The notes under the pieces were generated by a model. The model did not search any database, was not told where the DNA came from, and worked only from the letters and a program-made list of their open reading frames with translations. A program made the position numbers and the translations under genes. DNA of 62,670 nt, taken from positions 1 through 62,670 of the forward strand of contig JAFYZR010000053.1 of NCBI GenBank assembly GCA_017557345.1, in the 5' to 3' direction. How positions within the stretch are numbered: the first letter of the stretch is position 1; the number at the start of each line of letters is the position of its first letter. This document shows positions 1 through 62,670 of this stretch, piece after piece. The stretch is from Paludibacteraceae bacterium (GTDB lineage Bacteria; Bacteroidota; Bacteroidia; Bacteroidales; Paludibacteraceae).

Positions 1-1
1 C

Positions 2-1276
2 AACCCCAAAAGCACCATCTCGCACCCCCTCTACACCGAGGAATCCAAGAAATACTACATCGACTACAGCCTCTTCGACCAGTGGATCTGGCTCACCGAC
101 GGACGCATCGTCATTCTCTCCGAAAGAGACGGTTGGAGACGCGCTTACCTCCATGATGCACAAGGGGCAGAGATCAAACCCCTCACGCCAGAAGGCATCG
201 ACGTCACGGCCCTCTATGCCGTGGACGAGTCCATTCAGACGCTCTATTACCAGGCCGCTCCCACACCCGCTACGCGACAGATCTTTGCACTGAACTTCAA
301 GAAAAACGAACTCACTCAGCTCACCCAAGCCGACGGCTGTCATGCCGCACGCTTCTCCAAGGACGCCAAGCGTTTCATCGACTGCTTCCAGTCCTTCGAT
401 ACACCCAATACCTACACCCTCTATGAACTCAAAGCCGGCAAACTCAAAGGCAAAGGCACGGTCCTCCTCGATAACGACGACATAGCAAAGGAGTGGAAAA
501 GTTACAACCTCCCCGAACCACAACTCCTCTCCATACCCAATGCCCAAGGCAAACCCCTCGAGGCCATGCTCATGCTCCCAAATCGAAAATCGAAAATCGA
601 AAATCGAAAATCTCCTCTGATTCTCATGCACTACTCCGGACCCGCCTCACAACGAGTCCTCAACCGCTGGCGCAAACGCTTTGAGTACGCACTCGTCGAA
701 GCCGGATATGCCGTACTCATCGTCGACCCACGGGGCTCCGACTGCAAAGGACGCGAATGGAGAAACGAGACATACATGAGCTTAGGACTCAAAGAGTCCG
801 AAGACCTCATCGCCGCCGCTAACTGGGCTGCACAGCAACCCGACATCGACGGCACACGAATGGCCATCATGGGTTGGAGCTACGGCGGATACCAGACGCT
901 CTTCACCATGAGCCAGCACAATCATCCCTTCAAAGCGGGCGTCGCCATCGCACCCGTCACCGACTGGCGGCTCTACGACAGCGCCTACACCGAACGCTAC
1001 ATGCGCCGCCCGCAAGTCAACGACCGCGGATACAACACCGCTTCGCTCATACCGCGGGCCAAAGATCTCAACGGAGAACTCCTCATCATCCACGGCACAG
1101 GCGACGATAATGTGCATGTGCAGCATACCATGCAGTACATCGACGCACTCGTACGGGCCAACAAGCAATTCGAGATGCAGCTCTACCCGGATGACAACCA
1201 TTTCCTCCGCAAAGGCAACAATGCCCAACATATGCACACCAAAATCATGAATTTCCTGGATACAAAACTAAAATAA
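2..1276 (+). CDS. S9 family (DPP IV-like) serine peptidase, 5' end missing
   Basis: This is the C-terminal part of a prolyl oligopeptidase-clan peptidase, which trims dipeptides from oligopeptides in the periplasm. The reading frame is open from base 2, so the start lies outside the window; the GTG near 221 is internal. The first part resembles the end of a beta-propeller. The alpha/beta-hydrolase domain follows, with nucleophile motif GWSYGG (Ser codon 878-880), an Asp in HGTGDDNVH and a His in DDNHF. A 7-bp tandem repeat (580-612) codes for a Lys/Arg/Ser-rich insert between propeller and hydrolase domain. It ends 11 bases before the sugar permease, which suggests co-transcription. Family assignment is firm; the substrate is not known. 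Confidence 0.92.
   Translation, partial: NPKSTISHPLYTEESKKYYIDYSLFDQWIWLTDGRIVILSERDGWRRAYLHDAQGAEIKPLTPEGIDVTALYAVDESIQTLYYQAAPTPATRQIFALNFKKNELTQLTQADGCHAARFSKDAKRFIDCFQSFDTPNTYTLYELKAGKLKGKGTVLLDNDDIAKEWKSYNLPEPQLLSIPNAQGKPLEAMLMLPNRKSKIENRKSPLILMHYSGPASQRVLNRWRKRFEYALVEAGYAVLIVDPRGSDCKGREWRNETYMSLGLKESEDLIAAANWAAQQPDIDGTRMAIMGWSYGGYQTLFTMSQHNHPFKAGVAIAPVTDWRLYDSAYTERYMRRPQVNDRGYNTASLIPRAKDLNGELLIIHGTGDDNVHVQHTMQYIDALVRANKQFEMQLYPDDNHFLRKGNNAQHMHTKIMNFLDTKLK
580..612. repeat. 7-bp tandem repeat inside peptidase gene
   Basis: Four to five copies of the heptamer AAAATCG lie in the coding frame. Because 3 x 7 = 21, they encode a seven-residue period (NRKSKIE then NRKS). The insert sits at the junction of propeller and catalytic domain. 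Confidence 0.9.
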
Positions 1277-1287
1277 CCAATAATATT

Positions 1288-2547
1288 ATGTCTCAAAAAC
1301 AATCCAAATCACTTACCGTGATCACAATCATCGCCATGATGTTTCTCTATGCGATGATCTCTTTAGTCACCAACCTTGCTGCCCCCGTAGGTAAGATCTG
1401 GGGCGAGTCATTCACCGACCCCGCACAAGCGGAAAGAATGGGCATGTTGGGCAACTTGTTCAATTTCCTCGCATACCTCATCATGGGTATTCCTGCAGGA
1501 AATATCTTAGCTAAGTTCGGCTACAAGAAAACGGCCTTGGCTGCTATCGCACTCGGTTTCATCGGCATGGCGGTACAATGGGTCAGCGGTGCCATGAGCA
1601 GTTTCGCTATCTATCTCTTCGGCGCACTACTCGGCGGCTTCTGTGTATGTATGCTCAACACCGTCGTTAACCCGATGCTCAACCTTCTCGGAGGTGGCGG
1701 TAACCGCGGTAACCAGCTGAACATGATCGGCGGTACACTCAACTCCCTCACCGCCTCGCTCACACCTATGCTCGTCGGCGCACTCATCGGACAGAGCCTC
1801 GTTGGCAAGACCATCTCTGATGTGAACATCGTACTCTATATAGCCATGGGCATCTTTGCTCTCGTCTTCCTCATCCTCTGGCTCACCCCGTTGGCTGAAC
1901 CCGAAGGCGCAGGACAGCAAGTCACATACGAGCGTTCTCCGTGGGCTTTCCGTCACCTCACACTCGGCGTCATCGCTATCTTCTTCTATGTAGGTGTGGA
2001 AATAGGCATCCCCGCAACACTCATCAGCTATCTCACCCCGACTGCCGGCTTTGCTGCTGCAGGCTTCGTGGCTGGACTCTATTGGCTGCTCATGCTCGTC
2101 GGTCGCACCGTCGGCTCGTTCATCGGTGGTAAAGTAAGCAGCCGCACCATGGTCACAGTAGTGGCTTCACTCGCTATCGCATTGATGGTAGCTGCCATGC
2201 TTCTCGGGGACTCGCTCAAGGTCATGCTGCCTACCAGCTGGGCTTTTGAGATGGCATCCATGCCGGTAGCTGCACTGCTGATTATGCTTTGCGGTCTTTG
2301 CACGTCCGTCATGTGGACTTCTATCTTCAATATGGCTACCGAAGGACTCGGCAAATACACAGCCAAAGCAAGCGGTATCTTTATGATGATGGTTGTCGGC
2401 GGCGGCGTTGTCCCGTATATCCAGAGCGTCGTTGCGGCACATAACTGTCTCATCAGTTATATCGTTCCCGTCCTTGGCGTCGCTTTCATCCTCTACTATG
2501 CCCTCTGGGGAAGCAAAAACGTTAACAAAGACATCAAAATAGACTAA
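1288..2547 (+). CDS. MFS sugar permease, FHS (GluP/FucP-like) type
   Basis: This 419-residue inner-membrane protein has about 12 hydrophobic segments. It probably imports glucose or a related hexose with protons. The N-terminal half has the pattern of the fucose/glucose-galactose permease branch: a Gly-rich helix ending in NTVVNPMLNLL, then GGNRGNQLN. It lies directly upstream of a ROK sugar kinase, so uptake and phosphorylation are paired. ATG at 1288 follows the peptidase stop by 11 bases. Family confidence is high; the exact sugar is inferred from the kinase. Confidence 0.85.
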   Translation: MSQKQSKSLTVITIIAMMFLYAMISLVTNLAAPVGKIWGESFTDPAQAERMGMLGNLFNFLAYLIMGIPAGNILAKFGYKKTALAAIALGFIGMAVQWVSGAMSSFAIYLFGALLGGFCVCMLNTVVNPMLNLLGGGGNRGNQLNMIGGTLNSLTASLTPMLVGALIGQSLVGKTISDVNIVLYIAMGIFALVFLILWLTPLAEPEGAGQQVTYERSPWAFRHLTLGVIAIFFYVGVEIGIPATLISYLTPTAGFAAAGFVAGLYWLLMLVGRTVGSFIGGKVSSRTMVTVVASLAIALMVAAMLLGDSLKVMLPTSWAFEMASMPVAALLIMLCGLCTSVMWTSIFNMATEGLGKYTAKASGIFMMMVVGGGVVPYIQSVVAAHNCLISYIVPVLGVAFILYYALWGSKNVNKDIKID

Positions 2548-2579
2548 AACAATTAACAAATAACAAATCACAAATCATG
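2548..2579. repeat. 7-8 bp tandem repeat at stop/start junction
   Basis: Degenerate units AACAATT, AACAAAT, AACAAATC and ACAAATC fill the whole gap between the permease stop (2545-2547) and the kinase ATG (2577). The last unit supplies the start codon (CAAATCATG). Confidence 0.85.
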
Positions 2580-3533
2580 AAAAAATACGCACTTGGCATC
2601 GACTTAGGTGGAACAGGCACCAAGTTCGGTTTGGTAAATGACGAAGGTCAAGTTTTACGCAGTAACTCTATCCCTACACAGCAGTACCCGGATATAGATA
2701 ACTACTGCGACGTGCTCTGCGAAGGACTCAAGAAACTCGTTGCAGAGGAAGGATTAACCATGAGTGACATCGTCGGAGTAGGGTGTGGAGCTCCAAACGC
2801 TAACTTCTATTCCGGATGCATTGAGCAGGCTCCTAATCTTCCGTGGAAAGGTGTTGTGCCGTTCGCTAAACTCATCAGCGAGCGTATGGGCGTTAAGTGT
2901 ACCATCACCAATGACGCGAACGCAGCTGCACAAGGAGAAATGATTTACGGTTCGGCTCGAGGAATGAAGAACTTCATCGTCATCACACTCGGTACAGGCG
3001 TTGGCTCAGGCATCGTGATTGATGGTAAACTCCTCTACGGACATGACGGCTTCGCCGGTGAGTTAGGACATTGTAAAATCGACCACTCTGGCAACGGACG
3101 TCTCTGCGGATGCGGACAGAAAGGTTGTATCGAAGCATACGCTTCGGCTACAGGCGTAGCGCGCACAGCGAAAGAGATTGTAACCGCTACTACACAGCCT
3201 ACACTCTTGCGAAATCTGCCCGACATCGACCATATTACATCTAAAGATGTATTCGATGCAGCGGAGAAGGGTGATTTGGTAGCTAAGCAGATCTTTGACT
3301 ACACCGGTCGTCTCCTTGGTGAGAAACTCGCGGACTTCGTGCATTTTTCCAGTCCTGAGGCAATTATTCTCTTCGGTGGTCTAACTAAGTCCGGTCACTG
3401 GATCATGGACCCGATTCGTGAGGCACTTGACGCTAATCTTATGCCGATTTGGAAGGGCAAAATACCTGTTTCCATCTCTATCCTCAAAGATAGCGATGCT
3501 GCCATACTCGGTGCTTCCAGCTTAGCTTGGTAA
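2577..3533 (+). CDS. ROK family glucokinase
   Basis: A cytoplasmic 318-residue kinase that phosphorylates glucose, or a related hexose, at C6 using ATP. The N-terminal phosphate loop is DLGGTGTKFG (about residues 9-18). The ROK signature follows a GELGHCKID segment, and the zinc ligands are a His plus CGCGQKGC at about residues 164-183. Length is normal for the family. It follows the sugar permease and precedes a deacetylase, and the junctions on both sides are made of short tandem repeats. A mannokinase or N-acylhexosamine kinase role cannot be excluded. Confidence 0.9.
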   Translation: MKKYALGIDLGGTGTKFGLVNDEGQVLRSNSIPTQQYPDIDNYCDVLCEGLKKLVAEEGLTMSDIVGVGCGAPNANFYSGCIEQAPNLPWKGVVPFAKLISERMGVKCTITNDANAAAQGEMIYGSARGMKNFIVITLGTGVGSGIVIDGKLLYGHDGFAGELGHCKIDHSGNGRLCGCGQKGCIEAYASATGVARTAKEIVTATTQPTLLRNLPDIDHITSKDVFDAAEKGDLVAKQIFDYTGRLLGEKLADFVHFSSPEAIILFGGLTKSGHWIMDPIREALDANLMPIWKGKIPVSISILKDSDAAILGASSLAW

Positions 3534-3539
3534 TAACCG

Positions 3540-3573
3540 TACACTGTACACTGTACACTATACACCATACACC
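3540..3573. repeat. 8-9 bp tandem repeat upstream of deacetylase
   Basis: Units of the type TACACTG / TACACTA / TACACC follow the glucokinase stop and end three bases before the conserved reading frame of the next gene. No ATG and no ribosome binding site are left in this junction. The same word family recurs at 45500-45533. Confidence 0.9.
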
Positions 3574-3575
3574 AA

Positions 3576-4157
3576 ATTAAGCACATAGTACAACGCTTGT
3601 TCCCGTACGCCATTTGTCGGACGGGGCAAGCAGTGTATTTGACGTTTGACGACGGACCCATACCCGAAGTAACACCAAAGGTGTTAGACATCCTGGCCAA
3701 GTACGACGTGAAGGCTACTTTCTTCATGGTAGGCGAGAATATCGACAAGCACCCGGAGGTGTACGAACAGGTACGTAAAGCAGAACATAGCATAGGCAAT
3801 CACACCTATAATCACTTGAAAGGATGGCGGGTCTCATTCGCAGAATATATGGCGAATGTAGATAAGTTCCCAAAGCGGACAAACTTATTTAGACCTCCAT
3901 ACGGAAAAGCCACACTCCGACAACGGAAAGCATTGATAGACAAAGGATATAAAATCATTTATTGGGACATATTGACTCGTGACTACGAAGCCACCCGAAC
4001 ACCCGAACAGATGTTACAGCAGATCCAAAGGAACACAACGCCGGGGAGCATTATCAATTTCCATGACTCCCTCAAATCCAATGAACGGATGTTAGCTGTG
4101 TTACCAAAGGTCATCGAATGGCTCCAATCACAAGGATATAAAATAGATAAATTATAA
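3576..4157 (+). CDS. Polysaccharide deacetylase (NodB fold)
   Basis: A carbohydrate esterase family 4 enzyme of about 190 residues that removes N-acetyl groups from peptidoglycan or a similar glycan. Visible motifs are TFDDGP (metal-binding Asp), the His pair in NHTYNH, and RPPYG. No signal peptide or lipobox is seen. The start is unusual. The frame is open back to the upstream stop at 3534 but holds no ATG. Family-like residues (IKHIVQRLFPYA) begin at an ATT codon at 3576; the first conventional alternative is TTG at 3597, which would cut these residues off. I chose 3576 to keep them. Metal and catalytic motifs are intact. Confidence 0.85.
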   Translation: MKHIVQRLFPYAICRTGQAVYLTFDDGPIPEVTPKVLDILAKYDVKATFFMVGENIDKHPEVYEQVRKAEHSIGNHTYNHLKGWRVSFAEYMANVDKFPKRTNLFRPPYGKATLRQRKALIDKGYKIIYWDILTRDYEATRTPEQMLQQIQRNTTPGSIINFHDSLKSNERMLAVLPKVIEWLQSQGYKIDKL

Positions 4158-4175
4158 ATCATAAATCACAAATTT
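4149..4175. repeat. 7-8 bp tandem repeat overlapping stop and TTG start
   Basis: Units AAATTAT, AAATCAT, AAATCAC and AAATTTG run through the deacetylase stop (4155-4157) into the TTG start codon of the next gene. This is the same word family as 2548-2579 and 37143-37206. Confidence 0.85.
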
Positions 4176-6072
4176 GAAATTAAAAAAATACATAGTATTT
4201 TTTCTATCCCTCCTGCTCTTTGCCAGTTGTGCAAACAGAGGTATAGGACCGCAAGGTGGGCCCAAAGACTCCATCCCTCCTGTTCCGTTACATTCGGAGC
4301 CAGAGATTGGTGCGCTTCAGTTCCATGGTAAGCGCATAGAGGTCACTTTCAACGAATACATCCAATTGGATAATGTGGCTTCTAATCTAATCATGTCCCC
4401 GCCACAGCAAACACCGCCGGACGTTAAGGCAAGAGGTAAGAAACTCATCGTACAGTTCCAGGATTCCCTGCGTGACAGCACAACCTACACCCTTGATTTC
4501 GGAGATGCGGTTTGTGATTACCATGAAAAAGTGCCGCTCCATGGTTTCTCGTTCTATTTCTCCACAGGCGATGAGATAGACACCCTCGAAACAACCGGTC
4601 AGGTATACGATGCCGAGACCTTAAATCCCGTCAAGGGTATCGTTGTGGGTATTCAAGACAACCTGGCAGACAGCGCTTTCACTACCATGCCGTTCGTCCG
4701 CATAGCCAAGACCGACTCCGCGGGTTTCTTCCGAATAGGTAACATCCATCCGGGCACTTACCGCTTGTATGCCATCGATGACCTCAGCCGCGATAACCGA
4801 CTCACAGTAGGTGAGAGTCTGGCTTTCATGGACCAGACCCTAACTATCAAAGACGAAGGACCTGCACCTCTAACCACTAACCCCCTAACCCCTAATCCTT
4901 CATCCGATTCCATTCCTCCGGATAGTTTATTCACCGATACTATTTCTCTGGATTCAATCGCCCTCAACAAGCAGTTTGCTAAACCGGTAGTGACCAAGAG
5001 TGTCCTCTTCCTTTTTAAGGAAGAGCAACAACGCTTATACCTGCAGCGCACCGGTCGTGACGAGCAGCATAGAATTACCTTTGCTTTCTCTTCCCCGCCA
5101 GACAGCGTAATGGCATGGCGAGTGATGAAACCATCGGAGATAGATACCACAAAGAATGACTCAGCGTGGATAGATCCTACGCCGTATATATACACCCAGT
5201 ATTCTCTCAAAGGAGATACCGTCAACCTTTGGTTGACCGATAGTATAGCTATAACCCAGGACTCCATCTTCCTGGAGGCCAAATATCGCCGTACGGACTC
5301 CGTCTATAACCTCGAGTGGTACACCGACACACTACGGGCTATTTGGCGTGCACCTAAACTGACGGCAAAGATGCGGGAAATGGCGGAGCGCCGTAATCGT
5401 AATAGACGCTTGGATCTCCGTACCAATGCACGGAGAGACTTCGACATCTTCGATACGCTGTATATCGCTTGTGCAACGCCGCTGGCAAGCATTGAACCGG
5501 ACTCCTTCCATGTTAGCGAGCGTTCAGAGGCTGGCCTGGCACCTATTCCGTTTATTATTGCACCTTACGACACGCTACCGATGAAGTTGCAGATAATCGC
5601 TGACTTCCAGCCCGGCAAGTCCTATGAGTTGCAAATTGACAGCGCAGGTCTCCATGATGTATACGGTACAACGCATATTCGGGGTACATACCCGCTTGAC
5701 GTGAAATCGCTTGCTGACTACTCAACACTTCGCGTTAAGTTAAATCCCTTCGAGCCAAAGGCTCGTATACAAGTGTTGAACAGCCAGGATAAAGTATTGC
5801 GGGAATTACCGGCTGTCCCCGAAGGTGCTTTCTTTGAGTACCTCAAACCCGACACTTATTATCTCCGCCTCTACCTCGATGAGAACGGAGACGGCAAATG
5901 GACCACGGGTAATTGGGCAGAGAAACGGCAACCGGAACCGGTCTTCTATTTCCCGGAGAAAATACAAACGAAGTCTAACTGGGATTTCGAGGAGGAGTGG
6001 GATTACAACGCAGTACCGCAAACATCCTCTAAACCCGCCGCAATAAGGAAAGTAGGCGGAAAGACCAAGTGA
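4174..6072 (+). CDS. Ig-like domain lipoprotein (Big_5-type N-terminus)
   Basis: A 632-residue predicted outer-envelope lipoprotein. The signal peptide ends in the lipobox LFASC at about residues 15-19. The N-terminal domain (GPQGGPKDSIPP, then VTFNEYIQLDN) matches the Ig-like family found across Bacteroidetes. A carboxypeptidase-like fold (about 140-210, GTYRLYAIDD) and a long variable beta-rich region follow. The start is TTG inside a tandem repeat. A second repeat (4868-4900) encodes a Pro/Thr/Asn linker, PLTTNPLTPNPSS, near residue 235. Function is unknown; members are usually single-copy housekeeping lipoproteins. It is coupled to pnuC by a TGATG overlap. Confidence 0.85.
   Translation: MKLKKYIVFFLSLLLFASCANRGIGPQGGPKDSIPPVPLHSEPEIGALQFHGKRIEVTFNEYIQLDNVASNLIMSPPQQTPPDVKARGKKLIVQFQDSLRDSTTYTLDFGDAVCDYHEKVPLHGFSFYFSTGDEIDTLETTGQVYDAETLNPVKGIVVGIQDNLADSAFTTMPFVRIAKTDSAGFFRIGNIHPGTYRLYAIDDLSRDNRLTVGESLAFMDQTLTIKDEGPAPLTTNPLTPNPSSDSIPPDSLFTDTISLDSIALNKQFAKPVVTKSVLFLFKEEQQRLYLQRTGRDEQHRITFAFSSPPDSVMAWRVMKPSEIDTTKNDSAWIDPTPYIYTQYSLKGDTVNLWLTDSIAITQDSIFLEAKYRRTDSVYNLEWYTDTLRAIWRAPKLTAKMREMAERRNRNRRLDLRTNARRDFDIFDTLYIACATPLASIEPDSFHVSERSEAGLAPIPFIIAPYDTLPMKLQIIADFQPGKSYELQIDSAGLHDVYGTTHIRGTYPLDVKSLADYSTLRVKLNPFEPKARIQVLNSQDKVLRELPAVPEGAFFEYLKPDTYYLRLYLDENGDGKWTTGNWAEKRQPEPVFYFPEKIQTKSNWDFEEEWDYNAVPQTSSKPAAIRKVGGKTK
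4868..4900. repeat. 7-8 bp tandem repeat inside lipoprotein gene
   Basis: Units CTAACCA, CTAACCCC, CTAACCC and CTAATCC are translated in frame as a proline-rich linker between two domains. Confidence 0.85.
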
Positions 6073-6749
6073 TGGTAAATAAACGGCAAATCTTCGATTA
6101 TGGTTTTCTGGCAGTAGGACTACTCATTCAAGTAGTCACCTATTTCGTGAGTATTCAGCATTTATCCGTCGGTGACCAATTCTCCGTTTTATCCCTCCTC
6201 AGCGGATGTCTGGGTATTTGCTCCGTATGCCTTGCTTCGCAAGGAAATATACTTACCTTCCTTTTCGGTTTTGCACAAGTCATTACCTATACTTACCTTT
6301 GCTGGGCGCAACGGTTCTACGCAGAAATAGCCATCAATGCATACTATTTCGGTACGATGATTTACGGTGTATTTGTATGGAAATCAAGAGTCAAGAGTCC
6401 AGATTCAAAACTCGTTACTCCGCGCCGCTTAAGTTGGCAGACAATAACGATTATTGCCGTTTCTACGCTTGTTCTCTCTTGGCTGGTAGGCTGGGGCTTA
6501 TCCGCTTGGACTGACGACACACAACCTTATTTGGATGCCTTTACAACAGTACCTGCGCTGGTAGCACAGGTACTCATGATTCTTGTTTATCGAGAACACT
6601 GGTTTATCTGGCTGGCAGTCGATATACTCAGTGTAATCCTTTGGCTGCGGGCAGGTGATTATTGTATGGTCGCCCAATACGCTTTTTGGTGCGCTAACTG
6701 CCTCTACGGACTTCACCGTTGGCGCTCGTTAGGCATCTCCAAGGTATAA
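6072..6749 (+). CDS. pnuC: PnuC-like nicotinamide mononucleotide/riboside transporter
   Basis: A 225-residue inner-membrane protein with seven or so hydrophobic segments. It probably takes up nicotinamide riboside, or another vitamin-type ribonucleoside, by facilitated diffusion. Family features are the W-x(n)-Y spacing and an aromatic-rich helix, FYAEIAINAYYFGTMIYGVFVW. ATG at 6072 overlaps the upstream stop as TGATG; a GTG three bases earlier is possible. A degenerate repeat at 6383-6413 encodes KSRVKSPDSK, a polar loop between two helices. The 3' end overlaps the convergent DUF4837 gene by 37 bases. PnuT or PnuX specificity cannot be ruled out. Confidence 0.85.
   Translation: MVNKRQIFDYGFLAVGLLIQVVTYFVSIQHLSVGDQFSVLSLLSGCLGICSVCLASQGNILTFLFGFAQVITYTYLCWAQRFYAEIAINAYYFGTMIYGVFVWKSRVKSPDSKLVTPRRLSWQTITIIAVSTLVLSWLVGWGLSAWTDDTQPYLDAFTTVPALVAQVLMILVYREHWFIWLAVDILSVILWLRAGDYCMVAQYAFWCANCLYGLHRWRSLGISKV
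6383..6413. repeat. 7-bp-type repeat inside pnuC
   Basis: Units ATCAAGAG, TCAAGAG, TCCAGAT and TCAAAAC are degenerate heptamers. They encode the charged loop between two membrane helices of PnuC. Confidence 0.65.
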
Positions 6750-7735
6750 AGAATAGCCTCTAACTGTCTTATGGCGTTTCGTTTCTTCTGGCCTGCCGCA
6801 AAGAGGAATGTCTCTGCCGTCACAACGCGTCCGTTCACTTGATCCAGACGTGTCAGGCTAACAAACGGTCCACCCATGGCTTCACCGTCCAGTATTTTCC
6901 AAAGTCCTCTTGTCTCCACAGCATAGAATCCGCCAATCGTGTCACGTAAAGCGGCTACTTGGCGGCTTACAGGCGGGAAATGCTTGAATTCCGTGCCCAT
7001 ATGACTGCCCGGCACTTGAGCCGTTACCAACTGACCTAACACCTCATTGCGCATCGCAATAATAGACTCGTTGCTGAACTGCTCCTGTGCTGTGTACGGA
7101 TAGCTGTAAACAAGTACGTCTTTCCGCATCGGACCTTTATTGTTGCAGCACCATATTACATCTACCGAGTCGCCGCTTTCGGCTTGTACCTTTTTACTCT
7201 CAACTAAGATAAAATCCTCGGGAATAAGAAGATCATATCCCTGCTTGTTCAGTATCGCGCGCGCATCCTTATTGGTATTCGCGCGATAGAAACGGATCTG
7301 ACGGGCTAACTCTTCCCGCACGAACCACTCACGTACTGACTCGCCATTGCTCTCCCAATATTGTATCAACTCTTCCTCACTGGGCGCCTGAATACGAATG
7401 ACGGCTTGTGGTTTAGACCATAAGTCCCGCGACTTAAGCACTTTTACTAACGTGTATTTCTGAGGATTTACGTCGAGCAACAGTACATTCCTCGTGGACT
7501 TGAGGAAGTCGTCAAACTGCGCCGTAGTTACTTGAGTTACAGTAAAATAGCTCTCCATCTGAGGCAGACCATACATGTCTCCGCCCATTGTCTGAGCCAC
7601 TATTTCACGACTCGTGCCGTTACCCACAACGATGCACTCATAGATAGAACCGGTAGCGGAAGTGAGCAGACGTTCATTACCGCCGCAACTCATCATAAGT
7701 AGCGCAAGAAGCGCAAAGAAGAAACCTTTTTTCAT
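6713..7735 (-). CDS. DUF4837 family lipoprotein
   Basis: A 340-residue lipoprotein of unknown function that is conserved in Bacteroidales. The signal peptide ends in the lipobox LMMSC (about residues 13-17). The C-terminal half carries the family pattern: an asparagine-rich turn (WCCNNKGPMRKDVLVYSYPY), then RGLWKILDGEAMGGPFVS, and a last helix QLEAILYTL. It has its own promoter and is transcribed divergently from the AraC regulator. Its 3' end overlaps pnuC by 37 bases. Confidence 0.88.
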   Translation of the reverse strand: MKKGFFFALLALLMMSCGGNERLLTSATGSIYECIVVGNGTSREIVAQTMGGDMYGLPQMESYFTVTQVTTAQFDDFLKSTRNVLLLDVNPQKYTLVKVLKSRDLWSKPQAVIRIQAPSEEELIQYWESNGESVREWFVREELARQIRFYRANTNKDARAILNKQGYDLLIPEDFILVESKKVQAESGDSVDVIWCCNNKGPMRKDVLVYSYPYTAQEQFSNESIIAMRNEVLGQLVTAQVPGSHMGTEFKHFPPVSRQVAALRDTIGGFYAVETRGLWKILDGEAMGGPFVSLTRLDQVNGRVVTAETFLFAAGQKKRNAIRQLEAILYTLEMPNERQR

Positions 7736-7755
7736 AAATGTAGAGATTTACGGTG

Positions 7756-7787
7756 CAAAATTACTAAAATTTGACGAATTATGCAAA
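7756..7787 (-). promoter_or_regulatory. Bacteroidetes-type promoter for the DUF4837 gene
   Basis: On the minus strand, TTTG (7784-7787) and TAATTTTG (7756-7763) are 20 bases apart. The -33 box is extended as TTTGCATAATTC. The start codon is about 20 bases downstream. Confidence 0.85.
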
Positions 7788-7801
7788 AAAATCATCAAAA
7801 A

Positions 7802-7833
7802 TTTGTGTATTTGGAAAAAAAGTAGTACTTTTG
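7802..7833 (+). promoter_or_regulatory. Bacteroidetes-type promoter for the AraC gene
   Basis: TTTG (7802-7805) and TACTTTTG (7826-7833) are 20 bases apart. This places transcription start near 7840 and argues for ATG 7861 over the upstream in-frame codons. Confidence 0.85.
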
Positions 7834-7860
7834 TCGCCGAAACAAACATTTTTATATCTC

Positions 7861-8727
7861 ATGACACTATCTACTGAGCAGATTTTCCTCACTGATGAAC
7901 AAGAGGGTTTCCGAGTTTGCCGTGAGACAAGGACGACATCAACGGCCACGATGACCGTTCTTTTTTGCGAAGCCGGATTTATAGACGTTTATTACCATGG
8001 CGCAATGCTCCGCATTAATCCGGGTGAATTATATGTGCGCATCCCTGACTTTAGTAATGCATTGGGTCCGTACGAGATGTCACCGGATTTTGCCTTTAAG
8101 CAAATAACGATTGAAGCGAGAGTATATGAACAGATCATGTATGACCATATGCGGGTTGAGCCTAACTGGTACGCAAAACAGGAGTATTTGAAGGAAAATC
8201 CATGCTTCAAGTTAAATGAAGTAAGCAGAGAGTTCTTCGAGGTTTATTTCCATCTAATTGCTCTGCAACTTCAAGATAAACAGACTCATTTCCGCCAGCA
8301 AATAATACGTTATCTAACGAGTGGTGGTATGCTGGAGTTGCTCAACTATATGGACAAGCTGGCCGTGGTACAGCCTTCCGTTATCGACCGCATTGCAGTC
8401 AACCAGAGCGACTATACTTTCAGCGCATTCATGCGTCTTATCCAGAATAATCCTCATAAGCGCGAGGTTCAGTGGTTTGCAAAGCAATTGGATATAACAC
8501 CCAAATATCTCTCTGAGATCTGCAAAGAGCGCAGTAGCAAGTCTGCCAGCGAATGGATTGCTGAGGTGACGATTTCAGAAATGAAGCACTATTTGCGCGA
8601 CACCACACTTCCTATCCGTGAAATAGCAAGGATAATGGAGTTCCCCAATTCCAGTTTCTTCTGCCAATATACAAGGAAACATATGGGTGTCACTCCCAAT
8701 CATTTCAGAAGAGAGAAATCGAACTAA
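7861..8727 (+). CDS. AraC family transcriptional regulator
   Basis: A 288-residue cytoplasmic regulator. The N-terminal half is a cupin-like sensor typical of Bacteroidetes AraC proteins (VYYHGAMLRINPGELYV). The C-terminal 100 residues hold two helix-turn-helix units, WFAKQLDITPKYLSEICK and the IREIARIMEFPNSSFFCQ stretch. ATG 7861 is chosen because the promoter -7 box ends at 7833, so the longer frame from 7771 would start inside the promoter. A strong terminator follows. Targets are unknown; it is a free-standing gene beside DUF4837 and glyA. Confidence 0.92.
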   Translation: MTLSTEQIFLTDEQEGFRVCRETRTTSTATMTVLFCEAGFIDVYYHGAMLRINPGELYVRIPDFSNALGPYEMSPDFAFKQITIEARVYEQIMYDHMRVEPNWYAKQEYLKENPCFKLNEVSREFFEVYFHLIALQLQDKQTHFRQQIIRYLTSGGMLELLNYMDKLAVVQPSVIDRIAVNQSDYTFSAFMRLIQNNPHKREVQWFAKQLDITPKYLSEICKERSSKSASEWIAEVTISEMKHYLRDTTLPIREIARIMEFPNSSFFCQYTRKHMGVTPNHFRREKSN

Positions 8728-8758
8728 AAAAACTCCGCGATTTGCGGAGCTTTTTTTT
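8728..8758 (+). terminator. Intrinsic terminator of the AraC gene
   Basis: The six-base-pair stem CTCCGC/GCGGAG with loop GATTT is followed by eight T residues, right after the stop codon. Confidence 0.93.
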
Positions 8759-8792
8759 GAATTAGCGATTTTCGAGTTAGCGAGTTAGGGGT
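8757..8792. repeat. 8-9 bp tandem repeat at the end of glyA
   Basis: Degenerate units (GAATTAGC, GATTTTC, GAGTTAGC, GAGTTAGG, GGTTA) fill the space between the AraC terminator and the glyA stop codon (minus strand, 8792-8794). Confidence 0.75.
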
Positions 8793-10072
8793 TACCACGC
8801 AAAGAGCGGGTATTGGTTCATTGCCTTGTTGACTTCTTCACGAACGGCACCGATAACCGCTTCGCTGGTCGGGTCTTGCAATACTCGGTCAATCAGTTCT
8901 ACAATCCACGGCATCTTGTCTTCTTTGAGACCACGGGTAGTGATAGCTGGCGTACCGAAACGCAAACCGCTTGTCTGGAAGGCAGAACGGCTGTCGAACG
9001 GAACCATGTTCTTGTTCGTTGTGATATCAGCAGAAACGAGCGCTTGCTCGGCTACTTTTCCTGTCAGTTCGGGATATTTGGTGCGCAGGTCAATGAGCAT
9101 GGAGTGATTGTCCGTACCACCGGAAATAACCTTGTATCCCTTGTCTATGAATGCCTGTGCCATAATGGCAGCATTCTTCTTCACCTGGCGCTGGTAAACC
9201 TTGAAATCCTCCGTCAGCGCCTCGCCGAAAGCGACAGCCGTCGCAGCAATAACATGCTCGAGCGGACCACCTTGTGTGCCCGGGAAGACAGCGGAGTCGA
9301 GTAGGGCACTCATTTTCTTGATTTCACCTTTCGGTGTGGTCTTGCCCCATGGGTTATCGAAGTCCTTACCCATCAATATAACACCACCGCGCGGCCCACG
9401 AAGGGTCTTGTGCGTTGTGGAAGTAACGATATGAGCATGCTTCAGCGGGTTTTCCAGCAGTCCTGCCGCAATCAGTCCTGCAGGGTGGGCCATATCTACC
9501 ATAAAGATGGCTCCGATTTCATCGGCTACGCGGCGAATACGTGCGTAGTCCCACTCACGGCTGTACGCACTTGCACCCGCGATGATCAGTTTGGGTTTAT
9601 GCGTGCGTGCCTTTAACTCCAAATCATCGTAATCAACGCGTCCGGTCGCTTCATTCAAATCATACCCGATGGCATTGAACATAATACCACTGAAATTAAC
9701 AGCCGAACCGTGACTGAGGTGACCACCGTGGCTTAGATTTAATCCCATGAAGGTATCGCCGGCCTTGAGACAAGCCATGAAGACCGCCATATTCGCTTGC
9801 GCACCACTGTGGGGCTGCACATTGACATACTCAGCGTTATAAAGCTGTTTGAGGCGATCACGAGCAATGTTTTCCGCTATGTCCACTACTTCGCATCCAC
9901 CGTAGTAACGATGTCCGGGGTAACCCTCGGCATATTTGTTGGTCAGCACACTGCCCATTGCTTCCATCACTTGGTCGCTCACGAAGTTTTCACTTGCGAT
10001 TAACTCAATACCCTTCATCTGACGTTCCCGCTCACGGCGAATGACGTCAAAAATCTCTAAGTCTCGATTCAT
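8792..10072 (-). CDS. glyA: Serine hydroxymethyltransferase
   Basis: A PLP enzyme of 426 residues that interconverts serine and glycine while charging tetrahydrofolate with a one-carbon unit. Clear motifs are [21 protein letters not shown] and the PLP-lysine site [17 protein letters not shown] 10072 (MNRDLEIFD) is preferred over the in-frame ATG at 10102, because the promoter -7 box at 10100-10107 would overlap the longer form. It is a single-gene unit with its own promoter, between the AraC terminator and the GH3 operon. Confidence 0.97.
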
Positions 10073-10099
10073 ATCTGTTAAATTTTCCGAATTTGGGTA

Positions 10100-10131
10100 C
10101 AAAGGTACTAAAAATTTTGCATATATGCAAG
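10100..10131 (-). promoter_or_regulatory. Bacteroidetes-type promoter for glyA
   Basis: On the minus strand CTTG (10128-10131) and TACCTTTG (10100-10107) are 20 bases apart. The upstream box is extended as CTTGCATATATGC. Confidence 0.85.
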
Positions 10132-10211
10132 AAGTATGCTCATTTTTTGTAAAATTTCATTTTATTAAGGAGTCAAAATAAAAATCTTATATAACGAAAA
10201 AACTAGGAAAT

Positions 10212-10255
10212 GCCCCTTACTTGCCCCTTACTTGCCTGTTACCGGCACAGGCAAG
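10212..10255. repeat. 11-bp tandem array upstream of the GH3 operon
   Basis: Two exact copies of GCCCCTTACTT (10212-10222, 10223-10233) are followed by two degenerate 11-base units (10234-10255). The array lies about 25 bases upstream of the GH3 promoter. The same period occurs at 34774-34828 and 57765-57819 with unrelated unit sequences. Confidence 0.8.
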
Positions 10256-10280
10256 CATAATTATTTTTTTTCGTCAAATA

Positions 10281-10312
10281 TTTGTATATTTGATTTTTTT
10301 TTTGTACCTTTG
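10281..10312 (+). promoter_or_regulatory. Bacteroidetes-type promoter for the GH3 operon
   Basis: TTTG (10281-10284) and TACCTTTG (10305-10312) are 20 bases apart, with a T-rich spacer. Confidence 0.88.
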
Positions 10313-10338
10313 CACGCAAATTGATTATACTGCATATT

Positions 10339-12195
10339 ATGGGTCGATTTAAACCATATTTAGATCAAGAGGGCAAACCATTACCGTATCCGCTGATTAT
10401 TAACACCATGTTGATGTTAGTGGGCGGTTCTCAGACCATCCGGTTGCGTTTCTGGAGCCGGAAACCTCGTCACGCGGCGGAGAAGACGCTCCGCGATATA
10501 CTATCGATATCACGAAATACCGTGTACGGCAAGGAGCACCATTTCGACCGCATCTTATCGGCTACCACCTCAGAGGACTTGTTCCGCTTGTACCGTCTGT
10601 ACGTACCGGTAAATAACAGTTTTGAGACTTTACGCCCTTATGTAGAGCGACATAAACAAGGCGAAGAGGACGTTCTTTTCCCCGGCAAGCCGGATATGTA
10701 CGCGACGACCTCCGGCACGACCAGCGAGCCGAAATGGATTCCGATGACACACAAGTATCTGAAGGATGTGTACGGGCGTATGAGTCATATCTGGACCTGG
10801 AACTTTGTAAAACACCGTAACCGCATTTTCGGCGGACATATCTTCACAACGGTAGGCAAGGAATGCGAAGGTTACGCGCCTGACGGTACTTTGTTCGGAG
10901 CCGTGAGTGGTGTGCTGGTACGCGATATACCGCCGATTATCAAGCAGCATTATACTGCGCCGGCAAGCGTTATGTCCATCCCGGACTACGGAGCCCGTAA
11001 CTACACATTGATGCGTCTGGCTTTACAACACCGTGATGTTACCTTGTGGGCGACAGCGAATCCATCGACCATTTTGGAACTGCTCCGCGCACTCAATGAG
11101 AACACTGAGGAAATGATAACGGATATAGAAAAAGGCACTATTTGCGATGATTTCGATATACCGTATGACATCCGCTCCGAGTTGGATAAGTATATTTCGC
11201 CCAAGCCGGAAAGAGCCGCTGAACTGCGGAAAATCCTTGCGGAAAAAGGACACCTCTATCCGCGTGACTTCTGGCCTTGGCTGCAGTATTTAAGCACATG
11301 GAAGTGCGGTAACACGAAGATCTACATGGATAAGTATATGGACCAGTTTGACTGGGACAAGACTTTCTATCAGGAATTGGGCTATATTGCTACCGAGTGC
11401 CGTTTTGGTTTTGCGCTTGATGATACAAATGAGTCGGTTCTTTTCCCGCAATTTCACTACTACGAGTTCGTGGAAGAGAGCGAACTGGATAACCCGCGCA
11501 AACATTTCCTGCAGATAGATGAACTGGAGGTCGGAAAACGTTACTGTGCCTATGTGACGACTTATTCGGGTTTGTTCAGATATAACATGAACGACCTCGT
11601 AGAGGTCGGTGGTAAGTATATGGAGACGCCGACGGTTCATATGGTATCGAAAGTGAACGGAATTGTTTCCATGACGGGTGAGAAACTCTATGAGCCGCAG
11701 TTCATGAATGCTGTCCATCAAGCAGAGGAGGAGACAGGGATCAAGACGAAGTTCTTTGTGGGCTTTGCCGATGTGGAGGAGTCGAAATATCATTTCTATT
11801 TCGAGTTTGCAGACGAGGAGACCACTCAAGAAGTAGCAGAGTCATTCACCAAGGTAGTGGATGAAAAATTGCAGCATATTAACCTCGAATATGAGAGTAA
11901 ACGCCAGTCCTTCCGTCTCCATGATCCCGAGACGCATATCCTCTTGTCCAATGCCTATGCGCGTTTCAAGGCAGCATGTCTGAAGGATGGTTTCCGTGAC
12001 GGACAGTTTAAATTCAATTTGCTCATGCAGGACGAGAAACGCCGTACGAAATTTAATATGTTACAACGTTGGGAGAACCGCTTCGAGCAATTAAGTGACA
12101 CGATTATTGAAAGTGCAGAGAAGATAGATGAAAGAAGAAAAGAGCGCGTTCAGCGACGCACTGAACGGCGTACGAACCGTCGTGTTCGATCTTGA
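10339..12195 (+). CDS. GH3 (auxin-responsive promoter) family acyl-adenylating enzyme
   Basis: A 618-residue member of the GH3 branch of the ANL superfamily. In plants GH3 enzymes adenylate a carboxylic acid and transfer it to an amino acid; the bacterial substrate is unknown. The ATP loop is YATTSGTTSEPKWIPMT (about residues 115-131). The catalytic core also shows GLFRYNMNDLVEVGG and MTGEKLYE. ATG 10339 is chosen because the TTG at 10321 would nearly coincide with the transcription start. The C-terminus is an arginine-rich tail that overlaps the HAD gene by 68 bases in another frame. It is first in an operon with a phosphatase, an acyltransferase and an exporter, upstream of steroid-modifying genes. 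Confidence 0.88.
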   Translation: MGRFKPYLDQEGKPLPYPLIINTMLMLVGGSQTIRLRFWSRKPRHAAEKTLRDILSISRNTVYGKEHHFDRILSATTSEDLFRLYRLYVPVNNSFETLRPYVERHKQGEEDVLFPGKPDMYATTSGTTSEPKWIPMTHKYLKDVYGRMSHIWTWNFVKHRNRIFGGHIFTTVGKECEGYAPDGTLFGAVSGVLVRDIPPIIKQHYTAPASVMSIPDYGARNYTLMRLALQHRDVTLWATANPSTILELLRALNENTEEMITDIEKGTICDDFDIPYDIRSELDKYISPKPERAAELRKILAEKGHLYPRDFWPWLQYLSTWKCGNTKIYMDKYMDQFDWDKTFYQELGYIATECRFGFALDDTNESVLFPQFHYYEFVEESELDNPRKHFLQIDELEVGKRYCAYVTTYSGLFRYNMNDLVEVGGKYMETPTVHMVSKVNGIVSMTGEKLYEPQFMNAVHQAEEETGIKTKFFVGFADVEESKYHFYFEFADEETTQEVAESFTKVVDEKLQHINLEYESKRQSFRLHDPETHILLSNAYARFKAACLKDGFRDGQFKFNLLMQDEKRRTKFNMLQRWENRFEQLSDTIIESAEKIDERRKERVQRRTERRTNRRVRS

Positions 12196-12763
12196 TGGGA
12201 CTTTATACGATAAACGCGGTTTAGCCCAGCGAATGGTGACGCGCCTTTGGTGGTGCCTTCCGATACTGGCTGCCGAGCGTCTTGCACGAAAAAATATGCA
12301 CTACGTGCAGTTTGAGTCAAAAGAGGAGTTCTTTGACGCATTCTTTGCCTATATGGCCCGCGGTCACTGGTGGAACAGTATGATTGCGGCTACATGGTAT
12401 GTAGATGTATATATGCCTACGATGGTTCGTCTCATCAAGAAATACCATAAGCCCCGTCCGGAAGTTCTGGCTCTCATTAAAGAATGCAAATCCCGAGGAC
12501 TGCAGATGGCCGTCTATTCCGATTACGGCTTGGTAATAGATAAATTAGAGGCGCTGGGAGTTGATCCAGACCTCTTCGAAATCAAAGTGGCTGCACCTAC
12601 TTTCGGGGCTCTAAAACCTGCGGAACAGTGCACGCGTAAACTATTGGAATTGCTTAATGCCAACCCCAAGACCACACTTTTTGTCGGCGACCGTGACGAG
12701 AAGGACGGCGAGTCGGCACGTGCGGTAGGGGCGAAATTTTACTTAATAAAAGATGGAAAATAA
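12128..12763 (+). CDS. HAD superfamily phosphatase
   Basis: A 211-residue cytoplasmic hydrolase of the HAD superfamily. Motif I is VFDLDGTLYD (about residues 19-28), motif II lies in MAVYSDYG, the motif III lysine in GALKPAEQ, and motif IV is FVGDRDEKDG. The cap region is unusual: it is rich in Trp/Met (WWCLPILAAERLARKNMHY, GHWWNSMIAATWYVDVYMP), which fits a hydrophobic or lipid-like substrate. The gene starts 68 bases inside the GH3 coding region and overlaps the next gene by 11 bases, so translation is probably coupled. Confidence 0.85.
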   Translation: MKEEKSAFSDALNGVRTVVFDLDGTLYDKRGLAQRMVTRLWWCLPILAAERLARKNMHYVQFESKEEFFDAFFAYMARGHWWNSMIAATWYVDVYMPTMVRLIKKYHKPRPEVLALIKECKSRGLQMAVYSDYGLVIDKLEALGVDPDLFEIKVAAPTFGALKPAEQCTRKLLELLNANPKTTLFVGDRDEKDGESARAVGAKFYLIKDGK

Positions 12764-13637
12764 ACGCTATAAAGGCCTGAAAGTAACGGAGGGCACTTAT
12801 GTCCCGCCCGTAACGGTAAATTATCCGGAAGACGACCCTTATGTGGGATTGCATAAGCCCGTCTATGACCGTAAATTCCCGGAAGTAGATGCCAATTATC
12901 CCTATTTGGAAGAGACTTTTCTCAACCGTTGGCGCATGTTTTGGGGGTATATCTTTATTCTGCGCACGTTAGGATGGATTTTGCGTGTCAAATATGGTTT
13001 GCGCTGGAAGGTAGAAGGCGAGAAACGTTGGCACCGCTCGTCTTGTAGTGTGCGTCGTTGGCTTCGTCAGTTTGATATGAGTAGAGGTGCAATTACCATC
13101 GCGAATCATTGTTACAGACACGATTGTGCGTCGGTTTTGACTACTTTTCATGCGAATTATCACACCCGTATTCCAATGTTCGCACCGAACTTCAGGACGA
13201 AAGACGGCTATTTCATGAAATTGGTAGGAGGCATTCCCATTCCGGAACAGGAGGCAGGACTTAGTGCGCTGAAGGCCTTCAATGCAGCCTTTGATGAGTA
13301 CAACAAGCGCGGGTATTGGTTTCATATCTTCCCTGAGGCAAAACGTTGGGACTGGTACAAACCTTTGCGTCCTTTCCAAAAAGGCGCTTTCACGATGTCT
13401 TATAAGTATAACAAGCCTATTTTGCCGTTTGCAGTCACATTCCGTCCGCGTACCGGTATATGGCGTTTTTTAGGACCAAAGGACGAACCATGCACGCAAG
13501 TCATCATCGGTGCTCCTATTTATCCTGATCTCACTCAACCGCGTGCAACGGAGACTGAACGTTTGCTCAACGAAACTCACCAGACGATATGCCGCTTAGC
13601 AGGAATAGAACACAATACGTGGCCTAGCTCGCTCTAA
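12753..13637 (+). CDS. PlsC-like acyltransferase
   Basis: A 294-residue membrane-associated acyltransferase of the lysophospholipid/glycerol-3-phosphate acyltransferase type. The catalytic HX4D motif appears as NHCYRHD (about residues 113-119). Motif III is FPEAKRW, where most relatives have FPEGTRS, so the conserved Gly is Ala. A hydrophobic helix near residue 65 precedes the catalytic part. It overlaps the HAD gene start-to-stop and is followed six bases later by an EamA exporter. This suggests an acylated or lipid product; the acceptor is unknown. Confidence 0.8.
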   Translation: MENKRYKGLKVTEGTYVPPVTVNYPEDDPYVGLHKPVYDRKFPEVDANYPYLEETFLNRWRMFWGYIFILRTLGWILRVKYGLRWKVEGEKRWHRSSCSVRRWLRQFDMSRGAITIANHCYRHDCASVLTTFHANYHTRIPMFAPNFRTKDGYFMKLVGGIPIPEQEAGLSALKAFNAAFDEYNKRGYWFHIFPEAKRWDWYKPLRPFQKGAFTMSYKYNKPILPFAVTFRPRTGIWRFLGPKDEPCTQVIIGAPIYPDLTQPRATETERLLNETHQTICRLAGIEHNTWPSSL

Positions 13638-13643
13638 TTTTTT

Positions 13644-14582
13644 ATGAAAAAAGCTATACCTGTAATTGCCTTATTAGCCTCGATGATCATTTGGTCGGTA
13701 AGCGGTATTGCGATTAAGCATGCCTTGGCTGTCTTACCTCCTTTCACGATGATCATCCTTCGTTTCGTGCCTTCGGTGTTGTTAATGCTTATTATCGGCC
13801 TTATCTGCCGCAAAAGTACGCTTTTTGGTTTGCAGAAGGTGGCTTTGCGTGACTTGCCGCTTTTTTTAATTGCGGGTTTCTGCCAGCCCTTTCTCTACTA
13901 TTTGCTGGAAACTTTTACCTACGATTCGCTCAATAGTCCAACTATAGCCGAGGCTCTTCTTTCTACCAGTCCGCTTCTAAGTCCTCTTTTTGCGGCAATT
14001 ATCTTGCGCGAAAGAGTGACACGCAATAATATCATCGGCATTGTCATTTCGACGGCAGGAATGTTCATGCTACTATTGGTGGGCAGTACCTATTTCGCCA
14101 TTGGTAATTATTGGGGTATTTTATTGGCTTTTGCCGCCGTTTCCGCTGCTATTATTGATTCTCTTATGATGAAAAAAGTGCCGGCTCGCTACACATCTTT
14201 GACGTTTATTTTCTATGCTCAACTGATAAGTCTTTTGTTCTTTATCCCTATTTGGTTGTGGCGCGAAGGAGTAGGTGCATTAACGTCACTGGACTGGAGT
14301 CAGTTATCCACGATTCATTCTCCACTCTCCATTGCCCTCGGTTGTACGGCTTATCTGACGGTTTTTGCAAGTGTCATTGCTTTTATCCTCTTCTGTGCGG
14401 CGCTTAGACAAGTAGGTGTGACACAAGCCAATGCATTCAATAATATCCGCCCCGCATTCACTGCCATTTGGATGTTACTTTTCTTTGGAGAACACATGCC
14501 CTTAGCCAAATGGATAGGTATGATTTTAATTATTTTTGGCTTGTTTATATGCCAAAAGCAAGAAAAATGTAACAATTTATAA
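13644..14582 (+). CDS. EamA family (DMT) transporter
   Basis: A 312-residue inner-membrane protein with ten predicted helices in two EamA repeats, typical of drug/metabolite exporters of the DMT superfamily. The second repeat ends in GEHMPLAKWIGMILIIFG. It is the last gene of the GH3 operon, six bases after the acyltransferase, and is separated from the steroid operon by a new promoter. A degenerate repeat-like stretch (14308-14334) encodes the loop between the repeats. Confidence 0.9.
   Translation: MKKAIPVIALLASMIIWSVSGIAIKHALAVLPPFTMIILRFVPSVLLMLIIGLICRKSTLFGLQKVALRDLPLFLIAGFCQPFLYYLLETFTYDSLNSPTIAEALLSTSPLLSPLFAAIILRERVTRNNIIGIVISTAGMFMLLLVGSTYFAIGNYWGILLAFAAVSAAIIDSLMMKKVPARYTSLTFIFYAQLISLLFFIPIWLWREGVGALTSLDWSQLSTIHSPLSIALGCTAYLTVFASVIAFILFCAALRQVGVTQANAFNNIRPAFTAIWMLLFFGEHMPLAKWIGMILIIFGLFICQKQEKCNNL
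14308..14334. repeat. Weak 7-8 bp repeat inside the EamA gene
   Basis: Units CCACGATT, CATTCT, CCACTCT and CCATTG look like the other dispersed tandem words but are more degenerate. They encode the loop STIHSPLSIA. Confidence 0.5.
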
Positions 14583-14588
14583 GATTTT

Positions 14589-14620
14589 CTTGCGTATACG
14601 AAATAAATTTCGTAATTTTG
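14589..14620 (+). promoter_or_regulatory. Promoter of the steroid operon
   Basis: CTTG (14589-14592) and TAATTTTG (14613-14620) are 20 bases apart. The start codon of the 5-alpha-reductase is 30 bases downstream. The spacer holds a perfect inverted repeat. Confidence 0.85.
14597..14614. promoter_or_regulatory. Palindromic operator candidate in the steroid promoter
   Basis: TACGAAAT - AA - ATTTCGTA is a perfect 8-bp inverted repeat with a 2-base centre. It fills the spacer between the -33 and -7 boxes and overlaps the first two bases of the -7 box. A dimeric repressor bound here would block the polymerase. None of the other promoters in this window has a comparable palindrome. Confidence 0.7.
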
Positions 14621-14650
14621 CGAACTTTTTTGTGAAAAATAACAAACATC

Positions 14651-15454
14651 ATGGAGAATATATACTCGATTGATTTCTTTTATGACTTGCTCTACATCAT
14701 GTTTTTGGTAGGGTTGGTTGTTTTTGTGTCCTTGTATTTTGTGGATGCAGGTTATGGAAAAATGCGTTCAGAGAAATGGGGACCGGCGATCAATAACAAG
14801 GTAGGATGGTTGCTGATGGAGTGCCCGGTATTTCTGGTAATGCTCTATCTCTATTTCAAGTCCTTCCCGCTTTATGGCGGAGTGACCAAGCAAGCACCTT
14901 ATTGGCTTTTCTTCCTCATCTTCGAGTTCCATTACTTCCAACGTTCGTTCGTGTTTCCTTTCTTGCTAAAAGGAAAGAGCAAAATGCCGTTAATAATCAT
15001 GTTGCTTTCCGTAGCATGGAATTTAATTAACGGATATATCCAAGGTTACTGGCTCTTCCACCTGGCGCCACAATATTATCCTGAATTATATACGGCCAGT
15101 TGGGTGACCACTCCGCAATTCATCATCGGTACAATCATTTTCTTCACAGGCTGGGGAATAAATATGCATTCTGATCACGTGATTCGTCATCTTCGTAAAC
15201 CGGGCGACACAAACCATTACCTACCTAAAAAAGGTTTGTATAAATATGTGACGAGTGCCAATTATTTGGGTGAAATCACCGAGTGGCTGGGTTTTGCTAT
15301 CCTTACCTGGTCGCTTGCCGGATTGCTGTTCTTCTGGTTCAGTTGCTGCAACCTTGTACCTCGTAGCAATGCCATTTACAAGAAATACGAAGAAGAGTTC
15401 CCCGATGAGTTTGACCGCAAAAAACTAAAACGTATTATTCCGTTTATTTATTAA
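14651..15454 (+). CDS. 3-oxo-5-alpha-steroid 4-dehydrogenase (SRD5A-like)
   Basis: A 267-residue polytopic membrane enzyme that reduces the delta4 double bond of 3-oxo-steroids or 3-oxo-bile acids with NADPH to give the 5-alpha (allo) configuration. The C-terminal third matches animal steroid 5-alpha-reductases closely: NMHSDHVIRHLRKPGDT (from about residue 171), GLYKYVTSANYLGEITEW, and the final KKYEEEFPDEFDR - RIIPFIY. Six to seven hydrophobic helices fit the fold. It is the first gene of a compact operon, three bases before the flavin reductase gene. This gene order matches 5AR/5BR/HSDH clusters described for gut Bacteroidales that make isoallolithocholic acid. The true substrate here is untested. 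Confidence 0.9.
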   Translation: MENIYSIDFFYDLLYIMFLVGLVVFVSLYFVDAGYGKMRSEKWGPAINNKVGWLLMECPVFLVMLYLYFKSFPLYGGVTKQAPYWLFFLIFEFHYFQRSFVFPFLLKGKSKMPLIIMLLSVAWNLINGYIQGYWLFHLAPQYYPELYTASWVTTPQFIIGTIIFFTGWGINMHSDHVIRHLRKPGDTNHYLPKKGLYKYVTSANYLGEITEWLGFAILTWSLAGLLFFWFSCCNLVPRSNAIYKKYEEEFPDEFDRKKLKRIIPFIY

Positions 15455-15456
15455 TA

Positions 15457-16758
15457 ATGGCAACAAAAAAGAAACAAGAGCCGGCTAATGAGTCCAAGCT
15501 CTTTACCCCCTATCAATTGGGACCTATAACGCTGCGGAACCGTATTATCCGCAGCGCTGCTTTTGAGAATATGGCGCGTTCGAACGCCCCGACCAAAGAA
15601 TTACAAGATTATCACGTATCCGTGGCTCGCGGTGGAGTAGGTATGACCACTGTGGCCTACTGCGCCGTGGATCTAAGCGGTGTATCCTTCGACGGACAAT
15701 TATACGTCCGCCCGGAGATTATCCCCGATATGAAAAAGCTGACGGCTGCCATCCACGCGGAAGGAGCAAAGGCCAGCATTCAGTTGGGACACTGTGGTAA
15801 CATGACGCATTTCTATACCTGTCATTGTATGCCGGTAAGTGCCGATACTTGGTTTAATCTCTATTCGCCTACGATTCATCGTCGCTTGAAAGTAGAGGAA
15901 ATCCATAACCTCGTTAAGAAGTTCGGCGAGGCAGTAGACTGGGCACGTGAGTGCGGATTTGACTGCGTAGAAATCCATGCCGGTCACGCATATCTTATCT
16001 CGCAGTTCATATCTCCGCGAACGAACCATCGTCATGACCAGTATGGTGGTAGTTTTGAGAACCGCGTACGTTTCATGAATGAGATTTTGGACGAAGTAAT
16101 GGCTCATGCAGGCAAGGACATGGCGGTAGTTGTAAAAACCAACATGTGGGATGACTGCTGGCACGGTTCCGATATAGAAGAAGGCATCAAGGTTGCGAAG
16201 GAAATAGCCAAACACAAAGTGCACGGCATAGTCCTCTCCGGAGGTACCGTGAGCCGTTCACCGATGACTATTCTTGGTGGCGCAATGCCTTACAAGACCC
16301 TCGCTCATTACATGAATATGAAGTCCTTCTGGTGGCTCAAAGCGGCATTGAATATTCCAGGAGTACACCAAATAATGTTACCTACACAGCCCTTCAAGGA
16401 GTTGTACTTCATGGATAAGGCAAAGATTTTCCAGAAAGAAATATCCAATGTGCCTTTGATTTACGTAGGCGGTGTCCAGAGCGGTGATAACTGCCAGCAA
16501 ATCATGGACGAAGGCTTCGAACTCTTCCAAATAGCTCACGTGCTAATCAAAGATCCGGAGTTTGTGCATCATGTTCAAGAAAATCCGCACTATCACGCAG
16601 GTTGCGGTCGTTCGAACTACTGCGTTGGACGTATGTATACGCTCAACATGAAATGCCACGAATGTGTGGAGCGTGATGGAGAAGTTATCCCGCCTCGTAT
16701 TAAACGTGAAATAGCAAAATTAGAAAAAGATGCTAGCATTAGTAACGGGCGCAAGTAG
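15457..16758 (+). CDS. NADH:flavin oxidoreductase (5BR/BaiCD-like 3-oxo-delta4 reductase)
   Basis: A 433-residue Old Yellow Enzyme-type TIM barrel that binds FMN and probably reduces an enone such as a 3-oxo-delta4-steroid. Signatures are LFTPYQLGPITLRNRI, EIHAGHAYLISQFISP (from about residue 174), and DQYGGSFENR. The C-terminus has four cysteines spaced C-x5-C-x10-C-x2-C (about 384-405). They are not in the usual C-x2-C-x3-C-x11-C iron-sulfur pattern. The protein stops after this region and lacks the FAD/NAD(P) domain of the roughly 640-residue BaiCD enzymes, so it needs an external electron donor. Its 3' end overlaps the SDR start by 29 bases. Confidence 0.88.
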   Translation: MATKKKQEPANESKLFTPYQLGPITLRNRIIRSAAFENMARSNAPTKELQDYHVSVARGGVGMTTVAYCAVDLSGVSFDGQLYVRPEIIPDMKKLTAAIHAEGAKASIQLGHCGNMTHFYTCHCMPVSADTWFNLYSPTIHRRLKVEEIHNLVKKFGEAVDWARECGFDCVEIHAGHAYLISQFISPRTNHRHDQYGGSFENRVRFMNEILDEVMAHAGKDMAVVVKTNMWDDCWHGSDIEEGIKVAKEIAKHKVHGIVLSGGTVSRSPMTILGGAMPYKTLAHYMNMKSFWWLKAALNIPGVHQIMLPTQPFKELYFMDKAKIFQKEISNVPLIYVGGVQSGDNCQQIMDEGFELFQIAHVLIKDPEFVHHVQENPHYHAGCGRSNYCVGRMYTLNMKCHECVERDGEVIPPRIKREIAKLEKDASISNGRK

Positions 16759-17509
16759 TGGTATAGGCTTGCAGTATGCCACACAGTTGGCGCGTGATTA
16801 TAATTGTGACCTCTTGTTGGTCAGCAATCAGGAGAAAGAGCTAAACGAAGTCGCTATCGATTTGGCTGCCTCTTATGGTGTCAAGACTATTGCTCATTTC
16901 GCAGATCTTAGTCTGACAGATGCCGCCGAGAAACTATATGATTGGTGCAAGAAAGAAGGTTTAGAGGTGGATATACTCATCAACAATGCCGGTGTGTTCT
17001 TTTTTAACGAATATTGCCAAACACCCTTAAAACGCATTGACCTTATGCTCCAACTTCATGTGGTGACTGTGGCAAAACTGACACGCCTTTTTGCTGCAGA
17101 CATGTGTGCGCGTGAACGCGGATATATTTTAAATATGAGTAGTATGTCTGCTTGGATGGCAATGCCCGGTATTCAGACCTACAATGCCACCAAAGCTTTC
17201 ATTTATAATTTCTCTAAATCCCTTTGGTACGAACTCAAGCCGCATAATGTGCACATTACCGTTATGGCACCCGGTGCCGTGGATACAGGCTTGTTTGGTT
17301 TAGCGCCTAACCTCCGTAAGTTAGCTGTGAACCTGACGGTTTCTATTCCGCCGGAGAAATTAGTGAAACGGGCATTGAAAAAGATGTTTAAAGGCAAGAA
17401 AGCCGACACTCCGGGTGTGATAAACTGGCTGAGTACTCCTTTATTGAAGCATACACCAGACTGGGTTCTCTTCTTTGCTCAAAAGAAATTGAGACCGTTC
17501 ATGAAATAG
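16730..17509 (+). CDS. SDR family dehydrogenase, probable hydroxysteroid dehydrogenase
   Basis: A 259-residue classical short-chain dehydrogenase with NAD(P)-binding TGASSGIG (residues 7-14), NNAG, and catalytic Ser, Tyr151 and Lys155 (YNATK). The substrate-binding C-terminus is hydrophobic and basic and resembles 17-beta-HSD12/3-ketoacyl reductase-like SDRs. It overlaps the flavin reductase by 29 bases and ends at a strong terminator. By operon logic it interconverts a 3-oxo and a 3-hydroxy group on the steroid; the stereochemistry cannot be read from sequence. Another SDR reaction is possible. Confidence 0.85.
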   Translation: MLALVTGASSGIGLQYATQLARDYNCDLLLVSNQEKELNEVAIDLAASYGVKTIAHFADLSLTDAAEKLYDWCKKEGLEVDILINNAGVFFFNEYCQTPLKRIDLMLQLHVVTVAKLTRLFAADMCARERGYILNMSSMSAWMAMPGIQTYNATKAFIYNFSKSLWYELKPHNVHITVMAPGAVDTGLFGLAPNLRKLAVNLTVSIPPEKLVKRALKKMFKGKKADTPGVINWLSTPLLKHTPDWVLFFAQKKLRPFMK

Positions 17510-17513
17510 AGGT

Positions 17514-17545
17514 AAAAAAATAGGACTTGACGGTCCTATTTTTTT
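17514..17545. terminator. Bidirectional terminator between SDR and S41 genes
   Basis: The stem TAGGAC/GTCCTA with loop TTGACG is flanked by seven A residues and seven T residues, so it can work in both directions. It lies five bases after the SDR stop and overlaps the last codons of the convergent protease gene. Confidence 0.92.
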
Positions 17546-19083
17546 AGTTCTTCTAACGCTCGCTTTACTTCGTCATCGTAGCGTAAGTTAAATGCAGCTT
17601 GACCTTTCTGGTAGTAATAACGTAGTACGATTTCGGTGCCAAGCATTTCCTTCACTTCCTCTTTGTTGCGTTCAATAGCGGCTCTAAAGTCCGGTTGTAG
17701 CATGGGTTTTAAAGCTTCTAATTGCGCGATAGTACTGGAGTCCAAATCTTCATGTTTGGCCATTTTTATCATATCTGCGAAGAACTTGCTCGTCTCCGTC
17801 TCGTAGGTAAATTCGCAATCTTCGAGATAGTTGCAGAAATCAGCAATTTCATCGTCTGTCAATTCAAACACTTGCGGCGCGGCAATAGACTCATGGAGAC
17901 GGTGGTATCGCGTTGCGTAATCGAAGAAATAATGATTGATATACAGTGTATAACAGATATCTACTTTTGCGCTGTCGTTCATCACAATATCCGGCATGAT
18001 TCCTACGCCTTGAATACAACTATCTGAAGGAAGATAGTATTTACTAGTGGTCACCTTGATATGTCCGCCGTAGGCAATAGGACGAAGATTTTGTACCAAG
18101 CCTTTGCCGTAGGTCTTTTGACCAATAAGAGTAGCACGGCCTAAGTCCTTAAGCGAACCCGAGACAATTTCACTAGCCGAGGCAGAGTTTTTATCTACTA
18201 AAATTACTAACGGCAGGTCTTTATAACGAGGGTTGTTACGGGTCTTATAAACAGCATTGCTGCGCGTTGTTTTTCCGCGAGTCTCCACTACTTTCTGGTC
18301 GCGATCTATGAACAGGTTCACAATTTGAATAGCTTCTTCAACAATGCCTCCTCCATTGCCACGAAGGTCAACAATCAAACGCCGTGCACCTTGGTTGTAG
18401 TATAGTTCATCTAAGGCATTAGAGAATGCTTGTGCCGAGCCTTCTGTAAACTCATTAAATGCAATGTATCCAACAGGTTCCGGTAATGTATCTGATTGAA
18501 ATACAGTGAAATAGGTAACCGGCTCAAGATGGATATCCTCACGTACGATAGACACTTTGAACGGTTTAGCTACTCCCTCACGCTCTAACTCTAACACCAC
18601 TGTTGTTCCCGGGTCTCCACGAAGCGCATTGCTTACTTCACTGACGGTCTGTCCTTTCGTACTTTTCCCGTCCACGGATAGAATGCGATCTCCGGCCTCC
18701 ACACCAGCTCGCTGTGCCGGTTTTCCTTCATATGGATTCACGGCATATGTCCATAAACTGTCTTTCTTGTTCTTTGAACCTTTTGCCGGGCGTTGTTGAA
18801 TAATACTGCCAATACCACCGTATTTGCCGGTAGTTAACATACGCAACTCTCGCTCGTTCTCCTTTGAGTAATACACCGTGTATGGGTCTATTTTTCGCAG
18901 CATAGCATCGATGGCTGCACGAGTCAAATCCTCATAGTTGAGTGTATCAACATAGTTAACATCGACTTGTCGCACTACGTCATTGAAGATCGTGATGCAT
19001 TCATCCGCTCTTGCTGTTGATTGCCGCTCTTGAGCATACGCCATAAGCGGCACAAGGAGTAATATGAAGCTAAAACGTCTCAT
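17536..19083 (-). CDS. S41 family C-terminal processing protease
   Basis: A 515-residue exported serine protease (CtpA/Tsp type) with a signal peptide (residues 1-17, cleavage after AYA). The PDZ domain at about residues 90-185 includes GDRILSVDGKSTKG. The catalytic core has DLRGNGGG and NSASASEIV (nucleophile Ser about 304), with the general base lysine in GQKTYGKG. It degrades or trims periplasmic proteins from their C-termini. The C-terminal 150 residues are a Bacteroidetes-specific extension. The gene overlaps coaD by four bases (ATGA), so the two are translationally coupled. Confidence 0.93.
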   Translation of the reverse strand: MRRFSFILLLVPLMAYAQERQSTARADECITIFNDVVRQVDVNYVDTLNYEDLTRAAIDAMLRKIDPYTVYYSKENERELRMLTTGKYGGIGSIIQQRPAKGSKNKKDSLWTYAVNPYEGKPAQRAGVEAGDRILSVDGKSTKGQTVSEVSNALRGDPGTTVVLELEREGVAKPFKVSIVREDIHLEPVTYFTVFQSDTLPEPVGYIAFNEFTEGSAQAFSNALDELYYNQGARRLIVDLRGNGGGIVEEAIQIVNLFIDRDQKVVETRGKTTRSNAVYKTRNNPRYKDLPLVILVDKNSASASEIVSGSLKDLGRATLIGQKTYGKGLVQNLRPIAYGGHIKVTTSKYYLPSDSCIQGVGIMPDIVMNDSAKVDICYTLYINHYFFDYATRYHRLHESIAAPQVFELTDDEIADFCNYLEDCEFTYETETSKFFADMIKMAKHEDLDSSTIAQLEALKPMLQPDFRAAIERNKEEVKEMLGTEIVLRYYYQKGQAAFNLRYDDEVKRALEELKK

Positions 19084-19535
19084 CTTAAATGATTAGGGAC
19101 AAAGTCACTTACGTCTTTGCCGTAAGCATAAAGGTCGCGTACCAGGGTAGAGGAGATGTGGGCGTACTCAGGGCGCGTGTAAAGGATAATGGTCTCTACG
19201 CCTCCTAACTGCTTATTTGCCTCCGCCATATTACGTTCGTATTCAAAATCTTCTACGCATCGAATACCCCGCAAAATAAATTGGGCTTCTACTTGTTTGG
19301 CGAAATCCACCGTCAGACAATCGTAGATGGCCACACTCACACGCGGTTCATTTGCAAAAATCTTACGAATTGCTTCCTCACGCTCGCGAATAGGGAAGGT
19401 CTCTTTTTTCGTGCTGTTACGACCTATACCTATCACTATTTCATCAAAAACTTCCAGACCACGTTTTACGATATCGTAGTGGCCTACTGTAAACGGGTCA
19501 AAACTGCCCGGAAATATTGCTTTTTTCATACTCAT
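19080..19535 (-). CDS. coaD: Phosphopantetheine adenylyltransferase
   Basis: A 151-residue enzyme that makes dephospho-CoA from 4'-phosphopantetheine and ATP, the penultimate step of CoA synthesis. The nucleotidyltransferase motif is GSFDPFTVGH (residues about 10-19), and the second signature is the HISSTLVRD segment. ATG 19535 directly follows the TGA of the upstream acyltransferase; an ATG two codons later is also possible. Length is slightly under the usual 155-160. Confidence 0.97.
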   Translation of the reverse strand: MSMKKAIFPGSFDPFTVGHYDIVKRGLEVFDEIVIGIGRNSTKKETFPIREREEAIRKIFANEPRVSVAIYDCLTVDFAKQVEAQFILRGIRCVEDFEYERNMAEANKQLGGVETIILYTRPEYAHISSTLVRDLYAYGKDVSDFVPNHLR

Positions 19536-20534
19536 TCAATTTTTCTCTAAACTTTTGCGGTAGTTAATCACAGGAAAATTATACATCTCAATTAATTTCT
19601 CACGAAGGAATGCCTCGTCTTTATTGGGTATATCTATTTTGGCAATTCTACTTTCGATATACGCCTCAAATTCCGTGCCACGTTCAAAAATCTCGTAGCC
19701 GCGGTGGATATGCCGGTCAACCATATCACATATTAACTGCAATTGGTCGTGGTTGGGTAACGCGCGATATTCGGGATGTGCGGTCAGCATGGCATCTATT
19801 TCCGGATTAATACTTGGAGTGAGGCGATAAACTACATGTCCTTTATAACCATTAATACCTGTTTGCATGGATACCACATCGTCCCGTTTGCTCTTACGCC
19901 ATTTAGGGTTATCGCGTTTCAGTTGCATTTCTGCAGCCTTCAGGTAGTCACACGGATCGTACTCATATGATATGCTTACCGGACAGATATTCAGTGCTTT
20001 AACGTTTTCAAAGAAGTCTCCCTCGCATAAAGTGAGCATGTGTAGAACACTTGCCTGCGTCAGGTCATTGCTATCTTTGGCACGCCCTTCTCGTTGCGCG
20101 AGCCAAACGGATTTTCCACGTGCACGCAAAGAGCGGATATATGCGCTTAATTGCTTGGCGTTCTCCAATTGAGCATGTGCGCCTGCTCCGCGTTTAACCG
20201 CAAAACAACGTAAATAGCGCATCACAAACTCTATCCAATGTTTGGCGAATAGATTATTGCCTACGCCCATAAACGGACGAATGAAATAGTGCGTACGCAG
20301 CAAATACGAGAGCCATGCCGCGTCCATGACTATATCGCGGTGGTTCGTCATGAAGAATGCGCCATGCTTGATATCTTTCTTAATCTGTTCTTTATCGCCC
20401 AGATAATCCAGTTTCAAGCCGTCGGTCGTTTTATGTGCAAACGATTGTAGGATAGGGAAAATGATTAAAAAGTCCGAAATGGCATCAAACCATTCTACCC
20501 GATATGCTCTTATGTCTTTAAACTGATCTTTCAT
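19536..20534 (-). CDS. Glycerolipid-type (PlsC-like) acyltransferase
   Basis: A 332-residue acyltransferase with HX4D motif NHRDIVMD (about residues 64-71) and a motif III variant QREGRAKDSND. Long proteins of this type in Bacteroidetes are annotated as 1-acyl-glycerol-3-phosphate or glycerol acyltransferases. It probably acylates a glycerolipid or lysophospholipid at the inner membrane. It sits between the YigZ-like gene and coaD with a stop/start contact, so it belongs to the same transcript. Exact substrate unknown. Confidence 0.85.
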   Translation of the reverse strand: MKDQFKDIRAYRVEWFDAISDFLIIFPILQSFAHKTTDGLKLDYLGDKEQIKKDIKHGAFFMTNHRDIVMDAAWLSYLLRTHYFIRPFMGVGNNLFAKHWIEFVMRYLRCFAVKRGAGAHAQLENAKQLSAYIRSLRARGKSVWLAQREGRAKDSNDLTQASVLHMLTLCEGDFFENVKALNICPVSISYEYDPCDYLKAAEMQLKRDNPKWRKSKRDDVVSMQTGINGYKGHVVYRLTPSINPEIDAMLTAHPEYRALPNHDQLQLICDMVDRHIHRGYEIFERGTEFEAYIESRIAKIDIPNKDEAFLREKLIEMYNFPVINYRKSLEKN

Positions 20535-20544
20535 CCGTTAAAAA

Positions 20545-20901
20545 TCATATTTTATAATTCTCCAGTGCCGCTTTCGATGCTTCTCGATATGCTACCATTA
20601 GTCCGCCAGTTCCAAGCAAAGTACCTCCGAAATAGCGTACGACGACTACTAATATATTATCCAACCCACGCGCATCTATCGACCTTAAAATTGGTGCGCC
20701 GGCGGTGCCATGTGGTTCGCCGTCATCTTTTGTGCGCCATAGGTTTGGTCCCAGGCGATAGGCATAGCATACATGCCGAGCATCGTGGTATTTTTTCTTG
20801 TACCACGCTACGCGAGTTTTAGCTTCTTCTTCATCCTTTATCGGTTCTGCGAAGCCAAGAAACTTGCTCCCTCTGTCCTTATAAACGCCTTCTGCTGCCA
20901 C
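20545..20901 (-). CDS. IMPACT/YigZ N-terminal domain protein
   Basis: A 118-residue protein consisting only of the UPF0029 domain. Signatures are KDRGSKFLGFA, DDGEPHGTAGAPIL and VVVVRYFGGTLLGTGGL. Bacterial YigZ proteins are usually near 200 residues with a second C-terminal domain, which is absent here. The start is GTG at 20901, sharing its G with the TAG stop of the C1 peptidase. The real function of the family in bacteria is unclear. Confidence 0.85.
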   Translation of the reverse strand: MAAEGVYKDRGSKFLGFAEPIKDEEEAKTRVAWYKKKYHDARHVCYAYRLGPNLWRTKDDGEPHGTAGAPILRSIDARGLDNILVVVVRYFGGTLLGTGGLMVAYREASKAALENYKI

Positions 20902-22109
20902 TAAATCCCTAATTTCTTGCGAATATCCTTTGGTATGGCATTTTTATGAACGAGAATATCATTCGTTTTATAGCGCACAAATGCCTCGCTGACGTACCAA
21001 ATGCCTTTATAGTCCGAACGCATGGTTCCCCAACTGTTCTTCACCATATAATATCGCTTTCCGTTCTGGTCTTGTGCGATACCGAAGATCTGCATGCCGT
21101 GGTCATCGGTCGTTTCCCAGTTATCGTACGCATCTTGACGCATTTGTTGTGTGATTTCTTTCTCTGGTAACGGACGTTTGGTCAATTCCTCTTTCTGTTT
21201 GTCTTTTGGCATGCCAACCCATTTCGCCATATCGCTACCGGTCAGTTCTGCTCCTTTGTCTGCATCAGGCACAACACCTATACCCTTGCGCGTGAAACCT
21301 ACCTCGCTTACATCAGCAGCCCATGCGAGCGTATAACCTTTCGCCAACGCATTATCAATAACACTCATTAACTCGTCTATCGGCAGGTTGTACATCTGAT
21401 CCATGCGCCAGTTATCCGGCACTTCGAGAGCAAAACGCTCATAGAACGGATGATGGGTATAACTCGTTAAAGATACATAGTCTTCAGCATTCAATCCTAG
21501 ACTTTGCACGAATGATTGAGGTGTGTATTTCTTGCCTTCGTATTCAAAATCTTCCGGACAAGCGCCTAGATAAGTATCATATATTGCTTGAAGTCCTTCT
21601 CGCCATACAGGACTTAGTTTCTTCTGTTTCTTCAAACCGCTCAGATAACCACTTGCTACTGCACTTAACTCGCTGAAAACGGGTAGGGTATCGGCCTCTG
21701 TCCACCCATAGCGAATACCCGGCATAGCGGATTTGGGAACCAAACCGTAGTGTTGCATGCAATAGATAACATCGTATGCAGAACCGCCTTCTGCAAATCG
21801 CGGTTCGTTATACATGCGCACGGTGTAAGTTGCGCGGTCGATTAGTGTCTTGCTCACAACGAACATCGGACTGAATTCCACTTCTTTGCCTTTGATACGC
21901 AGTACTTCCGACTCCAGAAATCCTAGCGTCGAGAATGCCCAGCAAGTACCGCTGCGGTGTTGGTCTTTCACGCGCGTGATAGGCACACTGTCTACGGTGG
22001 TAAAGCGAAAACCTTCTTCCACGCTATCTTTCTTAACTTCTGTGCTGTCTGTTTGTGCGAAAGCACTCATTGTCAGCGCACTCAGCGCCAGTAAAATAAT
22101 CTTTTTCAT
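20901..22109 (-). CDS. C1 family cysteine peptidase (bleomycin hydrolase-like), exported
   Basis: A 402-residue papain-clan aminopeptidase with a signal peptide (cleavage near AFA, residue 19). Catalytic residues are Cys56 in SGTCWAFS, His in DDHGMQIFG (about 337) and Asn in VKNSWG (about 355). The layout matches PepC/bleomycin hydrolase relatives that Bacteroidales export to the periplasm. It starts one base from the prfB stop region and runs into the YigZ-like gene. The substrate is probably imported peptides. Confidence 0.92.
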   Translation of the reverse strand: MKKIILLALSALTMSAFAQTDSTEVKKDSVEEGFRFTTVDSVPITRVKDQHRSGTCWAFSTLGFLESEVLRIKGKEVEFSPMFVVSKTLIDRATYTVRMYNEPRFAEGGSAYDVIYCMQHYGLVPKSAMPGIRYGWTEADTLPVFSELSAVASGYLSGLKKQKKLSPVWREGLQAIYDTYLGACPEDFEYEGKKYTPQSFVQSLGLNAEDYVSLTSYTHHPFYERFALEVPDNWRMDQMYNLPIDELMSVIDNALAKGYTLAWAADVSEVGFTRKGIGVVPDADKGAELTGSDMAKWVGMPKDKQKEELTKRPLPEKEITQQMRQDAYDNWETTDDHGMQIFGIAQDQNGKRYYMVKNSWGTMRSDYKGIWYVSEAFVRYKTNDILVHKNAIPKDIRKKLGI

Positions 22110-23215
22110 TAATCAGGGAATTCCATTAAATATGCTTTTATAAACGCATCTATATCGCCATCCATTACAGCGTTGACGTTACTCGTTTGGTAGTTTGTGC
22201 GATGGTCTTTTACGCGACGGTCATCGAAGACATAGGAACGGATTTGCGAACCCCATTCGATTTTCTTCTTGCCTGCCTCCACTTTGGCTTGGGCTTGACG
22301 GCGTTTTTCCAATTCCAACTCATAGAGTTGGCTTCTAAGGTGTCGTAAGGCATTCTCGCGGTTCTTAGGCTGGTCACGCGTCTCGGTGTTCTCAATCACT
22401 ATCTCGTCCGGCTGGCCTGTCAATGGGTTGACAAATTTATAATGTAAGCGCACACCGGACTCCACTTTGTTCACATTCTGACCGCCTGCGCCGGATGAAC
22501 GGAACGTATCCCAACTTAGTCCTGCTGGATTCACTTCAACCTCGATAGTATCATCAATAAGTGGCACGACAAACACACTCGCAAAACTCGTCATTCGCTT
22601 TCCTTGCGCATTGTAAGGACTCACACGGACGAGACGATGTACTCCGTTTTCGGACTTCAGATAGCCGTATGCCATGTCGCCTTCAATATTAAACGTCACG
22701 GTCTTAATACCCGCTTCATCGCCTTCTTGCAAGTTCTCGATGGTTACCTTATAATCATGCTTCTCGCAGTACCGTTGATACATACGCATCAGTTGTTCTG
22801 CCCAGTCCTGAGCTTCTGTTCCACCCGCACCGGAGACAATTTTCAGTACAGCCGGCATCTGGTCTTCCTCATGCGAAAGCATATTCTTCATCTCAAGATC
22901 TTCGACTTCTTGTAAAGCCTTGTTATATGCGGCATCTACTTCGTCTTCGGTCACCAGTTCCTCTTTATAATATTCGAAGGCCAGCGAGAGTTCTTCCACA
23001 GCCGCACGAACACCTTCATAGCCGTCAATCCAGCGTTTGATGCTTTTCACTTTTCGCATCTGTGACTCGGCAGCCTTTGCATCGTCCCAGAAACCCGGGG
23101 CTTGTGTGTGCAACTCTTCTTCCTCTAATTGGATACGTTTCTCGTCAATTTGCAGGTACGTTTTCAACTTATCTGCTCGTTGTTGCACATCCTTTAATTG
23201 TTCTATCGTTATCAT
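22109..23215 (-). CDS. prfB: Peptide chain release factor 2
   Basis: RF2 of 368 residues, releasing peptides at UGA and UAA. The hydrolysis motif GGQ is at residues 244-246 (GAGGQNVNK). The codon-recognition tripeptide, SPF in E. coli, reads SPY here (residues 199-201, in VSPYNAQGK). The N-terminus reads through KLKTYLQIDEK without an in-frame stop, so the autoregulatory +1 frameshift of many prfB genes is absent. The promoter is about 35 bases upstream. It is first gene of the minus-strand run down to the S41 protease. Confidence 0.97.
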   Translation of the reverse strand: MITIEQLKDVQQRADKLKTYLQIDEKRIQLEEEELHTQAPGFWDDAKAAESQMRKVKSIKRWIDGYEGVRAAVEELSLAFEYYKEELVTEDEVDAAYNKALQEVEDLEMKNMLSHEEDQMPAVLKIVSGAGGTEAQDWAEQLMRMYQRYCEKHDYKVTIENLQEGDEAGIKTVTFNIEGDMAYGYLKSENGVHRLVRVSPYNAQGKRMTSFASVFVVPLIDDTIEVEVNPAGLSWDTFRSSGAGGQNVNKVESGVRLHYKFVNPLTGQPDEIVIENTETRDQPKNRENALRHLRSQLYELELEKRRQAQAKVEAGKKKIEWGSQIRSYVFDDRRVKDHRTNYQTSNVNAVMDGDIDAFIKAYLMEFPD

Positions 23216-23247
23216 AAGCCTATATTATGCCAAAATAAATTTTGCTG

Positions 23248-23279
23248 CAAAGGTAGTAATAATTTTGCATATATGCAAA
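23248..23279 (-). promoter_or_regulatory. Bacteroidetes-type promoter for prfB
   Basis: On the minus strand TTTG (23276-23279) and TACCTTTG (23248-23255) are 20 bases apart. The upstream box is extended as TTTGCATATATGC. Confidence 0.87.
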
Positions 23280-23308
23280 TTTTGAGTGATTTTTTTTCAA
23301 GGCCTTAT

Positions 23309-23400
23309 AAAAATGTTCAATTTTTCCCATCGGTATCTCATCGGTATTATGTCGAGGTTTTTTCCTATGCAACACCTATGAAAAATGTTCAATTTTTCCT
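23309..23400. repeat. Dispersed intergenic element, copy A
   Basis: Two direct copies of an A/T-rich imperfect palindrome (AAAAATGTTCAATTTTTCC) flank a core containing TCGGTATCTCATCGGTATTA and TGTCGAGG. A second copy lies at 45272-45361 with the same order and near-identical core. Both copies sit in divergent promoter regions. Confidence 0.85.
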
Positions 23401-23449
23401 TACTCGCTAATCGTTTTTTTATTTTCCCAAGTTTTTCCCAACCCCCAAA

Positions 23450-23481
23450 TTTGCATAATTCAAAAAAAAGCAGTATCTTTG
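23450..23481 (+). promoter_or_regulatory. Bacteroidetes-type promoter for rSAM-associated lipoproteins
   Basis: TTTG (23450-23453) and TATCTTTG (23474-23481) are 20 bases apart. ATG 23507 is 25 bases downstream. Confidence 0.87.
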
Positions 23482-23506
23482 CACCGAAAATCAAAAATTG
23501 GATGTT

Positions 23507-23941
23507 ATGAAAACGAATTTTTTAAAAGGTCTTAATGCCATTCTGGCATTTTTGGTAGGCTTGTTCGGTTTTACGAGTTGTGATGAGCATGGTGAGTTGG
23601 TGGCCGAGTATGGTTGTCCGTATGCCACTTTCAAAGTCTCTGGAAATATCACAGATGAGGCGAAACAACCGGTGGAGAATATCCAGGTGAAAGTTAAAAA
23701 CGACGGCTATCAAATCATGCCTGAGGGGTATTCTGACGAGAATGGACGATATACGATCGAAGACGTTGGTGCTTTTCCTGTGCCAAATGTGGATATTATT
23801 GTAACTGACACAGCCGGAGTCTTTGACTCCGATTCGGTTCGAGTGGAGGTCACTTATGATAGAAGCAAGGTTTCGCCAGACGACCACTGGAACGATGGCG
23901 AGGCCATCATTCAATACGATTTCCAACTCAAAAAGAAATAG
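23507..23941 (+). CDS. Radical SAM-associated putative lipoprotein, first copy
   Basis: A 144-residue lipoprotein with signal sequence MKTNFLKGLNAILAFLVGL and lipobox GFTSC. The mature part begins with the family pattern AEYGCPYATFKVSG, followed by a carboxypeptidase-regulatory-like beta domain (ENIQVKVKNDGYQ, NGRYTIED). It resembles the lipoproteins that Bacteroidetes encode beside a dedicated radical SAM enzyme with a SPASM domain, where the lipoprotein is the presumed partner. No radical SAM gene lies within this window. ATG 23507 is preferred to TTG 23498 because the MKTNF start matches its tandem paralogue. Confidence 0.82.
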   Translation: MKTNFLKGLNAILAFLVGLFGFTSCDEHGELVAEYGCPYATFKVSGNITDEAKQPVENIQVKVKNDGYQIMPEGYSDENGRYTIEDVGAFPVPNVDIIVTDTAGVFDSDSVRVEVTYDRSKVSPDDHWNDGEAIIQYDFQLKKK

Positions 23942-23942
23942 T

Positions 23943-24374
23943 ATGAAAACGAAAGTTAGAACATGGTTTAATGTTTGGATAACAGCTTTCCTTGCATTAT
24001 TTGGATTTGGTAGTTTCGGATGTGCCAAGTACGGAGTGCCGGAAGGTGATCTTACTTTCGAAGGCAAAGTGGTTAACGAAGAACAAGAAGAACTTGAAGG
24101 TATACAGGTCGTTCGGCGCGGAGGATGGCAGGATGATATCCCACAGATGTATTGGCAAGAATATGCCGATACGCTCTACACCAATTCCGAAGGCGAATTT
24201 TACGAAGAGCGAAAAGGTGATTTTCCCTTAAAATACCATAAGATTACAGTCACAGACCCTTCAGGCAAGTACGAATCGCAAGATACAATTATGACTGTTC
24301 GATACAAGCACGGTCATGGTTGGTATGAAGGCAAAGCTACGTTGAAAGTAAACTTTATGCTCAAAAAGAAATAG
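23943..24374 (+). CDS. Radical SAM-associated putative lipoprotein, second copy
   Basis: A 143-residue paralogue of the upstream gene, starting two bases after its stop. The signal sequence is MKTKVRTWFNVWITAFLALF with lipobox FGSFGC. The mature part has a beta domain (LTFEGKVVNEEQEELEGIQV) and both proteins end in an LKKK tail. The CPYA segment of the first copy is replaced by CAKYGVPEGD. A hairpin follows. Function unknown; the pair looks like a tandem duplication that has diverged. Confidence 0.8.
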   Translation: MKTKVRTWFNVWITAFLALFGFGSFGCAKYGVPEGDLTFEGKVVNEEQEELEGIQVVRRGGWQDDIPQMYWQEYADTLYTNSEGEFYEERKGDFPLKYHKITVTDPSGKYESQDTIMTVRYKHGHGWYEGKATLKVNFMLKKK

Positions 24375-24378
24375 AACA

Positions 24379-24402
24379 AAAAAAGGAACCAAAGTTCCTT
24401 TT
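24379..24402 (-). terminator. Terminator of tRNA-Thr (minus strand), also downstream of lipoproteins
   Basis: The stem AAAGGAAC/GTTCCTTT with loop CAAA lies between the lipoprotein stop and the tRNA 3' end. A seven-base U run follows on the minus strand, so it mainly ends tRNA transcription. Confidence 0.8.
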
Positions 24403-24403
24403 G

Positions 24404-24476
<73 letters not shown>

Positions 24477-24508
24477 AAAACTTGTACTCGTCTGAGCAAA
24501 AGCGAGTG

Positions 24509-24540
24509 CAAAAGTACTGCTTTTTTTTGAATTGTGCAAA
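24509..24540 (-). promoter_or_regulatory. Bacteroidetes-type promoter for tRNA-Thr
   Basis: On the minus strand TTTG (24537-24540) and TACTTTTG (24509-24516) are 20 bases apart. The upstream box reads TTTGCACAATTC. Confidence 0.85.
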
Positions 24541-24555
24541 TTTTTCGTAAATAAT

Positions 24556-24586
24556 TTTGCTATTTGGTATAATTTTTGTACCTTTG
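24556..24586 (+). promoter_or_regulatory. Bacteroidetes-type promoter for the T9SS plug gene
   Basis: TTTG (24556-24559) and TACCTTTG (24579-24586) are 19 bases apart. ATG 24596 is only nine bases beyond the -7 box, so the 5' leader is a few bases or absent. Confidence 0.8.
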
Positions 24587-24595
24587 CACCCGTAA

Positions 24596-25813
24596 ATGAA
24601 GAAAATCGGTGTCATTATATGTCTTTTGTGGGTTTGTGTCGGGCTTTTCGCACAAACGCACACGCATGTCTATAACGAACAGATACGCACGTTGCGCGTG
24701 GAGCGCGAAGTGCTGATGCTCGATGACCTTACACCATTGCACATCTCATTCGATGAGATGAGTCATGATGTTCATTTCTACACCTATACCGTGCAAATGC
24801 TGAATGATGGAATGCTAAGTAGCGAGTATCTGCAAGGCTTTACTACAAAAGACATCACGGACTATGAGCACTCGATAAACACCAGTAGGGAATATACACA
24901 TTACTGGTTCGATTTCCCAAACGAAGATATGACGTTAACCAAGAGTGGAAATTACCGATTGACAATCTACGAGGACGGAAATCCGGATAATAAGGTAGCA
25001 GAAGTGGATTTCTGTGTGGTCGAACCGTTAGTAAAGATTGAAACGAATGTACGCGCAAATACAGATGTTGAGTTCAATGGTCGTTTTCAGCAACTGGATA
25101 TTGAAATCAACACTACCGCATTGGATTTACGTGATCCTAATGAGGTAAGATTGGTAGTGACGCAAAATAATCGTTTTGATAATGCCGTACAAGTGGATAA
25201 ACCTACATTTATTGAGCCAAACAGACTGCGGTATATCAATAACAAAGCCCTTATTTTTGAAGGAGGAAACGAATACCATCACTTCGATGCATTTTCCTGT
25301 TTCTATGCCGGTATAGGTATTGATCGTGTCTATCATGAGTTAGGCGATTATCATGCTTTGCTCTTTACCGATGAAATCACGCAAGGACAGTATATCCATC
25401 AATTTGATAGTGACGGACGTTTTGTAGTGAATGCCGAGCGTACGAATGATTCGGATACAGAAGCCGAATATATGTGGGTCTATTGGACGCTACCGATGGA
25501 TAAACCTTTCTTCGATGGTTCGCTTTATGTGGGTGGTGAGATTTTCGGCAATGAATTAGGCCTGTCCAATAGAATGCAATACGATACCGAAGCAAAGGTA
25601 TATTGGCTTACCGCACTTGTAAAACAAGGTGGATACGATTATCAGTATTGGTTCTGTGGAAAAGGCTCGCAAAATAAAACTACCACCCAGCGAGTGGATG
25701 GTAGTTATTGGCAAACCGAAAATGAATATGCCGTATATGTCTATTGGCGTCCTTTCGGTGCGCGATATGACCGATTAGTCGGCGTTCAGGTTATTCGCTC
25801 AAACGCGCTTTAA
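24596..25813 (+). CDS. DUF5103 / type IX secretion system plug protein
   Basis: A 405-residue exported protein with a signal peptide (cleavage near LFA, residue 19). It matches the DUF5103 family, whose member in Flavobacterium was seen plugging the SprA translocon of the type IX secretion system. Typical segments are [19 protein letters not shown], the [14 protein letters not shown] stretch, and the C-terminal [17 protein letters not shown]. The mature protein is beta-sandwich-like and periplasmic or outer-membrane associated. No other T9SS component is visible here. Its end overlaps convergent pgi by 23 bases. Confidence 0.87.
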
Positions 25814-27134
25814 TCGCTTTACTTTCTGCTTCGTAACCAGGTTTGTCCAATAGGGCGAACATATTCTTTTTATATGCCTCAACACCCGGTTGGTTGAACG
25901 GATTGACATTCAGTACATAACCCGATATACCGCAGCCACGCTCAAAGAAATAGATGAACTGACCGATGTTGTATTCATCGATACGTTCAAATTCGATGAG
26001 AATATTAGGTACTCCGCCATCAATATGCGCAAGACGCGTACCGAGTTCGGCCATCTTATTCACATCGTCAACACGCTTGCCTGCTAAGAAGTTGAGTCCG
26101 TCAAGGTTTTCTTCATCCGTTGGTACAAGCACTTGTTTGTTTGCTTTTTCTATGGAAATCACGGTCTCGAAAATCGAACGCTCACCATCTTGTATCCACT
26201 GGCCCATCGAGTGCAGATCGGTTGTGAAATCAACGCTTGCAGGGAAAATACCCTTATGATCTTTACCTTCAGACTCACCGTAAAGTTGTTTCCACCACTC
26301 GCTGAAATAGTGGAGTTTTGGATTGAAGTTGACAAGAATCTCTATTTTCTTTCCGTTTTGATAGAGAGCATTGCGAATAGCAGCATACTGGCAAGCTGGA
26401 TTCTCAACATAAGGCACTTTGATGTCTGTCGCTTTCTCCATATCTTGAGCTCCGCGTACAAGCGCCTTGATATCACCTCCTGCCACTGCAATAGGCAGCA
26501 GACCTACCGGCGTAAGCACCGAGAAACGGCCACCTACATTATCGGGAATAACGAATGTTTTGTATCCTTCTTTGGTTGCAAGGCTACGAAGCGCACCTTT
26601 CGCGCGATCTGTAACTGCTACGATGCGATGTTTAGCTTCCTCTTTGCCCACTTGTTTTTCAAGCATGGTCTTCAGAAGACGGAAAGCCAATGCAGTCTCT
26701 GTGGTGGTTCCGGATTTTGAGATATTGATAATACCGAATTGCTTGTCTGCAAGGAATTCCATGAGTTCAGCGAGGTAATCCTCTCCGATATTGTTTCCTG
26801 CATACACCACGTACGGATTCTTGCGGTTTTTCGCTACAAAGGCATCAAAAGCAGAACTGAGTGCTTCATTCACAGCGCGTGCACCGAGATATGATCCACC
26901 AATACCGGCTACGATAACTACTTCACAACGTTTGCGTAATTCATCTGCACACGCTTGAACCTCTGCGAGGAACTCATCCGTAATAGAGGAGGGCAGATGA
27001 ACCCAACCGATATAGTCATTCCCGGCACCTTTGCCATTCTCTAACAGAAGGTTAGCGGATTCGGTAGCTGACTCTAATTGTTTTAACGCTGCAGCGTCCA
27101 CGAAAGATGCAGCGTTCTTAAGACATAATTTCAT
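25791..27134 (-). CDS. pgi: Glucose-6-phosphate isomerase
   Basis: A 447-residue cytoplasmic glycolytic enzyme that interconverts glucose-6-phosphate and fructose-6-phosphate. Signatures are [12 protein letters not shown] (about residues 77-88), the [14 protein letters not shown] phosphate-binding loop, and the family region [18 protein letters not shown]. Length fits the bacterial short form. It lies one base after gpsA in a minus-strand run with lysS. Confidence 0.97.
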
Positions 27135-27135
27135 A

Positions 27136-28125
27136 TTATTGCAATTTTGAGGTTAACGATTTAATGATGGGTTTGGCTTTCTGGCGGTTGTACAATATCT
27201 CGTACATGGCATCAACGATAGGCAACGCCACTTTCATATGCTGGTTTGCCTCATAAATAGCCTTTGTACCATAATATCCTTCAGCTACCATTTCCATTTC
27301 CATTTGTGCGGCTTTCACCGAATAACCGAGTCCTAACATCTGACCGAACTGACGGTTTCGGCTGAACTGCGAATAACCAGTCACAAGTACATCTCCCAAA
27401 TACCCGGAGGCTGTAATATCACGAGGCACATTACTCATTGCTGTAGCGAAACGCTGAATCTCTTGAATGGCATTTGACAGCAGCACGGCCTGGAAATTAT
27501 CGCCGTAATGCAAAGCTTGACACATTCCTGCCGCGATGGCGTAGATATTTTTCATAACCGAACTATACTCCAGTCCGATGACATCGCTTGAGATGGTAGT
27601 ATGTACGTAAGGTGTACGGAAAAGTTTTGCCAGTACTTCGGCGTTCTGACGATTTTCACAACCGATAGTGAGATAGCTGAGACGCTCGAGTGCAATTTCC
27701 TCTGCATGACACGGACCCGCAATAACACCCAGTTGATCCATGGGAATAGCGAAGCGGTTATGCAGATAATCAGTAATAATCACGTTCTCTTCGGGAATCA
27801 TACCTTTGACAGCCGAAATAACCACTTTATGCGTCATGTCGCGACGTATTTTCGTCAGCGTTTGCTTCACATACGGTGATGGAATGGCGAGAATGAGTAC
27901 ATCCGATTGTGCTACGGTTTGATTGATATCCGATGAGAAATGAATACGGCCGACATCGAAACTGGCTGCGCCTAAATAAGACGGATTCTTGCCTGTGGCG
28001 ATGAAATCATCAATCACTTCCTGACGACGGATAAACCAGTTGATCTCGCCTTGGTTCTGCATGACAATTTTTGCTAATGCAGTAGCCCAAGAGCCGGAAC
28101 CGAGAATTGCGATTTTTCTATACAT
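27136..28125 (-). CDS. gpsA: Glycerol-3-phosphate dehydrogenase (NAD(P)+)
   Basis: A 329-residue enzyme that reduces dihydroxyacetone phosphate to sn-glycerol-3-phosphate for phospholipid synthesis. The Rossmann motif is [12 protein letters not shown] (residues 8-19), the catalytic lysine lies in ISAVKGM, and GPCHAEEIA and [11 protein letters not shown] are diagnostic. One base separates it from lysS and one from pgi. Confidence 0.97.
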
Positions 28126-28126
28126 A

Positions 28127-29650
28127 TTATGCCTCCGGTTTCATTGTGGGGAATAACAAAACTTCTTGTATTGTTGGCTGACCTGTCATGAACATTGCCA
28201 GACGGTCAATACCGATACCGATACCAGACGTAGGTGGCATGCCGTATTCGAGTGCACGCATAAAATCATGATCAATCACCATCGCTTCGTCGTCGCCCTT
28301 ATCAGCAAGTTTCATTTGCTCTACAAAGCGGTTATATTGGTCTATCGGGTCATTGAGCTCCGAATAGGCGTTCGCTAATTCTTTACCGTTTACCATCAAC
28401 TCAAAACGCTCGGTTAAACCGGGTTTGGAACGGTGCATCTTCGTTAACGGACTCATCTCTACAGGATAATCGGTAATGAAGGTAGGCTGAATAAAGGTGC
28501 CCTCGCAAGTCTCGCCGAAGATTTCGTCAATTAACTTACCCTTACCCATATGCTCTGTGTCTTCAACGCCCAGTTTCTTCGCTTCTACACGGATTTCATC
28601 TTCACTCATAGAAGCTAAGTCCAGACCGGTCTTTTCTTGGATGGCATCAAGAATAGGCAAACGACGATAAGGCGCTTTGAAATCTACAATATGATCACCT
28701 ATCTGCACCTTGGTGGTGCCATTTACTGCAATGGAAATGCGCTCAAGCAGATTCTCAGTAAAGGTCATCATCCAGTTATAGTCCTTGTATTGCACATAGA
28801 GCTCCATGCAGGTAAACTCCGGGTTATGATTGCGATCCATTCCTTCATTACGGAAGTTACGGCCGATTTCATAAACGCCTTCAAAACCACCTACAATCAG
28901 TCGTTTTAGATAGAGTTCCGTTGCGATACGGAGATACATATCTACATCCAATGTATTGTGATGGGTAATGAACGGACGAGCACTCGCACCTCCGGCTATC
29001 TGTTGTAAAATCGGGGTTTCTACCTCTGTATAACCTGCTTCGTCAAATACCTGACGCATCGTACGGAGAATGGCGGCACGCTTAAGGAACGTATCTTTTA
29101 CTCCTTCGTTAACAACCAAATCCACATACCGCTGGCGATAACGTTGCTCAGGATCATTAAAGCCATCATACGCTACGCCATCTTTATATTTGACAATCGG
29201 TAGCGGACGAAGACTCTTGGCAAGCACTGTCAATTTCTTTGCATGTACGGATATCTCACCCATCTGCGTGCGGAAAACAAAGCCTTCGATGCCGATGAAA
29301 TCACCAATATCCAGCAATTTCTTGAAAACGACGTTATACATCTGCTGTTCCACGTTTGTGGGCTGTTCGCCCTCTGCGAGAGGAGCTTGGATATCATCAC
29401 GGCTCACATAAACCTGAATACGTCCTTTCGAGTCCTGTAGCTCGATAAACGATGCTTTACCCATAATGCGCTTTGACATCAGTCGGCCTGCTATTCGAAC
29501 CGGTTTTCCATCCCAATGGTCAAAATCCGCTTTGATGTCCGTTGAATATCCTGTTACCTCATATTCATCGGCAGGATAGGGGTTAAGACCGAGGTCGCGC
29601 ATGGTCTGGAGACTTTGTCGACGCACAATTTCTTGTTCACTTAATTCCAT
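28127..29650 (-). CDS. lysS: Lysyl-tRNA synthetase, class II
   Basis: A 507-residue synthetase that charges tRNA-Lys. The N-terminal OB-fold runs over about residues 55-150. Class II motif 2 is visible in NEGMDRNHNPEFTCMELY and motif 3 in SGIGIGIDRLAMFMT. ATG 29650 (MELSEQEIVRRQ) is chosen over the longer frame because the -7 box is at 29692-29699. It lacks the C-terminal extension of about 70 residues carried by Bacteroides enzymes and is close to the E. coli length. Confidence 0.97.
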   Translation of the reverse strand: MELSEQEIVRRQSLQTMRDLGLNPYPADEYEVTGYSTDIKADFDHWDGKPVRIAGRLMSKRIMGKASFIELQDSKGRIQVYVSRDDIQAPLAEGEQPTNVEQQMYNVVFKKLLDIGDFIGIEGFVFRTQMGEISVHAKKLTVLAKSLRPLPIVKYKDGVAYDGFNDPEQRYRQRYVDLVVNEGVKDTFLKRAAILRTMRQVFDEAGYTEVETPILQQIAGGASARPFITHHNTLDVDMYLRIATELYLKRLIVGGFEGVYEIGRNFRNEGMDRNHNPEFTCMELYVQYKDYNWMMTFTENLLERISIAVNGTTKVQIGDHIVDFKAPYRRLPILDAIQEKTGLDLASMSEDEIRVEAKKLGVEDTEHMGKGKLIDEIFGETCEGTFIQPTFITDYPVEMSPLTKMHRSKPGLTERFELMVNGKELANAYSELNDPIDQYNRFVEQMKLADKGDDEAMVIDHDFMRALEYGMPPTSGIGIGIDRLAMFMTGQPTIQEVLLFPTMKPEA

Positions 29651-29691
29651 ATGTTGTATTTCGTTTTTTGTTTTCTGGACAATTTTGCGTG

Positions 29692-29723
29692 CAAAATTAC
29701 TACAAAAAATTTGAATACGCAAG
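29692..29723 (-). promoter_or_regulatory. Bacteroidetes-type promoter for lysS-gpsA-pgi
   Basis: On the minus strand CTTG (29720-29723) and TAATTTTG (29692-29699) are 20 bases apart. Confidence 0.85.
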
Positions 29724-29752
29724 TTTTTGAAAGAAAAAATCGTTTATGCTTA

Positions 29753-29788
29753 CAAAAAAAGAGTCCCGCGAATTTCGAGACTCTTTTC
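29753..29788 (-). terminator. Terminator of the Spy-like gene
   Basis: On the minus strand AAAAGAGTC pairs with GACTCTTTT around a 13-base, partly paired loop, followed by a U run. It lies 15 bases after the stop. Confidence 0.85.
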
Positions 29789-29802
29789 TTTCTTGCTTAA
29801 TG

Positions 29803-30384
29803 TTAGTGACGTTCACTTTCAGGTTTTGGACCACGACCGCCGCCTTGCTGATTCCATTGCTGGCCTTTGTTCCATTCGGGTCTTGCTCCTTGCTGTCTGC
29901 CCCATTCGGGTTGGCGTCCCTGTGGACCTTGCCGCATTTCACCGTGTGAACCCTTGCAGCCTTCTGAACCGTTGCATCCGGGGCAGCGTAGCACTTGCTC
30001 TACCTGACGAGGATTAAGGTCTTTACGGAATTTGTCGTAATATTTCTCTTGTAATTCAATCACATTTTTCTTAATGGCAAAGCGTTCTTTGATAGCCTTT
30101 TCCAATTCGGCATCCGACATTTCTCTGCTCTTATCTTTCAACTCTTTGCATTTTTCACGTAATTCATCTAATTTCGTGGCATATTCTCGATAAGTTACAG
30201 CGAATTTCTCGGCTTGTTTGTCACTCAAGAATAACTGATAAGTGAATCGCTTGATATCCGACTCGATACGTTCTTCCTTTGTCATTTCCTTGCCTTTATT
30301 TGGGCAACCTTCTTTCTTTACTTCCTGAGCGCTTATATTCGCTACGAGGATGGCACTTATGGCCAGTACAAATAGTTTTTTCAT
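29803..30384 (-). CDS. Spy/CpxP-like periplasmic protein with Gln/Gly-rich tail
   Basis: A 193-residue exported protein with signal peptide MKKLFVLAISAILVANISA. The mature part is a long charged helical domain (about residues 30-130, ending KYYDKFRKDLNPRQVEQVL), as in the Spy/heavy-metal-resistance group of periplasmic chaperones and sensors. A Cys/His segment, CPGCNGSEGCKGSHG, is followed by a tail rich in Gly, Gln, Pro and Trp with two PEW-containing near-repeats. The start 30384 has a real Shine-Dalgarno (AAGGAG, 30393-30398), rare in this phylum. The promoter is of sigma-54 type. It may respond to envelope or metal stress. Confidence 0.8.
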   Translation of the reverse strand: MKKLFVLAISAILVANISAQEVKKEGCPNKGKEMTKEERIESDIKRFTYQLFLSDKQAEKFAVTYREYATKLDELREKCKELKDKSREMSDAELEKAIKERFAIKKNVIELQEKYYDKFRKDLNPRQVEQVLRCPGCNGSEGCKGSHGEMRQGPQGRQPEWGRQQGARPEWNKGQQWNQQGGGRGPKPESERH

Positions 30385-30422
30385 TGTTGTTTCTCCTTCA
30401 AAAAGTGGTTCGAATACATTTC

Positions 30423-30440
30423 TACAAACACCGTGCCAAA
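30423..30440 (-). promoter_or_regulatory. Sigma-54 (RpoN) type promoter of the Spy-like gene
   Basis: On the minus strand TTTGGCACG - GTGT - TTGTA matches the -24/-12 consensus TTGGCACG-N4-TTGCW except for T in place of C at -12/-11. It lies about 40 bases upstream of the start codon, with a Shine-Dalgarno site between. No TANNTTTG box is seen for this gene. Confidence 0.7.
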
Positions 30441-30470
30441 CTATCCTTTTTATATAAAAATTATTAAAAT

Positions 30471-30502
30471 CTTGCACATATCATTTTTTTTTAGTAATTT
30501 TG
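30471..30502 (+). promoter_or_regulatory. Bacteroidetes-type promoter for nadE
   Basis: CTTG (30471-30474) and TAATTTTG (30495-30502) are 20 bases apart. It is divergent from the sigma-54 promoter 30 bases away. Confidence 0.87.
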
Positions 30503-30523
30503 CAGCGCAAAAGTGTGTGCATT

Positions 30524-32455
30524 ATGAATACTAATTTTGGATTTGTGCGAGTAGCGGCCGCTGTGCCTGCCATGAAAGTGGCGGATTGCCGTTATAACGC
30601 TGAGCAGATTCGTGCTCAAATAGATGAGGCGATTGCAGAAGGAATTGAAGTCATTTGTTTCCCGGAATTGAGTCTGACGGGATATACCTGTGCGGATTTG
30701 TTTTTCACGCAGACGTTGCAACAGAGCTCGATGCGGGAGCTGGAAGGCATTTGTGACTATACGCGCGGAAAAGCAATCATCGTGTTGGTGGGAGCGCCGT
30801 TAAAGGTGGATAACGACCTGTACAACTGCGCCTTTGTCATGACGGACGGCGAAGTGATGGGCGTTGTGCCAAAAGTAAATCTGCCGAACACCGGAGAGTT
30901 TTACGAGAAGCGTTGGTTTACATCTGGCCGTGCCGCGAGGGAATATACACCGGGCGGAATAGCGCCGAGAATTCCTAAAATTGAAATATGGAGCGGAGAA
31001 GTGCCGTTTGGTACGGATTTGTTGTTCTGCACACGAAACTACACTTTTGGTGTAGAGATTTGCGAAGATCTCTGGTCTCCGCTTCCTCCTTCCACGCAAT
31101 TGGCTATCCAAGGCGCCGAACTGATCTTCAACTTATCGAGTAGCAATTGCCTGGTGGGCAAGCATGCTTTCCGTCGCCAGATGATCACGCAGCAGAGTGC
31201 GCGCGTGCATTGCGGATACATCTATACCTCCTCGGGCGTAGGCGAGTCTACGACGGATGTGGTCTATTCGGGTAGTACGTATATCGCGGAGAACGGAGAA
31301 ATGCTATGCGAAGGAGAACGTTTCCAGCGCGAGAGCACGATGATCATACAGGAATTGGACATTGAGCGCCTGCGTACGGATCGTCAGCGCAATACGAACT
31401 TCACGAAAGACAAAGCGGGCCATTACCGCCATATCAACGTGGCGCCGATTGAGCGTGAGGAAGAGTTCACGGAGCCTACGCATAGAGTCTTCTCTCCGGC
31501 GCCTTTCTTGCCGAAAGCGGGAGAGGAAGACCAGTATTGCATGGATATCTTCTCGATTCAGACGAGTGCGCTTGCACGTCGATGGGAGCACACACATGCC
31601 GAAACATTGGAGATAGGAATCTCTGGCGGTTTGGATAGCACACTCGCTTTGCTGGTCTGCGTGCAAACGGCCGATATGTTGGGCTACGATAGAAGCCGCA
31701 TTGTCGGAGTGACGATGCCGGGTTTTGGAACCAGCGACCGTACATATCAGAATGCCCTCCAGCTGATGGAAGAATTGGGCATCACGCACCGCGAGATATC
31801 CATCTGCGAAGTGACAACCCAACATCTCAACGATATCGCGCATAACATGGATATCCATGATGCGACTTACGAGAACGCGCAGGCACGTGTCCGCACGATG
31901 ATTCTCATGGATCTGGCGAACGAACTGAACGGTCTGGTTGTCGGAACAGGCGATTTGAGCGAATTGGCGCTCGGATGGTGTACTTATAACGGCGACCAGA
32001 TGTCGATGTACGGCGTCAATGCCGGCATTCCTAAGACACTCGTGCGCTTTCTCGTGCGTTATGCAGCGGAGAACCTGTACAGCGAACCGCTGCGGAGCAT
32101 CTTGCTGGATGTTGTGGAAACACCTGTCTCGCCAGAATTACTGCCAACAGATGACAACGGAGAGATTGCGCAGAAGACCGAAGACAAAGTCGGTCCGTAC
32201 GATCTGCATGATTTCTTCATCTATTATTTCTTGCGCTTTGGTTTCACACGCGAGAAAATCAAATACATGGCCTTGCAAGCCTTCGAAGACCGGTATGACG
32301 AAGCAACCATCGACAAATGGCTCGCTGTCTTCATGCGTCGTTTCTGCAACCAGCAGTTCAAGCGAAGCGCTATGCCGGATGGACCGAAAGTCGTATCTGT
32401 CTCTCTCTCGCCGCGTGGCGACTGGAGAATGCCAAGTGATACCAGTTGTCTCTAA
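30524..32455 (+). CDS. nadE: Glutamine-dependent NAD+ synthetase
   Basis: A 643-residue two-domain enzyme that converts nicotinate adenine dinucleotide to NAD+ using glutamine. The N-terminal nitrilase-type glutaminase domain carries the Glu (FPELSLTGY), Lys (VVPKVNLPN) and Cys (GVEICEDLW) triad. The synthetase domain carries the PP-loop SGGLDSTLAL near residue 367. ATG 30524 is chosen because the upstream in-frame codons lie on the promoter. It heads a plus-strand run with murB and murA. Confidence 0.97.
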   Translation: MNTNFGFVRVAAAVPAMKVADCRYNAEQIRAQIDEAIAEGIEVICFPELSLTGYTCADLFFTQTLQQSSMRELEGICDYTRGKAIIVLVGAPLKVDNDLYNCAFVMTDGEVMGVVPKVNLPNTGEFYEKRWFTSGRAAREYTPGGIAPRIPKIEIWSGEVPFGTDLLFCTRNYTFGVEICEDLWSPLPPSTQLAIQGAELIFNLSSSNCLVGKHAFRRQMITQQSARVHCGYIYTSSGVGESTTDVVYSGSTYIAENGEMLCEGERFQRESTMIIQELDIERLRTDRQRNTNFTKDKAGHYRHINVAPIEREEEFTEPTHRVFSPAPFLPKAGEEDQYCMDIFSIQTSALARRWEHTHAETLEIGISGGLDSTLALLVCVQTADMLGYDRSRIVGVTMPGFGTSDRTYQNALQLMEELGITHREISICEVTTQHLNDIAHNMDIHDATYENAQARVRTMILMDLANELNGLVVGTGDLSELALGWCTYNGDQMSMYGVNAGIPKTLVRFLVRYAAENLYSEPLRSILLDVVETPVSPELLPTDDNGEIAQKTEDKVGPYDLHDFFIYYFLRFGFTREKIKYMALQAFEDRYDEATIDKWLAVFMRRFCNQQFKRSAMPDGPKVVSVSLSPRGDWRMPSDTSCL

Positions 32456-32469
32456 ATGATCAAGTAACA

Positions 32470-33456
32470 ATGACCCATTTTCAATACGCAATACCCAATA
32501 CTTTCCGCATGGATGTGAAGGCAAAGATTTTTGCCGAATATAGTAGTGTGGAGCAATTGCAGGAACTGCTGGAGCGTTATAAAGACGAGCAGATCTTGCA
32601 TATCGGGGCGGGTAGTAACTTGCTCTTTACCAAGGACTTCGACGGAGTCATCTTGCATTCGGCCATGCGCCGTGCAAGGGCTTTGGATGAGGACAGCGAC
32701 TCGGTGCTTATTGAAGCCGAGAGCGGACTCGTTCTGGATGAACTCATCGCACAATTGTGCGATATGGGGCTTTCTGGAATGGAAAACCTCAGTTATATTC
32801 CGGGCGAAGTAGGAGCATCGGCTGTGCAAAATGTCGGGGCGTATGGCGTGGAGGCAAAAGATGTGATTGTTAGGGTCAATACCTGGTCAATACCTGATCA
32901 GAACGTTGTAATCCTAGACAATACACAGTGTCAATTCGGTTATAGGGACAGCATATTTAAGAATGAATTGCGGGGAAAAGCCATCGTCACGCATGTCGTT
33001 TATCGGCTCAACAAGCATTTTGAACCCAAATTGGACTATGGCAATTTGCGCGCGGAAGTGGGCAATAACCCGACTCCAATGTCTGTGCGAGAAGCCGTGA
33101 TTCGTATTCGCCAACAGAAACTGCCCGAAGTCTCGGAACTCGGTTCGGCGGGATCGTTCTTCAAGAATCCCATCGTGCCGCGCGAGACGTATGAAGCCAT
33201 TGCCGCGCAATATGAACGAGTGCCGCATTTCGAGCAGGATGGGGGAGTCAAGATTCCTGCTGCGTGGCTCATCGAGCAATGTGGATGGAAAGGCAAAACG
33301 CTTGGCGGGGCGCAATGTTATCCAAAGCAGCCGCTGGTGCTCGTTAATGCCAATAATGCCACGCCGCAAGACATCGTCAACCTGGCTGCGGCTATCTGCC
33401 AAGACGTCAAAGACAAATTCAATATCACCATTAACCCGGAAGTAAATTATATCTAA
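32470..33456 (+). CDS. murB: UDP-N-acetylenolpyruvoylglucosamine reductase
   Basis: A 328-residue FAD enzyme that makes UDP-N-acetylmuramate in peptidoglycan synthesis. FAD-binding segments are GAGSNLLF and YIPGEVGASAVQNVGAYG, and the proton-donor serine is in GSAGSFFKNP. The layout is the E. coli type I form. ATG 32470 is 14 bases after nadE; an alternative ATG at 32446 overlaps nadE. A 7-8 bp repeat (32481-32503) encodes the very N-terminus, including the conserved NTF segment. Confidence 0.97.
   Translation: MTHFQYAIPNTFRMDVKAKIFAEYSSVEQLQELLERYKDEQILHIGAGSNLLFTKDFDGVILHSAMRRARALDEDSDSVLIEAESGLVLDELIAQLCDMGLSGMENLSYIPGEVGASAVQNVGAYGVEAKDVIVRVNTWSIPDQNVVILDNTQCQFGYRDSIFKNELRGKAIVTHVVYRLNKHFEPKLDYGNLRAEVGNNPTPMSVREAVIRIRQQKLPEVSELGSAGSFFKNPIVPRETYEAIAAQYERVPHFEQDGGVKIPAAWLIEQCGWKGKTLGGAQCYPKQPLVLVNANNATPQDIVNLAAAICQDVKDKFNITINPEVNYI
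32481..32503. repeat. 7-bp tandem repeat in the first codons of murB
   Basis: Three units of CAATAC followed by G, CC and T are translated as QYAIPNT, just after the start codon. Confidence 0.7.
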
Positions 33457-33457
33457 T

Positions 33458-34765
33458 ATGGCATCTTTTATCGTAGAAGGAGGACACAAACTGCATGGTT
33501 CGATCACACCGCAGGGCGCAAAAAATGAGGCGCTGCAGGTGTTGTGCGCAGTTCTGCTAACCAAAGAGACGGTAGTCATTGACAATCTGCCGAACATCCT
33601 TGATGTGAATAACCTCATTGACTTGCTCGCCTCGATGGGCGTCAAAGTGGAGCGCTTGGCGAAGGGCAAATGTGCTTTTACTGCAAGCGAACTCGACACC
33701 GCATACTTGCGTAGCAAGGATTTCCTCAAAAAATGCAATAAACTCCGGGGATCCGTGATGTTAATCGGTCCGCTGCTTGCTCGAATTGGGGAAGTCACGT
33801 ATGCCAAACCGGGTGGAGACAAGATCGGCCGACGTCGTTTGGACACGCATTTCCAAGGTATGGTGAACCTAGGCGCTACCTTCGAATATGATCAGAACTT
33901 GCTCGCATATCGCTTTGACGGCAAGCATCTCAAAGGCAGTTACATGCTGCTCGACGAGGCGTCCGTAACGGGTACAGCGAACATCGTCATGGCGGCGGTC
34001 CTCGCAGAAGGAACAACCACTATCTACAATGCCGCATGCGAACCGTATCTGCAGCAATTATGCAAGATGCTCAATAAGATGGGCGCAAAAATAAGCGGAG
34101 TAGGTTCTAATCTCTTAACCATCGAAGGCGTCAAAGCGTTGCATGGCGCGCAACACACGCTCTTGCCTGATATGATCGAGGTCGGCTCCTTCATCGGTAT
34201 GGCTGCTATCACGGGCTCGGAACTACGCATATGCAAAGTCGGTTATCGCGATCTCGGAATCATCCCGGATGCTTTCCGTCGCCTCGGTATACGCATCGAT
34301 GTGGATGGTGATGACATAGTCATCCCGGCACAGGAACACTATCAGATCGAGTCTTTCCTCGATGGTTCTATCTTAACCGTTGCAGACGCGCCATGGCCGG
34401 GATTGACGCCGGACTTGCTCTCTGTCATCTTGGTCGTTGCTACGCAGGCACGCGGATCTGTGCTGATTCACCAGAAGATGTTCGAATCACGACTCTTCTT
34501 TGTTGATAAACTGATTGACATGGGCGCACAAATCATCCTCTGCGACCCGCACAGAGCGGTTGTCATCGGGCATGACCACACACGCAAACTCAAGCATAAT
34601 AACATGACCAGCCCCGATATCCGCGCAGGTATAGCCATGCTCATCGCAGCCATGAGTGCCGAAGGCACTAGTAAGATCGATCATATCGACCAAATCGACC
34701 GTGGATACGAAGACATCGAGCATCGTCTCAATGCCATCGGAGCACACATCACACGCGAAGATTAA
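33458..34765 (+). CDS. murA: UDP-N-acetylglucosamine 1-carboxyvinyltransferase
   Basis: A 435-residue enzyme that transfers enolpyruvate to UDP-GlcNAc, the first committed step of peptidoglycan synthesis. Motifs are PQGAKNEALQ, with the conserved Lys-Asn pair, and GGDKIGRRRLDTHF. The catalytic Cys (115 in E. coli) is Asp here, at residue 121, which in other bacteria gives intrinsic resistance to fosfomycin. It follows murB by one base, so two successive pathway steps are co-expressed. Confidence 0.97.
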   Translation: MASFIVEGGHKLHGSITPQGAKNEALQVLCAVLLTKETVVIDNLPNILDVNNLIDLLASMGVKVERLAKGKCAFTASELDTAYLRSKDFLKKCNKLRGSVMLIGPLLARIGEVTYAKPGGDKIGRRRLDTHFQGMVNLGATFEYDQNLLAYRFDGKHLKGSYMLLDEASVTGTANIVMAAVLAEGTTTIYNAACEPYLQQLCKMLNKMGAKISGVGSNLLTIEGVKALHGAQHTLLPDMIEVGSFIGMAAITGSELRICKVGYRDLGIIPDAFRRLGIRIDVDGDDIVIPAQEHYQIESFLDGSILTVADAPWPGLTPDLLSVILVVATQARGSVLIHQKMFESRLFFVDKLIDMGAQIILCDPHRAVVIGHDHTRKLKHNNMTSPDIRAGIAMLIAAMSAEGTSKIDHIDQIDRGYEDIEHRLNAIGAHITRED

Positions 34766-34773
34766 CCTGTTAA

Positions 34774-34828
34774 ACACGTAAACGACACGTAAACGAGACG
34801 TAAACGACACGTAAACGAGACGTAATCG
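34774..34828. repeat. 11-bp tandem array after murA
   Basis: Five contiguous 11-base units: ACACGTAAACG twice, AGACGTAAACG, ACACGTAAACG, AGACGTAATCG. A partly similar sixth follows. Period is exact with no indel. The array fills the gap between the murA stop and the next small gene. Confidence 0.95.
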
Positions 34829-34877
34829 AGTGCTGGGAACGTGCTAGTCTAAAGCAAGGAAAACAATAGGAAAAACT

Positions 34878-35213
34878 ATGGCAAAAGCAGAATTAAGCAT
34901 CATATTGGACAAACTTAGCGGTCGTCTTGACGGCAAAAGCCGCTTCTACACTTCCCATCGCTATGGGCAGACGGTCATTAGTAATTACCCTTTGCGCAAA
35001 GATCCGAAGGCGTTATCGGATAGTCAACGGGCTACTTTTGCCGCTTTTGGTCAAGTGTCCAAGCAGACCAAAGCTGAAATGTCCGATCCGGAACGCCTTG
35101 CCTATTGGCAAGCACAGTACGAGCAATACAAAACAACAGCCAAATCTACTGACAAGTATTATTCCACCCTCCGTGGCTTCATCCTCGCACAATTAAGAAA
35201 AACAACGGATTGA
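34878..35213 (+). CDS. Small conserved-type hypothetical protein
   Basis: A 111-residue basic, soluble-looking protein without signal peptide or membrane segment. It begins MAKAELSIILDKLSGRLDGK and is rich in Ser, Thr, Gln and Tyr toward the C-terminus (YWQAQYEQYKTTAKSTDKYY). I do not recognise the family with certainty; short proteins with a similar N-terminus occur in Bacteroidales. Its stop overlaps the possible start of the next gene. The 11-bp repeat array lies immediately upstream, and no TANNTTTG promoter is clear. Confidence 0.7.
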   Translation: MAKAELSIILDKLSGRLDGKSRFYTSHRYGQTVISNYPLRKDPKALSDSQRATFAAFGQVSKQTKAEMSDPERLAYWQAQYEQYKTTAKSTDKYYSTLRGFILAQLRKTTD

Positions 35214-35215
35214 TT

Positions 35216-35554
35216 ATGAAACGAATAGCATTTATACTCCTCAGCATGGCTTTTGCGCTTGGCGCAATAGCTTCGGATGTCAAGATTGACAAGGAAAATT
35301 GCACCATCACCAAGGATGGCAAAACATACAACCTGTATGGCAAAGTGAAGATTGTGAATAACTTTGAAGATATCAAAGTCAAAATTGTCGATTGCTTTGA
35401 AGATGTGGATGTCAGAATTGTTGAGCACTTTGAGGATTCGTGCGGAAAGGTTAAAATCGTCGAGAACTTTGAGGATGTCAAGGTCAAGATTGTCGATTCG
35501 TTTGAAGATATTAGAGTTAAACTCGTCGAACATTTTGAAGGCGTTAAGAACTGA
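35216..35554 (+). CDS. Small exported protein with six 11-residue beta repeats
   Basis: A 112-residue protein with a signal peptide (cleavage near AIA, residue 19). After about 20 residues come six near-perfect 11-residue units of the pattern K-V-K-I-V-x-x-F-E-D-I (KVKIVNNFEDI, KVKIVDCFEDV and so on). The unit count is broken once by an insert, SCG. Alternating hydrophobic residues point to stacked beta strands, perhaps a small solenoid, in the periplasm or on the surface. Similar short-repeat proteins occur in Bacteroidetes, but no function is known to me. It lies two bases before dsbD. Confidence 0.75.
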   Translation: MKRIAFILLSMAFALGAIASDVKIDKENCTITKDGKTYNLYGKVKIVNNFEDIKVKIVDCFEDVDVRIVEHFEDSCGKVKIVENFEDVKVKIVDSFEDIRVKLVEHFEGVKN

Positions 35555-35556
35555 AA

Positions 35557-37137
35557 ATGAGGCGATTATATAGCATATTGATCTTTGCCTATTGCTTTTT
35601 TCTCTTTGTTCCGTTACAGGCGCAAATCGTTCAGCCCGTCACATGGTCTGGCGAGCAAATAGGCGATAGTGTCAAACTGACGGCTGTCTTTGAAAAAGGA
35701 TGGCACATGACACTCATCTCCATCGGAGATGAAGAAATCGGAGAGGAAATCTTCGAGAGTCCTTATGTCCTGACTTTTGCTAAGTCAGAGGTTCCCGCTA
35801 TCCGCTTCAACGCTTGTGATGACAAGATGTGCACCGCCCCGGAAATATGGTCTTACAACGAAAGTGCTCCTTCTGCAAAGCGTTCTAACAGCGGACATGG
35901 TCTTCTCATGATTTTCCTTTTAGGCCTTTTAGGAGGACTATTAGCCATCTTCACACCTTGTGTCTGGCCCATCATTCCGATGACGGTCAGTTTCTTCTTG
36001 AAACGCACGGATAAAGGCGCACAAAATGCCATTTTATATGGTCTGAGTATCATCGTTTTGTATGTCGGATTAGGACTGTTAGTCACGCTTATCTTCGGCG
36101 CGTCTGCACTTAATGAACTCAGTACTAACGCAATAGTCAATATCTTCTTCTTCCTTTTGTTGGTTGTCTTTGCGCTCTCTTTCTTCGGACTCTTCGAGAT
36201 AACCTTGCCTGACTCTTGGTCTACAGCTCTCGATAACAAAGCCCGTTCTACAGGAGGATTCCTGAGTATCTTACTCATGGCATTTACGTTAGTTATTGTC
36301 TCTTTCTCTTGTACTGGACCAATTATCGGCACTTTGCTCGTAGAAGCCGCTGGACATAGTCTCTTAGCGCCTGCCATTGGTATGTTAGGCTTTGCTATCG
36401 CCCTTGCTTTACCGTTCTCTTTGTTTGCTTTATTTCCGCAATGGCTCAAGCAGGCACCTAAATCAGGCGACTGGATGACTTCTTTCAAAGTGGTATTGGC
36501 TTTCCTTGAACTGGCACTTTCCCTTAAATTCCTTAGTGTTGCTGATCTTGCTTACGGATGGGGAATCCTGCCTCGCTGGCTCTTTATCGCAATTTGGATA
36601 GCTTGCTTTGCAGGTATTGCTATCTATCTCTTATGGAATATCCGTAACGTAGGCATGGTGCGCAAAATTATTCGTATAGTCATTATACTTCCTTCTTTTG
36701 CTTTTGCAGCCTATCTCGTTCCTGGCCTTTGGGGCGCACCGGTCAAAGCCATTAGTGCTTTTGCGCCTCCTCTGGAGATTGAAGGACGCAAAGTGTTCCA
36801 TGATTTCGAAGAAGGTATGGCTTATGCACGCCAGACAGGCAAGCCGATTGTAATTGATTTTACCGGTTATGGCTGCGTGAACTGCCGTAAGATGGAAGCC
36901 TTTGTGCTTGCTAACGATAGTGTCAAGGCTCGCCTTGAAAACTATGTTTTCATCGAATTATACGTTGATGACAAACGAGATGGCATAGGCGATAAAAATA
37001 GTGCTATCCAGCGTGAACAATTCGGTTCTAACGCACAGCCTTTCTTTGTGCAAATGGATGCGTATGGTCAACAGATTGCCGATCCAATGGCATTTACTAC
37101 CGACCCGTTAGAATTTATCAACTGGCTAAAATACTAA
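35557..37137 (+). CDS. Thiol:disulfide interchange protein DsbD-like
   Basis: A 526-residue membrane protein that passes electrons from cytoplasmic thioredoxin to periplasmic thiols. Order: signal peptide; N-terminal periplasmic domain with CDDKMC (about residues 89-94); eight-helix transmembrane domain with redox cysteines in FTPCVWPIIP and SCTGPIIG; and a C-terminal thioredoxin-like domain with CVNC (about 446-449). All six cysteines are present. It starts two bases after the small repeat protein. Confidence 0.93.
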   Translation: MRRLYSILIFAYCFFLFVPLQAQIVQPVTWSGEQIGDSVKLTAVFEKGWHMTLISIGDEEIGEEIFESPYVLTFAKSEVPAIRFNACDDKMCTAPEIWSYNESAPSAKRSNSGHGLLMIFLLGLLGGLLAIFTPCVWPIIPMTVSFFLKRTDKGAQNAILYGLSIIVLYVGLGLLVTLIFGASALNELSTNAIVNIFFFLLLVVFALSFFGLFEITLPDSWSTALDNKARSTGGFLSILLMAFTLVIVSFSCTGPIIGTLLVEAAGHSLLAPAIGMLGFAIALALPFSLFALFPQWLKQAPKSGDWMTSFKVVLAFLELALSLKFLSVADLAYGWGILPRWLFIAIWIACFAGIAIYLLWNIRNVGMVRKIIRIVIILPSFAFAAYLVPGLWGAPVKAISAFAPPLEIEGRKVFHDFEEGMAYARQTGKPIVIDFTGYGCVNCRKMEAFVLANDSVKARLENYVFIELYVDDKRDGIGDKNSAIQREQFGSNAQPFFVQMDAYGQQIADPMAFTTDPLEFINWLKY

Positions 37138-37142
37138 GAAAT

Positions 37143-37206
37143 ATGATAAATCATAAATCACCACGGCTCTGCCGATCGACAGAAACCACAAATCACAAAT
37201 CTTATG
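37143..37206. repeat. 7-8 bp tandem repeats, split by an insert, at the start of rlmB
   Basis: Units ATAAATC, ATAAATC, then a 24-base insert, then ACAAATC, ACAAATC. They lie just after the dsbD stop and form either the 5' leader or the first 20 codons of the next gene. Confidence 0.8.
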
Positions 37207-37955
37207 ACACCAAGCGTCCACCGGAGAAAGAGATGATCTTCGGCATTCGGGCTGTGATGGAAGCTGTAGATGCTGGCAAAGTGCTGGACAAAGTGCTCAT
37301 TCGTCGGGATATGTCTTCGGCTATCGGTCGGGAATTGCTCGTTAAGTTAGAAGGAACCAATACACCGGTACAGAAAGTGCCGGTAGAGAAACTCAACCAG
37401 TTTACGGACAAGAACCACCAAGGAGTTATTGCTTTCTTAAGTCCGATAGAGTTCACTCCGCTGGAATCGCTTGTACAAAACCTGTACGATGAAGGCAAAG
37501 TGCCTTTGCTCATGATGTTGGATGGCGTGACAGACGTTCGCAATTTCGGAGCCATCGCTCGTACATGCGCTTGCGCAGGCGTTCATGCGTTGATAATAGG
37601 TGCACGAGGTAGCGTAGCCATTAACGGAGATGCGGTAAAAGCATCTGCAGGAGCTTTGCACACACTTCCTATCTGCAAGGTAGAGAATATGCAAAATGCC
37701 TTGCGTTATCTCCAAGAGAGTGGTTTGCGCATCGTGGCGGCTACAGAACATACAGACCGGAATTATACGGAAGTTGATATGACCGTACCAACCTGTATCG
37801 TTATGGGATCGGAGGAAAAAGGTATCTACGAGGAGAACCTTAAACTCTGTACCGATCAAGTGCGGCTTCCTATGACGGGTGTCATTGAGTCACTTAATGT
37901 CTCTGTAGCGGCTGGAGTATTTATCTACGAAGCTGTTAGACAGAGAAACCTCTAA
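37143..37955 (+). CDS. rlmB: TrmH-family 23S rRNA 2'-O-ribose methyltransferase (RlmB type)
   Basis: A SpoU/TrmH methyltransferase that uses SAM to methylate a ribose in 23S rRNA (G2251 in E. coli). It has an N-terminal substrate-binding domain (EMIFGIRAVMEA) and a SPOUT knot with DVRNFGAIARTCACAG, IVMGSEEKGI and IESLNVSVAAGVFIYE. The start is uncertain. ATG 37143 gives an odd N-terminus made of tandem repeats; ATG 37233 (MIFGIRAV) has GGAG seven bases upstream and matches where the domain begins. I give the longer form as the outer bound. Confidence 0.88.
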   Translation: MINHKSPRLCRSTETTNHKSYDTKRPPEKEMIFGIRAVMEAVDAGKVLDKVLIRRDMSSAIGRELLVKLEGTNTPVQKVPVEKLNQFTDKNHQGVIAFLSPIEFTPLESLVQNLYDEGKVPLLMMLDGVTDVRNFGAIARTCACAGVHALIIGARGSVAINGDAVKASAGALHTLPICKVENMQNALRYLQESGLRIVAATEHTDRNYTEVDMTVPTCIVMGSEEKGIYEENLKLCTDQVRLPMTGVIESLNVSVAAGVFIYEAVRQRNL

Positions 37956-37983
37956 TTGCTAATTCACTAATCGCTAATCGAAA
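37952..37983. repeat. 7-8 bp tandem repeat between rlmB and pseudouridine synthase
   Basis: Units CTAATTG, CTAATTCA, CTAATCG and CTAATCG start on the rlmB stop codon and end six bases before the next ATG. Same words at 38666-38706. Confidence 0.85.
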
Positions 37984-37989
37984 AACGAC

Positions 37990-38670
37990 ATGGTCGTTTT
38001 ATACGAAGATAACCATATAATAGCCGTCAATAAGACCTGTAACGAGATCGTGCAGGGCGATAAAACCGGCGATACGCCGCTTTCTGAGTTGGTAAAGGCT
38101 TACATCAAGGAGAAATACAACAAACCTGGCGAAGTCTTCTTGGGAGTAACGCATCGTTTAGACCGCCCGACGAGTGGAGTAGTGCTCTTTGCACGTACAT
38201 CCAAAGCCCTCACGCGTCTGAATGAGATGTTCAAGAGCCATGAACAGATAAAGAAAACGTACTGGGCAATTGTTCAAGGCGCACCTAAACAACCTGAGGC
38301 ACGGTTGGAAAACTATCTGATCCGTAACGAGGCACAGAATAAATCATATATAGCCAAACCAGGCACCAAAGATGCCAAACAAGCTGTATTGACTTACCGC
38401 ACGCTGGCAAAAGGCGAACATTATACGCTTTTGGAAGTAAATCTAGAGACCGGGCGGCATCATCAGATCCGTTGCCAATTAGAGGCCATCGGTTGTCCTG
38501 TGAAAGGTGACTTGAAGTATGGCGCAAAGCGCTCTAATCCTGATGGCGGCATTTGTCTGCATGCACGGCAAATAGAATTTATCCACCCCGTAAGTAAACA
38601 ACCTATATGCATCACCGCTCCTATTCCCGAAGATTCTTTGTGGCAGCAATTAGCCTCATCTGTTCGCTAA
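37990..38670 (+). CDS. RluA-family RNA pseudouridine synthase
   Basis: A 226-residue synthase that isomerises uridine to pseudouridine in rRNA or tRNA. The catalytic motif is HRLDRPTSG (Asp about residue 58). LLEVNLETGRHHQIR and the final GICLHARQIEF complete the fold. It lacks the N-terminal S4 RNA-binding domain of RluC and RluD, like the short RluA/TruC forms. It overlaps the pectate lyase gene by 64 bases. Confidence 0.92.
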   Translation: MVVLYEDNHIIAVNKTCNEIVQGDKTGDTPLSELVKAYIKEKYNKPGEVFLGVTHRLDRPTSGVVLFARTSKALTRLNEMFKSHEQIKKTYWAIVQGAPKQPEARLENYLIRNEAQNKSYIAKPGTKDAKQAVLTYRTLAKGEHYTLLEVNLETGRHHQIRCQLEAIGCPVKGDLKYGAKRSNPDGGICLHARQIEFIHPVSKQPICITAPIPEDSLWQQLASSVR

Positions 38671-40289
38671 TCTCTAACTCCCTAATCGCTAATTCCCTCA
38701 TCGCTTTCCCTGGGGCTGAGGGATTTGGTAAGTATGCCTCCGGAGGTCGCGGAGGTCAGGTGGTGTATGTCACGACATTGGCTGACGATGCAGAAGGAGC
38801 AACGACGGGTTCATTACGATGGGCTCTGAAGCAATATGAAGGAGAACCGCTGACGGTATGTTTTGCCGTTTCGGGTGAGATACGGCTGGTCAAGGACTTG
38901 CGTATCAACCGTAAGAACTACACTATCGCAGGGCAAACCGCGCCGGGTGTAGGTATTGTCATCACGCATAATAAGGTCAACTGTGGTGGCTCAGAGAATT
39001 TCATCATTCGTAACATTCGTTTTCGTATCGGGCGAAATGACGTGAACGGTAACCTTATCACGCAAAATGCTTTCGGCGCGGAAAACTGCACCAATTATAT
39101 CATCGACCATTGTGAGTTTGGCTGGTCTACAGAGGAGAATATGAATACTTACGACAGCCATTTTATCACCGTGCAGTATTGTATCGTGCATGAAGGACTT
39201 AATAATTCCGGTCACCCCAAAGGTGCTCGTGGATACGGCTGTCAATGGGGTGGTTCACCCGCTACGTATCACCATAACTTGTTGATTAACAACAATAAAC
39301 GTTCCTGCCGCTTCAATGGGGCACAAAGCAACGATTGGGTGGTTTACCTCGATTATATCAATAATGTCAACTATAATTTCGAAGGTGGTAGTAATGGTTG
39401 TTACGGAGGAGAAAACACGGCTAAACTGGCGGAAGGTGAGTATAATGGTCTGAATTCCGCGCATGAGTGCAATTTTATCAATAATTACTATAAGGTTGGT
39501 CCAAATACAACCAATAAGAAGTACTTCGTTTCTGTAGAGAAAGCCCGTTCGGGTGCTACCAGTTGGGGACCAAGTCAATGGTATATTAATGGTAATGTGT
39601 TCGACGGCGTTCCTTCTGCTACTGAGGATAACTGGTCTGCGGTAGTTGGTAAATCGCCTTATGATAATGTTGACACGCTCCGCGTGGATACCCTTATTCG
39701 TCCCAAAACACCTTGGTGGCGATGGACAGAAGACTCTATTTACGGTCAGTATGACTTCGATGAACTGGCTTATGCCGCGAGTTCTTTCCAAACGGCAGAA
39801 GCGGCTTATCAGACGGTATTGGATACTGCCGGTTGTTTCCCGCGTGATCATGTGTCGAAACGTTTAGTGGCAGATACCAAAGCCGGCACCCACACATACG
39901 TAGGTTCCAAAACAGGCAAAAAAGGTATAATAGATACCGAAGAAGATGCAGAAGGTTTCTTTAATTATGTGGAAGTGGCGGCATTTGCAGATTTCGATTC
40001 CGATGGAATGCCGGATTTCTGGGAGGCGGCTAACGGCACAGACCCAATAAATCCGGATAATAACGCACTGCACGAGAGCGGCTATACAATGCTGGAGATG
40101 TATCTTGCCTATGCGATGACACATAAAGAACCGATGGATGATGGATATCAAGAGCAACAAGCTCTTGAAGAGGTGATAGATGAGCGGTTAGAAGTTAGAG
40201 AAAAAATACTCCGCGAGGGACAATTATTCATCCGCCGCGGAGAGAAAATATATACCGTTACTGGACAACTTTACCAGTCTAAACAATAA
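38607..40289 (+). CDS. Pectate lyase-like (PL1-type) secreted protein
   Basis: A 560-residue exported right-handed beta-helix protein, probably cleaving pectate by beta-elimination. The mature part begins FPGAEGFGKYASGGRGGQ, the typical opening of Bacteroidetes PL1 enzymes. It continues with TGSLRWAL, IAGQTAPG, IIRNIRFRIG and IIDHCEFGWSTEENM. A DSDGMPDFWE calcium-binding-like segment (about 450) and a C-terminal REGQLFIRRGEKIYTVTGQ strand block follow, the latter reminiscent of sorting tails. The signal peptide hydrophobic core is encoded by a tandem repeat (38666-38706). It overlaps the upstream synthase by 64 bases and convergent DUF2490 by 19. Confidence 0.88.
   Translation: MHHRSYSRRFFVAAISLICSLISNSLIANSLIAFPGAEGFGKYASGGRGGQVVYVTTLADDAEGATTGSLRWALKQYEGEPLTVCFAVSGEIRLVKDLRINRKNYTIAGQTAPGVGIVITHNKVNCGGSENFIIRNIRFRIGRNDVNGNLITQNAFGAENCTNYIIDHCEFGWSTEENMNTYDSHFITVQYCIVHEGLNNSGHPKGARGYGCQWGGSPATYHHNLLINNNKRSCRFNGAQSNDWVVYLDYINNVNYNFEGGSNGCYGGENTAKLAEGEYNGLNSAHECNFINNYYKVGPNTTNKKYFVSVEKARSGATSWGPSQWYINGNVFDGVPSATEDNWSAVVGKSPYDNVDTLRVDTLIRPKTPWWRWTEDSIYGQYDFDELAYAASSFQTAEAAYQTVLDTAGCFPRDHVSKRLVADTKAGTHTYVGSKTGKKGIIDTEEDAEGFFNYVEVAAFADFDSDGMPDFWEAANGTDPINPDNNALHESGYTMLEMYLAYAMTHKEPMDDGYQEQQALEEVIDERLEVREKILREGQLFIRRGEKIYTVTGQLYQSKQ
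38666..38706. repeat. 8-bp-type tandem repeat encoding a signal peptide
   Basis: Units GCTAATCT, CTAACTCC, CTAATCG, CTAATTCC, CTCATCG. They contain the stop codon of the upstream gene in one frame and encode SLISNSLIANSLIA in the other. Confidence 0.85.
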
Positions 40290-41077
40290 ACTACACCTAT
40301 TGCGTGCTGGAACAGCGTTTGTTCCTCTAACTGAATATACCCTTTGGCTTTGGTGATGTTGATATCTCGCTCATAGCCATAAGTAAAACGATAGTAGAAA
40401 TCAAGGCTGCTTAACCGGCTTAAACGCCATTTAACGCCTGCTTGGGTGCGGACATTAGTGATGAACTGATGTCCGTTTTTTTGTTGATACTCTGGGGCAT
40501 TAAGAGTGTTGATTAGTTCACACCAAATATAGGGTTTCACCGGTTGACCGGGAGGATAGATGTCGAGACCAATTTTCGAACGCAACTGCCAAGCGTACTG
40601 ACTTTTTTCCAGAGGATTAATACTATCCGTTCGGGCTTCCATCAATGTGCGTTCGCGAAGCGATATTTTGATGTATGGTGTGTGGTAACTGCCTGTTATT
40701 GAGGCAAATACACGATGACGTATCCATTCATCCGGGTCTGCCTTTTTTGCATCATCCCAGTCTTTGTGTGGCCCGTTAATCTTCAGCGTATAGCCTATGT
40801 CAAATCGCACATACTCAATAGGCGAGTAGCCTAAAGAAAGGGTAGAGAAGGAAGTTTTGAAAGCAGGACCATCAATTGAGTTATAGATATCGGAACGCAG
40901 GTCTTCATGAAAATGCAAACGCAAGCCGTTATTCCATTTCTTTCCTAACTCAAATCCAACGCGTATCTGTGCGCTATGCGTCGTCTCCTTTTCTTGAGAA
41001 CTGTATTCCCATGCCCAAAGAGAGCAAGGAATGAAGAGCAAAGACAATAGACATATTTGAAAAGTCTGCCTTCTCAT
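40271..41077 (-). CDS. DUF2490 family outer-membrane beta-barrel protein
   Basis: A 268-residue exported protein with signal peptide (cleavage near LWA, residue 22) and a chain of amphipathic strands ending in aromatic residues (HAIGVVYCLDW). This matches DUF2490, predicted to form a small outer-membrane barrel. It overlaps DUF4956 by four bases (ATGA) and follows the VTC-domain gene, a common neighbourhood. Function unknown. Confidence 0.85.
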   Translation of the reverse strand: MRRQTFQICLLSLLFIPCSLWAWEYSSQEKETTHSAQIRVGFELGKKWNNGLRLHFHEDLRSDIYNSIDGPAFKTSFSTLSLGYSPIEYVRFDIGYTLKINGPHKDWDDAKKADPDEWIRHRVFASITGSYHTPYIKISLRERTLMEARTDSINPLEKSQYAWQLRSKIGLDIYPPGQPVKPYIWCELINTLNAPEYQQKNGHQFITNVRTQAGVKWRLSRLSSLDFYYRFTYGYERDINITKAKGYIQLEEQTLFQHAIGVVYCLDW

Positions 41078-41820
41078 TTAAATTTTGTTATTTGGTCGAT
41101 AGAATTATGCACTTTGCCTTTCTCAAGCGGGTAGGTGATGTTGATATACGCTACATCGCGCAGAAAATCGATATGTCCTATTTCTACGTCAATAATCTTC
41201 AGACCTGTCCGTTCCTCCAAGTCTGCAATTAATTCTGCACGGCGTTCGGGTTTGATGTTCTCAATCTTCTCGTAGAGAATAATCTTTGTAGATTGACGTT
41301 TGCGTACTTGCCATGCCTCAAAAGCCCATGCAAGAAGAATGATGACAATATTGGCGAAAACGAGTAGATACCATGCTAATCCATCTGCTTTGAGGCTCAA
41401 AGAGTTGATGACAGAGACTGCGATGATGAGAAACATATAGTTCATCTCGCGCACGGGAACAGTCTCTGTGCGGTAACGGATCATCCCGAAAATAGCAAAT
41501 AGGCCAAGTACAAAACCCGTCTGGATATCTAATATCTGCATGAGCCACAATAAGACGAACATACCGCTGGAGAATAGCATGTATGTCACATAGTAGTTGC
41601 GGTTCTTGCTGAAACGATAGTATATGCAATATACTATTAGCCATGTTACCAGCAGGTTGAAAAGGAACATCAGCGGCATAGTGATGATATCTGCACTAAC
41701 GTGCATAAAGTCCGCAATCGAGTTCATCAGATAAGAGATACTGTTCTCAGCACCGAAGCGCTCTGCAATCGATGGGTCGTTCTCTAAAAACTCTAGAGTT
41801 GGGTTACTTAATTCCGGCAT
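41074..41820 (-). CDS. DUF4956 family membrane protein
   Basis: A 248-residue inner-membrane protein with four hydrophobic helices (about residues 45-165) and a cytoplasmic alpha/beta tail (KIENIKPERRAELIADLEER). A typical segment is GMIRYRTETVPVREMNYMF. DUF4956 proteins usually adjoin VTC-type polyphosphate polymerase domain proteins, as here, and may form a complex with them. It overlaps both neighbours. Confidence 0.88.
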   Translation of the reverse strand: MPELSNPTLEFLENDPSIAERFGAENSISYLMNSIADFMHVSADIITMPLMFLFNLLVTWLIVYCIYYRFSKNRNYYVTYMLFSSGMFVLLWLMQILDIQTGFVLGLFAIFGMIRYRTETVPVREMNYMFLIIAVSVINSLSLKADGLAWYLLVFANIVIILLAWAFEAWQVRKRQSTKIILYEKIENIKPERRAELIADLEERTGLKIIDVEIGHIDFLRDVAYINITYPLEKGKVHNSIDQITKFK

Positions 41821-42599
41821 AATTTCTCAATTTTACGTATTTTCTCTTTAAATCTATTTTTCTTTAGGTTCGGTGTGGTTAGCGCCGTTCCGATACAATA
41901 TTTGCTAATCTTAAAAGGACTGATTCGTAGATCCCTGAAAATGTCGGTTACTTGAACCTCATTTCCCGTTGCCGCTCTTCCGTCGCGCTTCAACTCAATG
42001 ACCACCAGTTCTGGAAACGTCTTCTCTTCGCCCGTTACCTCATTCTTCCATACCAAATCCATGTCAATGGTCAGGCGTTCTGTCTTGGCTTTATTGACTA
42101 GGGTGATACGATGAAATCGCGTGCTCAATCGCGGAGAGAGATCTTCCCAGTGGTAGCGGCTTTTCGCGGCAATAAAATCCTCCACATTCCAGTCTTCCCG
42201 TTTGGTATGACCTAACGTCTCGGCTTTGATATCAAAACCTGGTATCGCCATTCGTTTCTTTTTCGTCCGCCCTTTGTTATTCTTGCGTTTTATTTCCAGG
42301 AATGTCAAATCTGACTCCACATATTGCCGTATTCGAATCTTTTGTCGCACGAGTTGTCGGTCGTGATGACGAATATACATATCCAGCGTGTCGGTGTCGT
42401 AATAGAGCGTGTCGTAGGTCGCTATCCGTTTGCCGTCTATCTCTTGTGCGTAGTAATTTTTCTGTGTTGCTTTTAGGATAGTTGGAAGCATCGACATCGG
42501 CACCGCATACTTGGTATCAATGCGGTTCATCAGTTTCACACTTTCCATCTCGTCGAGCGAGATAGGAGCGAACTTACTTATCAGAGAAGATATATTCAA
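41808..42599 (-). CDS. VTC-domain (polyphosphate polymerase) protein
   Basis: A 263-residue cytoplasmic protein of the CYTH-like VTC family, whose fungal members make polyphosphate from ATP. Visible features are basic and acidic tunnel residues: MNRIDTKYAV, RQKIRIRQY, FLEIKRKNNKGRTKKKRM and VIELKRDGRA. Here it pairs with DUF4956 and lies near a Cthe_2159-like lipoprotein. A CotH kinase is often in such clusters but is not seen. Whether it makes polyphosphate or modifies proteins is not known. Confidence 0.88.
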   Translation of the reverse strand: MNISSLISKFAPISLDEMESVKLMNRIDTKYAVPMSMLPTILKATQKNYYAQEIDGKRIATYDTLYYDTDTLDMYIRHHDRQLVRQKIRIRQYVESDLTFLEIKRKNNKGRTKKKRMAIPGFDIKAETLGHTKREDWNVEDFIAAKSRYHWEDLSPRLSTRFHRITLVNKAKTERLTIDMDLVWKNEVTGEEKTFPELVVIELKRDGRAATGNEVQVTDIFRDLRISPFKISKYCIGTALTTPNLKKNRFKEKIRKIEKLCRN

Positions 42600-43011
42600 A
42601 TACCTTTATCGAATAAAGTTTGCCATTAGGCAAATAGTTGTATTGCTTGGCTTTTGTGCCGTTTGGATTCCATTCGTATTTACGGATACGGACTACGCGG
42701 TTACGGTCGTTATATTCCACTTCTTCTATCACTTTTCCGGTCTTGTCGTCATAAGTGGACGTGATACGTTTGCGCTGGCCATAACTGGCATACTCAATCT
42801 CTTCGATGCATCGTCCCTGACTGTCATAAACCTTCACATGGTCCAACCAGCGGGCTTTGGTCTTAGAGTCCGTGTTCCATTCTTTAACCGTCAGGTTTTT
42901 GCGTTTCTCGCGTTTAGCGAGTTGCTCCGGGGTTAAAAGACTTTGTGCCATCATCCCGCATGGAACAAAGAATAAAGCCAGAAGACAAAATACTTTCAAA
43001 TATCGTTTCAT
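42574..43011 (-). CDS. Small exported protein with YwqK/RHS-like strand repeats
   Basis: A 145-residue exported protein with a signal peptide (cleavage near MMA, residue 22). The mature part has three to four strand pairs of the type KVYDSQGRCIEEIEY, STYDDKTGKVIEEVEY and YEWNPNGTKAKQYNYLPNG. These resemble short MORN/YwqK-like repeats. Start 43011 is chosen at the signal peptide; an in-frame ATG lies nine codons earlier. It overlaps the VTC gene by 26 bases. Function unknown. Confidence 0.75.
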   Translation of the reverse strand: MKRYLKVFCLLALFFVPCGMMAQSLLTPEQLAKREKRKNLTVKEWNTDSKTKARWLDHVKVYDSQGRCIEEIEYASYGQRKRITSTYDDKTGKVIEEVEYNDRNRVVRIRKYEWNPNGTKAKQYNYLPNGKLYSIKVFEYIFSDK

Positions 43012-43041
43012 ATCATTAATGTTTTTTACACCATACACCTC

Positions 43042-44586
43042 TTAATGTCCACCTGGGCCTCCGCCACCACCTGGACCGCCGCCACCGGGTCCTCCGCCTG
43101 ATGCTGTATAGGAGGATAGGTTAACGTCAGAGCCTCCGCTTACATTGGCATCAATAACGCTTATTCCGTTAAAAATCGTTGTCCCGCCGCTGACCGTCAC
43201 GTTGGACTTCAAACTCGGTGTGTTGCTTGTAGAAACAACCATTGGAGTTGTCGTGGCAACGGCTTTGAAAACAAAGGCTATGTCGTTCCCGTTATATAAG
43301 GCATACCATTTCCCAGAACTAATGGAGGATGTTGAGTAACAGGCTTGTGTTAGTTGTGAGCCGTTTTCCAACCCTCCGATGGTGGCTAAGGTGCCGCCTT
43401 GGATATATAGTTGTTTTTTCGCTTCGCTGTTGGCATCAATCGCCACTTCGGGACTACGCGAACCAATGGCAAAAATCACACCGCCCTTGATGTAGCAATT
43501 GCCGTTCGCATCTATTCCGTCGTTATTGGTTGAATAGGCACAAACATACCCGCCATTAATCGTAAGGTCGCCGCCCGAGTTAATCGCATCGTCGGCTGAT
43601 TGCGAATAAACATAACCGCCGTTGATGGTGATTGTGCCTTTGGCTTCGATGCCTTCGGGACTGCTGCTGGAAGAGTATCCGCCCCATCCGCCGCCGGAAG
43701 ACTTGCCATTACATATCACTTGAATATCTCCGTTGTTGATGACGAGATTGCCTTTCGTTTTAATACATTTATATTCGCTCGTTACGCGAATAGTGCCACC
43801 GTTAATCAATATAGTGTCGAAGGCAGTAATTCCTTTGTCGCCGGCTTTGGTCACGTTGATGGCACCATCATTAATCACGATAACGGATGTATCACATTGG
43901 ATGCCTTCTTCGCCGGCACTAATAGAAAATGAACCGCCTTCGAAATAAATGCCGTCGTTGGCATGAATACCATCTGAACTAGTTGTCAGGTTCAAAGAAC
44001 CTGTACTCTGCGTAAACTGTATATAATCGTCGCTCGCTAAGGCATGTTTGTAGTTGCCTTTGATTGTTAGACTTCCGTTGCCGGAAAAAATCATCTGTCC
44101 CTCGCTAAAGAATGCTGCTTTACGGTCTTCGTCGGCTGAAGTGTACGAATTTCCATCGGTTAGGCTGTTTGTGCCGTTTAACTTCACAAAACAGCTTTTC
44201 TTACATTGATTATTGATGGCAGGTCCATCTGAGCAAGTCAGCGTTAAGTCGCTTAGAATCAACTGATGACGGTTAGTTCCGTAAATAGTCAGTTGTCCTT
44301 GACCGTTGCCGTTTAGCAGATACGAAATATCCTTCACGGTCGATGTAATCTCCACATAACCGTTCTTATTCGTTATGCTCACGCCTTCGTGCGAACCCAC
44401 AACAACAGCTGACGCACCGTTCCATGTGATAGATAGTGTGTCGGTTGTTGTGATGGTGGTATCAACAGGTGTTTCTGTGCCCGAACCGTTGTTACCACCG
44501 CCATTATCGGGAGGATTTACCTCATTGCATGCTGCCATTGCGAATACTAAACTCGCAACCGCAATAAGTCTGATTGTAAAATCCAT
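43042..44586 (-). CDS. Carbohydrate-binding (Cthe_2159-like) lipoprotein
   Basis: A 514-residue lipoprotein with lipobox FAMAAC (about residue 20) and a Gly/Asn/Thr linker. A long parallel beta-helix follows, with repeated turns such as DDYIQF, SDGIHANDGIYFEGG, DKGITAFDTILINGG and NDGIDANGNCYIKGG. This pattern matches the Cthe_2159 carbohydrate-binding family, whose founding member binds cellulose-like and pectic sugars with calcium. The C-terminus is glycine/proline rich (GGGPGGGGPGGGGGPGGH). The signal peptide is encoded within the 3' end of queH (65-base overlap). Confidence 0.85.
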   Translation of the reverse strand: MDFTIRLIAVASLVFAMAACNEVNPPDNGGGNNGSGTETPVDTTITTTDTLSITWNGASAVVVGSHEGVSITNKNGYVEITSTVKDISYLLNGNGQGQLTIYGTNRHQLILSDLTLTCSDGPAINNQCKKSCFVKLNGTNSLTDGNSYTSADEDRKAAFFSEGQMIFSGNGSLTIKGNYKHALASDDYIQFTQSTGSLNLTTSSDGIHANDGIYFEGGSFSISAGEEGIQCDTSVIVINDGAINVTKAGDKGITAFDTILINGGTIRVTSEYKCIKTKGNLVINNGDIQVICNGKSSGGGWGGYSSSSSPEGIEAKGTITINGGYVYSQSADDAINSGGDLTINGGYVCAYSTNNDGIDANGNCYIKGGVIFAIGSRSPEVAIDANSEAKKQLYIQGGTLATIGGLENGSQLTQACYSTSSISSGKWYALYNGNDIAFVFKAVATTTPMVVSTSNTPSLKSNVTVSGGTTIFNGISVIDANVSGGSDVNLSSYTASGGGPGGGGPGGGGGPGGH

Positions 44587-45187
44587 ACTCTTTTAATAAT
44601 TCGTTTCTACGTTCCTGCAAGCCATCCTTCCGCCAGTTCTGTGCCCAAAAATGAATGGGTTCATGAACAATGCTGTCCTTTGGATACTTATTTACCATTT
44701 CTTCGGCCTTCAAACCTGCTGCGTTGATTTGCTCCAAATCTTTCCAACGCGATGATGCAAGGGTAGTTGCAAAGAACGGAATGTCTAAATCTTGTGCCTT
44801 ACGAGCCGTTGCAAATAAACGATGGTAAAAACACTCAGCACATCGCTTACCGCGTTCAGGCTCATTTTCTAACCCACAAATATCGTGCCGCCACAATTGA
44901 TGTTGAATATTCCAAAGATTATCCTCCTTCCCTTTAGGGATGGGCGGGGTAGGCTTGTCATCATCTATCCATTCAATTCCCAAACTCTCCGCGTGACGCT
45001 TACTCTCGTTTTTGCGTTTCTCGTATTCCTCAAACGGATAAATATTTGGATTGAAATAATAGATAGTCGGCCGAATATCGTGCGCTAATAGCCATTCTAC
45101 TATCGCACTCGAGCAAGGCGCACAGCATGCGTGTAAAAGCACTTCCTTGCATCCTTCCGGCACTATGATTGAACTCTGTTTAGACAC
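44522..45187 (-). CDS. queH: Epoxyqueuosine reductase QueH
   Basis: A 221-residue iron-sulfur enzyme that reduces epoxyqueuosine to queuosine in tRNA, an alternative to QueG. Cysteines are placed as in QueH: LHACCAPCS near residue 20 and GKRCAECFYHRL in the middle, with GLENEPERGKRC. An unusual proline-rich insert (KPTPPIPKGKED, coded at about 44928-44960) interrupts the DDD-x-W region that is continuous in relatives. The start is GTG 45187. The promoter is 23 bases upstream. Confidence 0.93.
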   Translation of the reverse strand: MSKQSSIIVPEGCKEVLLHACCAPCSSAIVEWLLAHDIRPTIYYFNPNIYPFEEYEKRKNESKRHAESLGIEWIDDDKPTPPIPKGKEDNLWNIQHQLWRHDICGLENEPERGKRCAECFYHRLFATARKAQDLDIPFFATTLASSRWKDLEQINAAGLKAEEMVNKYPKDSIVHEPIHFWAQNWRKDGLQERRNELLKEYGFYNQTYCGCEFSIRNGSMQ

Positions 45188-45210
45188 CTTTTATATACAT
45201 AAATCGGCCG

Positions 45211-45242
45211 CAAAGGTACGCTTTTTTTTTGACATACGCAAA
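45211..45242 (-). promoter_or_regulatory. Bacteroidetes-type promoter for queH
   Basis: On the minus strand TTTG (45239-45242) and TACCTTTG (45211-45218) are 20 bases apart. The upstream box reads TTTGCGTATGTCA. Confidence 0.87.
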
Positions 45243-45271
45243 TTAATTGGCATTTTTTTACATGGCCATCC

Positions 45272-45361
45272 AAAAATGTTCTATTTTTCCTCACTCGGTA
45301 TCTTATCGGTATTATGTCGAGGTTTTGACCTATGAAAACCAATAAAAATGTTCAATTTTTC
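45272..45361. repeat. Dispersed intergenic element, copy B
   Basis: Same architecture as 23309-23400: AAAAATGTTCTATTTTTCC, then TCGGTATCTTATCGGTATTA and TGTCGAGGTTTT, then AAAAATGTTCAATTTTTC. The core differs from copy A at one position over about 32 bases. Confidence 0.85.
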
Positions 45362-45370
45362 TTTAATTTA

Positions 45371-45475
45371 GGGTCCCCGATGTAACCTGTAAGGTTGCAG
45401 TGGGGAAAGCGTAGAGCAAGGCGTAGCGCTTTACAAGTGCAGAGCACGCAGTCGCACGAGCCTTAGCTTAAGCGC
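45371..45475 (+). ncRNA. Candidate structured RNA or hairpin element
   Basis: CCCC (45375-45378) pairs with GGGG (45402-45405), enclosing an 8-bp stem TGTAACCT/AGGTTGCA with a three-base loop. A second stem AAAGCG/CGCTTT (45406-45411 with 45427-45432) follows directly. The segment is GC-richer than its AT-rich surroundings and lies between copies of the AT-rich palindrome. Strand is a guess. It could be a mobile-element remnant instead. Confidence 0.4.
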
Positions 45476-45499
45476 GTTCAATTTTTCTAGCACATTTTT

Positions 45500-45533
45500 C
45501 ACACCTTATACCGTACACTATACACCTTACACA
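45500..45533. repeat. 7-8 bp tandem repeat upstream of the glycan cassette
   Basis: Units ACACCTTA, TACCG, TACACTA, TACACCT and TACAC share words with 3540-3573. Confidence 0.75.
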
Positions 45534-45551
45534 AAAAAATCTACGATTTTA

Positions 45552-45583
45552 TTTGCACATATCATTTTTTTTTAGTACCTTTG
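45552..45583 (+). promoter_or_regulatory. Bacteroidetes-type promoter for the glycan cassette
   Basis: TTTG (45552-45555) and TACCTTTG (45576-45583) are 20 bases apart, with upstream box TTTGCACATATCA. The cassette's first codon is 24 bases downstream. Confidence 0.88.
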
Positions 45584-45606
45584 CAGCCGCAAAGGTGTGA
45601 GCAAAT

Positions 45607-46674
45607 TTGAAAGCAGAAGAAACATATCTTTCTTTAGTCCGCGCAGCCTTGTGGGGAAAGAAGGCAGTATGGCCTGTGGAGCAGACTGAGCAGTTGTTGC
45701 TTCTTAATTTGCAGCAAGGTACTGGAGCGCTGGTCTTTCCTTGCGTTTTGGAGCAGGATGACCTTCCTCCGTACGCGCGGACGCAAATGAAAAGTGTATG
45801 CATGACCACGATGCAAGAGCATGTGAGATTGCAACACACGTTAGCGCAGGCAACAAAGGCTTTGGAAGATGCTGGTATTCATCCGGTATTGCTCAAAGGA
45901 GCAAGCCTGGCAGCGCTTTATCCTTCGCCGGATAGGAGGCAATGGGGAGATATCGATCTTTTTGTTGGCAAGGAGCCATACCATGCCGCGGCAAAAGTGA
46001 TGCGGGATACTTTTCCGAATGCGCTGAAGTTCGATGAAGAGTTGGAGCATTACAAGCATTATAATCTTACCGTGGATGGCGTGCCGATTGAAGTGCATCG
46101 TGTGAGTGCAAGTTTTCAGCATCCTTTGGATGATTGGCGGTACGAACGGTTTGAAAAGAAAGGACTGGCGAATCAAATTCCAGAACCGACCTTTAATGTG
46201 CTGTTTGTCTTTGTTCATGCTTGGCATCATATGTTGACAAAAGGTGCAAACGTTCGCCAGTTGTGCGACTTGGCATTACTGCTGCATCATTACAAAAATG
46301 ATATTGATCGGGCGTATTTGCAACATATGTTAAAAGCGCTTAACTTATTGGATGTGTGGCAGTTATACATGTGGATATTGGTAAAAGGTCTAGGATTACC
46401 TGCTGACGAGTCCGTATGTTATAATGCGAAAGTGGCGAATAGAGCGGAACGGATGCTGGCGGATCTTATAAATGGTGTGCTATGCAAGAAAGATGGCATG
46501 CTAAACGAAGAATATTCCAATCGTTTCATCCGTAAGTGGAGAACGATGCAAGTGCGTTTCGCAAACGCCAAAAGGATAGAACAATATAGCCCGGCATATG
46601 CAAAGCATATGAGAATGGAGACATTGCTGCATGGCGCATCGCGGCTATTGGCAAAAGATAGACATTGGGAGTGA
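45607..46674 (+). CDS. Nucleotidyltransferase-fold protein (NTP_transf_5 type)
   Basis: A 355-residue protein of the uncharacterised nucleotidyltransferase family often found in capsule and O-antigen loci. The core motif is HPVLLKGASLAALYP followed by WGDIDLFV (metal-binding Asp pair, about residues 115-120), then VEVH-like PIEVHRV. The start is TTG at 45607, fixed by the promoter and the lack of an ATG. It is first gene of the glycan cassette and overlaps the next gene at GTGA. Its target, a sugar or a lipid, is unknown. Confidence 0.85.
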   Translation: MKAEETYLSLVRAALWGKKAVWPVEQTEQLLLLNLQQGTGALVFPCVLEQDDLPPYARTQMKSVCMTTMQEHVRLQHTLAQATKALEDAGIHPVLLKGASLAALYPSPDRRQWGDIDLFVGKEPYHAAAKVMRDTFPNALKFDEELEHYKHYNLTVDGVPIEVHRVSASFQHPLDDWRYERFEKKGLANQIPEPTFNVLFVFVHAWHHMLTKGANVRQLCDLALLLHHYKNDIDRAYLQHMLKALNLLDVWQLYMWILVKGLGLPADESVCYNAKVANRAERMLADLINGVLCKKDGMLNEEYSNRFIRKWRTMQVRFANAKRIEQYSPAYAKHMRMETLLHGASRLLAKDRHWE

Positions 46675-48233
46675 AAAACCTCAAATACATAGTATTGGCC
46701 TGTAACATCATCTTTTTTGCGGTGATGGCTTTGGTGTTGCCGTTAGGTTTCGAGGAGAACGATGATGTGATGATGTGCATGATTGCTAACGGCACTTATT
46801 CCGGAATACCGGACTTCCATCTGGTTTATATAAATGTGCTGTATGGATGGATTTTGACGCTCTTTTACCGCATAACAACCGCTATCGAATGGTATACGCT
46901 TTCTTTTGCGGTTCTGCATATTCTTTCGATGTCGGTGCTTTCTTATTGCATACTTACCACGCCAAACAGAGCGCGTTGGGAGAAAGTGTTATGGCTGTTG
47001 ATTTTGTACGTTTTATGGGCACGAATCATCGGAGCTCTGCAATTTACTACCACTTCCGGTTTGGTTTGCCTGGCGGGTTGTATGTTGCTGCTCCGCAATA
47101 GTAAGAAAGCCCGTTGGAGTGGAGTGATATTTGTGGTTATTGCCGCGCTCATCCGTTTCTATGCCGCTGGATTAGTCGGCTTGCTGATGGCTCCGATAAT
47201 TATCTATACCTACCGCGTCGAATGGCGTAAATACATGGCAATAGTCGTAATGCTGATGGCGGTGGTTGGTTGTCGCATCGCGAATCACATGGTCTATGAC
47301 CATGATACCGAATGGCGCTATTTCCGCGAATATAATCAGCTGCGGGCGCAACTTAACGATAATCCGAATGCATATAAAATGCGTTCTGCGCAGTTGCCGG
47401 AAGGTATTGATCCGATGGATTACCAGTTATTGCTACGTTTTATCCCGGATGGCGAGCAAATAGACCTGCCTGCAATTCGGCAATTGAGTGCTACGGTTGG
47501 AGAAGTGCCATTCAAAGAACAGTTGGTTAATCTTCATCGTTTGGATAAATATGCGATAGAAGTAGCCATATTGCTTGGATTGTTGGTAATGATGATTCTT
47601 ACTACAGGAAATCGCAGTAAATTTATCTTTTTGCTCTTATACACGCTGTTCCTGCTTTGGTTAATCATGCATGTCAGTTTGGATGGCTTCTTGAAGAACC
47701 GGGTATTCATTTGTATGATCCTACCGATGTTAGTGACGGATTTTATGTTACTTCCGAATACCACGGGACTCAAACGGCGTTGGGGAATAGGAATAGCGAT
47801 GGTATTGCTTAGTGCATGGTATGGCTACCAGATATACGAAGAAGCCACAACGGCGAGTTACAATCGCTATGCCTGGACACATTTGCAGCAGCCGCTCTTG
47901 GAATATATCCCGGAAAATGCATATGTCACCACTATCGGCACTTCGATGATGATGGAAGCCACTAATCCATGGCATGTATGGCCGTACGATTTTCATAAGT
48001 ATACGCTCGGTTGGATGACGTGGATTCCGCTCAATAAGCCGCTTGGACATAGTTATCGCACGTTGCTGCGTGAAGATGTGTATGTGTTTACGGATGTTAA
48101 TTATGTGCATGAGCATACGGCTTTACAGCGGGTTTGTGAACAAATAGAGAAGCATTATGGTGTACCGGCTTCAATTGAATGGAAATGCCGAAACGGCAAA
48201 TATGCGTTGGTCAAGTTGAAAGTAAAATCATAA
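46671..48233 (+). CDS. Polytopic membrane protein, GT-C-like, unknown
   Basis: A 520-residue membrane protein with about ten helices and a soluble C-terminal domain of roughly 120 residues. The first loop after helix 1 holds acidic residues FEENDDVMM followed by YSGIPDFHLVYINVLYG, a layout like the lumenal acidic motif of GT-C glycosyltransferases that use polyprenyl-phosphate sugars. GTG 46671 overlaps the upstream stop; TTG 46665 is possible. In this cassette it could be the ArnT-like final transferase. No family is recognised with certainty. Confidence 0.65.
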   Translation: MKNLKYIVLACNIIFFAVMALVLPLGFEENDDVMMCMIANGTYSGIPDFHLVYINVLYGWILTLFYRITTAIEWYTLSFAVLHILSMSVLSYCILTTPNRARWEKVLWLLILYVLWARIIGALQFTTTSGLVCLAGCMLLLRNSKKARWSGVIFVVIAALIRFYAAGLVGLLMAPIIIYTYRVEWRKYMAIVVMLMAVVGCRIANHMVYDHDTEWRYFREYNQLRAQLNDNPNAYKMRSAQLPEGIDPMDYQLLLRFIPDGEQIDLPAIRQLSATVGEVPFKEQLVNLHRLDKYAIEVAILLGLLVMMILTTGNRSKFIFLLLYTLFLLWLIMHVSLDGFLKNRVFICMILPMLVTDFMLLPNTTGLKRRWGIGIAMVLLSAWYGYQIYEEATTASYNRYAWTHLQQPLLEYIPENAYVTTIGTSMMMEATNPWHVWPYDFHKYTLGWMTWIPLNKPLGHSYRTLLREDVYVFTDVNYVHEHTALQRVCEQIEKHYGVPASIEWKCRNGKYALVKLKVKS

Positions 48234-49352
48234 ATGTCAAAGACATTAGCCGTCATAGGAGCAAGTTATTTGCAGCGGCCGGTAGTGGAACGGGCTAAGC
48301 AAATGGGATTGCGCACGATTTGTTTCTCGTGGCCGCAAGGCGCTGTATGCCGAGACATCTGTGATGTCTTTTATCCTGTTTCTATAATAGAAAAAGAAGA
48401 GATTTTACGTATTTGCCAAACTGAAAAAATAGATGGTATTTGCACGATTGCCAGTGACGTAGCAGCACCTACGGTGGCTTTTGTGGCGCAGCAAATGGGA
48501 TTGACAGGCAATAGTTACGAAGCCGCATGTAAGGCGCATGACAAACATCTGATGCGCGAAGCACTGGTATCCGCAGGAGTGGATTGTCCGCATTATCGGG
48601 TAATGGCGAAAGGACAAGGACTGAATGTAGATGGATTGTCTCTCCCGCTAATTGTTAAACCATCTGATCGCAGCGGTAGTCTTGGAGTTCAGAAAATTGA
48701 GAGTTGGGATGATTTAGTAGCCGCTGTGCAAGAGGCAGAACGGGTTTCGTTGGCAGGCGAGGCATTAATAGAAGAATACATCGAAGGGCGCGAGATTAGT
48801 GTGGAAACTATCAGTTGTGGTGGCACGCATTATCCTTTGCAGATAACGGATAAAGTAACGACTGGAGCGCCGCATTTTGTTGAATTGGCACACCATCAGC
48901 CTTCTTCTCTGCCTGCGGAAACACAAGAAAAAATCTTTGCCATTACACGCCATGCTTTGGATGCATTGGGCATAACGAATGGCGCGGCACACTCGGAATA
49001 CCGCATTACGCCGGAGGGGCGCATTGTTGTGATGGAAATAGGTGGACGCTTAGGCGGAGATTTCATCGGTTCGCATCTTGTGTTGCTTAGTACCGGTTAT
49101 GACTTTTTGCAAGGAGTGATAGAAGTGGCGTTAGGTCAAAAGATTGCACCCATTAAAACTCGTCAAATGTATAGTGGTGTGTATTTCTTGAGTGATCAGA
49201 CACCGGAAGTGCAGCATTATATATCGCACGCAGCGGAATATCCGGAAATTATTGTGGCCGAACAAACGGACAATGAATTGAAACCACTGACCTGCAGCGC
49301 TGACCGCAGTGGATACTTTATTTATCAGAGTAATAAGAAATTCTATGTATAA
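48234..49352 (+). CDS. ATP-grasp ligase
   Basis: A 372-residue ATP-grasp enzyme, forming an amide or thioester-type bond through an acyl phosphate. The N-terminal Rossmann-like part begins LAVIGASYLQRPVVERAK. The ATP-binding part has PLIVKPSDRSGSLGVQKI, EALIEEYIEGREISVET and the metal site EIGGRLGGDFIG. It is similar in layout to carbamoyl-phosphate synthase/biotin carboxylase-type ligases of polysaccharide loci. It could join an amino acid or other acid to an amino sugar. It overlaps the next gene by eight bases. Confidence 0.82.
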   Translation: MSKTLAVIGASYLQRPVVERAKQMGLRTICFSWPQGAVCRDICDVFYPVSIIEKEEILRICQTEKIDGICTIASDVAAPTVAFVAQQMGLTGNSYEAACKAHDKHLMREALVSAGVDCPHYRVMAKGQGLNVDGLSLPLIVKPSDRSGSLGVQKIESWDDLVAAVQEAERVSLAGEALIEEYIEGREISVETISCGGTHYPLQITDKVTTGAPHFVELAHHQPSSLPAETQEKIFAITRHALDALGITNGAAHSEYRITPEGRIVVMEIGGRLGGDFIGSHLVLLSTGYDFLQGVIEVALGQKIAPIKTRQMYSGVYFLSDQTPEVQHYISHAAEYPEIIVAEQTDNELKPLTCSADRSGYFIYQSNKKFYV

Positions 49353-50271
49353 GCAATCTTTATCGGTGGTCGTGCCGATTTATAACGACCAGGAAGTTAT
49401 TAGCGAATTATTGCGGCGATTGACAGCTGTCGTAGAAACGCTTACCAAAGAATATGAAATCATTCTTGTGGACGATGGCAGTCGTGATAATTCATGGGCC
49501 ATTATGAACGAAGAACGAGCCAAACGTGAGCATGTACGCATAGCCCGTCTAAGCCGTAACTTCGGACAGCAGAATGCAATCGCAGCAGGCTTGTCTTTGA
49601 CGACCAAAGACTTGATTGTTTTGATGGATAGTGACTTGCAAGACCGCCCCGAAGATATTCCGTTGCTTATTGATGCGCTGCTGGCAGACAACGAAGCGAC
49701 GATGGCCATCGCACAATGGGAAGAACGCAAAGACAGTCGCATGAAAATAGCTGTCTCACGTCTTTTCCAGAATGTATCTAATCGTATAACCGATATTCAT
49801 ACGATGCCGCGTTTGGGTATTTTCCGTGTGATGAAAAAGAGTGTGGTTATGGAATTGCGTAACTTCCCTGAACGTACGGCTACAGCGGTTAGTCTGTTGT
49901 ATTTTATAGGGCATAAATATGTGGCAGTTCCGCTTAAACGTGATGCTCGTTTCGCCGGCAAAAGCGGTTATAACCTGCGCAAGATGCTTGCTCTCACGTT
50001 CGCACGAATCTTCTCTTTCTCCATGTTCCCGATTCGTATGGTAACTTATCTTGGGGCGCTGCTTTGTATCGGTAGTATGATTGCGGCATTGGGATTGATT
50101 ATATATAAACTCGTCGGAAACGTGGTAACAGGATGGACCAGTATGATGGTTCTGATATTATTCCTTTTTGGCCTGAATTTTGCATTCCTTGGTATTCTCG
50201 GCGAATATATCGGACGAATATTCCTTGAGACTAAACAGCGACCGAACTATATTATTGAGCAGGTATTATGA
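49345..50271 (+). CDS. GT2 glycosyltransferase, ArnC/DPM1-like
   Basis: A 308-residue family 2 glycosyltransferase. The catalytic domain has VVPIYNDQEVI, LVDDGSRDNS, MDSDLQDRPED and a C-terminal pair of membrane helices (about residues 225-290). This layout matches ArnC, GtrB and dolichyl-phosphate mannose synthases, which charge undecaprenyl phosphate with a sugar on the cytoplasmic face. ATG 49345 overlaps the ATP-grasp stop. It is followed by genes for sugar modification and flipping. Confidence 0.9.
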   Translation: MYKQSLSVVVPIYNDQEVISELLRRLTAVVETLTKEYEIILVDDGSRDNSWAIMNEERAKREHVRIARLSRNFGQQNAIAAGLSLTTKDLIVLMDSDLQDRPEDIPLLIDALLADNEATMAIAQWEERKDSRMKIAVSRLFQNVSNRITDIHTMPRLGIFRVMKKSVVMELRNFPERTATAVSLLYFIGHKYVAVPLKRDARFAGKSGYNLRKMLALTFARIFSFSMFPIRMVTYLGALLCIGSMIAALGLIIYKLVGNVVTGWTSMMVLILFLFGLNFAFLGILGEYIGRIFLETKQRPNYIIEQVL

Positions 50272-50924
50272 GAAAAGTAGCAATATTAGGCGGTTTGGGC
50301 AACGCAACGGTTGTTGCGGCAGCCATAGAGCATGCACGGCGATCAGGAGCCACAGATTTGGAGGTGGCGGGTTTTCTCAATGACCGTGAAGAAATCGGCA
50401 CTCAGCTGGATATGTTCCCCGTCATTGGCAGAACGGGTGATGCAAAGCGTTTCTTGGATGATGGTTATTGGTTCATCAATACAATCCTTCGCATTGATGG
50501 TAACCGGGAAAGAATAGCAATGTTCGAATCGCTCGGAATACCTGATGATCGTTTGGCGAGTTTTGTTCACCCGATGGCTTATGTGGCACCCAGTGTGCAA
50601 TTAGGTCCCGGAACGATTATCATGCCGCAAGTAGCAATGTCTCCTGGTACTAAACTCGGAAAAGGCACGATTATGATGGTGGGTGCTACAATGGGCCATG
50701 ACAATGAAGTAGGCGAGTTTTGTCATATTGCTGCGCAAGCTTGCGTAGGCAGTTACCTTAAAATAGGCAAAGGAGTGCATATCGGCTTTAATGCCACGAT
50801 TCGTGAGGATCTGATTATTGGCGATAATGCTACGCTCGGCATGGGAGCTGTGCTGACAAAGAATATAGGTGAGAATGAGATATGGGCAGGCAATCCTGCA
50901 AAGTTTCTTCGCATGGCACAATAA
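50268..50924 (+). CDS. NeuD/PglD-like sugar O/N-acyltransferase
   Basis: A 218-residue acyltransferase. The N-terminal Rossmann-like part (VAILGGLGNATVVAAAIEHA) precedes a left-handed beta-helix of hexapeptide repeats (LGPGTIIMPQVAMSPGTKLGKG). A catalytic-type His lies in MGHDNEVGEF, and NPAKFLR closes the fold. Relatives acetylate amino sugars such as UDP-4-amino sugars (PglD) or sialic acid (NeuD). The GT2 stop overlaps its start (ATGA). With the WecE-like enzyme downstream, it suggests an N-acylated 4-amino-6-deoxy sugar. Confidence 0.85.
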   Translation: MRKVAILGGLGNATVVAAAIEHARRSGATDLEVAGFLNDREEIGTQLDMFPVIGRTGDAKRFLDDGYWFINTILRIDGNRERIAMFESLGIPDDRLASFVHPMAYVAPSVQLGPGTIIMPQVAMSPGTKLGKGTIMMVGATMGHDNEVGEFCHIAAQACVGSYLKIGKGVHIGFNATIREDLIIGDNATLGMGAVLTKNIGENEIWAGNPAKFLRMAQ

Positions 50925-50929
50925 AAGAT

Positions 50930-51268
50930 TTGAAAATTGAAATCAAACATATCATTGCGCTTATCGGCATCAATCTCTTGTATGCTTGTGTCGGTATTTG
51001 CACCAAAATGGCTGCTTTGCAGCCAATGATGTCATGGCAATATATGCTTTGGTTCTGCGGAGCAGTGATGATAATAGGTGTTTATGCCCTTTTATGGCAA
51101 CAAATCCTACGCCGCATTGAACTGAGCACTGCATATATGTTTAAAGGCACCACGCTGATCTTTACCATGCTTTTTGCGGCATTGCTTTTCGGCGAAACCA
51201 TCACGATTCCTAACATTTTAGGATCGATAATCATCATAACGGGAATAACAATTCTGGCAAAGGCATGA
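50930..51268 (+). CDS. Small four-helix EamA/SMR-type half-transporter 1 (ArnE/F-like)
   Basis: A 112-residue membrane protein with four helices. It starts at TTG 50930 (MKIEIKHIIALIGINLLYA), six bases after the acyltransferase stop, and overlaps the next gene by four bases. Size and pairing match ArnE/ArnF, the two-part flippase of undecaprenyl-phosphate aminoarabinose. The conserved Glu in FGETITIPNILG precedes the last helix, as in SMR/EamA proteins. The start codon is a choice; a longer form from 50882 is possible. Confidence 0.75.
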   Translation: MKIEIKHIIALIGINLLYACVGICTKMAALQPMMSWQYMLWFCGAVMIIGVYALLWQQILRRIELSTAYMFKGTTLIFTMLFAALLFGETITIPNILGSIIIITGITILAKA

Positions 51269-51600
51269 AATACGCACTTATCGCATTATTAGTCGTTTTG
51301 GTAGCAGCCTGCGCACAGATGTTACTCAAACAAGGCGCTCGAAAGGGTTTTACGCCTTGGTGGCGGCAATATATCAACGGATGGGTTATTAGCGGTTATA
51401 CACTTATGTTCGCTGCGATGGTGGTGAATATATGGTGTATGAATAAAGGATTGCAACTCAAAGAGTTGAGTATCATCGAATCAATGTCTTATTTCTTTGT
51501 GCCTATGTTGTCCTGGTTCATTTTTAAAGAGCCTATTAATCGCCGCAAGGCACTCGCAATAGGAATAATAATCGTTGGAGTAATAGTATTTTTTATATGA
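51265..51600 (+). CDS. Small four-helix EamA/SMR-type half-transporter 2 (ArnE/F-like)
   Basis: A 111-residue partner of the preceding gene with four helices. It has the pattern AQMLLKQGARKG after helix 1, as in SMR and ArnE/F proteins, and FKEPINRRKALAIGIIIVG near the end. Two adjacent unequal half-transporters usually form a heterodimer; here it would flip a lipid-linked sugar to the periplasmic face. It overlaps the aminotransferase gene at ATGA. Confidence 0.8.
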   Translation: MKYALIALLVVLVAACAQMLLKQGARKGFTPWWRQYINGWVISGYTLMFAAMVVNIWCMNKGLQLKELSIIESMSYFFVPMLSWFIFKEPINRRKALAIGIIIVGVIVFFI

Positions 51601-52751
51601 TAAATTTTAACCAACCTCATCTAACGGGCAAAGAAACCCACTACATGTACGAAGCTGTAAACACAGCCAAGCTGTCCGGTAACGGAATGTTCACAAAGCG
51701 TTGCCAGCAGTGGTTTGAACAGCGTTATGGATTCCGTAAATGCCTGCTTACTACTTCCGGCACGGATGCACTGGAAATGTGTGCTATGCTTTGTAATCTT
51801 AAGCCGGGTGACGAAGTCATCATTCCTTCCTATACCTTTGTCTCAACGGCGCTGGCTTTCTTGCGAGAAGGAGCCAAAGTGGTCTTTGCTGACTCTATGC
51901 AGAGAAACCCGAACATAGACGCAGAAACGCTGGAATCCCTTATTACACCGCGGACAAAGGTCATAGTGCCCGTTCATTATGCCGGCGTGGCATGTGACAT
52001 GGATGCCATTATGAATATTGCGAAAAAACACAACCTCCTTGTCGTGGAAGATGCCGCTCAGGCCATTGATAGTTATTTCCAATCCCCAATCACCAATCAC
52101 CAATTGCCGCTTGGCGGCATCGGTCATCTCGCTGCTTTCTCTTTTCATGAAACGAAGAATGTAACAGCAGGAGGCGAAGGAGGATTATTGGTTGTTAATG
52201 ATGAGCGGTTTGTGCGTCGGGCTGAGATTATTTGGGAGAAAGGAACCAACCGCGCGGAGTTTTTCCGTGGTGAAGTAAATAAGTATGGCTGGGTTGATAT
52301 TGGTTCTTCTTTCCTTCCGGCTGAAATCAATGCCGCTTTTCTCTGGGCGCAACTGGAGAACCTGGATGACATTCAGGCTAAGCGCAAAGCGCTTTGGACA
52401 CGGTATTACGAGTTGCTGAAACCCTTGGAGGAACAAGGTCATTTCAAAATGCCGGATGTACCGAACTATGCTACGAATAATGCCCACATGTTTTATATCG
52501 TTTTGCCATCTTTAGAGGCTCGCACGGCGTTCTTGAAGTATCTGAAGGACAATGGAGTAGGGGCAGTATTCCATTATTTAAGCCTGCATAGCAGTGTATA
52601 TTATGCTGATAAGCATGACGGAAGAGCGTTGCCACAATGTGATCGTTATGCGGACTGTTTAGTTCGTTTGCCGCTCTTTTATGACCTTACGCTTGAACAA
52701 GTGGATCATATATGCGAAATTATAAGTACATATTATCTATCGCACTGTTAA
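51597..52751 (+). CDS. DegT/DnrJ/EryC1 aminotransferase, WecE/RffA-like
   Basis: A 384-residue PLP sugar aminotransferase. It resembles E. coli WecE, which makes dTDP-4-amino-4,6-dideoxygalactose from the 4-keto sugar, over most of its length: KLSGNGMFTKRCQQW, IPSYTFVSTALAF, VPVHYAGVACDMD, and the PLP lysine (Lys187) in SFHETKN. A tandem repeat (52079-52105) adds an insert of about six residues (SPITNHQ) just before GGIGHLAAFSF, where WecE is continuous. The 3' end overlaps the next gene by 40 bases. The sugar made is inferred. Confidence 0.92.
   Translation: MINFNQPHLTGKETHYMYEAVNTAKLSGNGMFTKRCQQWFEQRYGFRKCLLTTSGTDALEMCAMLCNLKPGDEVIIPSYTFVSTALAFLREGAKVVFADSMQRNPNIDAETLESLITPRTKVIVPVHYAGVACDMDAIMNIAKKHNLLVVEDAAQAIDSYFQSPITNHQLPLGGIGHLAAFSFHETKNVTAGGEGGLLVVNDERFVRRAEIIWEKGTNRAEFFRGEVNKYGWVDIGSSFLPAEINAAFLWAQLENLDDIQAKRKALWTRYYELLKPLEEQGHFKMPDVPNYATNNAHMFYIVLPSLEARTAFLKYLKDNGVGAVFHYLSLHSSVYYADKHDGRALPQCDRYADCLVRLPLFYDLTLEQVDHICEIISTYYLSHC
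52079..52105. repeat. 7-8 bp tandem repeat inside the WecE-like gene
   Basis: Units CCAATCC, CCAATCA, CCAATCA, CCAATT. In translation they form an extra loop that WecE lacks, so the repeat looks inserted into an older gene. Confidence 0.85.
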
Positions 52752-54208
52752 TCTGCGCCTTAGCCTATACGCTTTGGTTCGTGTTCTCCGGTTTCGGAAA
52801 TCACCAGGACCCGTTGTATTGGCTATATAAATACGAGCATTTAGAAGGCGGATGGCTGGCTGCAGGCACTATTCTTACAGGCGGAACGATTGTCAAGCTT
52901 TTCGGTGCACAACTGTTACCGTTACGTCTAGCGGGTTGGCTCTGCGTGGTAGGTGCTATCGCGTTGCCTTATTGCTGCCTTTTGACGAAAGAGCAACGGC
53001 GTGAAAACCTTCACTGGCTTGCACTGGCATACATCATAATGGGATACGGCGCATTCCAGGAATTCAGCCCAGGAACGCTTTCTGTCCTTCTTTTGAGTGC
53101 TTTGTGGGTCACACAGTCGCCAATCATCGCAGGATTAGCGATTGCGGTGAGATTTCCGAATATCCTTGCGTTGCTGGTCCTCATACCCTTGTGGAAGAAA
53201 CGCTCGCTTTGGAATATACCTATAGCTGCGCTTACTGCCGGCATCATTTATCTGTTGGGTTATTTCTTTATGACTCCCGCAGCAGCGGATGGTGCTATGA
53301 GCAGCCATGACTTTTGGCCGATGATAAGCAAACTATGGTCTAATGGAGGCAAACTCATCGGATATATCATCCTCGCCATTGGAGTTCTTGCGATAGGTAA
53401 ATTTGACATCAAGAATCCTAAATTACAAAATATCAAATACCTGTTACCAATTCGCACGATATTGGCAGGTGCTGCGCTTTTTTATTTTGTCTGGTATGCC
53501 ATCAAACCGATGCAATGGTATAATATTGACCTTTCCTATCTGCTTTCCGCATTGTGTCTGGTAATAGCATTTGCAACGCGGGAGAAGATATTGTATGTTG
53601 GTGCTGCGATATTGGCGGTGGCAACATTAGGAACCGATACGGCATGGCTAAAGTTATTCCCCGTCGTTTTATGCCTGCTTCCTGTTGCTGCAACGTACCA
53701 TGAATTATCTATGAAGCGTTATTTATGGGGCGTTTTGGCGATTCTAAGTATAGTGGTTGTGATGCGCATGACGACGAATAGTGTAGGGCAGACCAACCTT
53801 CTCAAGGCCACAACGTTCGCCTCTATTTCACCATACCGGCATATTGCTATTCGCGAAGCAGAACAAGAACGGCTCACGCAATATATTGCCGATGTCGATA
53901 GCCTCCAACGTCCAATCTTGGCTATTGGCCAAGAGATGCATCTTATGCGGGCGGTAACGGGCTGTGAGGCTGCAAAATTCAATGAGTTCTGGTCGAATAT
54001 CTTTGACTCTGTCTATACGGCTAAATATCGCGAGATAATACGTCAGGAGCGGCCGATAGTGTTCTGCTCCTATTCTCCGCAGTTCAAAACAAAACCTATT
54101 TACAAAGATCGTGAGAGTGTGTTGGAGAATATGTTGCGCGAAGAAGGTTATCGTGAAATAGAGCGCTCTAAATACAAATACATGATTTATATTCCATCTG
54201 AAAACTGA
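52712..54208 (+). CDS. Polytopic membrane protein, probable glycosyltransferase
   Basis: A 498-residue membrane protein with about 11 helices and a soluble C-terminus of some 110 residues (EQERLTQYIADVDSLQRPIL). The first loop contains FSGFGNHQDPLYWLYKYEH, with acidic residue and His near helix 1, again GT-C-like. Together with the protein at 46671 it gives the cassette two unknown membrane transferase or polymerase candidates. It overlaps the aminotransferase and ends in a tandem repeat that carries the holA start. Confidence 0.65.
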   Translation: MRNYKYILSIALLICALAYTLWFVFSGFGNHQDPLYWLYKYEHLEGGWLAAGTILTGGTIVKLFGAQLLPLRLAGWLCVVGAIALPYCCLLTKEQRRENLHWLALAYIIMGYGAFQEFSPGTLSVLLLSALWVTQSPIIAGLAIAVRFPNILALLVLIPLWKKRSLWNIPIAALTAGIIYLLGYFFMTPAAADGAMSSHDFWPMISKLWSNGGKLIGYIILAIGVLAIGKFDIKNPKLQNIKYLLPIRTILAGAALFYFVWYAIKPMQWYNIDLSYLLSALCLVIAFATREKILYVGAAILAVATLGTDTAWLKLFPVVLCLLPVAATYHELSMKRYLWGVLAILSIVVVMRMTTNSVGQTNLLKATTFASISPYRHIAIREAEQERLTQYIADVDSLQRPILAIGQEMHLMRAVTGCEAAKFNEFWSNIFDSVYTAKYREIIRQERPIVFCSYSPQFKTKPIYKDRESVLENMLREEGYREIERSKYKYMIYIPSEN

Positions 54209-54227
54209 ATACTGAATGCTGAATACT
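54199..54227. repeat. 7-8 bp tandem repeat spanning stop and holA start
   Basis: Units CTGAAAA, CTGAATA, CTGAATG, CTGAATA. One unit holds the TGA stop (54206-54208) of the membrane protein and another the ATG start of holA (54216). Confidence 0.9.
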
Positions 54228-55247
54228 TTTAAAAATATCTTATCCGACCTGAATGCGGGTAACTATGCGCCGATTTACATCCTGTGTGGAGAAGAATCGT
54301 ATTACATTGACCGCATTTATGATTTTATCGCCGAGAATGCTTTAGATGAGATGGCGCGTGAGTTTGACCAGCAAGTGGTTTACGGTCGTGATCTGCAAGG
54401 AGCTGATATTGCGCCTATTATCGGTGCAGCGCGTGGTTTTGCTATGATGGGCGGACGGAAAGTACTTATCGTGCGCGAAGCGCAGGCTGTGAAGAAATGG
54501 GATGCTTTGGCTGCTTATCTTGATAATCTAATGCCGCAAACGGTGCTCGTCATTTGCTATAACGGCAAGCCCGATAAGCGTCAGGGTGTATGGAAGAAAG
54601 CCATGGATCATCCGCAGGTCGTATGGTTGCAGTCCGATAAATTGCGTGACTACGAAGTAGAGAAATGGATTGCGGCGTATATCACCGAACTCAAAGAGAA
54701 ATATCCGGATATCTATATTGATCCGCGCATAACGCCTCTCCTGGCAGACCATTTAGGCACGGATTTATCGGCTATTGTTGGAGCGATACAGAAACTGATA
54801 GATGGCCGGCCGGAAGGTAATAATATCATCGATGCCGCGCTCGTAGAGCGGAATATCGGCATCTCAAAGGATTTCAATATCATTGAGCTTCAGGCTGCGC
54901 TTATTCGCGGGGATGTGAAGAAAGCCAACCAAATAACGCAGTATTTCGCCAGCAGTAAAGACCACCCCATGATTCGTGAGTTGGCGCCATTGTTTACATT
55001 TTTCTCCAATTTGCTGATGTATCATTACATGCCAAGCAAAGCGCCGGCTATAGTGGCGAAAGAATTAGGCATCAATCCGTATTTCGTGAAAGATTACGAA
55101 TCAGCGGCGAAGCGTTTTTCGGCGGGGAAGACTTTCCTTATTGTCGGGTATCTCAGGGATACTGACGCTCGTCTCAAGGGTATCAACAACCCCTCCGCTA
55201 AGGACGCCGATTTGTGGAAAGAGTTGATTTTCAAGATTTTGCACTAA
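54216..55247 (+). CDS. holA: DNA polymerase III subunit delta
   Basis: A 343-residue clamp-loader subunit. Family features are YAPIYILCGEESYYIDRIYDF at the N-terminus, a degenerate ATPase core (GGRKVLIVREAQAVKKW), and a C-terminal collar domain (FSAGKTFLIVGYLRDTDARLKGI). Start ATG 54216 lies inside a tandem repeat. The last 147 bases are also coding on the other strand for the tail of the DUF4296 protein. It is probably co-transcribed with the glycan cassette. Confidence 0.95.
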   Translation: MLNTFKNILSDLNAGNYAPIYILCGEESYYIDRIYDFIAENALDEMAREFDQQVVYGRDLQGADIAPIIGAARGFAMMGGRKVLIVREAQAVKKWDALAAYLDNLMPQTVLVICYNGKPDKRQGVWKKAMDHPQVVWLQSDKLRDYEVEKWIAAYITELKEKYPDIYIDPRITPLLADHLGTDLSAIVGAIQKLIDGRPEGNNIIDAALVERNIGISKDFNIIELQAALIRGDVKKANQITQYFASSKDHPMIRELAPLFTFFSNLLMYHYMPSKAPAIVAKELGINPYFVKDYESAAKRFSAGKTFLIVGYLRDTDARLKGINNPSAKDADLWKELIFKILH

Positions 55248-55733
55248 TGGCATTTCGTTCCAGAAATGCGGATAGCCGTGCTGTGTAATCCATAGTACGC
55301 TATCTAACTGTGCATGCGTAAACTCTCGCTCACCTGTCTCAGATCCATTCGTTTCTGTGTCTGGTTTCAGATTCAATTCCTCTTCATGCAAGGCCAGAAA
55401 AGCCTCTTCTTCCTCTTTCAATTCGCGTAGCACGCGCGGATAAATCTTATCGAATATTTGCGGATGCGCAGTATACCAAACCAAGGAAGAATCGAACTCT
55501 GCTTGCGTTACGCCATGACGCTCCAAAACTTGCGCGTAATAGATGGAACGGGCTTCCTGATTATTGACGGCAATACCTGCGTATTGCATGGCTGCATCGG
55601 TTTTATGCAGATCCACCATTACAGCCCGCATTTCCCATGAATGCAGAATGCCGTGCGGTCGGCACGAAGAGAGGTACAATGTGACGAAGGACAATGTACA
55701 AAGGATGACAATATGGCGGAGCGAGCGACTCAT
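55101..55733 (-). CDS. DUF4296 family lipoprotein
   Basis: A 210-residue lipoprotein with lipobox LYLSSC (about residue 24). The DUF4296 domain (about residues 30-115) shows YYAQVLERHGVTQAEFDSSL and YTAHPQIFDKIY. The last 49 residues are encoded antisense to the holA coding end, a 147-base convergent overlap, and are rich in Glu, Pro and Ser. Members are usually shorter, so the tail looks like an extension after loss of an earlier stop. It follows lspA by two bases. Confidence 0.87.
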   Translation of the reverse strand: MSRSLRHIVILCTLSFVTLYLSSCRPHGILHSWEMRAVMVDLHKTDAAMQYAGIAVNNQEARSIYYAQVLERHGVTQAEFDSSLVWYTAHPQIFDKIYPRVLRELKEEEEAFLALHEEELNLKPDTETNGSETGEREFTHAQLDSVLWITQHGYPHFWNEMPLVQNLENQLFPQIGVLSGGVVDTLETSVSIPEIPDNKESLPRRKTLRR

Positions 55734-55735
55734 TT

Positions 55736-56302
55736 TTATTCTTTGATTACCGGACGATCTATCTCTTTGAGATAGAAAAGCAAGATAACAATCACGGAGC
55801 AGGTGATACAGCTATCCGCGAAATTAAATACCGGCCGGAAGAAAATCACTTCGCCCGCACTATTGCGGATAAGCGGAAAATAGAACATATCCACTACTTT
55901 TCCGTAGAACCAGTTGGCATAGCCAAACAGTTTTCCGTAGAACACGCAATCGATGATGTTTCCTGCTGCACCGGCGATGATAAAAGCAATCGTAGCTATA
56001 TAGCCCGTTTTCACTTCCGGTTTACAAATGAGCACGTGAATATACCATCCCAGCAGTCCGACCGCCAGCAAACGGAAGAGTGTCAACGCCAGTTTGCTGA
56101 ACCATTCGATGCCAAACGCCATGCCGTTATTCTCCACAAAGCAAATCCAGAACCATGAGAAAATCTCATGACTCTCGCCCAGCGCAAAATGCGTAGCGAT
56201 ATACAATTTTATGGCCTGGTCTATGACCAGCGCGCCGGTAATAATGCCGATTACAAGCCAAAGGCGGCTTTGACGGCTGCTAAGCGGTCTAATTTCTCCC
56301 AT
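55736..56302 (-). CDS. lspA: Lipoprotein signal peptidase
   Basis: A 188-residue inner-membrane aspartyl peptidase that removes signal peptides of the many lipoproteins encoded here. Four helices; catalytic Asp residues in [11 protein letters not shown] and [10 protein letters not shown]-terminal [10 protein letters not shown]. It is longer than E. coli LspA because of a loop between the Asp motifs. Its start lies 52 bases inside the 3' end of metK. Confidence 0.95.
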
Positions 56303-57504
56303 GTGAATAATTCAACTTCGCGTGTATAAGTATTTCCGTCTGCATCGATAAAGGATTTTGTGACGGTTTCATTGGTTCTTCCGACATGTCCGTATTTGGC
56401 GGTTTCTTCGTATATCGGTTGCGTTAGTTTCAGGTCGCGAATAATAGCCGCAGGCCGCAAATCAAATAACTTCGCAACTATCTGTGCGATCTCTGCATCG
56501 CTTTGTTTAACCTGAGCGGTACCAAAGGTATTCACGTAAATAGAAACCGGTTCAGCTATGCCTATAGCATAGCTTACTTGTACCAATGCCTCGTGTGCTA
56601 CGCCGGCTGCTACCAGATGTTTGGCAATCCAACGCGCCGCATAAGCTGCAGAACGATCTACTTTGGATGGATCTTTGCCGCTAAAGGCACCACCGCCGTG
56701 TGCGCCACGACCGCCATAGGTATCCACGATAATCTTACGGCCTGTCAGCCCGGTATCGCCGTGAGGACCACCGATGACGAAATTACCCGTTGGATTAACA
56801 AGCAGTTTGGCATCTTTGTCCTCTAAGAAATCATGCAGCAAATGGCCGTAACGCGAGTCACGGGTTGCTACGCGAGGCAGTAAGATATCTATGATATCTT
56901 TCTTAATGATTTCCGGTGTAACGCCTTCATCGTGCTGCGTGGACAAAACGATGGTATCGATGCGAACAGGATGATTTTGTTCATTATATTCGATGGTTAC
57001 CTGCGATTTGCTGTCGGGACGCAGATACGTCATCTGTTTGCCTTCCTTTCTAATACGCGCGAGTGTGTAAACGAGTGTATGAGCCAGATCCAGCGTCAAC
57101 GGCATAAAGTTATCTGTTTCGTCTGTGGCATAACCGAACATCATTCCTTGGTCGCCGGCACCTTGTTCCTCTGCGTTAGCGCGGTTCACGCCTTGGTTGA
57201 TATCCTGTGACTGGGCATGCAAAGCAGTCAGGATACCGCAACTCTCTGCATCGAATTTATACTCGGCTTTGGTATAACCGATATCCGCAATCGTTTTGCG
57301 CACAACGCGTTGGATATCCACCCAACCGTTACAGCTTATCTCGCCGGCGATGACTACCTGACCGGTCGTGCAAAGTGTTTCGCAAGCCACGTGAGCCGAT
57401 GGGTCTTGCGCTAAGATATTATCCAGTATTGCGTCAGAAATCTGATCGCTTACTTTGTCAGGGTGTCCTTCGGACACCGATTCGCTTGTAAATAAATAAT
57501 TCAT
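56251..57504 (-). CDS. metK: S-adenosylmethionine synthetase
   Basis: A 417-residue enzyme that makes SAM from methionine and ATP. Signatures are [13 protein letters not shown] (residues 6-18), [12 protein letters not shown] (ATP loop) and [19 protein letters not shown]. The 3' end overlaps lspA by 52 bases. The leader of about 140 bases contains a SAM-II-type riboswitch and a terminator hairpin, so the enzyme is probably repressed by its own product. Confidence 0.97.
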
Positions 57505-57509
57505 TATTC

Positions 57510-57540
57510 TCGATTAGTGATTTTCGAATTAGTGATTTTA
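57510..57540. repeat. Tandem repeat between riboswitch terminator and metK start
   Basis: Units (read on minus strand) AAAATCACTAATTCG and AAAATCACTAATCG form two 14-15 base copies built of the same CTAATCG words as 37952-37983. Confidence 0.8.
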
Positions 57541-57542
57541 AT

Positions 57543-57566
57543 AAAAAAAGCGGCCGGTAGGCTGCT
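57543..57566 (-). terminator. Terminator of the metK riboswitch
   Basis: On the minus strand AGC-A-GCC pairs with GGC-C-GCU around loop TACC, followed by seven U. It lies between the aptamer and the metK start and would end transcription when SAM is bound. Confidence 0.8.
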
Positions 57567-57573
57567 TCGTTTG

Positions 57574-57624
57574 TCTCTTTTAGCATTTTTTAACGAGGTT
57601 GCAAGCAGTCAAATCCATCCTCTT
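57574..57624 (-). promoter_or_regulatory. SAM-II type riboswitch upstream of metK
   Basis: The minus-strand leader reads GAGG, then GGATTTGACTGCTTGCAA, CCTC, GTTAAAAAATGCTAAAAG. GAGG/CCTC forms P1, and CTTGC can pair with GC-TAA-AAG as the pseudoknot stem P2. The spaced words GATTT, CTTGCAA, GTTAAA and GCTAAA match the SAM-II core. Position between promoter and a terminator upstream of metK fits SAM sensing. Confidence 0.83.
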
Positions 57625-57639
57625 TTTCAAAATCGGCTG

Positions 57640-57671
57640 CAAAATTACTGCTTTTTTTTGACATATACAAA
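57640..57671 (-). promoter_or_regulatory. Bacteroidetes-type promoter for metK-lspA-DUF4296
   Basis: On the minus strand TTTG (57668-57671) and TAATTTTG (57640-57647) are 20 bases apart, with upstream box TTTGTATATGTCA. Confidence 0.88.
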
Positions 57672-57695
57672 TTTTTCCGTATTTTTTTGCGAAAA

Positions 57696-57742
57696 GAGAT
57701 GATAGAAGGATAGAAGTCTAGATAACTAGAGGTCTAGAAGAC
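57696..57742. repeat. 8-bp-type repeat in the intergenic region
   Basis: Units GATAGAAG (twice), TCTAGATA, ACTAGAGG, TCTAGAAG form a degenerate octamer array. Confidence 0.6.
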
Positions 57743-57764
57743 CATTATTTGACACCGAGAATAA

Positions 57765-57819
57765 CGCACTTATCGCGCACTTATCGCGCACTAATCACGC
57801 ACTAATCACGCACTAATTT
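57765..57819. repeat. 11-bp tandem array upstream of the BspA-like gene
   Basis: Five contiguous 11-base units: CGCACTTATCG twice, CGCACTAATCA twice, CGCACTAATTT. No indels. It lies about 130 bases upstream of the promoter. Confidence 0.95.
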
Positions 57820-57949
57820 TTGTATGTAATTTTGTGCAACATATACTGTATATATACATAGTATATATACACAATTTGAAGGGTGTTTTTGGCAAAAAAG
57901 AGAGGATTTTGACAAAAAATGCACTTTTTTGAAAAAAAATACGCGCGCG

Positions 57950-57981
57950 CTTGCATATGTCCAAAAAAAGTTGTACCTTTG
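57950..57981 (+). promoter_or_regulatory. Bacteroidetes-type promoter for the BspA-like gene
   Basis: CTTG (57950-57953) and TACCTTTG (57974-57981) are 20 bases apart; the upstream box reads CTTGCATATGTCC. ATG 58030 is 48 bases further. Confidence 0.88.
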
Positions 57982-58029
57982 CACGCAATTTTGTGCGAAA
58001 AGAATTAATATACTAAATAACAAACAATT

Positions 58030-61000
58030 ATGCGGAAGATTTTTACTTTCTTTGTTGCGCTCCTGTGCGCAGGAACCATGTTCGCCGGAAACGGTGCATT
58101 AAAAGGTGCTTTTACCATAAATGCAGAAGGCGACATTATTCAATTCTCACAAGGTAACTTGCAGTATGTGGCAAGTTCTGATACTTGGCAGTTTGCCACT
58201 AATCAGTATGATGTTATCGGCAATGCCGTAGGTAATACGACGGCCGAAGAAGACCGTGCAACCCAATCCGATCCGATAGATCTCTTCGGCTGGGGAACCG
58301 GAAGCAACCCGACAACCGTTTCCAGCAACGATGCCGATTACACCTCTTTTACCGATTGGGGCACTAACCCTATCAGTAATGGCGGCAACAAAGCCAACGC
58401 TTGGCGCACATTAACGAAAGACGAGTGGCTCTATTTGTTCTGTGGACGCCCGGACGCTGACAAATTGTTTGGTCTTGGAAAAGTGTTAGGCAAAGAGGGT
58501 GTGATTATTCTGCCGGATGATTGGCAACTTCCTGCTGGTGCTACATTCAATCCCAGCACAAGCAATGGCTTGACATTTAATGGTACTGATACGTATACAA
58601 ACGCAGGCAATAATAACTATACACATAATACCTACGCATCTGCTGAAGCATGGGCAAAGATGGAAGCCGCAGGAGCTGTCTTTTTGCCTGCTGCGGGATT
58701 TCGTAGCGGAACGACTGTAGATAATCTTACAGATGGTAACTATTGGTCATCTACTGAATATGATGGAGATGATCAGTTTACACATGAGTTATATTTTACG
58801 ACAAAGTATTGCGCTCCCCAAAGTTATGACCATCGCCGGAAAGGTTATGCTGTCCGCCTTGTACGCACGTTTAAACCTGATGCCGGCGATCAAGCGATAA
58901 TTGATGGAGTGAAGTATCAATTTGTGATGAAGCCGGGTGAGTTGGTAGTCTTCGTGCCGGCACAGCCTTGGACAGAAGAGACACTTACTATTCCTGATTC
59001 TGTCGAATATTATGGTAAAAAATACGAAGTGTATTATATATACAGCAACGCTTTTCAGGGCAACACAAATATCAAAACGGTGAACCTTTCGCCTTATAAG
59101 ATTTGGGCAAATGCATTTGAAAACTGTACCAATCTAACCACCGTCAATTTGAATGAGGGAGTAGATGAGATCAACCAATCCGCATTCAATAATATTGGTG
59201 CTACTTCGCTTCATCTGCCTAAATCCGCACGTTTGTTGGATAATACCTCCGGATCTCCGTTCTCCAATAATAAATTTACAGAAATCACAGTAGAAGAAGG
59301 CAACCCGTATTTGATGGTAGGCGAAGATGGAGCGCTTTATACGAATCCGGCAAACCACTGGCGTTATGCCCTCGTGGCTTTCCCGTATGCATCTTCAAAA
59401 CCATTTGCAGAAGTACCGGAAGGGGTTTCAATAGTATTGGAGAATGCATTTTCTGGATGCCTGAATATGGCTGATACGATTATTCTGCCGGAAAGCTTGA
59501 AGACTGCAAATTATTCGTTTGAATTTACGAAAGTAAAATGTGCCATCATCAACAGTAAACAATTGTCAGGTACAAGCAATCGCATATTCTGGTTTGCTGA
59601 TGAGTTGGAAGAAGTGATCTTTGGAAAGAGTGTAGAAAAGCTTTCTAATATGATGTTCTATGGTTGCGATGCTATAAACAAGATTACGATACAGGGTGAA
59701 ATAATGCCCGATTGGAATGCTACGCATACCTCCGGCTCTTGTCCGTTTGATGATGATGTAATTACAAATGCTAAACTCTATGTAAATTGCGGATGGGGTG
59801 AAAGTTACAAGGCTGATGAGAATAAATGGGGTGAATTCACACCGACCAATATTATCGACACGCTGATGTATGATGTGCAAATCGTAGCAGATAAAGGAAC
59901 GCTGACCATAACAGGTCCAACCGATTGTAACAAAATCAGCGTTTCGATTTCAGGTCTTCCGGACGAAGGTTCTTTCTTCGACAAATGGAGCAATGGTGAA
60001 ACTGCTAATCCTGCTACTTTCACTATTACTTCTGACACCATCATTACCGCACTTTTCCGCGGACCAATAGTAGGTGATACGATTGTAGTTGATGGTGTAA
60101 AATACGAGGTGACCAGTATAAACCCAAGCAGCGAGCAAGTGAATGTTGCTAAACAGCAGGACTATGCCGGAAATCCTGCCCTTGTTATCCCTGCAAGCAT
60201 TGAGTATTACGGAAAGACTTTCAAAGTATATAAGATTAATCAAGACGCATTCAGAAGTAACACCAATATCACAAGCGTGGATATTGCATGTACGATCATT
60301 TGGTCAAATGCGTTCGACAATTGCGCGAATCTGGAAACCATTACGCTCCATGAAGGTCTGCGTGAAATCCGTTTCGGCGCCTTTAATAGTTTGCCCAAAG
60401 CAAAAACAATCGAGATACCTGCTACGGTTAATACTATAGACGGGACCGGTAGATCTCAGTATAATACTATATCTCCTTTCGGCCGGAATAGTTTTGAAAC
60501 CATTACCGTAGCAGAAGGAAATCAGTGGTACAAAATCGGCGAAGATGGTGCACTTTATACCATGAATGGTGAGAAGTTAATTGCTTACCCGACGAACTAT
60601 TCCAAACGCATTGGTGTTATCCCCGAAGGTGTAAAGGAGATTGTTAATGAAGCATTCTATCATGCCCTAATGGCTGATACCGTTGTTTTGCCTACCACTT
60701 TGGAAAAATGCCCACGCATTCTCGCTAGTGAAGGTGCAAAATGCGCTATTATCAATAGTCCCTGCAACTCCGATTTCCACCATACCTTCTATTACCTAAA
60801 TAACCTACAAGAAGTTATCTTAGGTCCGAAATGCAAATATCTTGGAAGCAAAATGTTCTATAATTCGGGCAATATCCGCAAGATTACTGTTCTTTCCGAC
60901 ACTATTCCGGAATGGAGCTATGAAGTAGGAACCTTTGACTGTCCGTTTAACGGATCACCACTTACAGACGCTAAGGTTTATGTTCGTTGCGGAATGGGAG

Positions 61001-62670
61001 ATACTTTCCGCGCCAATACGAATAAATGGGCAAGCTTCACCCACATAATCGACACCTTGCTTTATGATGTGAAGGTCGAGGCAGAAAAAGGTACGGCTTG
61101 GATCTCTAGCATTGTTGACTGCAATACGCGTAAAGTTTCAATTTCCGGTATCCCTTCCGGCTATACGTTCGTTAAATGGAATAATGGAGAAACAACTACT
61201 ACCGCCACTTATACCATTACAAGTGACACAGTTATTCGCGCCATCGTGAAGAAAAATCTGTCGATTGGTGAAACTTTCCAATCAGAAACCGTAGAAGGAG
61301 TTCCTGTTACGTATAAAATTCTTAGCAAGAACAAGGAAAGAGGCGAGTTTACCGTACAAGTTGGTATAGGCAATTGGAATAGCCCTGCTATTCTTAAGGC
61401 TTATGACGGCGTGCTTACTATTCCAGATTCGGCTGTTTATTACGACGAGAAATATGCGGTTGTTACGGTCAGCCAATGCGCATTCTATAGGTGCAACGTT
61501 GCCGATGTTATTCTTCCGGAAGGACTAACCGAAATAGGTCAAGATGCTTTCGCGTATAGCCACATTACTACGATGGTAGTACCTAATTCCGTAACAAAAA
61601 TGCTTAACGAAGCATTCTATGCCTGTGATAGTTTGGTATCTGTCACTCTGTCTAATAATCTTGACTTGCTTGATATGCGTATTCTATCGCATTGCGACAA
61701 ATTGACTGAAGTTACTATTCCGGAATCTGTACGGTATATAATGGGTGATGCGTTCTCTTATAGTCCCAATATAGCTACGATTAACTGGAACCCCGACAAT
61801 ATGCTGCAAGTTGGTTACCACGCATTTGTAGAAACGGCTTGGCTAGACAATATTGCGGAAGAAGATGGCGGTAAGTATGTAGGCGATATATTCCTCCACG
61901 CACGCAATTATACAATCACTTCGTTTGCTATCAGAGAAGGAACAAGGATCATTGCAGGCGGTGCTGCGGAAGGTATGAATCACGTAACATACTTTACTAT
62001 TCCTTCTACGGTAGAAAGTATAGGCTTGGGGGCATTCTTTGGAGCTACTGAGTTGCAGAGATGTACAATCAACGCAATTACTCCTCCGGAGGTATTTGAC
62101 GGATTTATGACAACTTCTGATCCATATGCAACTGCTGAGTCCTTGTTTGCGGATGGACAATCTTCTTCTTTGTTAATGTATGTTCCTAAATCATCTGTTA
62201 GAGCCTATAAAGAGCACGAGAAATGGAATATGATGAATATCCGTCCTATTGGCGGTTGGACGGTTGAATTCAAAGACCATAACGGAAACAATATTATTGA
62301 CCCGCAGCAAGTGGAGCAAGGCGAACGCCCGGCTGTTATTCCGACTGAGGTTGACACATATTATACCAACGATTATATGTACGTCTTTGCGAATGATTGG
62401 GATACTGCAATCGTTAACATAGGTGATACGATTTATTCGGCTAAATATATTCAGAATGAACTGCCGGAATATAAAGTACACTGGTTGACAGCAGAAGGCG
62501 GTGAAGAGATTTCATGGACAAGGTTCCAGCATGGCCATAGTGCTGAGGCTAAAGGCGTAGAGAAAGCTGCTGAACTGGAAGTGCCCGCCTGCATGCAATT
62601 TGATACCTGGAGTGCTGACTTGAGTAGCATTACCGAAGAGATCTCCGTTTATCCAATATGGAAAGATGCA
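58030..62670 (+). CDS. Giant BspA-like leucine-rich repeat surface protein, 3' end missing
   Basis: The frame stays open for 1547 codons to the window edge. Order: signal peptide (cleavage near MFA, residue 18); an N-terminal domain of about 260 residues (FSQGNLQYVAS, DLFGWGTG, LTKDEWLYLF, GYAVRLVRT), as in many Bacteroidales surface proteins; BspA-type (LRR_5) repeats such as AFYACDSLVSVTLSNNL; two InlB/Bacteroides-Listeria-like strand modules (VKWNNGETTTTATYTITS); more LRR_5 repeats; and another strand module at the end. About 390 residues are duplicated in tandem. It is probably an adhesin or glycan-binding protein at the cell surface. The sorting signal, if any, lies outside the window. 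Confidence 0.9.
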   Translation, partial: MRKIFTFFVALLCAGTMFAGNGALKGAFTINAEGDIIQFSQGNLQYVASSDTWQFATNQYDVIGNAVGNTTAEEDRATQSDPIDLFGWGTGSNPTTVSSNDADYTSFTDWGTNPISNGGNKANAWRTLTKDEWLYLFCGRPDADKLFGLGKVLGKEGVIILPDDWQLPAGATFNPSTSNGLTFNGTDTYTNAGNNNYTHNTYASAEAWAKMEAAGAVFLPAAGFRSGTTVDNLTDGNYWSSTEYDGDDQFTHELYFTTKYCAPQSYDHRRKGYAVRLVRTFKPDAGDQAIIDGVKYQFVMKPGELVVFVPAQPWTEETLTIPDSVEYYGKKYEVYYIYSNAFQGNTNIKTVNLSPYKIWANAFENCTNLTTVNLNEGVDEINQSAFNNIGATSLHLPKSARLLDNTSGSPFSNNKFTEITVEEGNPYLMVGEDGALYTNPANHWRYALVAFPYASSKPFAEVPEGVSIVLENAFSGCLNMADTIILPESLKTANYSFEFTKVKCAIINSKQLSGTSNRIFWFADELEEVIFGKSVEKLSNMMFYGCDAINKITIQGEIMPDWNATHTSGSCPFDDDVITNAKLYVNCGWGESYKADENKWGEFTPTNIIDTLMYDVQIVADKGTLTITGPTDCNKISVSISGLPDEGSFFDKWSNGETANPATFTITSDTIITALFRGPIVGDTIVVDGVKYEVTSINPSSEQVNVAKQQDYAGNPALVIPASIEYYGKTFKVYKINQDAFRSNTNITSVDIACTIIWSNAFDNCANLETITLHEGLREIRFGAFNSLPKAKTIEIPATVNTIDGTGRSQYNTISPFGRNSFETITVAEGNQWYKIGEDGALYTMNGEKLIAYPTNYSKRIGVIPEGVKEIVNEAFYHALMADTVVLPTTLEKCPRILASEGAKCAIINSPCNSDFHHTFYYLNNLQEVILGPKCKYLGSKMFYNSGNIRKITVLSDTIPEWSYEVGTFDCPFNGSPLTDAKVYVRCGMGDTFRANTNKWASFTHIIDTLLYDVKVEAEKGTAWISSIVDCNTRKVSISGIPSGYTFVKWNNGETTTTATYTITSDTVIRAIVKKNLSIGETFQSETVEGVPVTYKILSKNKERGEFTVQVGIGNWNSPAILKAYDGVLTIPDSAVYYDEKYAVVTVSQCAFYRCNVADVILPEGLTEIGQDAFAYSHITTMVVPNSVTKMLNEAFYACDSLVSVTLSNNLDLLDMRILSHCDKLTEVTIPESVRYIMGDAFSYSPNIATINWNPDNMLQVGYHAFVETAWLDNIAEEDGGKYVGDIFLHARNYTITSFAIREGTRIIAGGAAEGMNHVTYFTIPSTVESIGLGAFFGATELQRCTINAITPPEVFDGFMTTSDPYATAESLFADGQSSSLLMYVPKSSVRAYKEHEKWNMMNIRPIGGWTVEFKDHNGNNIIDPQQVEQGERPAVIPTEVDTYYTNDYMYVFANDWDTAIVNIGDTIYSAKYIQNELPEYKVHWLTAEGGEEISWTRFQHGHSAEAKGVEKAAELEVPACMQFDTWSADLSSITEEISVYPIWKDA

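What the first reader, a model, noticed from the sequence alone, without database searches (positions are those of the whole stretch)
580..57742. Dispersed heptamer/octamer tandem repeats (STRR-like) across genes and junctions
At least 15 loci carry 3-5 degenerate copies of 7-9 bp words: 580, 2548, 3540, 4149, 4868, 6383, 8757, 32481, 37143, 37952, 38666, 45500, 52079, 54199, 57510, with weaker cases at 14308 and 57696. Word families recur at distant loci (CAAATCAT; CTAATCG; TACACTG; CCAATCA/CTGAATA). They resemble the heptameric STRR repeats of cyanobacteria, but I know of no description for Bacteroidales. Most lie in intercistronic gaps; about seven lie inside coding sequence. This implies an active or recent process of repeat insertion or expansion.
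Basis: partly seen in the sequence, partly recalled or inferred. Interest (0 to 1): 0.85.

Follow-up and report, generated by a model that had tools for sequence, protein, structure and literature searches.

The report
Seven-base repeat arrays filling gene gaps
This bacterium and many of its sister species carry many short runs of a seven-letter DNA word, mostly in the gaps between genes, and the word at a given gap is often different or missing in the next species, which makes the group a good place to find out how such repeats are born and spread.

Summary
TRF recovers 14 of the 15 main loci. Period-7 arrays are far above chance (score >=13: 7 in the window, 0 in 20 shuffles) and recur through genome and genus. 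The 7-nt step dominates even deep inside ORFs (58 arrays, against 2, 7 and 12 of period 6, 9 and 12), so it looks generative rather than selected for frame. In close species groups, 69 orthologous sites show fast turnover: 25 same word, 9 changed copy number, 14 different array, 19 none, 2 weak; by eye some of these calls are soft. Words are partly genome-specific. RVT_1 is missing from some heavy carriers and MutS from none of 52 genomes, so reverse transcription and mismatch-repair loss are poor explanations. Best reading: neutral filler DNA made by slippage or microhomology template switching with a 7-8 nt step, kept where genes tolerate it. The kind is known (heptanucleotide repeats; STRR; TAACTGA repeats, recorded also in Paludibacter). 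New here are the genus-wide scale and the exchange of word, period and filler type at fixed sites. Spread of words in trans is suggested, not proven.

The parts
580..612 (.). period-7 array AAATCGA x4.7 inside an S9-peptidase-like ORF (2-1276)
2548..2577 (.). period-7 array AACAAAT/CAAATCA x4, fills the MFS-ROK gene gap up to the start codon; 9 of 16 relatives examined have a 2-4 nt gap here
3536..3574 (.). period-7 array TACACTG/TACACCA x5.6 after the ROK gene stop; 15 of 21 relatives have a shorter baseline gap, 6 a longer one with other arrays or fillers
4147..4186 (.). period-7 array ATAAATC/ATAAATT across a gene junction
4866..4905 (.). period-7/8 array CTAACCC inside ORF 4174-6072 (Big_5 protein), in a region of variable length among relatives
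6384..6408 (.). period-7 array TCAAGAG in the NMN-transporter-like ORF; relative L125 has a longer, different tract at the same place
8754..8788 (.). TTAGCGA/TTTTCGA composite 7+8 array between convergent ORFs
32482..32501 (.). period-7 array CAATACC at the 5' end of the MurB-like ORF
37146..37201 (.). two short ATAAATC/CAAATCA arrays at an ORF start
37952..37980 (.). CTAATCG array before the RNA pseudouridine synthase gene; similar arrays on other contigs
38664..38711 (.). CTAATCG/CTAATTCC composite 7+8 array encoding part of the N-terminal hydrophobic stretch (SLISNSLIANSLIA) of ORF 38607-40289
45501..45532 (.). degenerate TACACCT array outside the listed ORFs
52079..52104 (.). period-7 array CCAATCA inside the DegT-like aminotransferase ORF (peptide QSPITNHQ)
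54198..54227 (.). period-7 array CTGAATA spanning the stop of one ORF and the start of the next
57510..57540 (.). two copies of a 15-mer ATTAGTGATTTTCGA (7+8 composite)
   Evidence: read; below TRF threshold
57701..57740 (.). degenerate period-8 array TAGAAGTC/GATAGAAG

Best explanation
The arrays are neutral filler DNA. During replication or repair, a nascent strand slips or switches template by a step of about 7-8 nt, using a few matching bases, and lays down tandem copies of a short word. Arrays survive where extra DNA is harmless: in gaps between genes and in tolerant parts of proteins, where changes in multiples of three are kept. They then turn over by one-unit gains and losses and by replacement with another array or another filler. 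In part, new words seem to be copied from arrays elsewhere in the same genome, giving each species its own favoured words. Shown: the period, the junction preference, turnover and replacement at fixed sites, frame filtering, genome-specific words. Inferred: slippage or template switching as the chemistry, copying in trans, neutrality.
For: Period 7 dominates in ORFs and outside them, although period 6, 9 or 12 would be easier on frame (58 against 2, 7, 12). Of 133 arrays 69 lie at junctions or unplaced and 64 in ORFs, although ORFs cover 93.8% of those loci (about 16-fold). At two of the window's own gaps most relatives have short or baseline spacers and others carry different arrays. 69 orthologous sites: 25 same, 9 copy change, 14 different array, 19 none, 2 weak. 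The four listed period-7 copy changes at junctions are of 7, 7, 7 and 14 nt; length changes in ORFs are multiples of three at 9 of 11 sites, at junctions at 3 of 26. Words match within genomes more than permuted labels give (214 against 144.9, 1 of 1000 reached it; without the own genome 118 against 51.5, 0 of 1000). Distant arrays share variant-bearing blocks >=20 nt in 12 pairs, against a mean of 2.8 (max 5) over five unit-order shuffles.
Against: The trans-copying part is weak: among 31 lineage-specific arrays only 4 word-matching pairs fall in one genome, against 2.14 expected (729 of 5000 permutations reach it). In the own genome word matches within (0.075) hardly exceed those between genomes (0.068). 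Slippage alone does not explain why loads range from 0 to 596 pattern hits between species of one genus, why words resemble those of distant Bacteroidales (0.073 against 0.039 for shuffled letters), or how an array is exchanged for a palindromic filler. Some 'different' and 'none' calls are soft (see the full report).
Confidence: 0.5

Rival explanations
1. The arrays spread in trans: units are copied from array to array by short homology, so each genome's word set evolves as a dispersed family, a minimal selfish element with no gene of its own. (Compatible with the best explanation as its stronger form.)
For: Genome-specific word sets; favoured words on several contigs of one genome in the capped listing (G009 AGTTTAG, G010 GGTTAAT, G006 AATTGAY); shared variant-bearing blocks, 12 against 2.8.
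Against: Lineage-specific arrays do not show significant word sharing within a genome. Words are also shared between genomes and with distant families.
Confidence: 0.25
2. The arrays are regulatory: binding sites or unstructured leaders near start codons, kept by selection, as MacGregor proposed for TAACTGA repeats.
For: They lie at junctions near stops and starts; at co-directional junctions they are C-poor in gene sense (A 0.40, C 0.08, G 0.19, T 0.33).
Against: Word, period and presence change at the same junction between species; 64 of 133 lie inside ORFs. C-poverty can follow from tolerance at translation starts.
Confidence: 0.12
3. A reverse transcriptase or REP-type (Y1) transposase writes or moves the arrays.
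For: Constant step, degenerate words, loose grammar RRTYNMN (4.32 bits against at most 3.83 in 15 letter-shuffled controls, which had fewer random starts than the real set). Y1_Tnp matches at E<=0.001 in 18 of 26 high-load and 10 of 26 low-load genomes (Fisher two-sided 0.05).
Against: RVT_1 in 5 of 26 high-load and 3 of 26 low-load genomes and in none of the heavy carriers G100, G140, G018. Most Y1 matches are weak and partial; matches below 1e-7 are in 5 high and 1 low genome, and high-load G148, G115, G121 and G019 have none.
Confidence: 0.05
4. Y-family polymerases cause the slippage, and species differ in load because they differ in these polymerases.
For: IMS domain in 26 of 26 high-load and 19 of 26 low-load genomes (Fisher two-sided 0.0098); median pattern count 50 in 80 genomes with and 30 in 19 without IMS, of 99 at least 85% complete (Mann-Whitney 0.028).
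Against: Not required: IMS-negative G067, G094, G104 and G154 have 91, 73, 72 and 61 hits; not sufficient: IMS-positive G150, G085 and G157 have none. No correction for kinship was made, and several families were tried.
Confidence: 0.09

Closest known systems
Heptanucleotide long simple sequence repeats (Mrazek 2007; paper not held; content taken from passages of PMC4679880 and PMC4692102)
   Same: Seven nucleotides the most abundant unit in most genomes; interaction with the polymerase and slippage already proposed there as the cause.
   Different: Here short, degenerate arrays of many words, with 8 and 11 as secondary periods, in Bacteroidales.
TAACTGA direct repeats of Beggiatoaceae, Cyanobacteria and some Bacteroidetes (MacGregor 2015, PMC4679880; abstract, outline, passages and section 12 read)
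   Same: Heptamer arrays of a few units near gene starts and in gaps; relatives with shorter gaps and no repeats; two sets in Paludibacter propionicigenes.
   Different: One word there, many here; TAACTGA not among 153 genus words; 64 of 133 arrays here are in ORFs.
GGGAATC / GGGGA(T/C)T repeats of Xanthomonas and Nostoc (PMC4692102; passages read)
   Same: Heptamers, mostly intergenic, with a favoured word per genome; length and sequence variation at shared sites is reported there too.
   Different: Those are G-rich and quadruplex-prone; here many words, with change of word, period and presence at orthologous sites.
Cyanobacterial STRR sequences (recalled; the term appeared only in the search listing)
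   Same: Heptameric tandem arrays dispersed over the genome.
   Different: Different lineage; no link by descent tested.
Constant-size, variable-sequence tandem repeats of Bacillus (PMC8161180; abstract and passages read)
   Same: Unit size fixed while sequence varies.
   Different: Sizes 20-21 and 52 nt there.

Membership tests
Heptanucleotide simple sequence repeats (LSSR class) | tandem units of 7 nt in excess of chance | tested here: met
Heptanucleotide simple sequence repeats (LSSR class) | length change by whole units between relatives | tested here: met
   the four listed period-7 junction copy changes are 7, 7, 7 and 14 nt
Heptanucleotide simple sequence repeats (LSSR class) | slippage as mechanism | not testable with these tools
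   needs experiments
TAACTGA repeats | the word TAACTGA | tested here: not met
   0 of 153 words exact, 5 one letter off
TAACTGA repeats | position close to start codons | tested here: inconclusive
   many junction arrays reach the next start, but 64 of 133 lie in ORFs
Xanthomonas/Nostoc G-rich heptamers | words GGGAATC or GGGGA(T/C)T | tested here: not met
   0 of 153 exact; one off 2 and 7, none for GGGGACT
Cyanobacterial STRR | heptamer arrays dispersed in a cyanobacterial genome | tested here: not met
   nearest named relatives of the pseudouridine synthase are Paludibacteraceae and other Bacteroidales records
RT- or RAYT-made elements | a reverse transcriptase or Y1 transposase in carriers | tested here: not met
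   RVT_1 absent from G100, G140, G018; Y1_Tnp absent from G148, G115, G121, G019; a borderline excess of weak Y1 matches in high-load genomes is noted
Phase-variation repeats | frameshifting copy changes in ORFs | tested here: not met
   9 of 11 length changes in ORFs between species are multiples of three; within-species variation not tested

The most novel reading that the evidence does not exclude
These genomes run an unnamed process that writes short tandem arrays with a 7-nt step into gene gaps and protein loops, copies words between distant arrays, and swaps one array for another at a fixed site, so that spacers and loops are repeatedly rewritten in trans without a dedicated transposase or reverse transcriptase: a gene-free dispersed repeat that evolves as a genome-wide vocabulary.
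Probability: 0.22. Interest if true: 0.78.

Novelty: new variant of a known kind. Interest (0 to 1): 0.5.

Why it matters
Why seven nucleotides is a favoured unit of bacterial tandem repeats is still unexplained; slippage tied to the polymerase was proposed in 2007 (as cited in PMC4679880 and PMC4692102). A genus of 178 sampled species with pattern counts from zero to hundreds, and sites that differ between close species, makes birth, replacement and spread of such arrays directly measurable. It also shows a source of new spacer DNA and new peptide tracts, such as the hydrophobic N-terminal stretch encoded at 38664.

Tried and rejected
Reverse transcriptase as writer: RVT_1 matches in 8 of 52 genomes, 5 high-load and 3 low-load, none in G100, G140 or G018; rejected. 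REP-type transposase: matches at E<=0.001 in 18 of 26 high and 10 of 26 low genomes, Fisher 0.05, most weak, and several heavy carriers without one; not excluded as a helper, rejected as the writer. Loss of mismatch repair: MutS_I in 52 of 52; rejected. Y-family polymerase: a modest association, neither required nor sufficient; left as a weak rival. Clustering of variable positions inside the unit, expected from a templated writer: weak (24 of 2000 permutations). Word sharing among lineage-specific arrays: not significant. Single-word repeat family: rejected, words are many. Artefact of binning or assembly: unlikely, since arrays recur in MAGs of different studies and in one of 11 loci from NZ_ records (L070), and many lie in open ORFs; not excluded for single arrays.

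Limits. ORFs were called by a simple longest-ORF script. Arrays under the score threshold are missed. Nine of the 20 stretches were placed on array matches, so rates are quoted. Word statistics used arrays of score >=12.5 and dropped neighbours within 300 nt with the same word. The close-pair table covers periods 5-13 and needs both flanks; sites without an orthologue were dropped (49 such drops in the first version). Orthologous arrays of sister species were not removed from between-genome counts, which works against the genome-specific result. In one search some flanks are only 72-80% identical; searches used sites with at least 85% and 80%. The G117/G052/G131 trio counts one site twice. Coordinates are of joined stretches, not of contigs.
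Full report
What is there. The window is contig C40, bases 1-62670, of a 2.84 Mb, 155-contig genome. The nearest named relatives of its pseudouridine synthase are Paludibacteraceae and other Bacteroidales records, the first fifteen mostly MAGs, several named from rumen or gut samples. TRF recovers 14 of 15 listed loci. A lag scan over periods 4-30 gives 7 period-7 arrays of score >=13 in the window and none in 20 shuffles; other periods with hits at that score are 11 (4), 14, 15 and 22 (2 each) and 18 and 20 (1 each). Most period-8 arrays of this genome are the CTAATCG family with a unit one base longer (TCCCTAAT, TCGCTAAC), and 7- and 8-nt units mix within arrays, which fits the 15-nt composites at 8754, 38664 and 57510.

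Scale. Sixteen own-genome stretches that avoid the array matches (320 kb) hold 12 period-7 arrays of score >=13; 20 stretches of 17 other species of the genus (400 kb) hold 48; the Markov controls hold none at period 7. The degenerate pattern RRTYNAN x4, derived from the words, has hits in 170 of 178 genomes of the genus, with totals from 0 to 596, and in 186 of 294 genomes drawn from the order. A detector that knows no word agrees with the contrast: per 100 kb 0 arrays in G086, 4 in G150, 13 in G148 and 24 in G100 (only 20.7 kb with 5 arrays were read for G100). The pattern covers part of the vocabulary, overlapping hits in one array are counted apart, and its reversed control also hits arrays, so counts are relative.

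Where they sit. Of 133 arrays in window, own-genome and genus loci, 64 are inside ORFs and 69 at junctions or unplaced, although ORFs cover 93.8% of these loci, about a 16-fold enrichment outside ORFs. Junction arrays often run from the stop of one gene to the start of the next; of 101 array starts within 25 nt of an upstream stop, 43 fall in the last seven bases of the gene and 20 in the first seven after it, with the peak at -2 (14). Inside ORFs length changes between close species are multiples of three at 9 of 11 sites, at junctions at 3 of 26. Yet deep inside ORFs period 7 still outnumbers the frame-friendly periods (58 against 2, 7 and 12 for 6, 9 and 12). The step of seven is therefore put in by the process and not by selection on reading frame.

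Turnover. At the window's gap between the MFS and ROK genes, of 16 relatives 9 have a 2-4 nt spacer and 6 have 20-36 nt; the sixteenth (L131) aligned only in part but visibly has a long spacer. Five of these last seven show a period-7 or -8 array by the scan (two of them sister species, some scores as low as 8), L111 and L129 do not. After the ROK gene 15 of 21 relatives have the baseline length and 6 are longer: three carry a strong period-7 array (two of them sister species), L129 a palindromic filler, L130 and L138 sequence without a scored array. Close species groups were then compared in detail. Of 69 orthologous array sites (periods 5-13), 25 keep the word, 9 keep it with changed copy number, 14 have a different array, 19 have none in the partner and 2 are weak; for the 45 of period 7 or 8 the figures are 14, 6, 10, 13 and 2. 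Reading the 14 'different' sites by eye, about nine distinct ones are clear, four are soft (related words, low-complexity tracts or poor flanks) and one site is counted twice; some of the 19 'none' are eroded or shortened versions of the same array (for example G021 92413, G140 C10 6291). Clear examples: GGTGATT against TTTGATT with flanks 96-98% identical (G112/G175); CACAATT with period 7 against GTTAAATT with period 8 (G140/G171, flanks 92.5 and 88%); a period-10 array against CTATCTC (G021/G101, flanks 92.9 and 98.5%). Some partners hold palindromic fillers of the CCCTCCC...GGGAGGG or ACCGTCCTTCGGACTGACGG kind instead. The NMN-transporter protein shows the same: the TCAAGAG tract in the window, a different, longer tract at the same place in L125.

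Vocabulary. The 51 period-7 words of the own-genome sample give 96 near-identical pairs of 1275 (letter-shuffled words 39.3, max 58), against 27.7 on average (max 36) for random 7-mers of the same genome. Over 173 words from 18 genomes, matches within a genome are 214 against 144.9 under label permutation (1 of 1000 reached it), and 118 against 51.5 without the own genome (0 of 1000). But words also match between genomes (0.068) and with more distant Bacteroidales (0.073, shuffled letters 0.039, max 0.050). Words share a loose grammar RRTYNMN (4.32 bits, controls at most 3.83; the real set had 40 random starts, controls 15) and avoid GCA/TGC (1 seen, 15.3 expected) and ATG/CAT (16 against 43.7). 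Distant arrays share variant-bearing blocks of >=20 nt in 12 pairs, against 2, 1, 5, 2 and 4 in five shuffles of unit order. For lineage-specific arrays alone the within-genome sharing is not significant. I read this as support, not proof, for copying in trans.

Cause. RVT_1 matches occur in 8 of 52 genomes tested and are missing from G100, G140 and G018, which carry some of the highest loads. Y1_Tnp matches are somewhat commoner in high-load genomes (18 of 26 against 10 of 26, Fisher 0.05) but mostly weak and missing from four heavy carriers. MutS is present in all 52. Y-family polymerases are in 26 of 26 high-load and 19 of 26 low-load genomes, but IMS-negative genomes can have up to 91 hits and some IMS-positive ones none. 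What remains is slippage or short-homology template switching by ordinary replication or repair enzymes with a favoured step of 7-8 nt; Mrazek's idea, as cited in PMC4679880 and PMC4692102, is that seven nucleotides may be the stretch that interacts with the polymerase. Mismatch repair loses efficiency as loops lengthen (PMC4060949, passages read), so such loops should often escape it. This chemistry is inferred.

Known or new. Heptamer arrays are a known kind. Among the rows listed by the searches I saw no paper on such arrays across a Bacteroidales genus; the nearest is MacGregor 2015, with five Bacteroidetes, among them Paludibacter propionicigenes, and with relatives of Gramella and Aequorivita that lack the repeats at the same gap. 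For Xanthomonas, length and sequence variation at shared sites is on record (PMC4692102). What this window's relatives add is many words with a constant step, and exchange of word, period or filler type at fixed sites across a whole genus.

Noticed in passing
window 10211-10242, 32874-32900, 34774-34830, 57765-57817; own-genome loci: A separate class of period-11 arrays. Of 28 in the own-genome sample, 10 lie within 200 nt upstream of a TANYTTTGC promoter-like motif, against 5 of 48 period-7 and 3 of 18 period-8 arrays and 0.057 of random positions. A unit near one helical turn suggests upstream promoter elements; no intergenic control was made.
   Followed up: partly
window 57765-57817; L142:12004, L143:5102, L145:1695, L150:14318, L151:19279: A dispersed array of five CGCACTTATCG-like 11-mers, 53 nt long in each of these six copies.
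   Followed up: partly
window 23339 and 45274: A dispersed sequence with or near ATCGGTATTATGTCG; that 15-mer lies at 15 places in the 660-kb own-genome sample.
   Followed up: no
close-pair sites (G171, G140, G052, G117, G101, G021); L129: Palindromic fillers (CCCTCCC...GGGAGGG; ACCGTCCTTCGGACTGACGG) sit at sites where another species has a heptamer array, some inside ORFs.
   Followed up: partly
window 38607-38740: The CTAATCG/CTAATTCC array encodes part of the hydrophobic N-terminal stretch (SLICSLISNSLIANSLIA) of a protein without a Pfam match at E<=0.001.
   Followed up: no
own-genome loci L026 and L027 (contigs C121 and C129): Local clusters of CTAATCG/CTAATTCG-family arrays, one of 226 bp at L027:741-966.
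   Followed up: no
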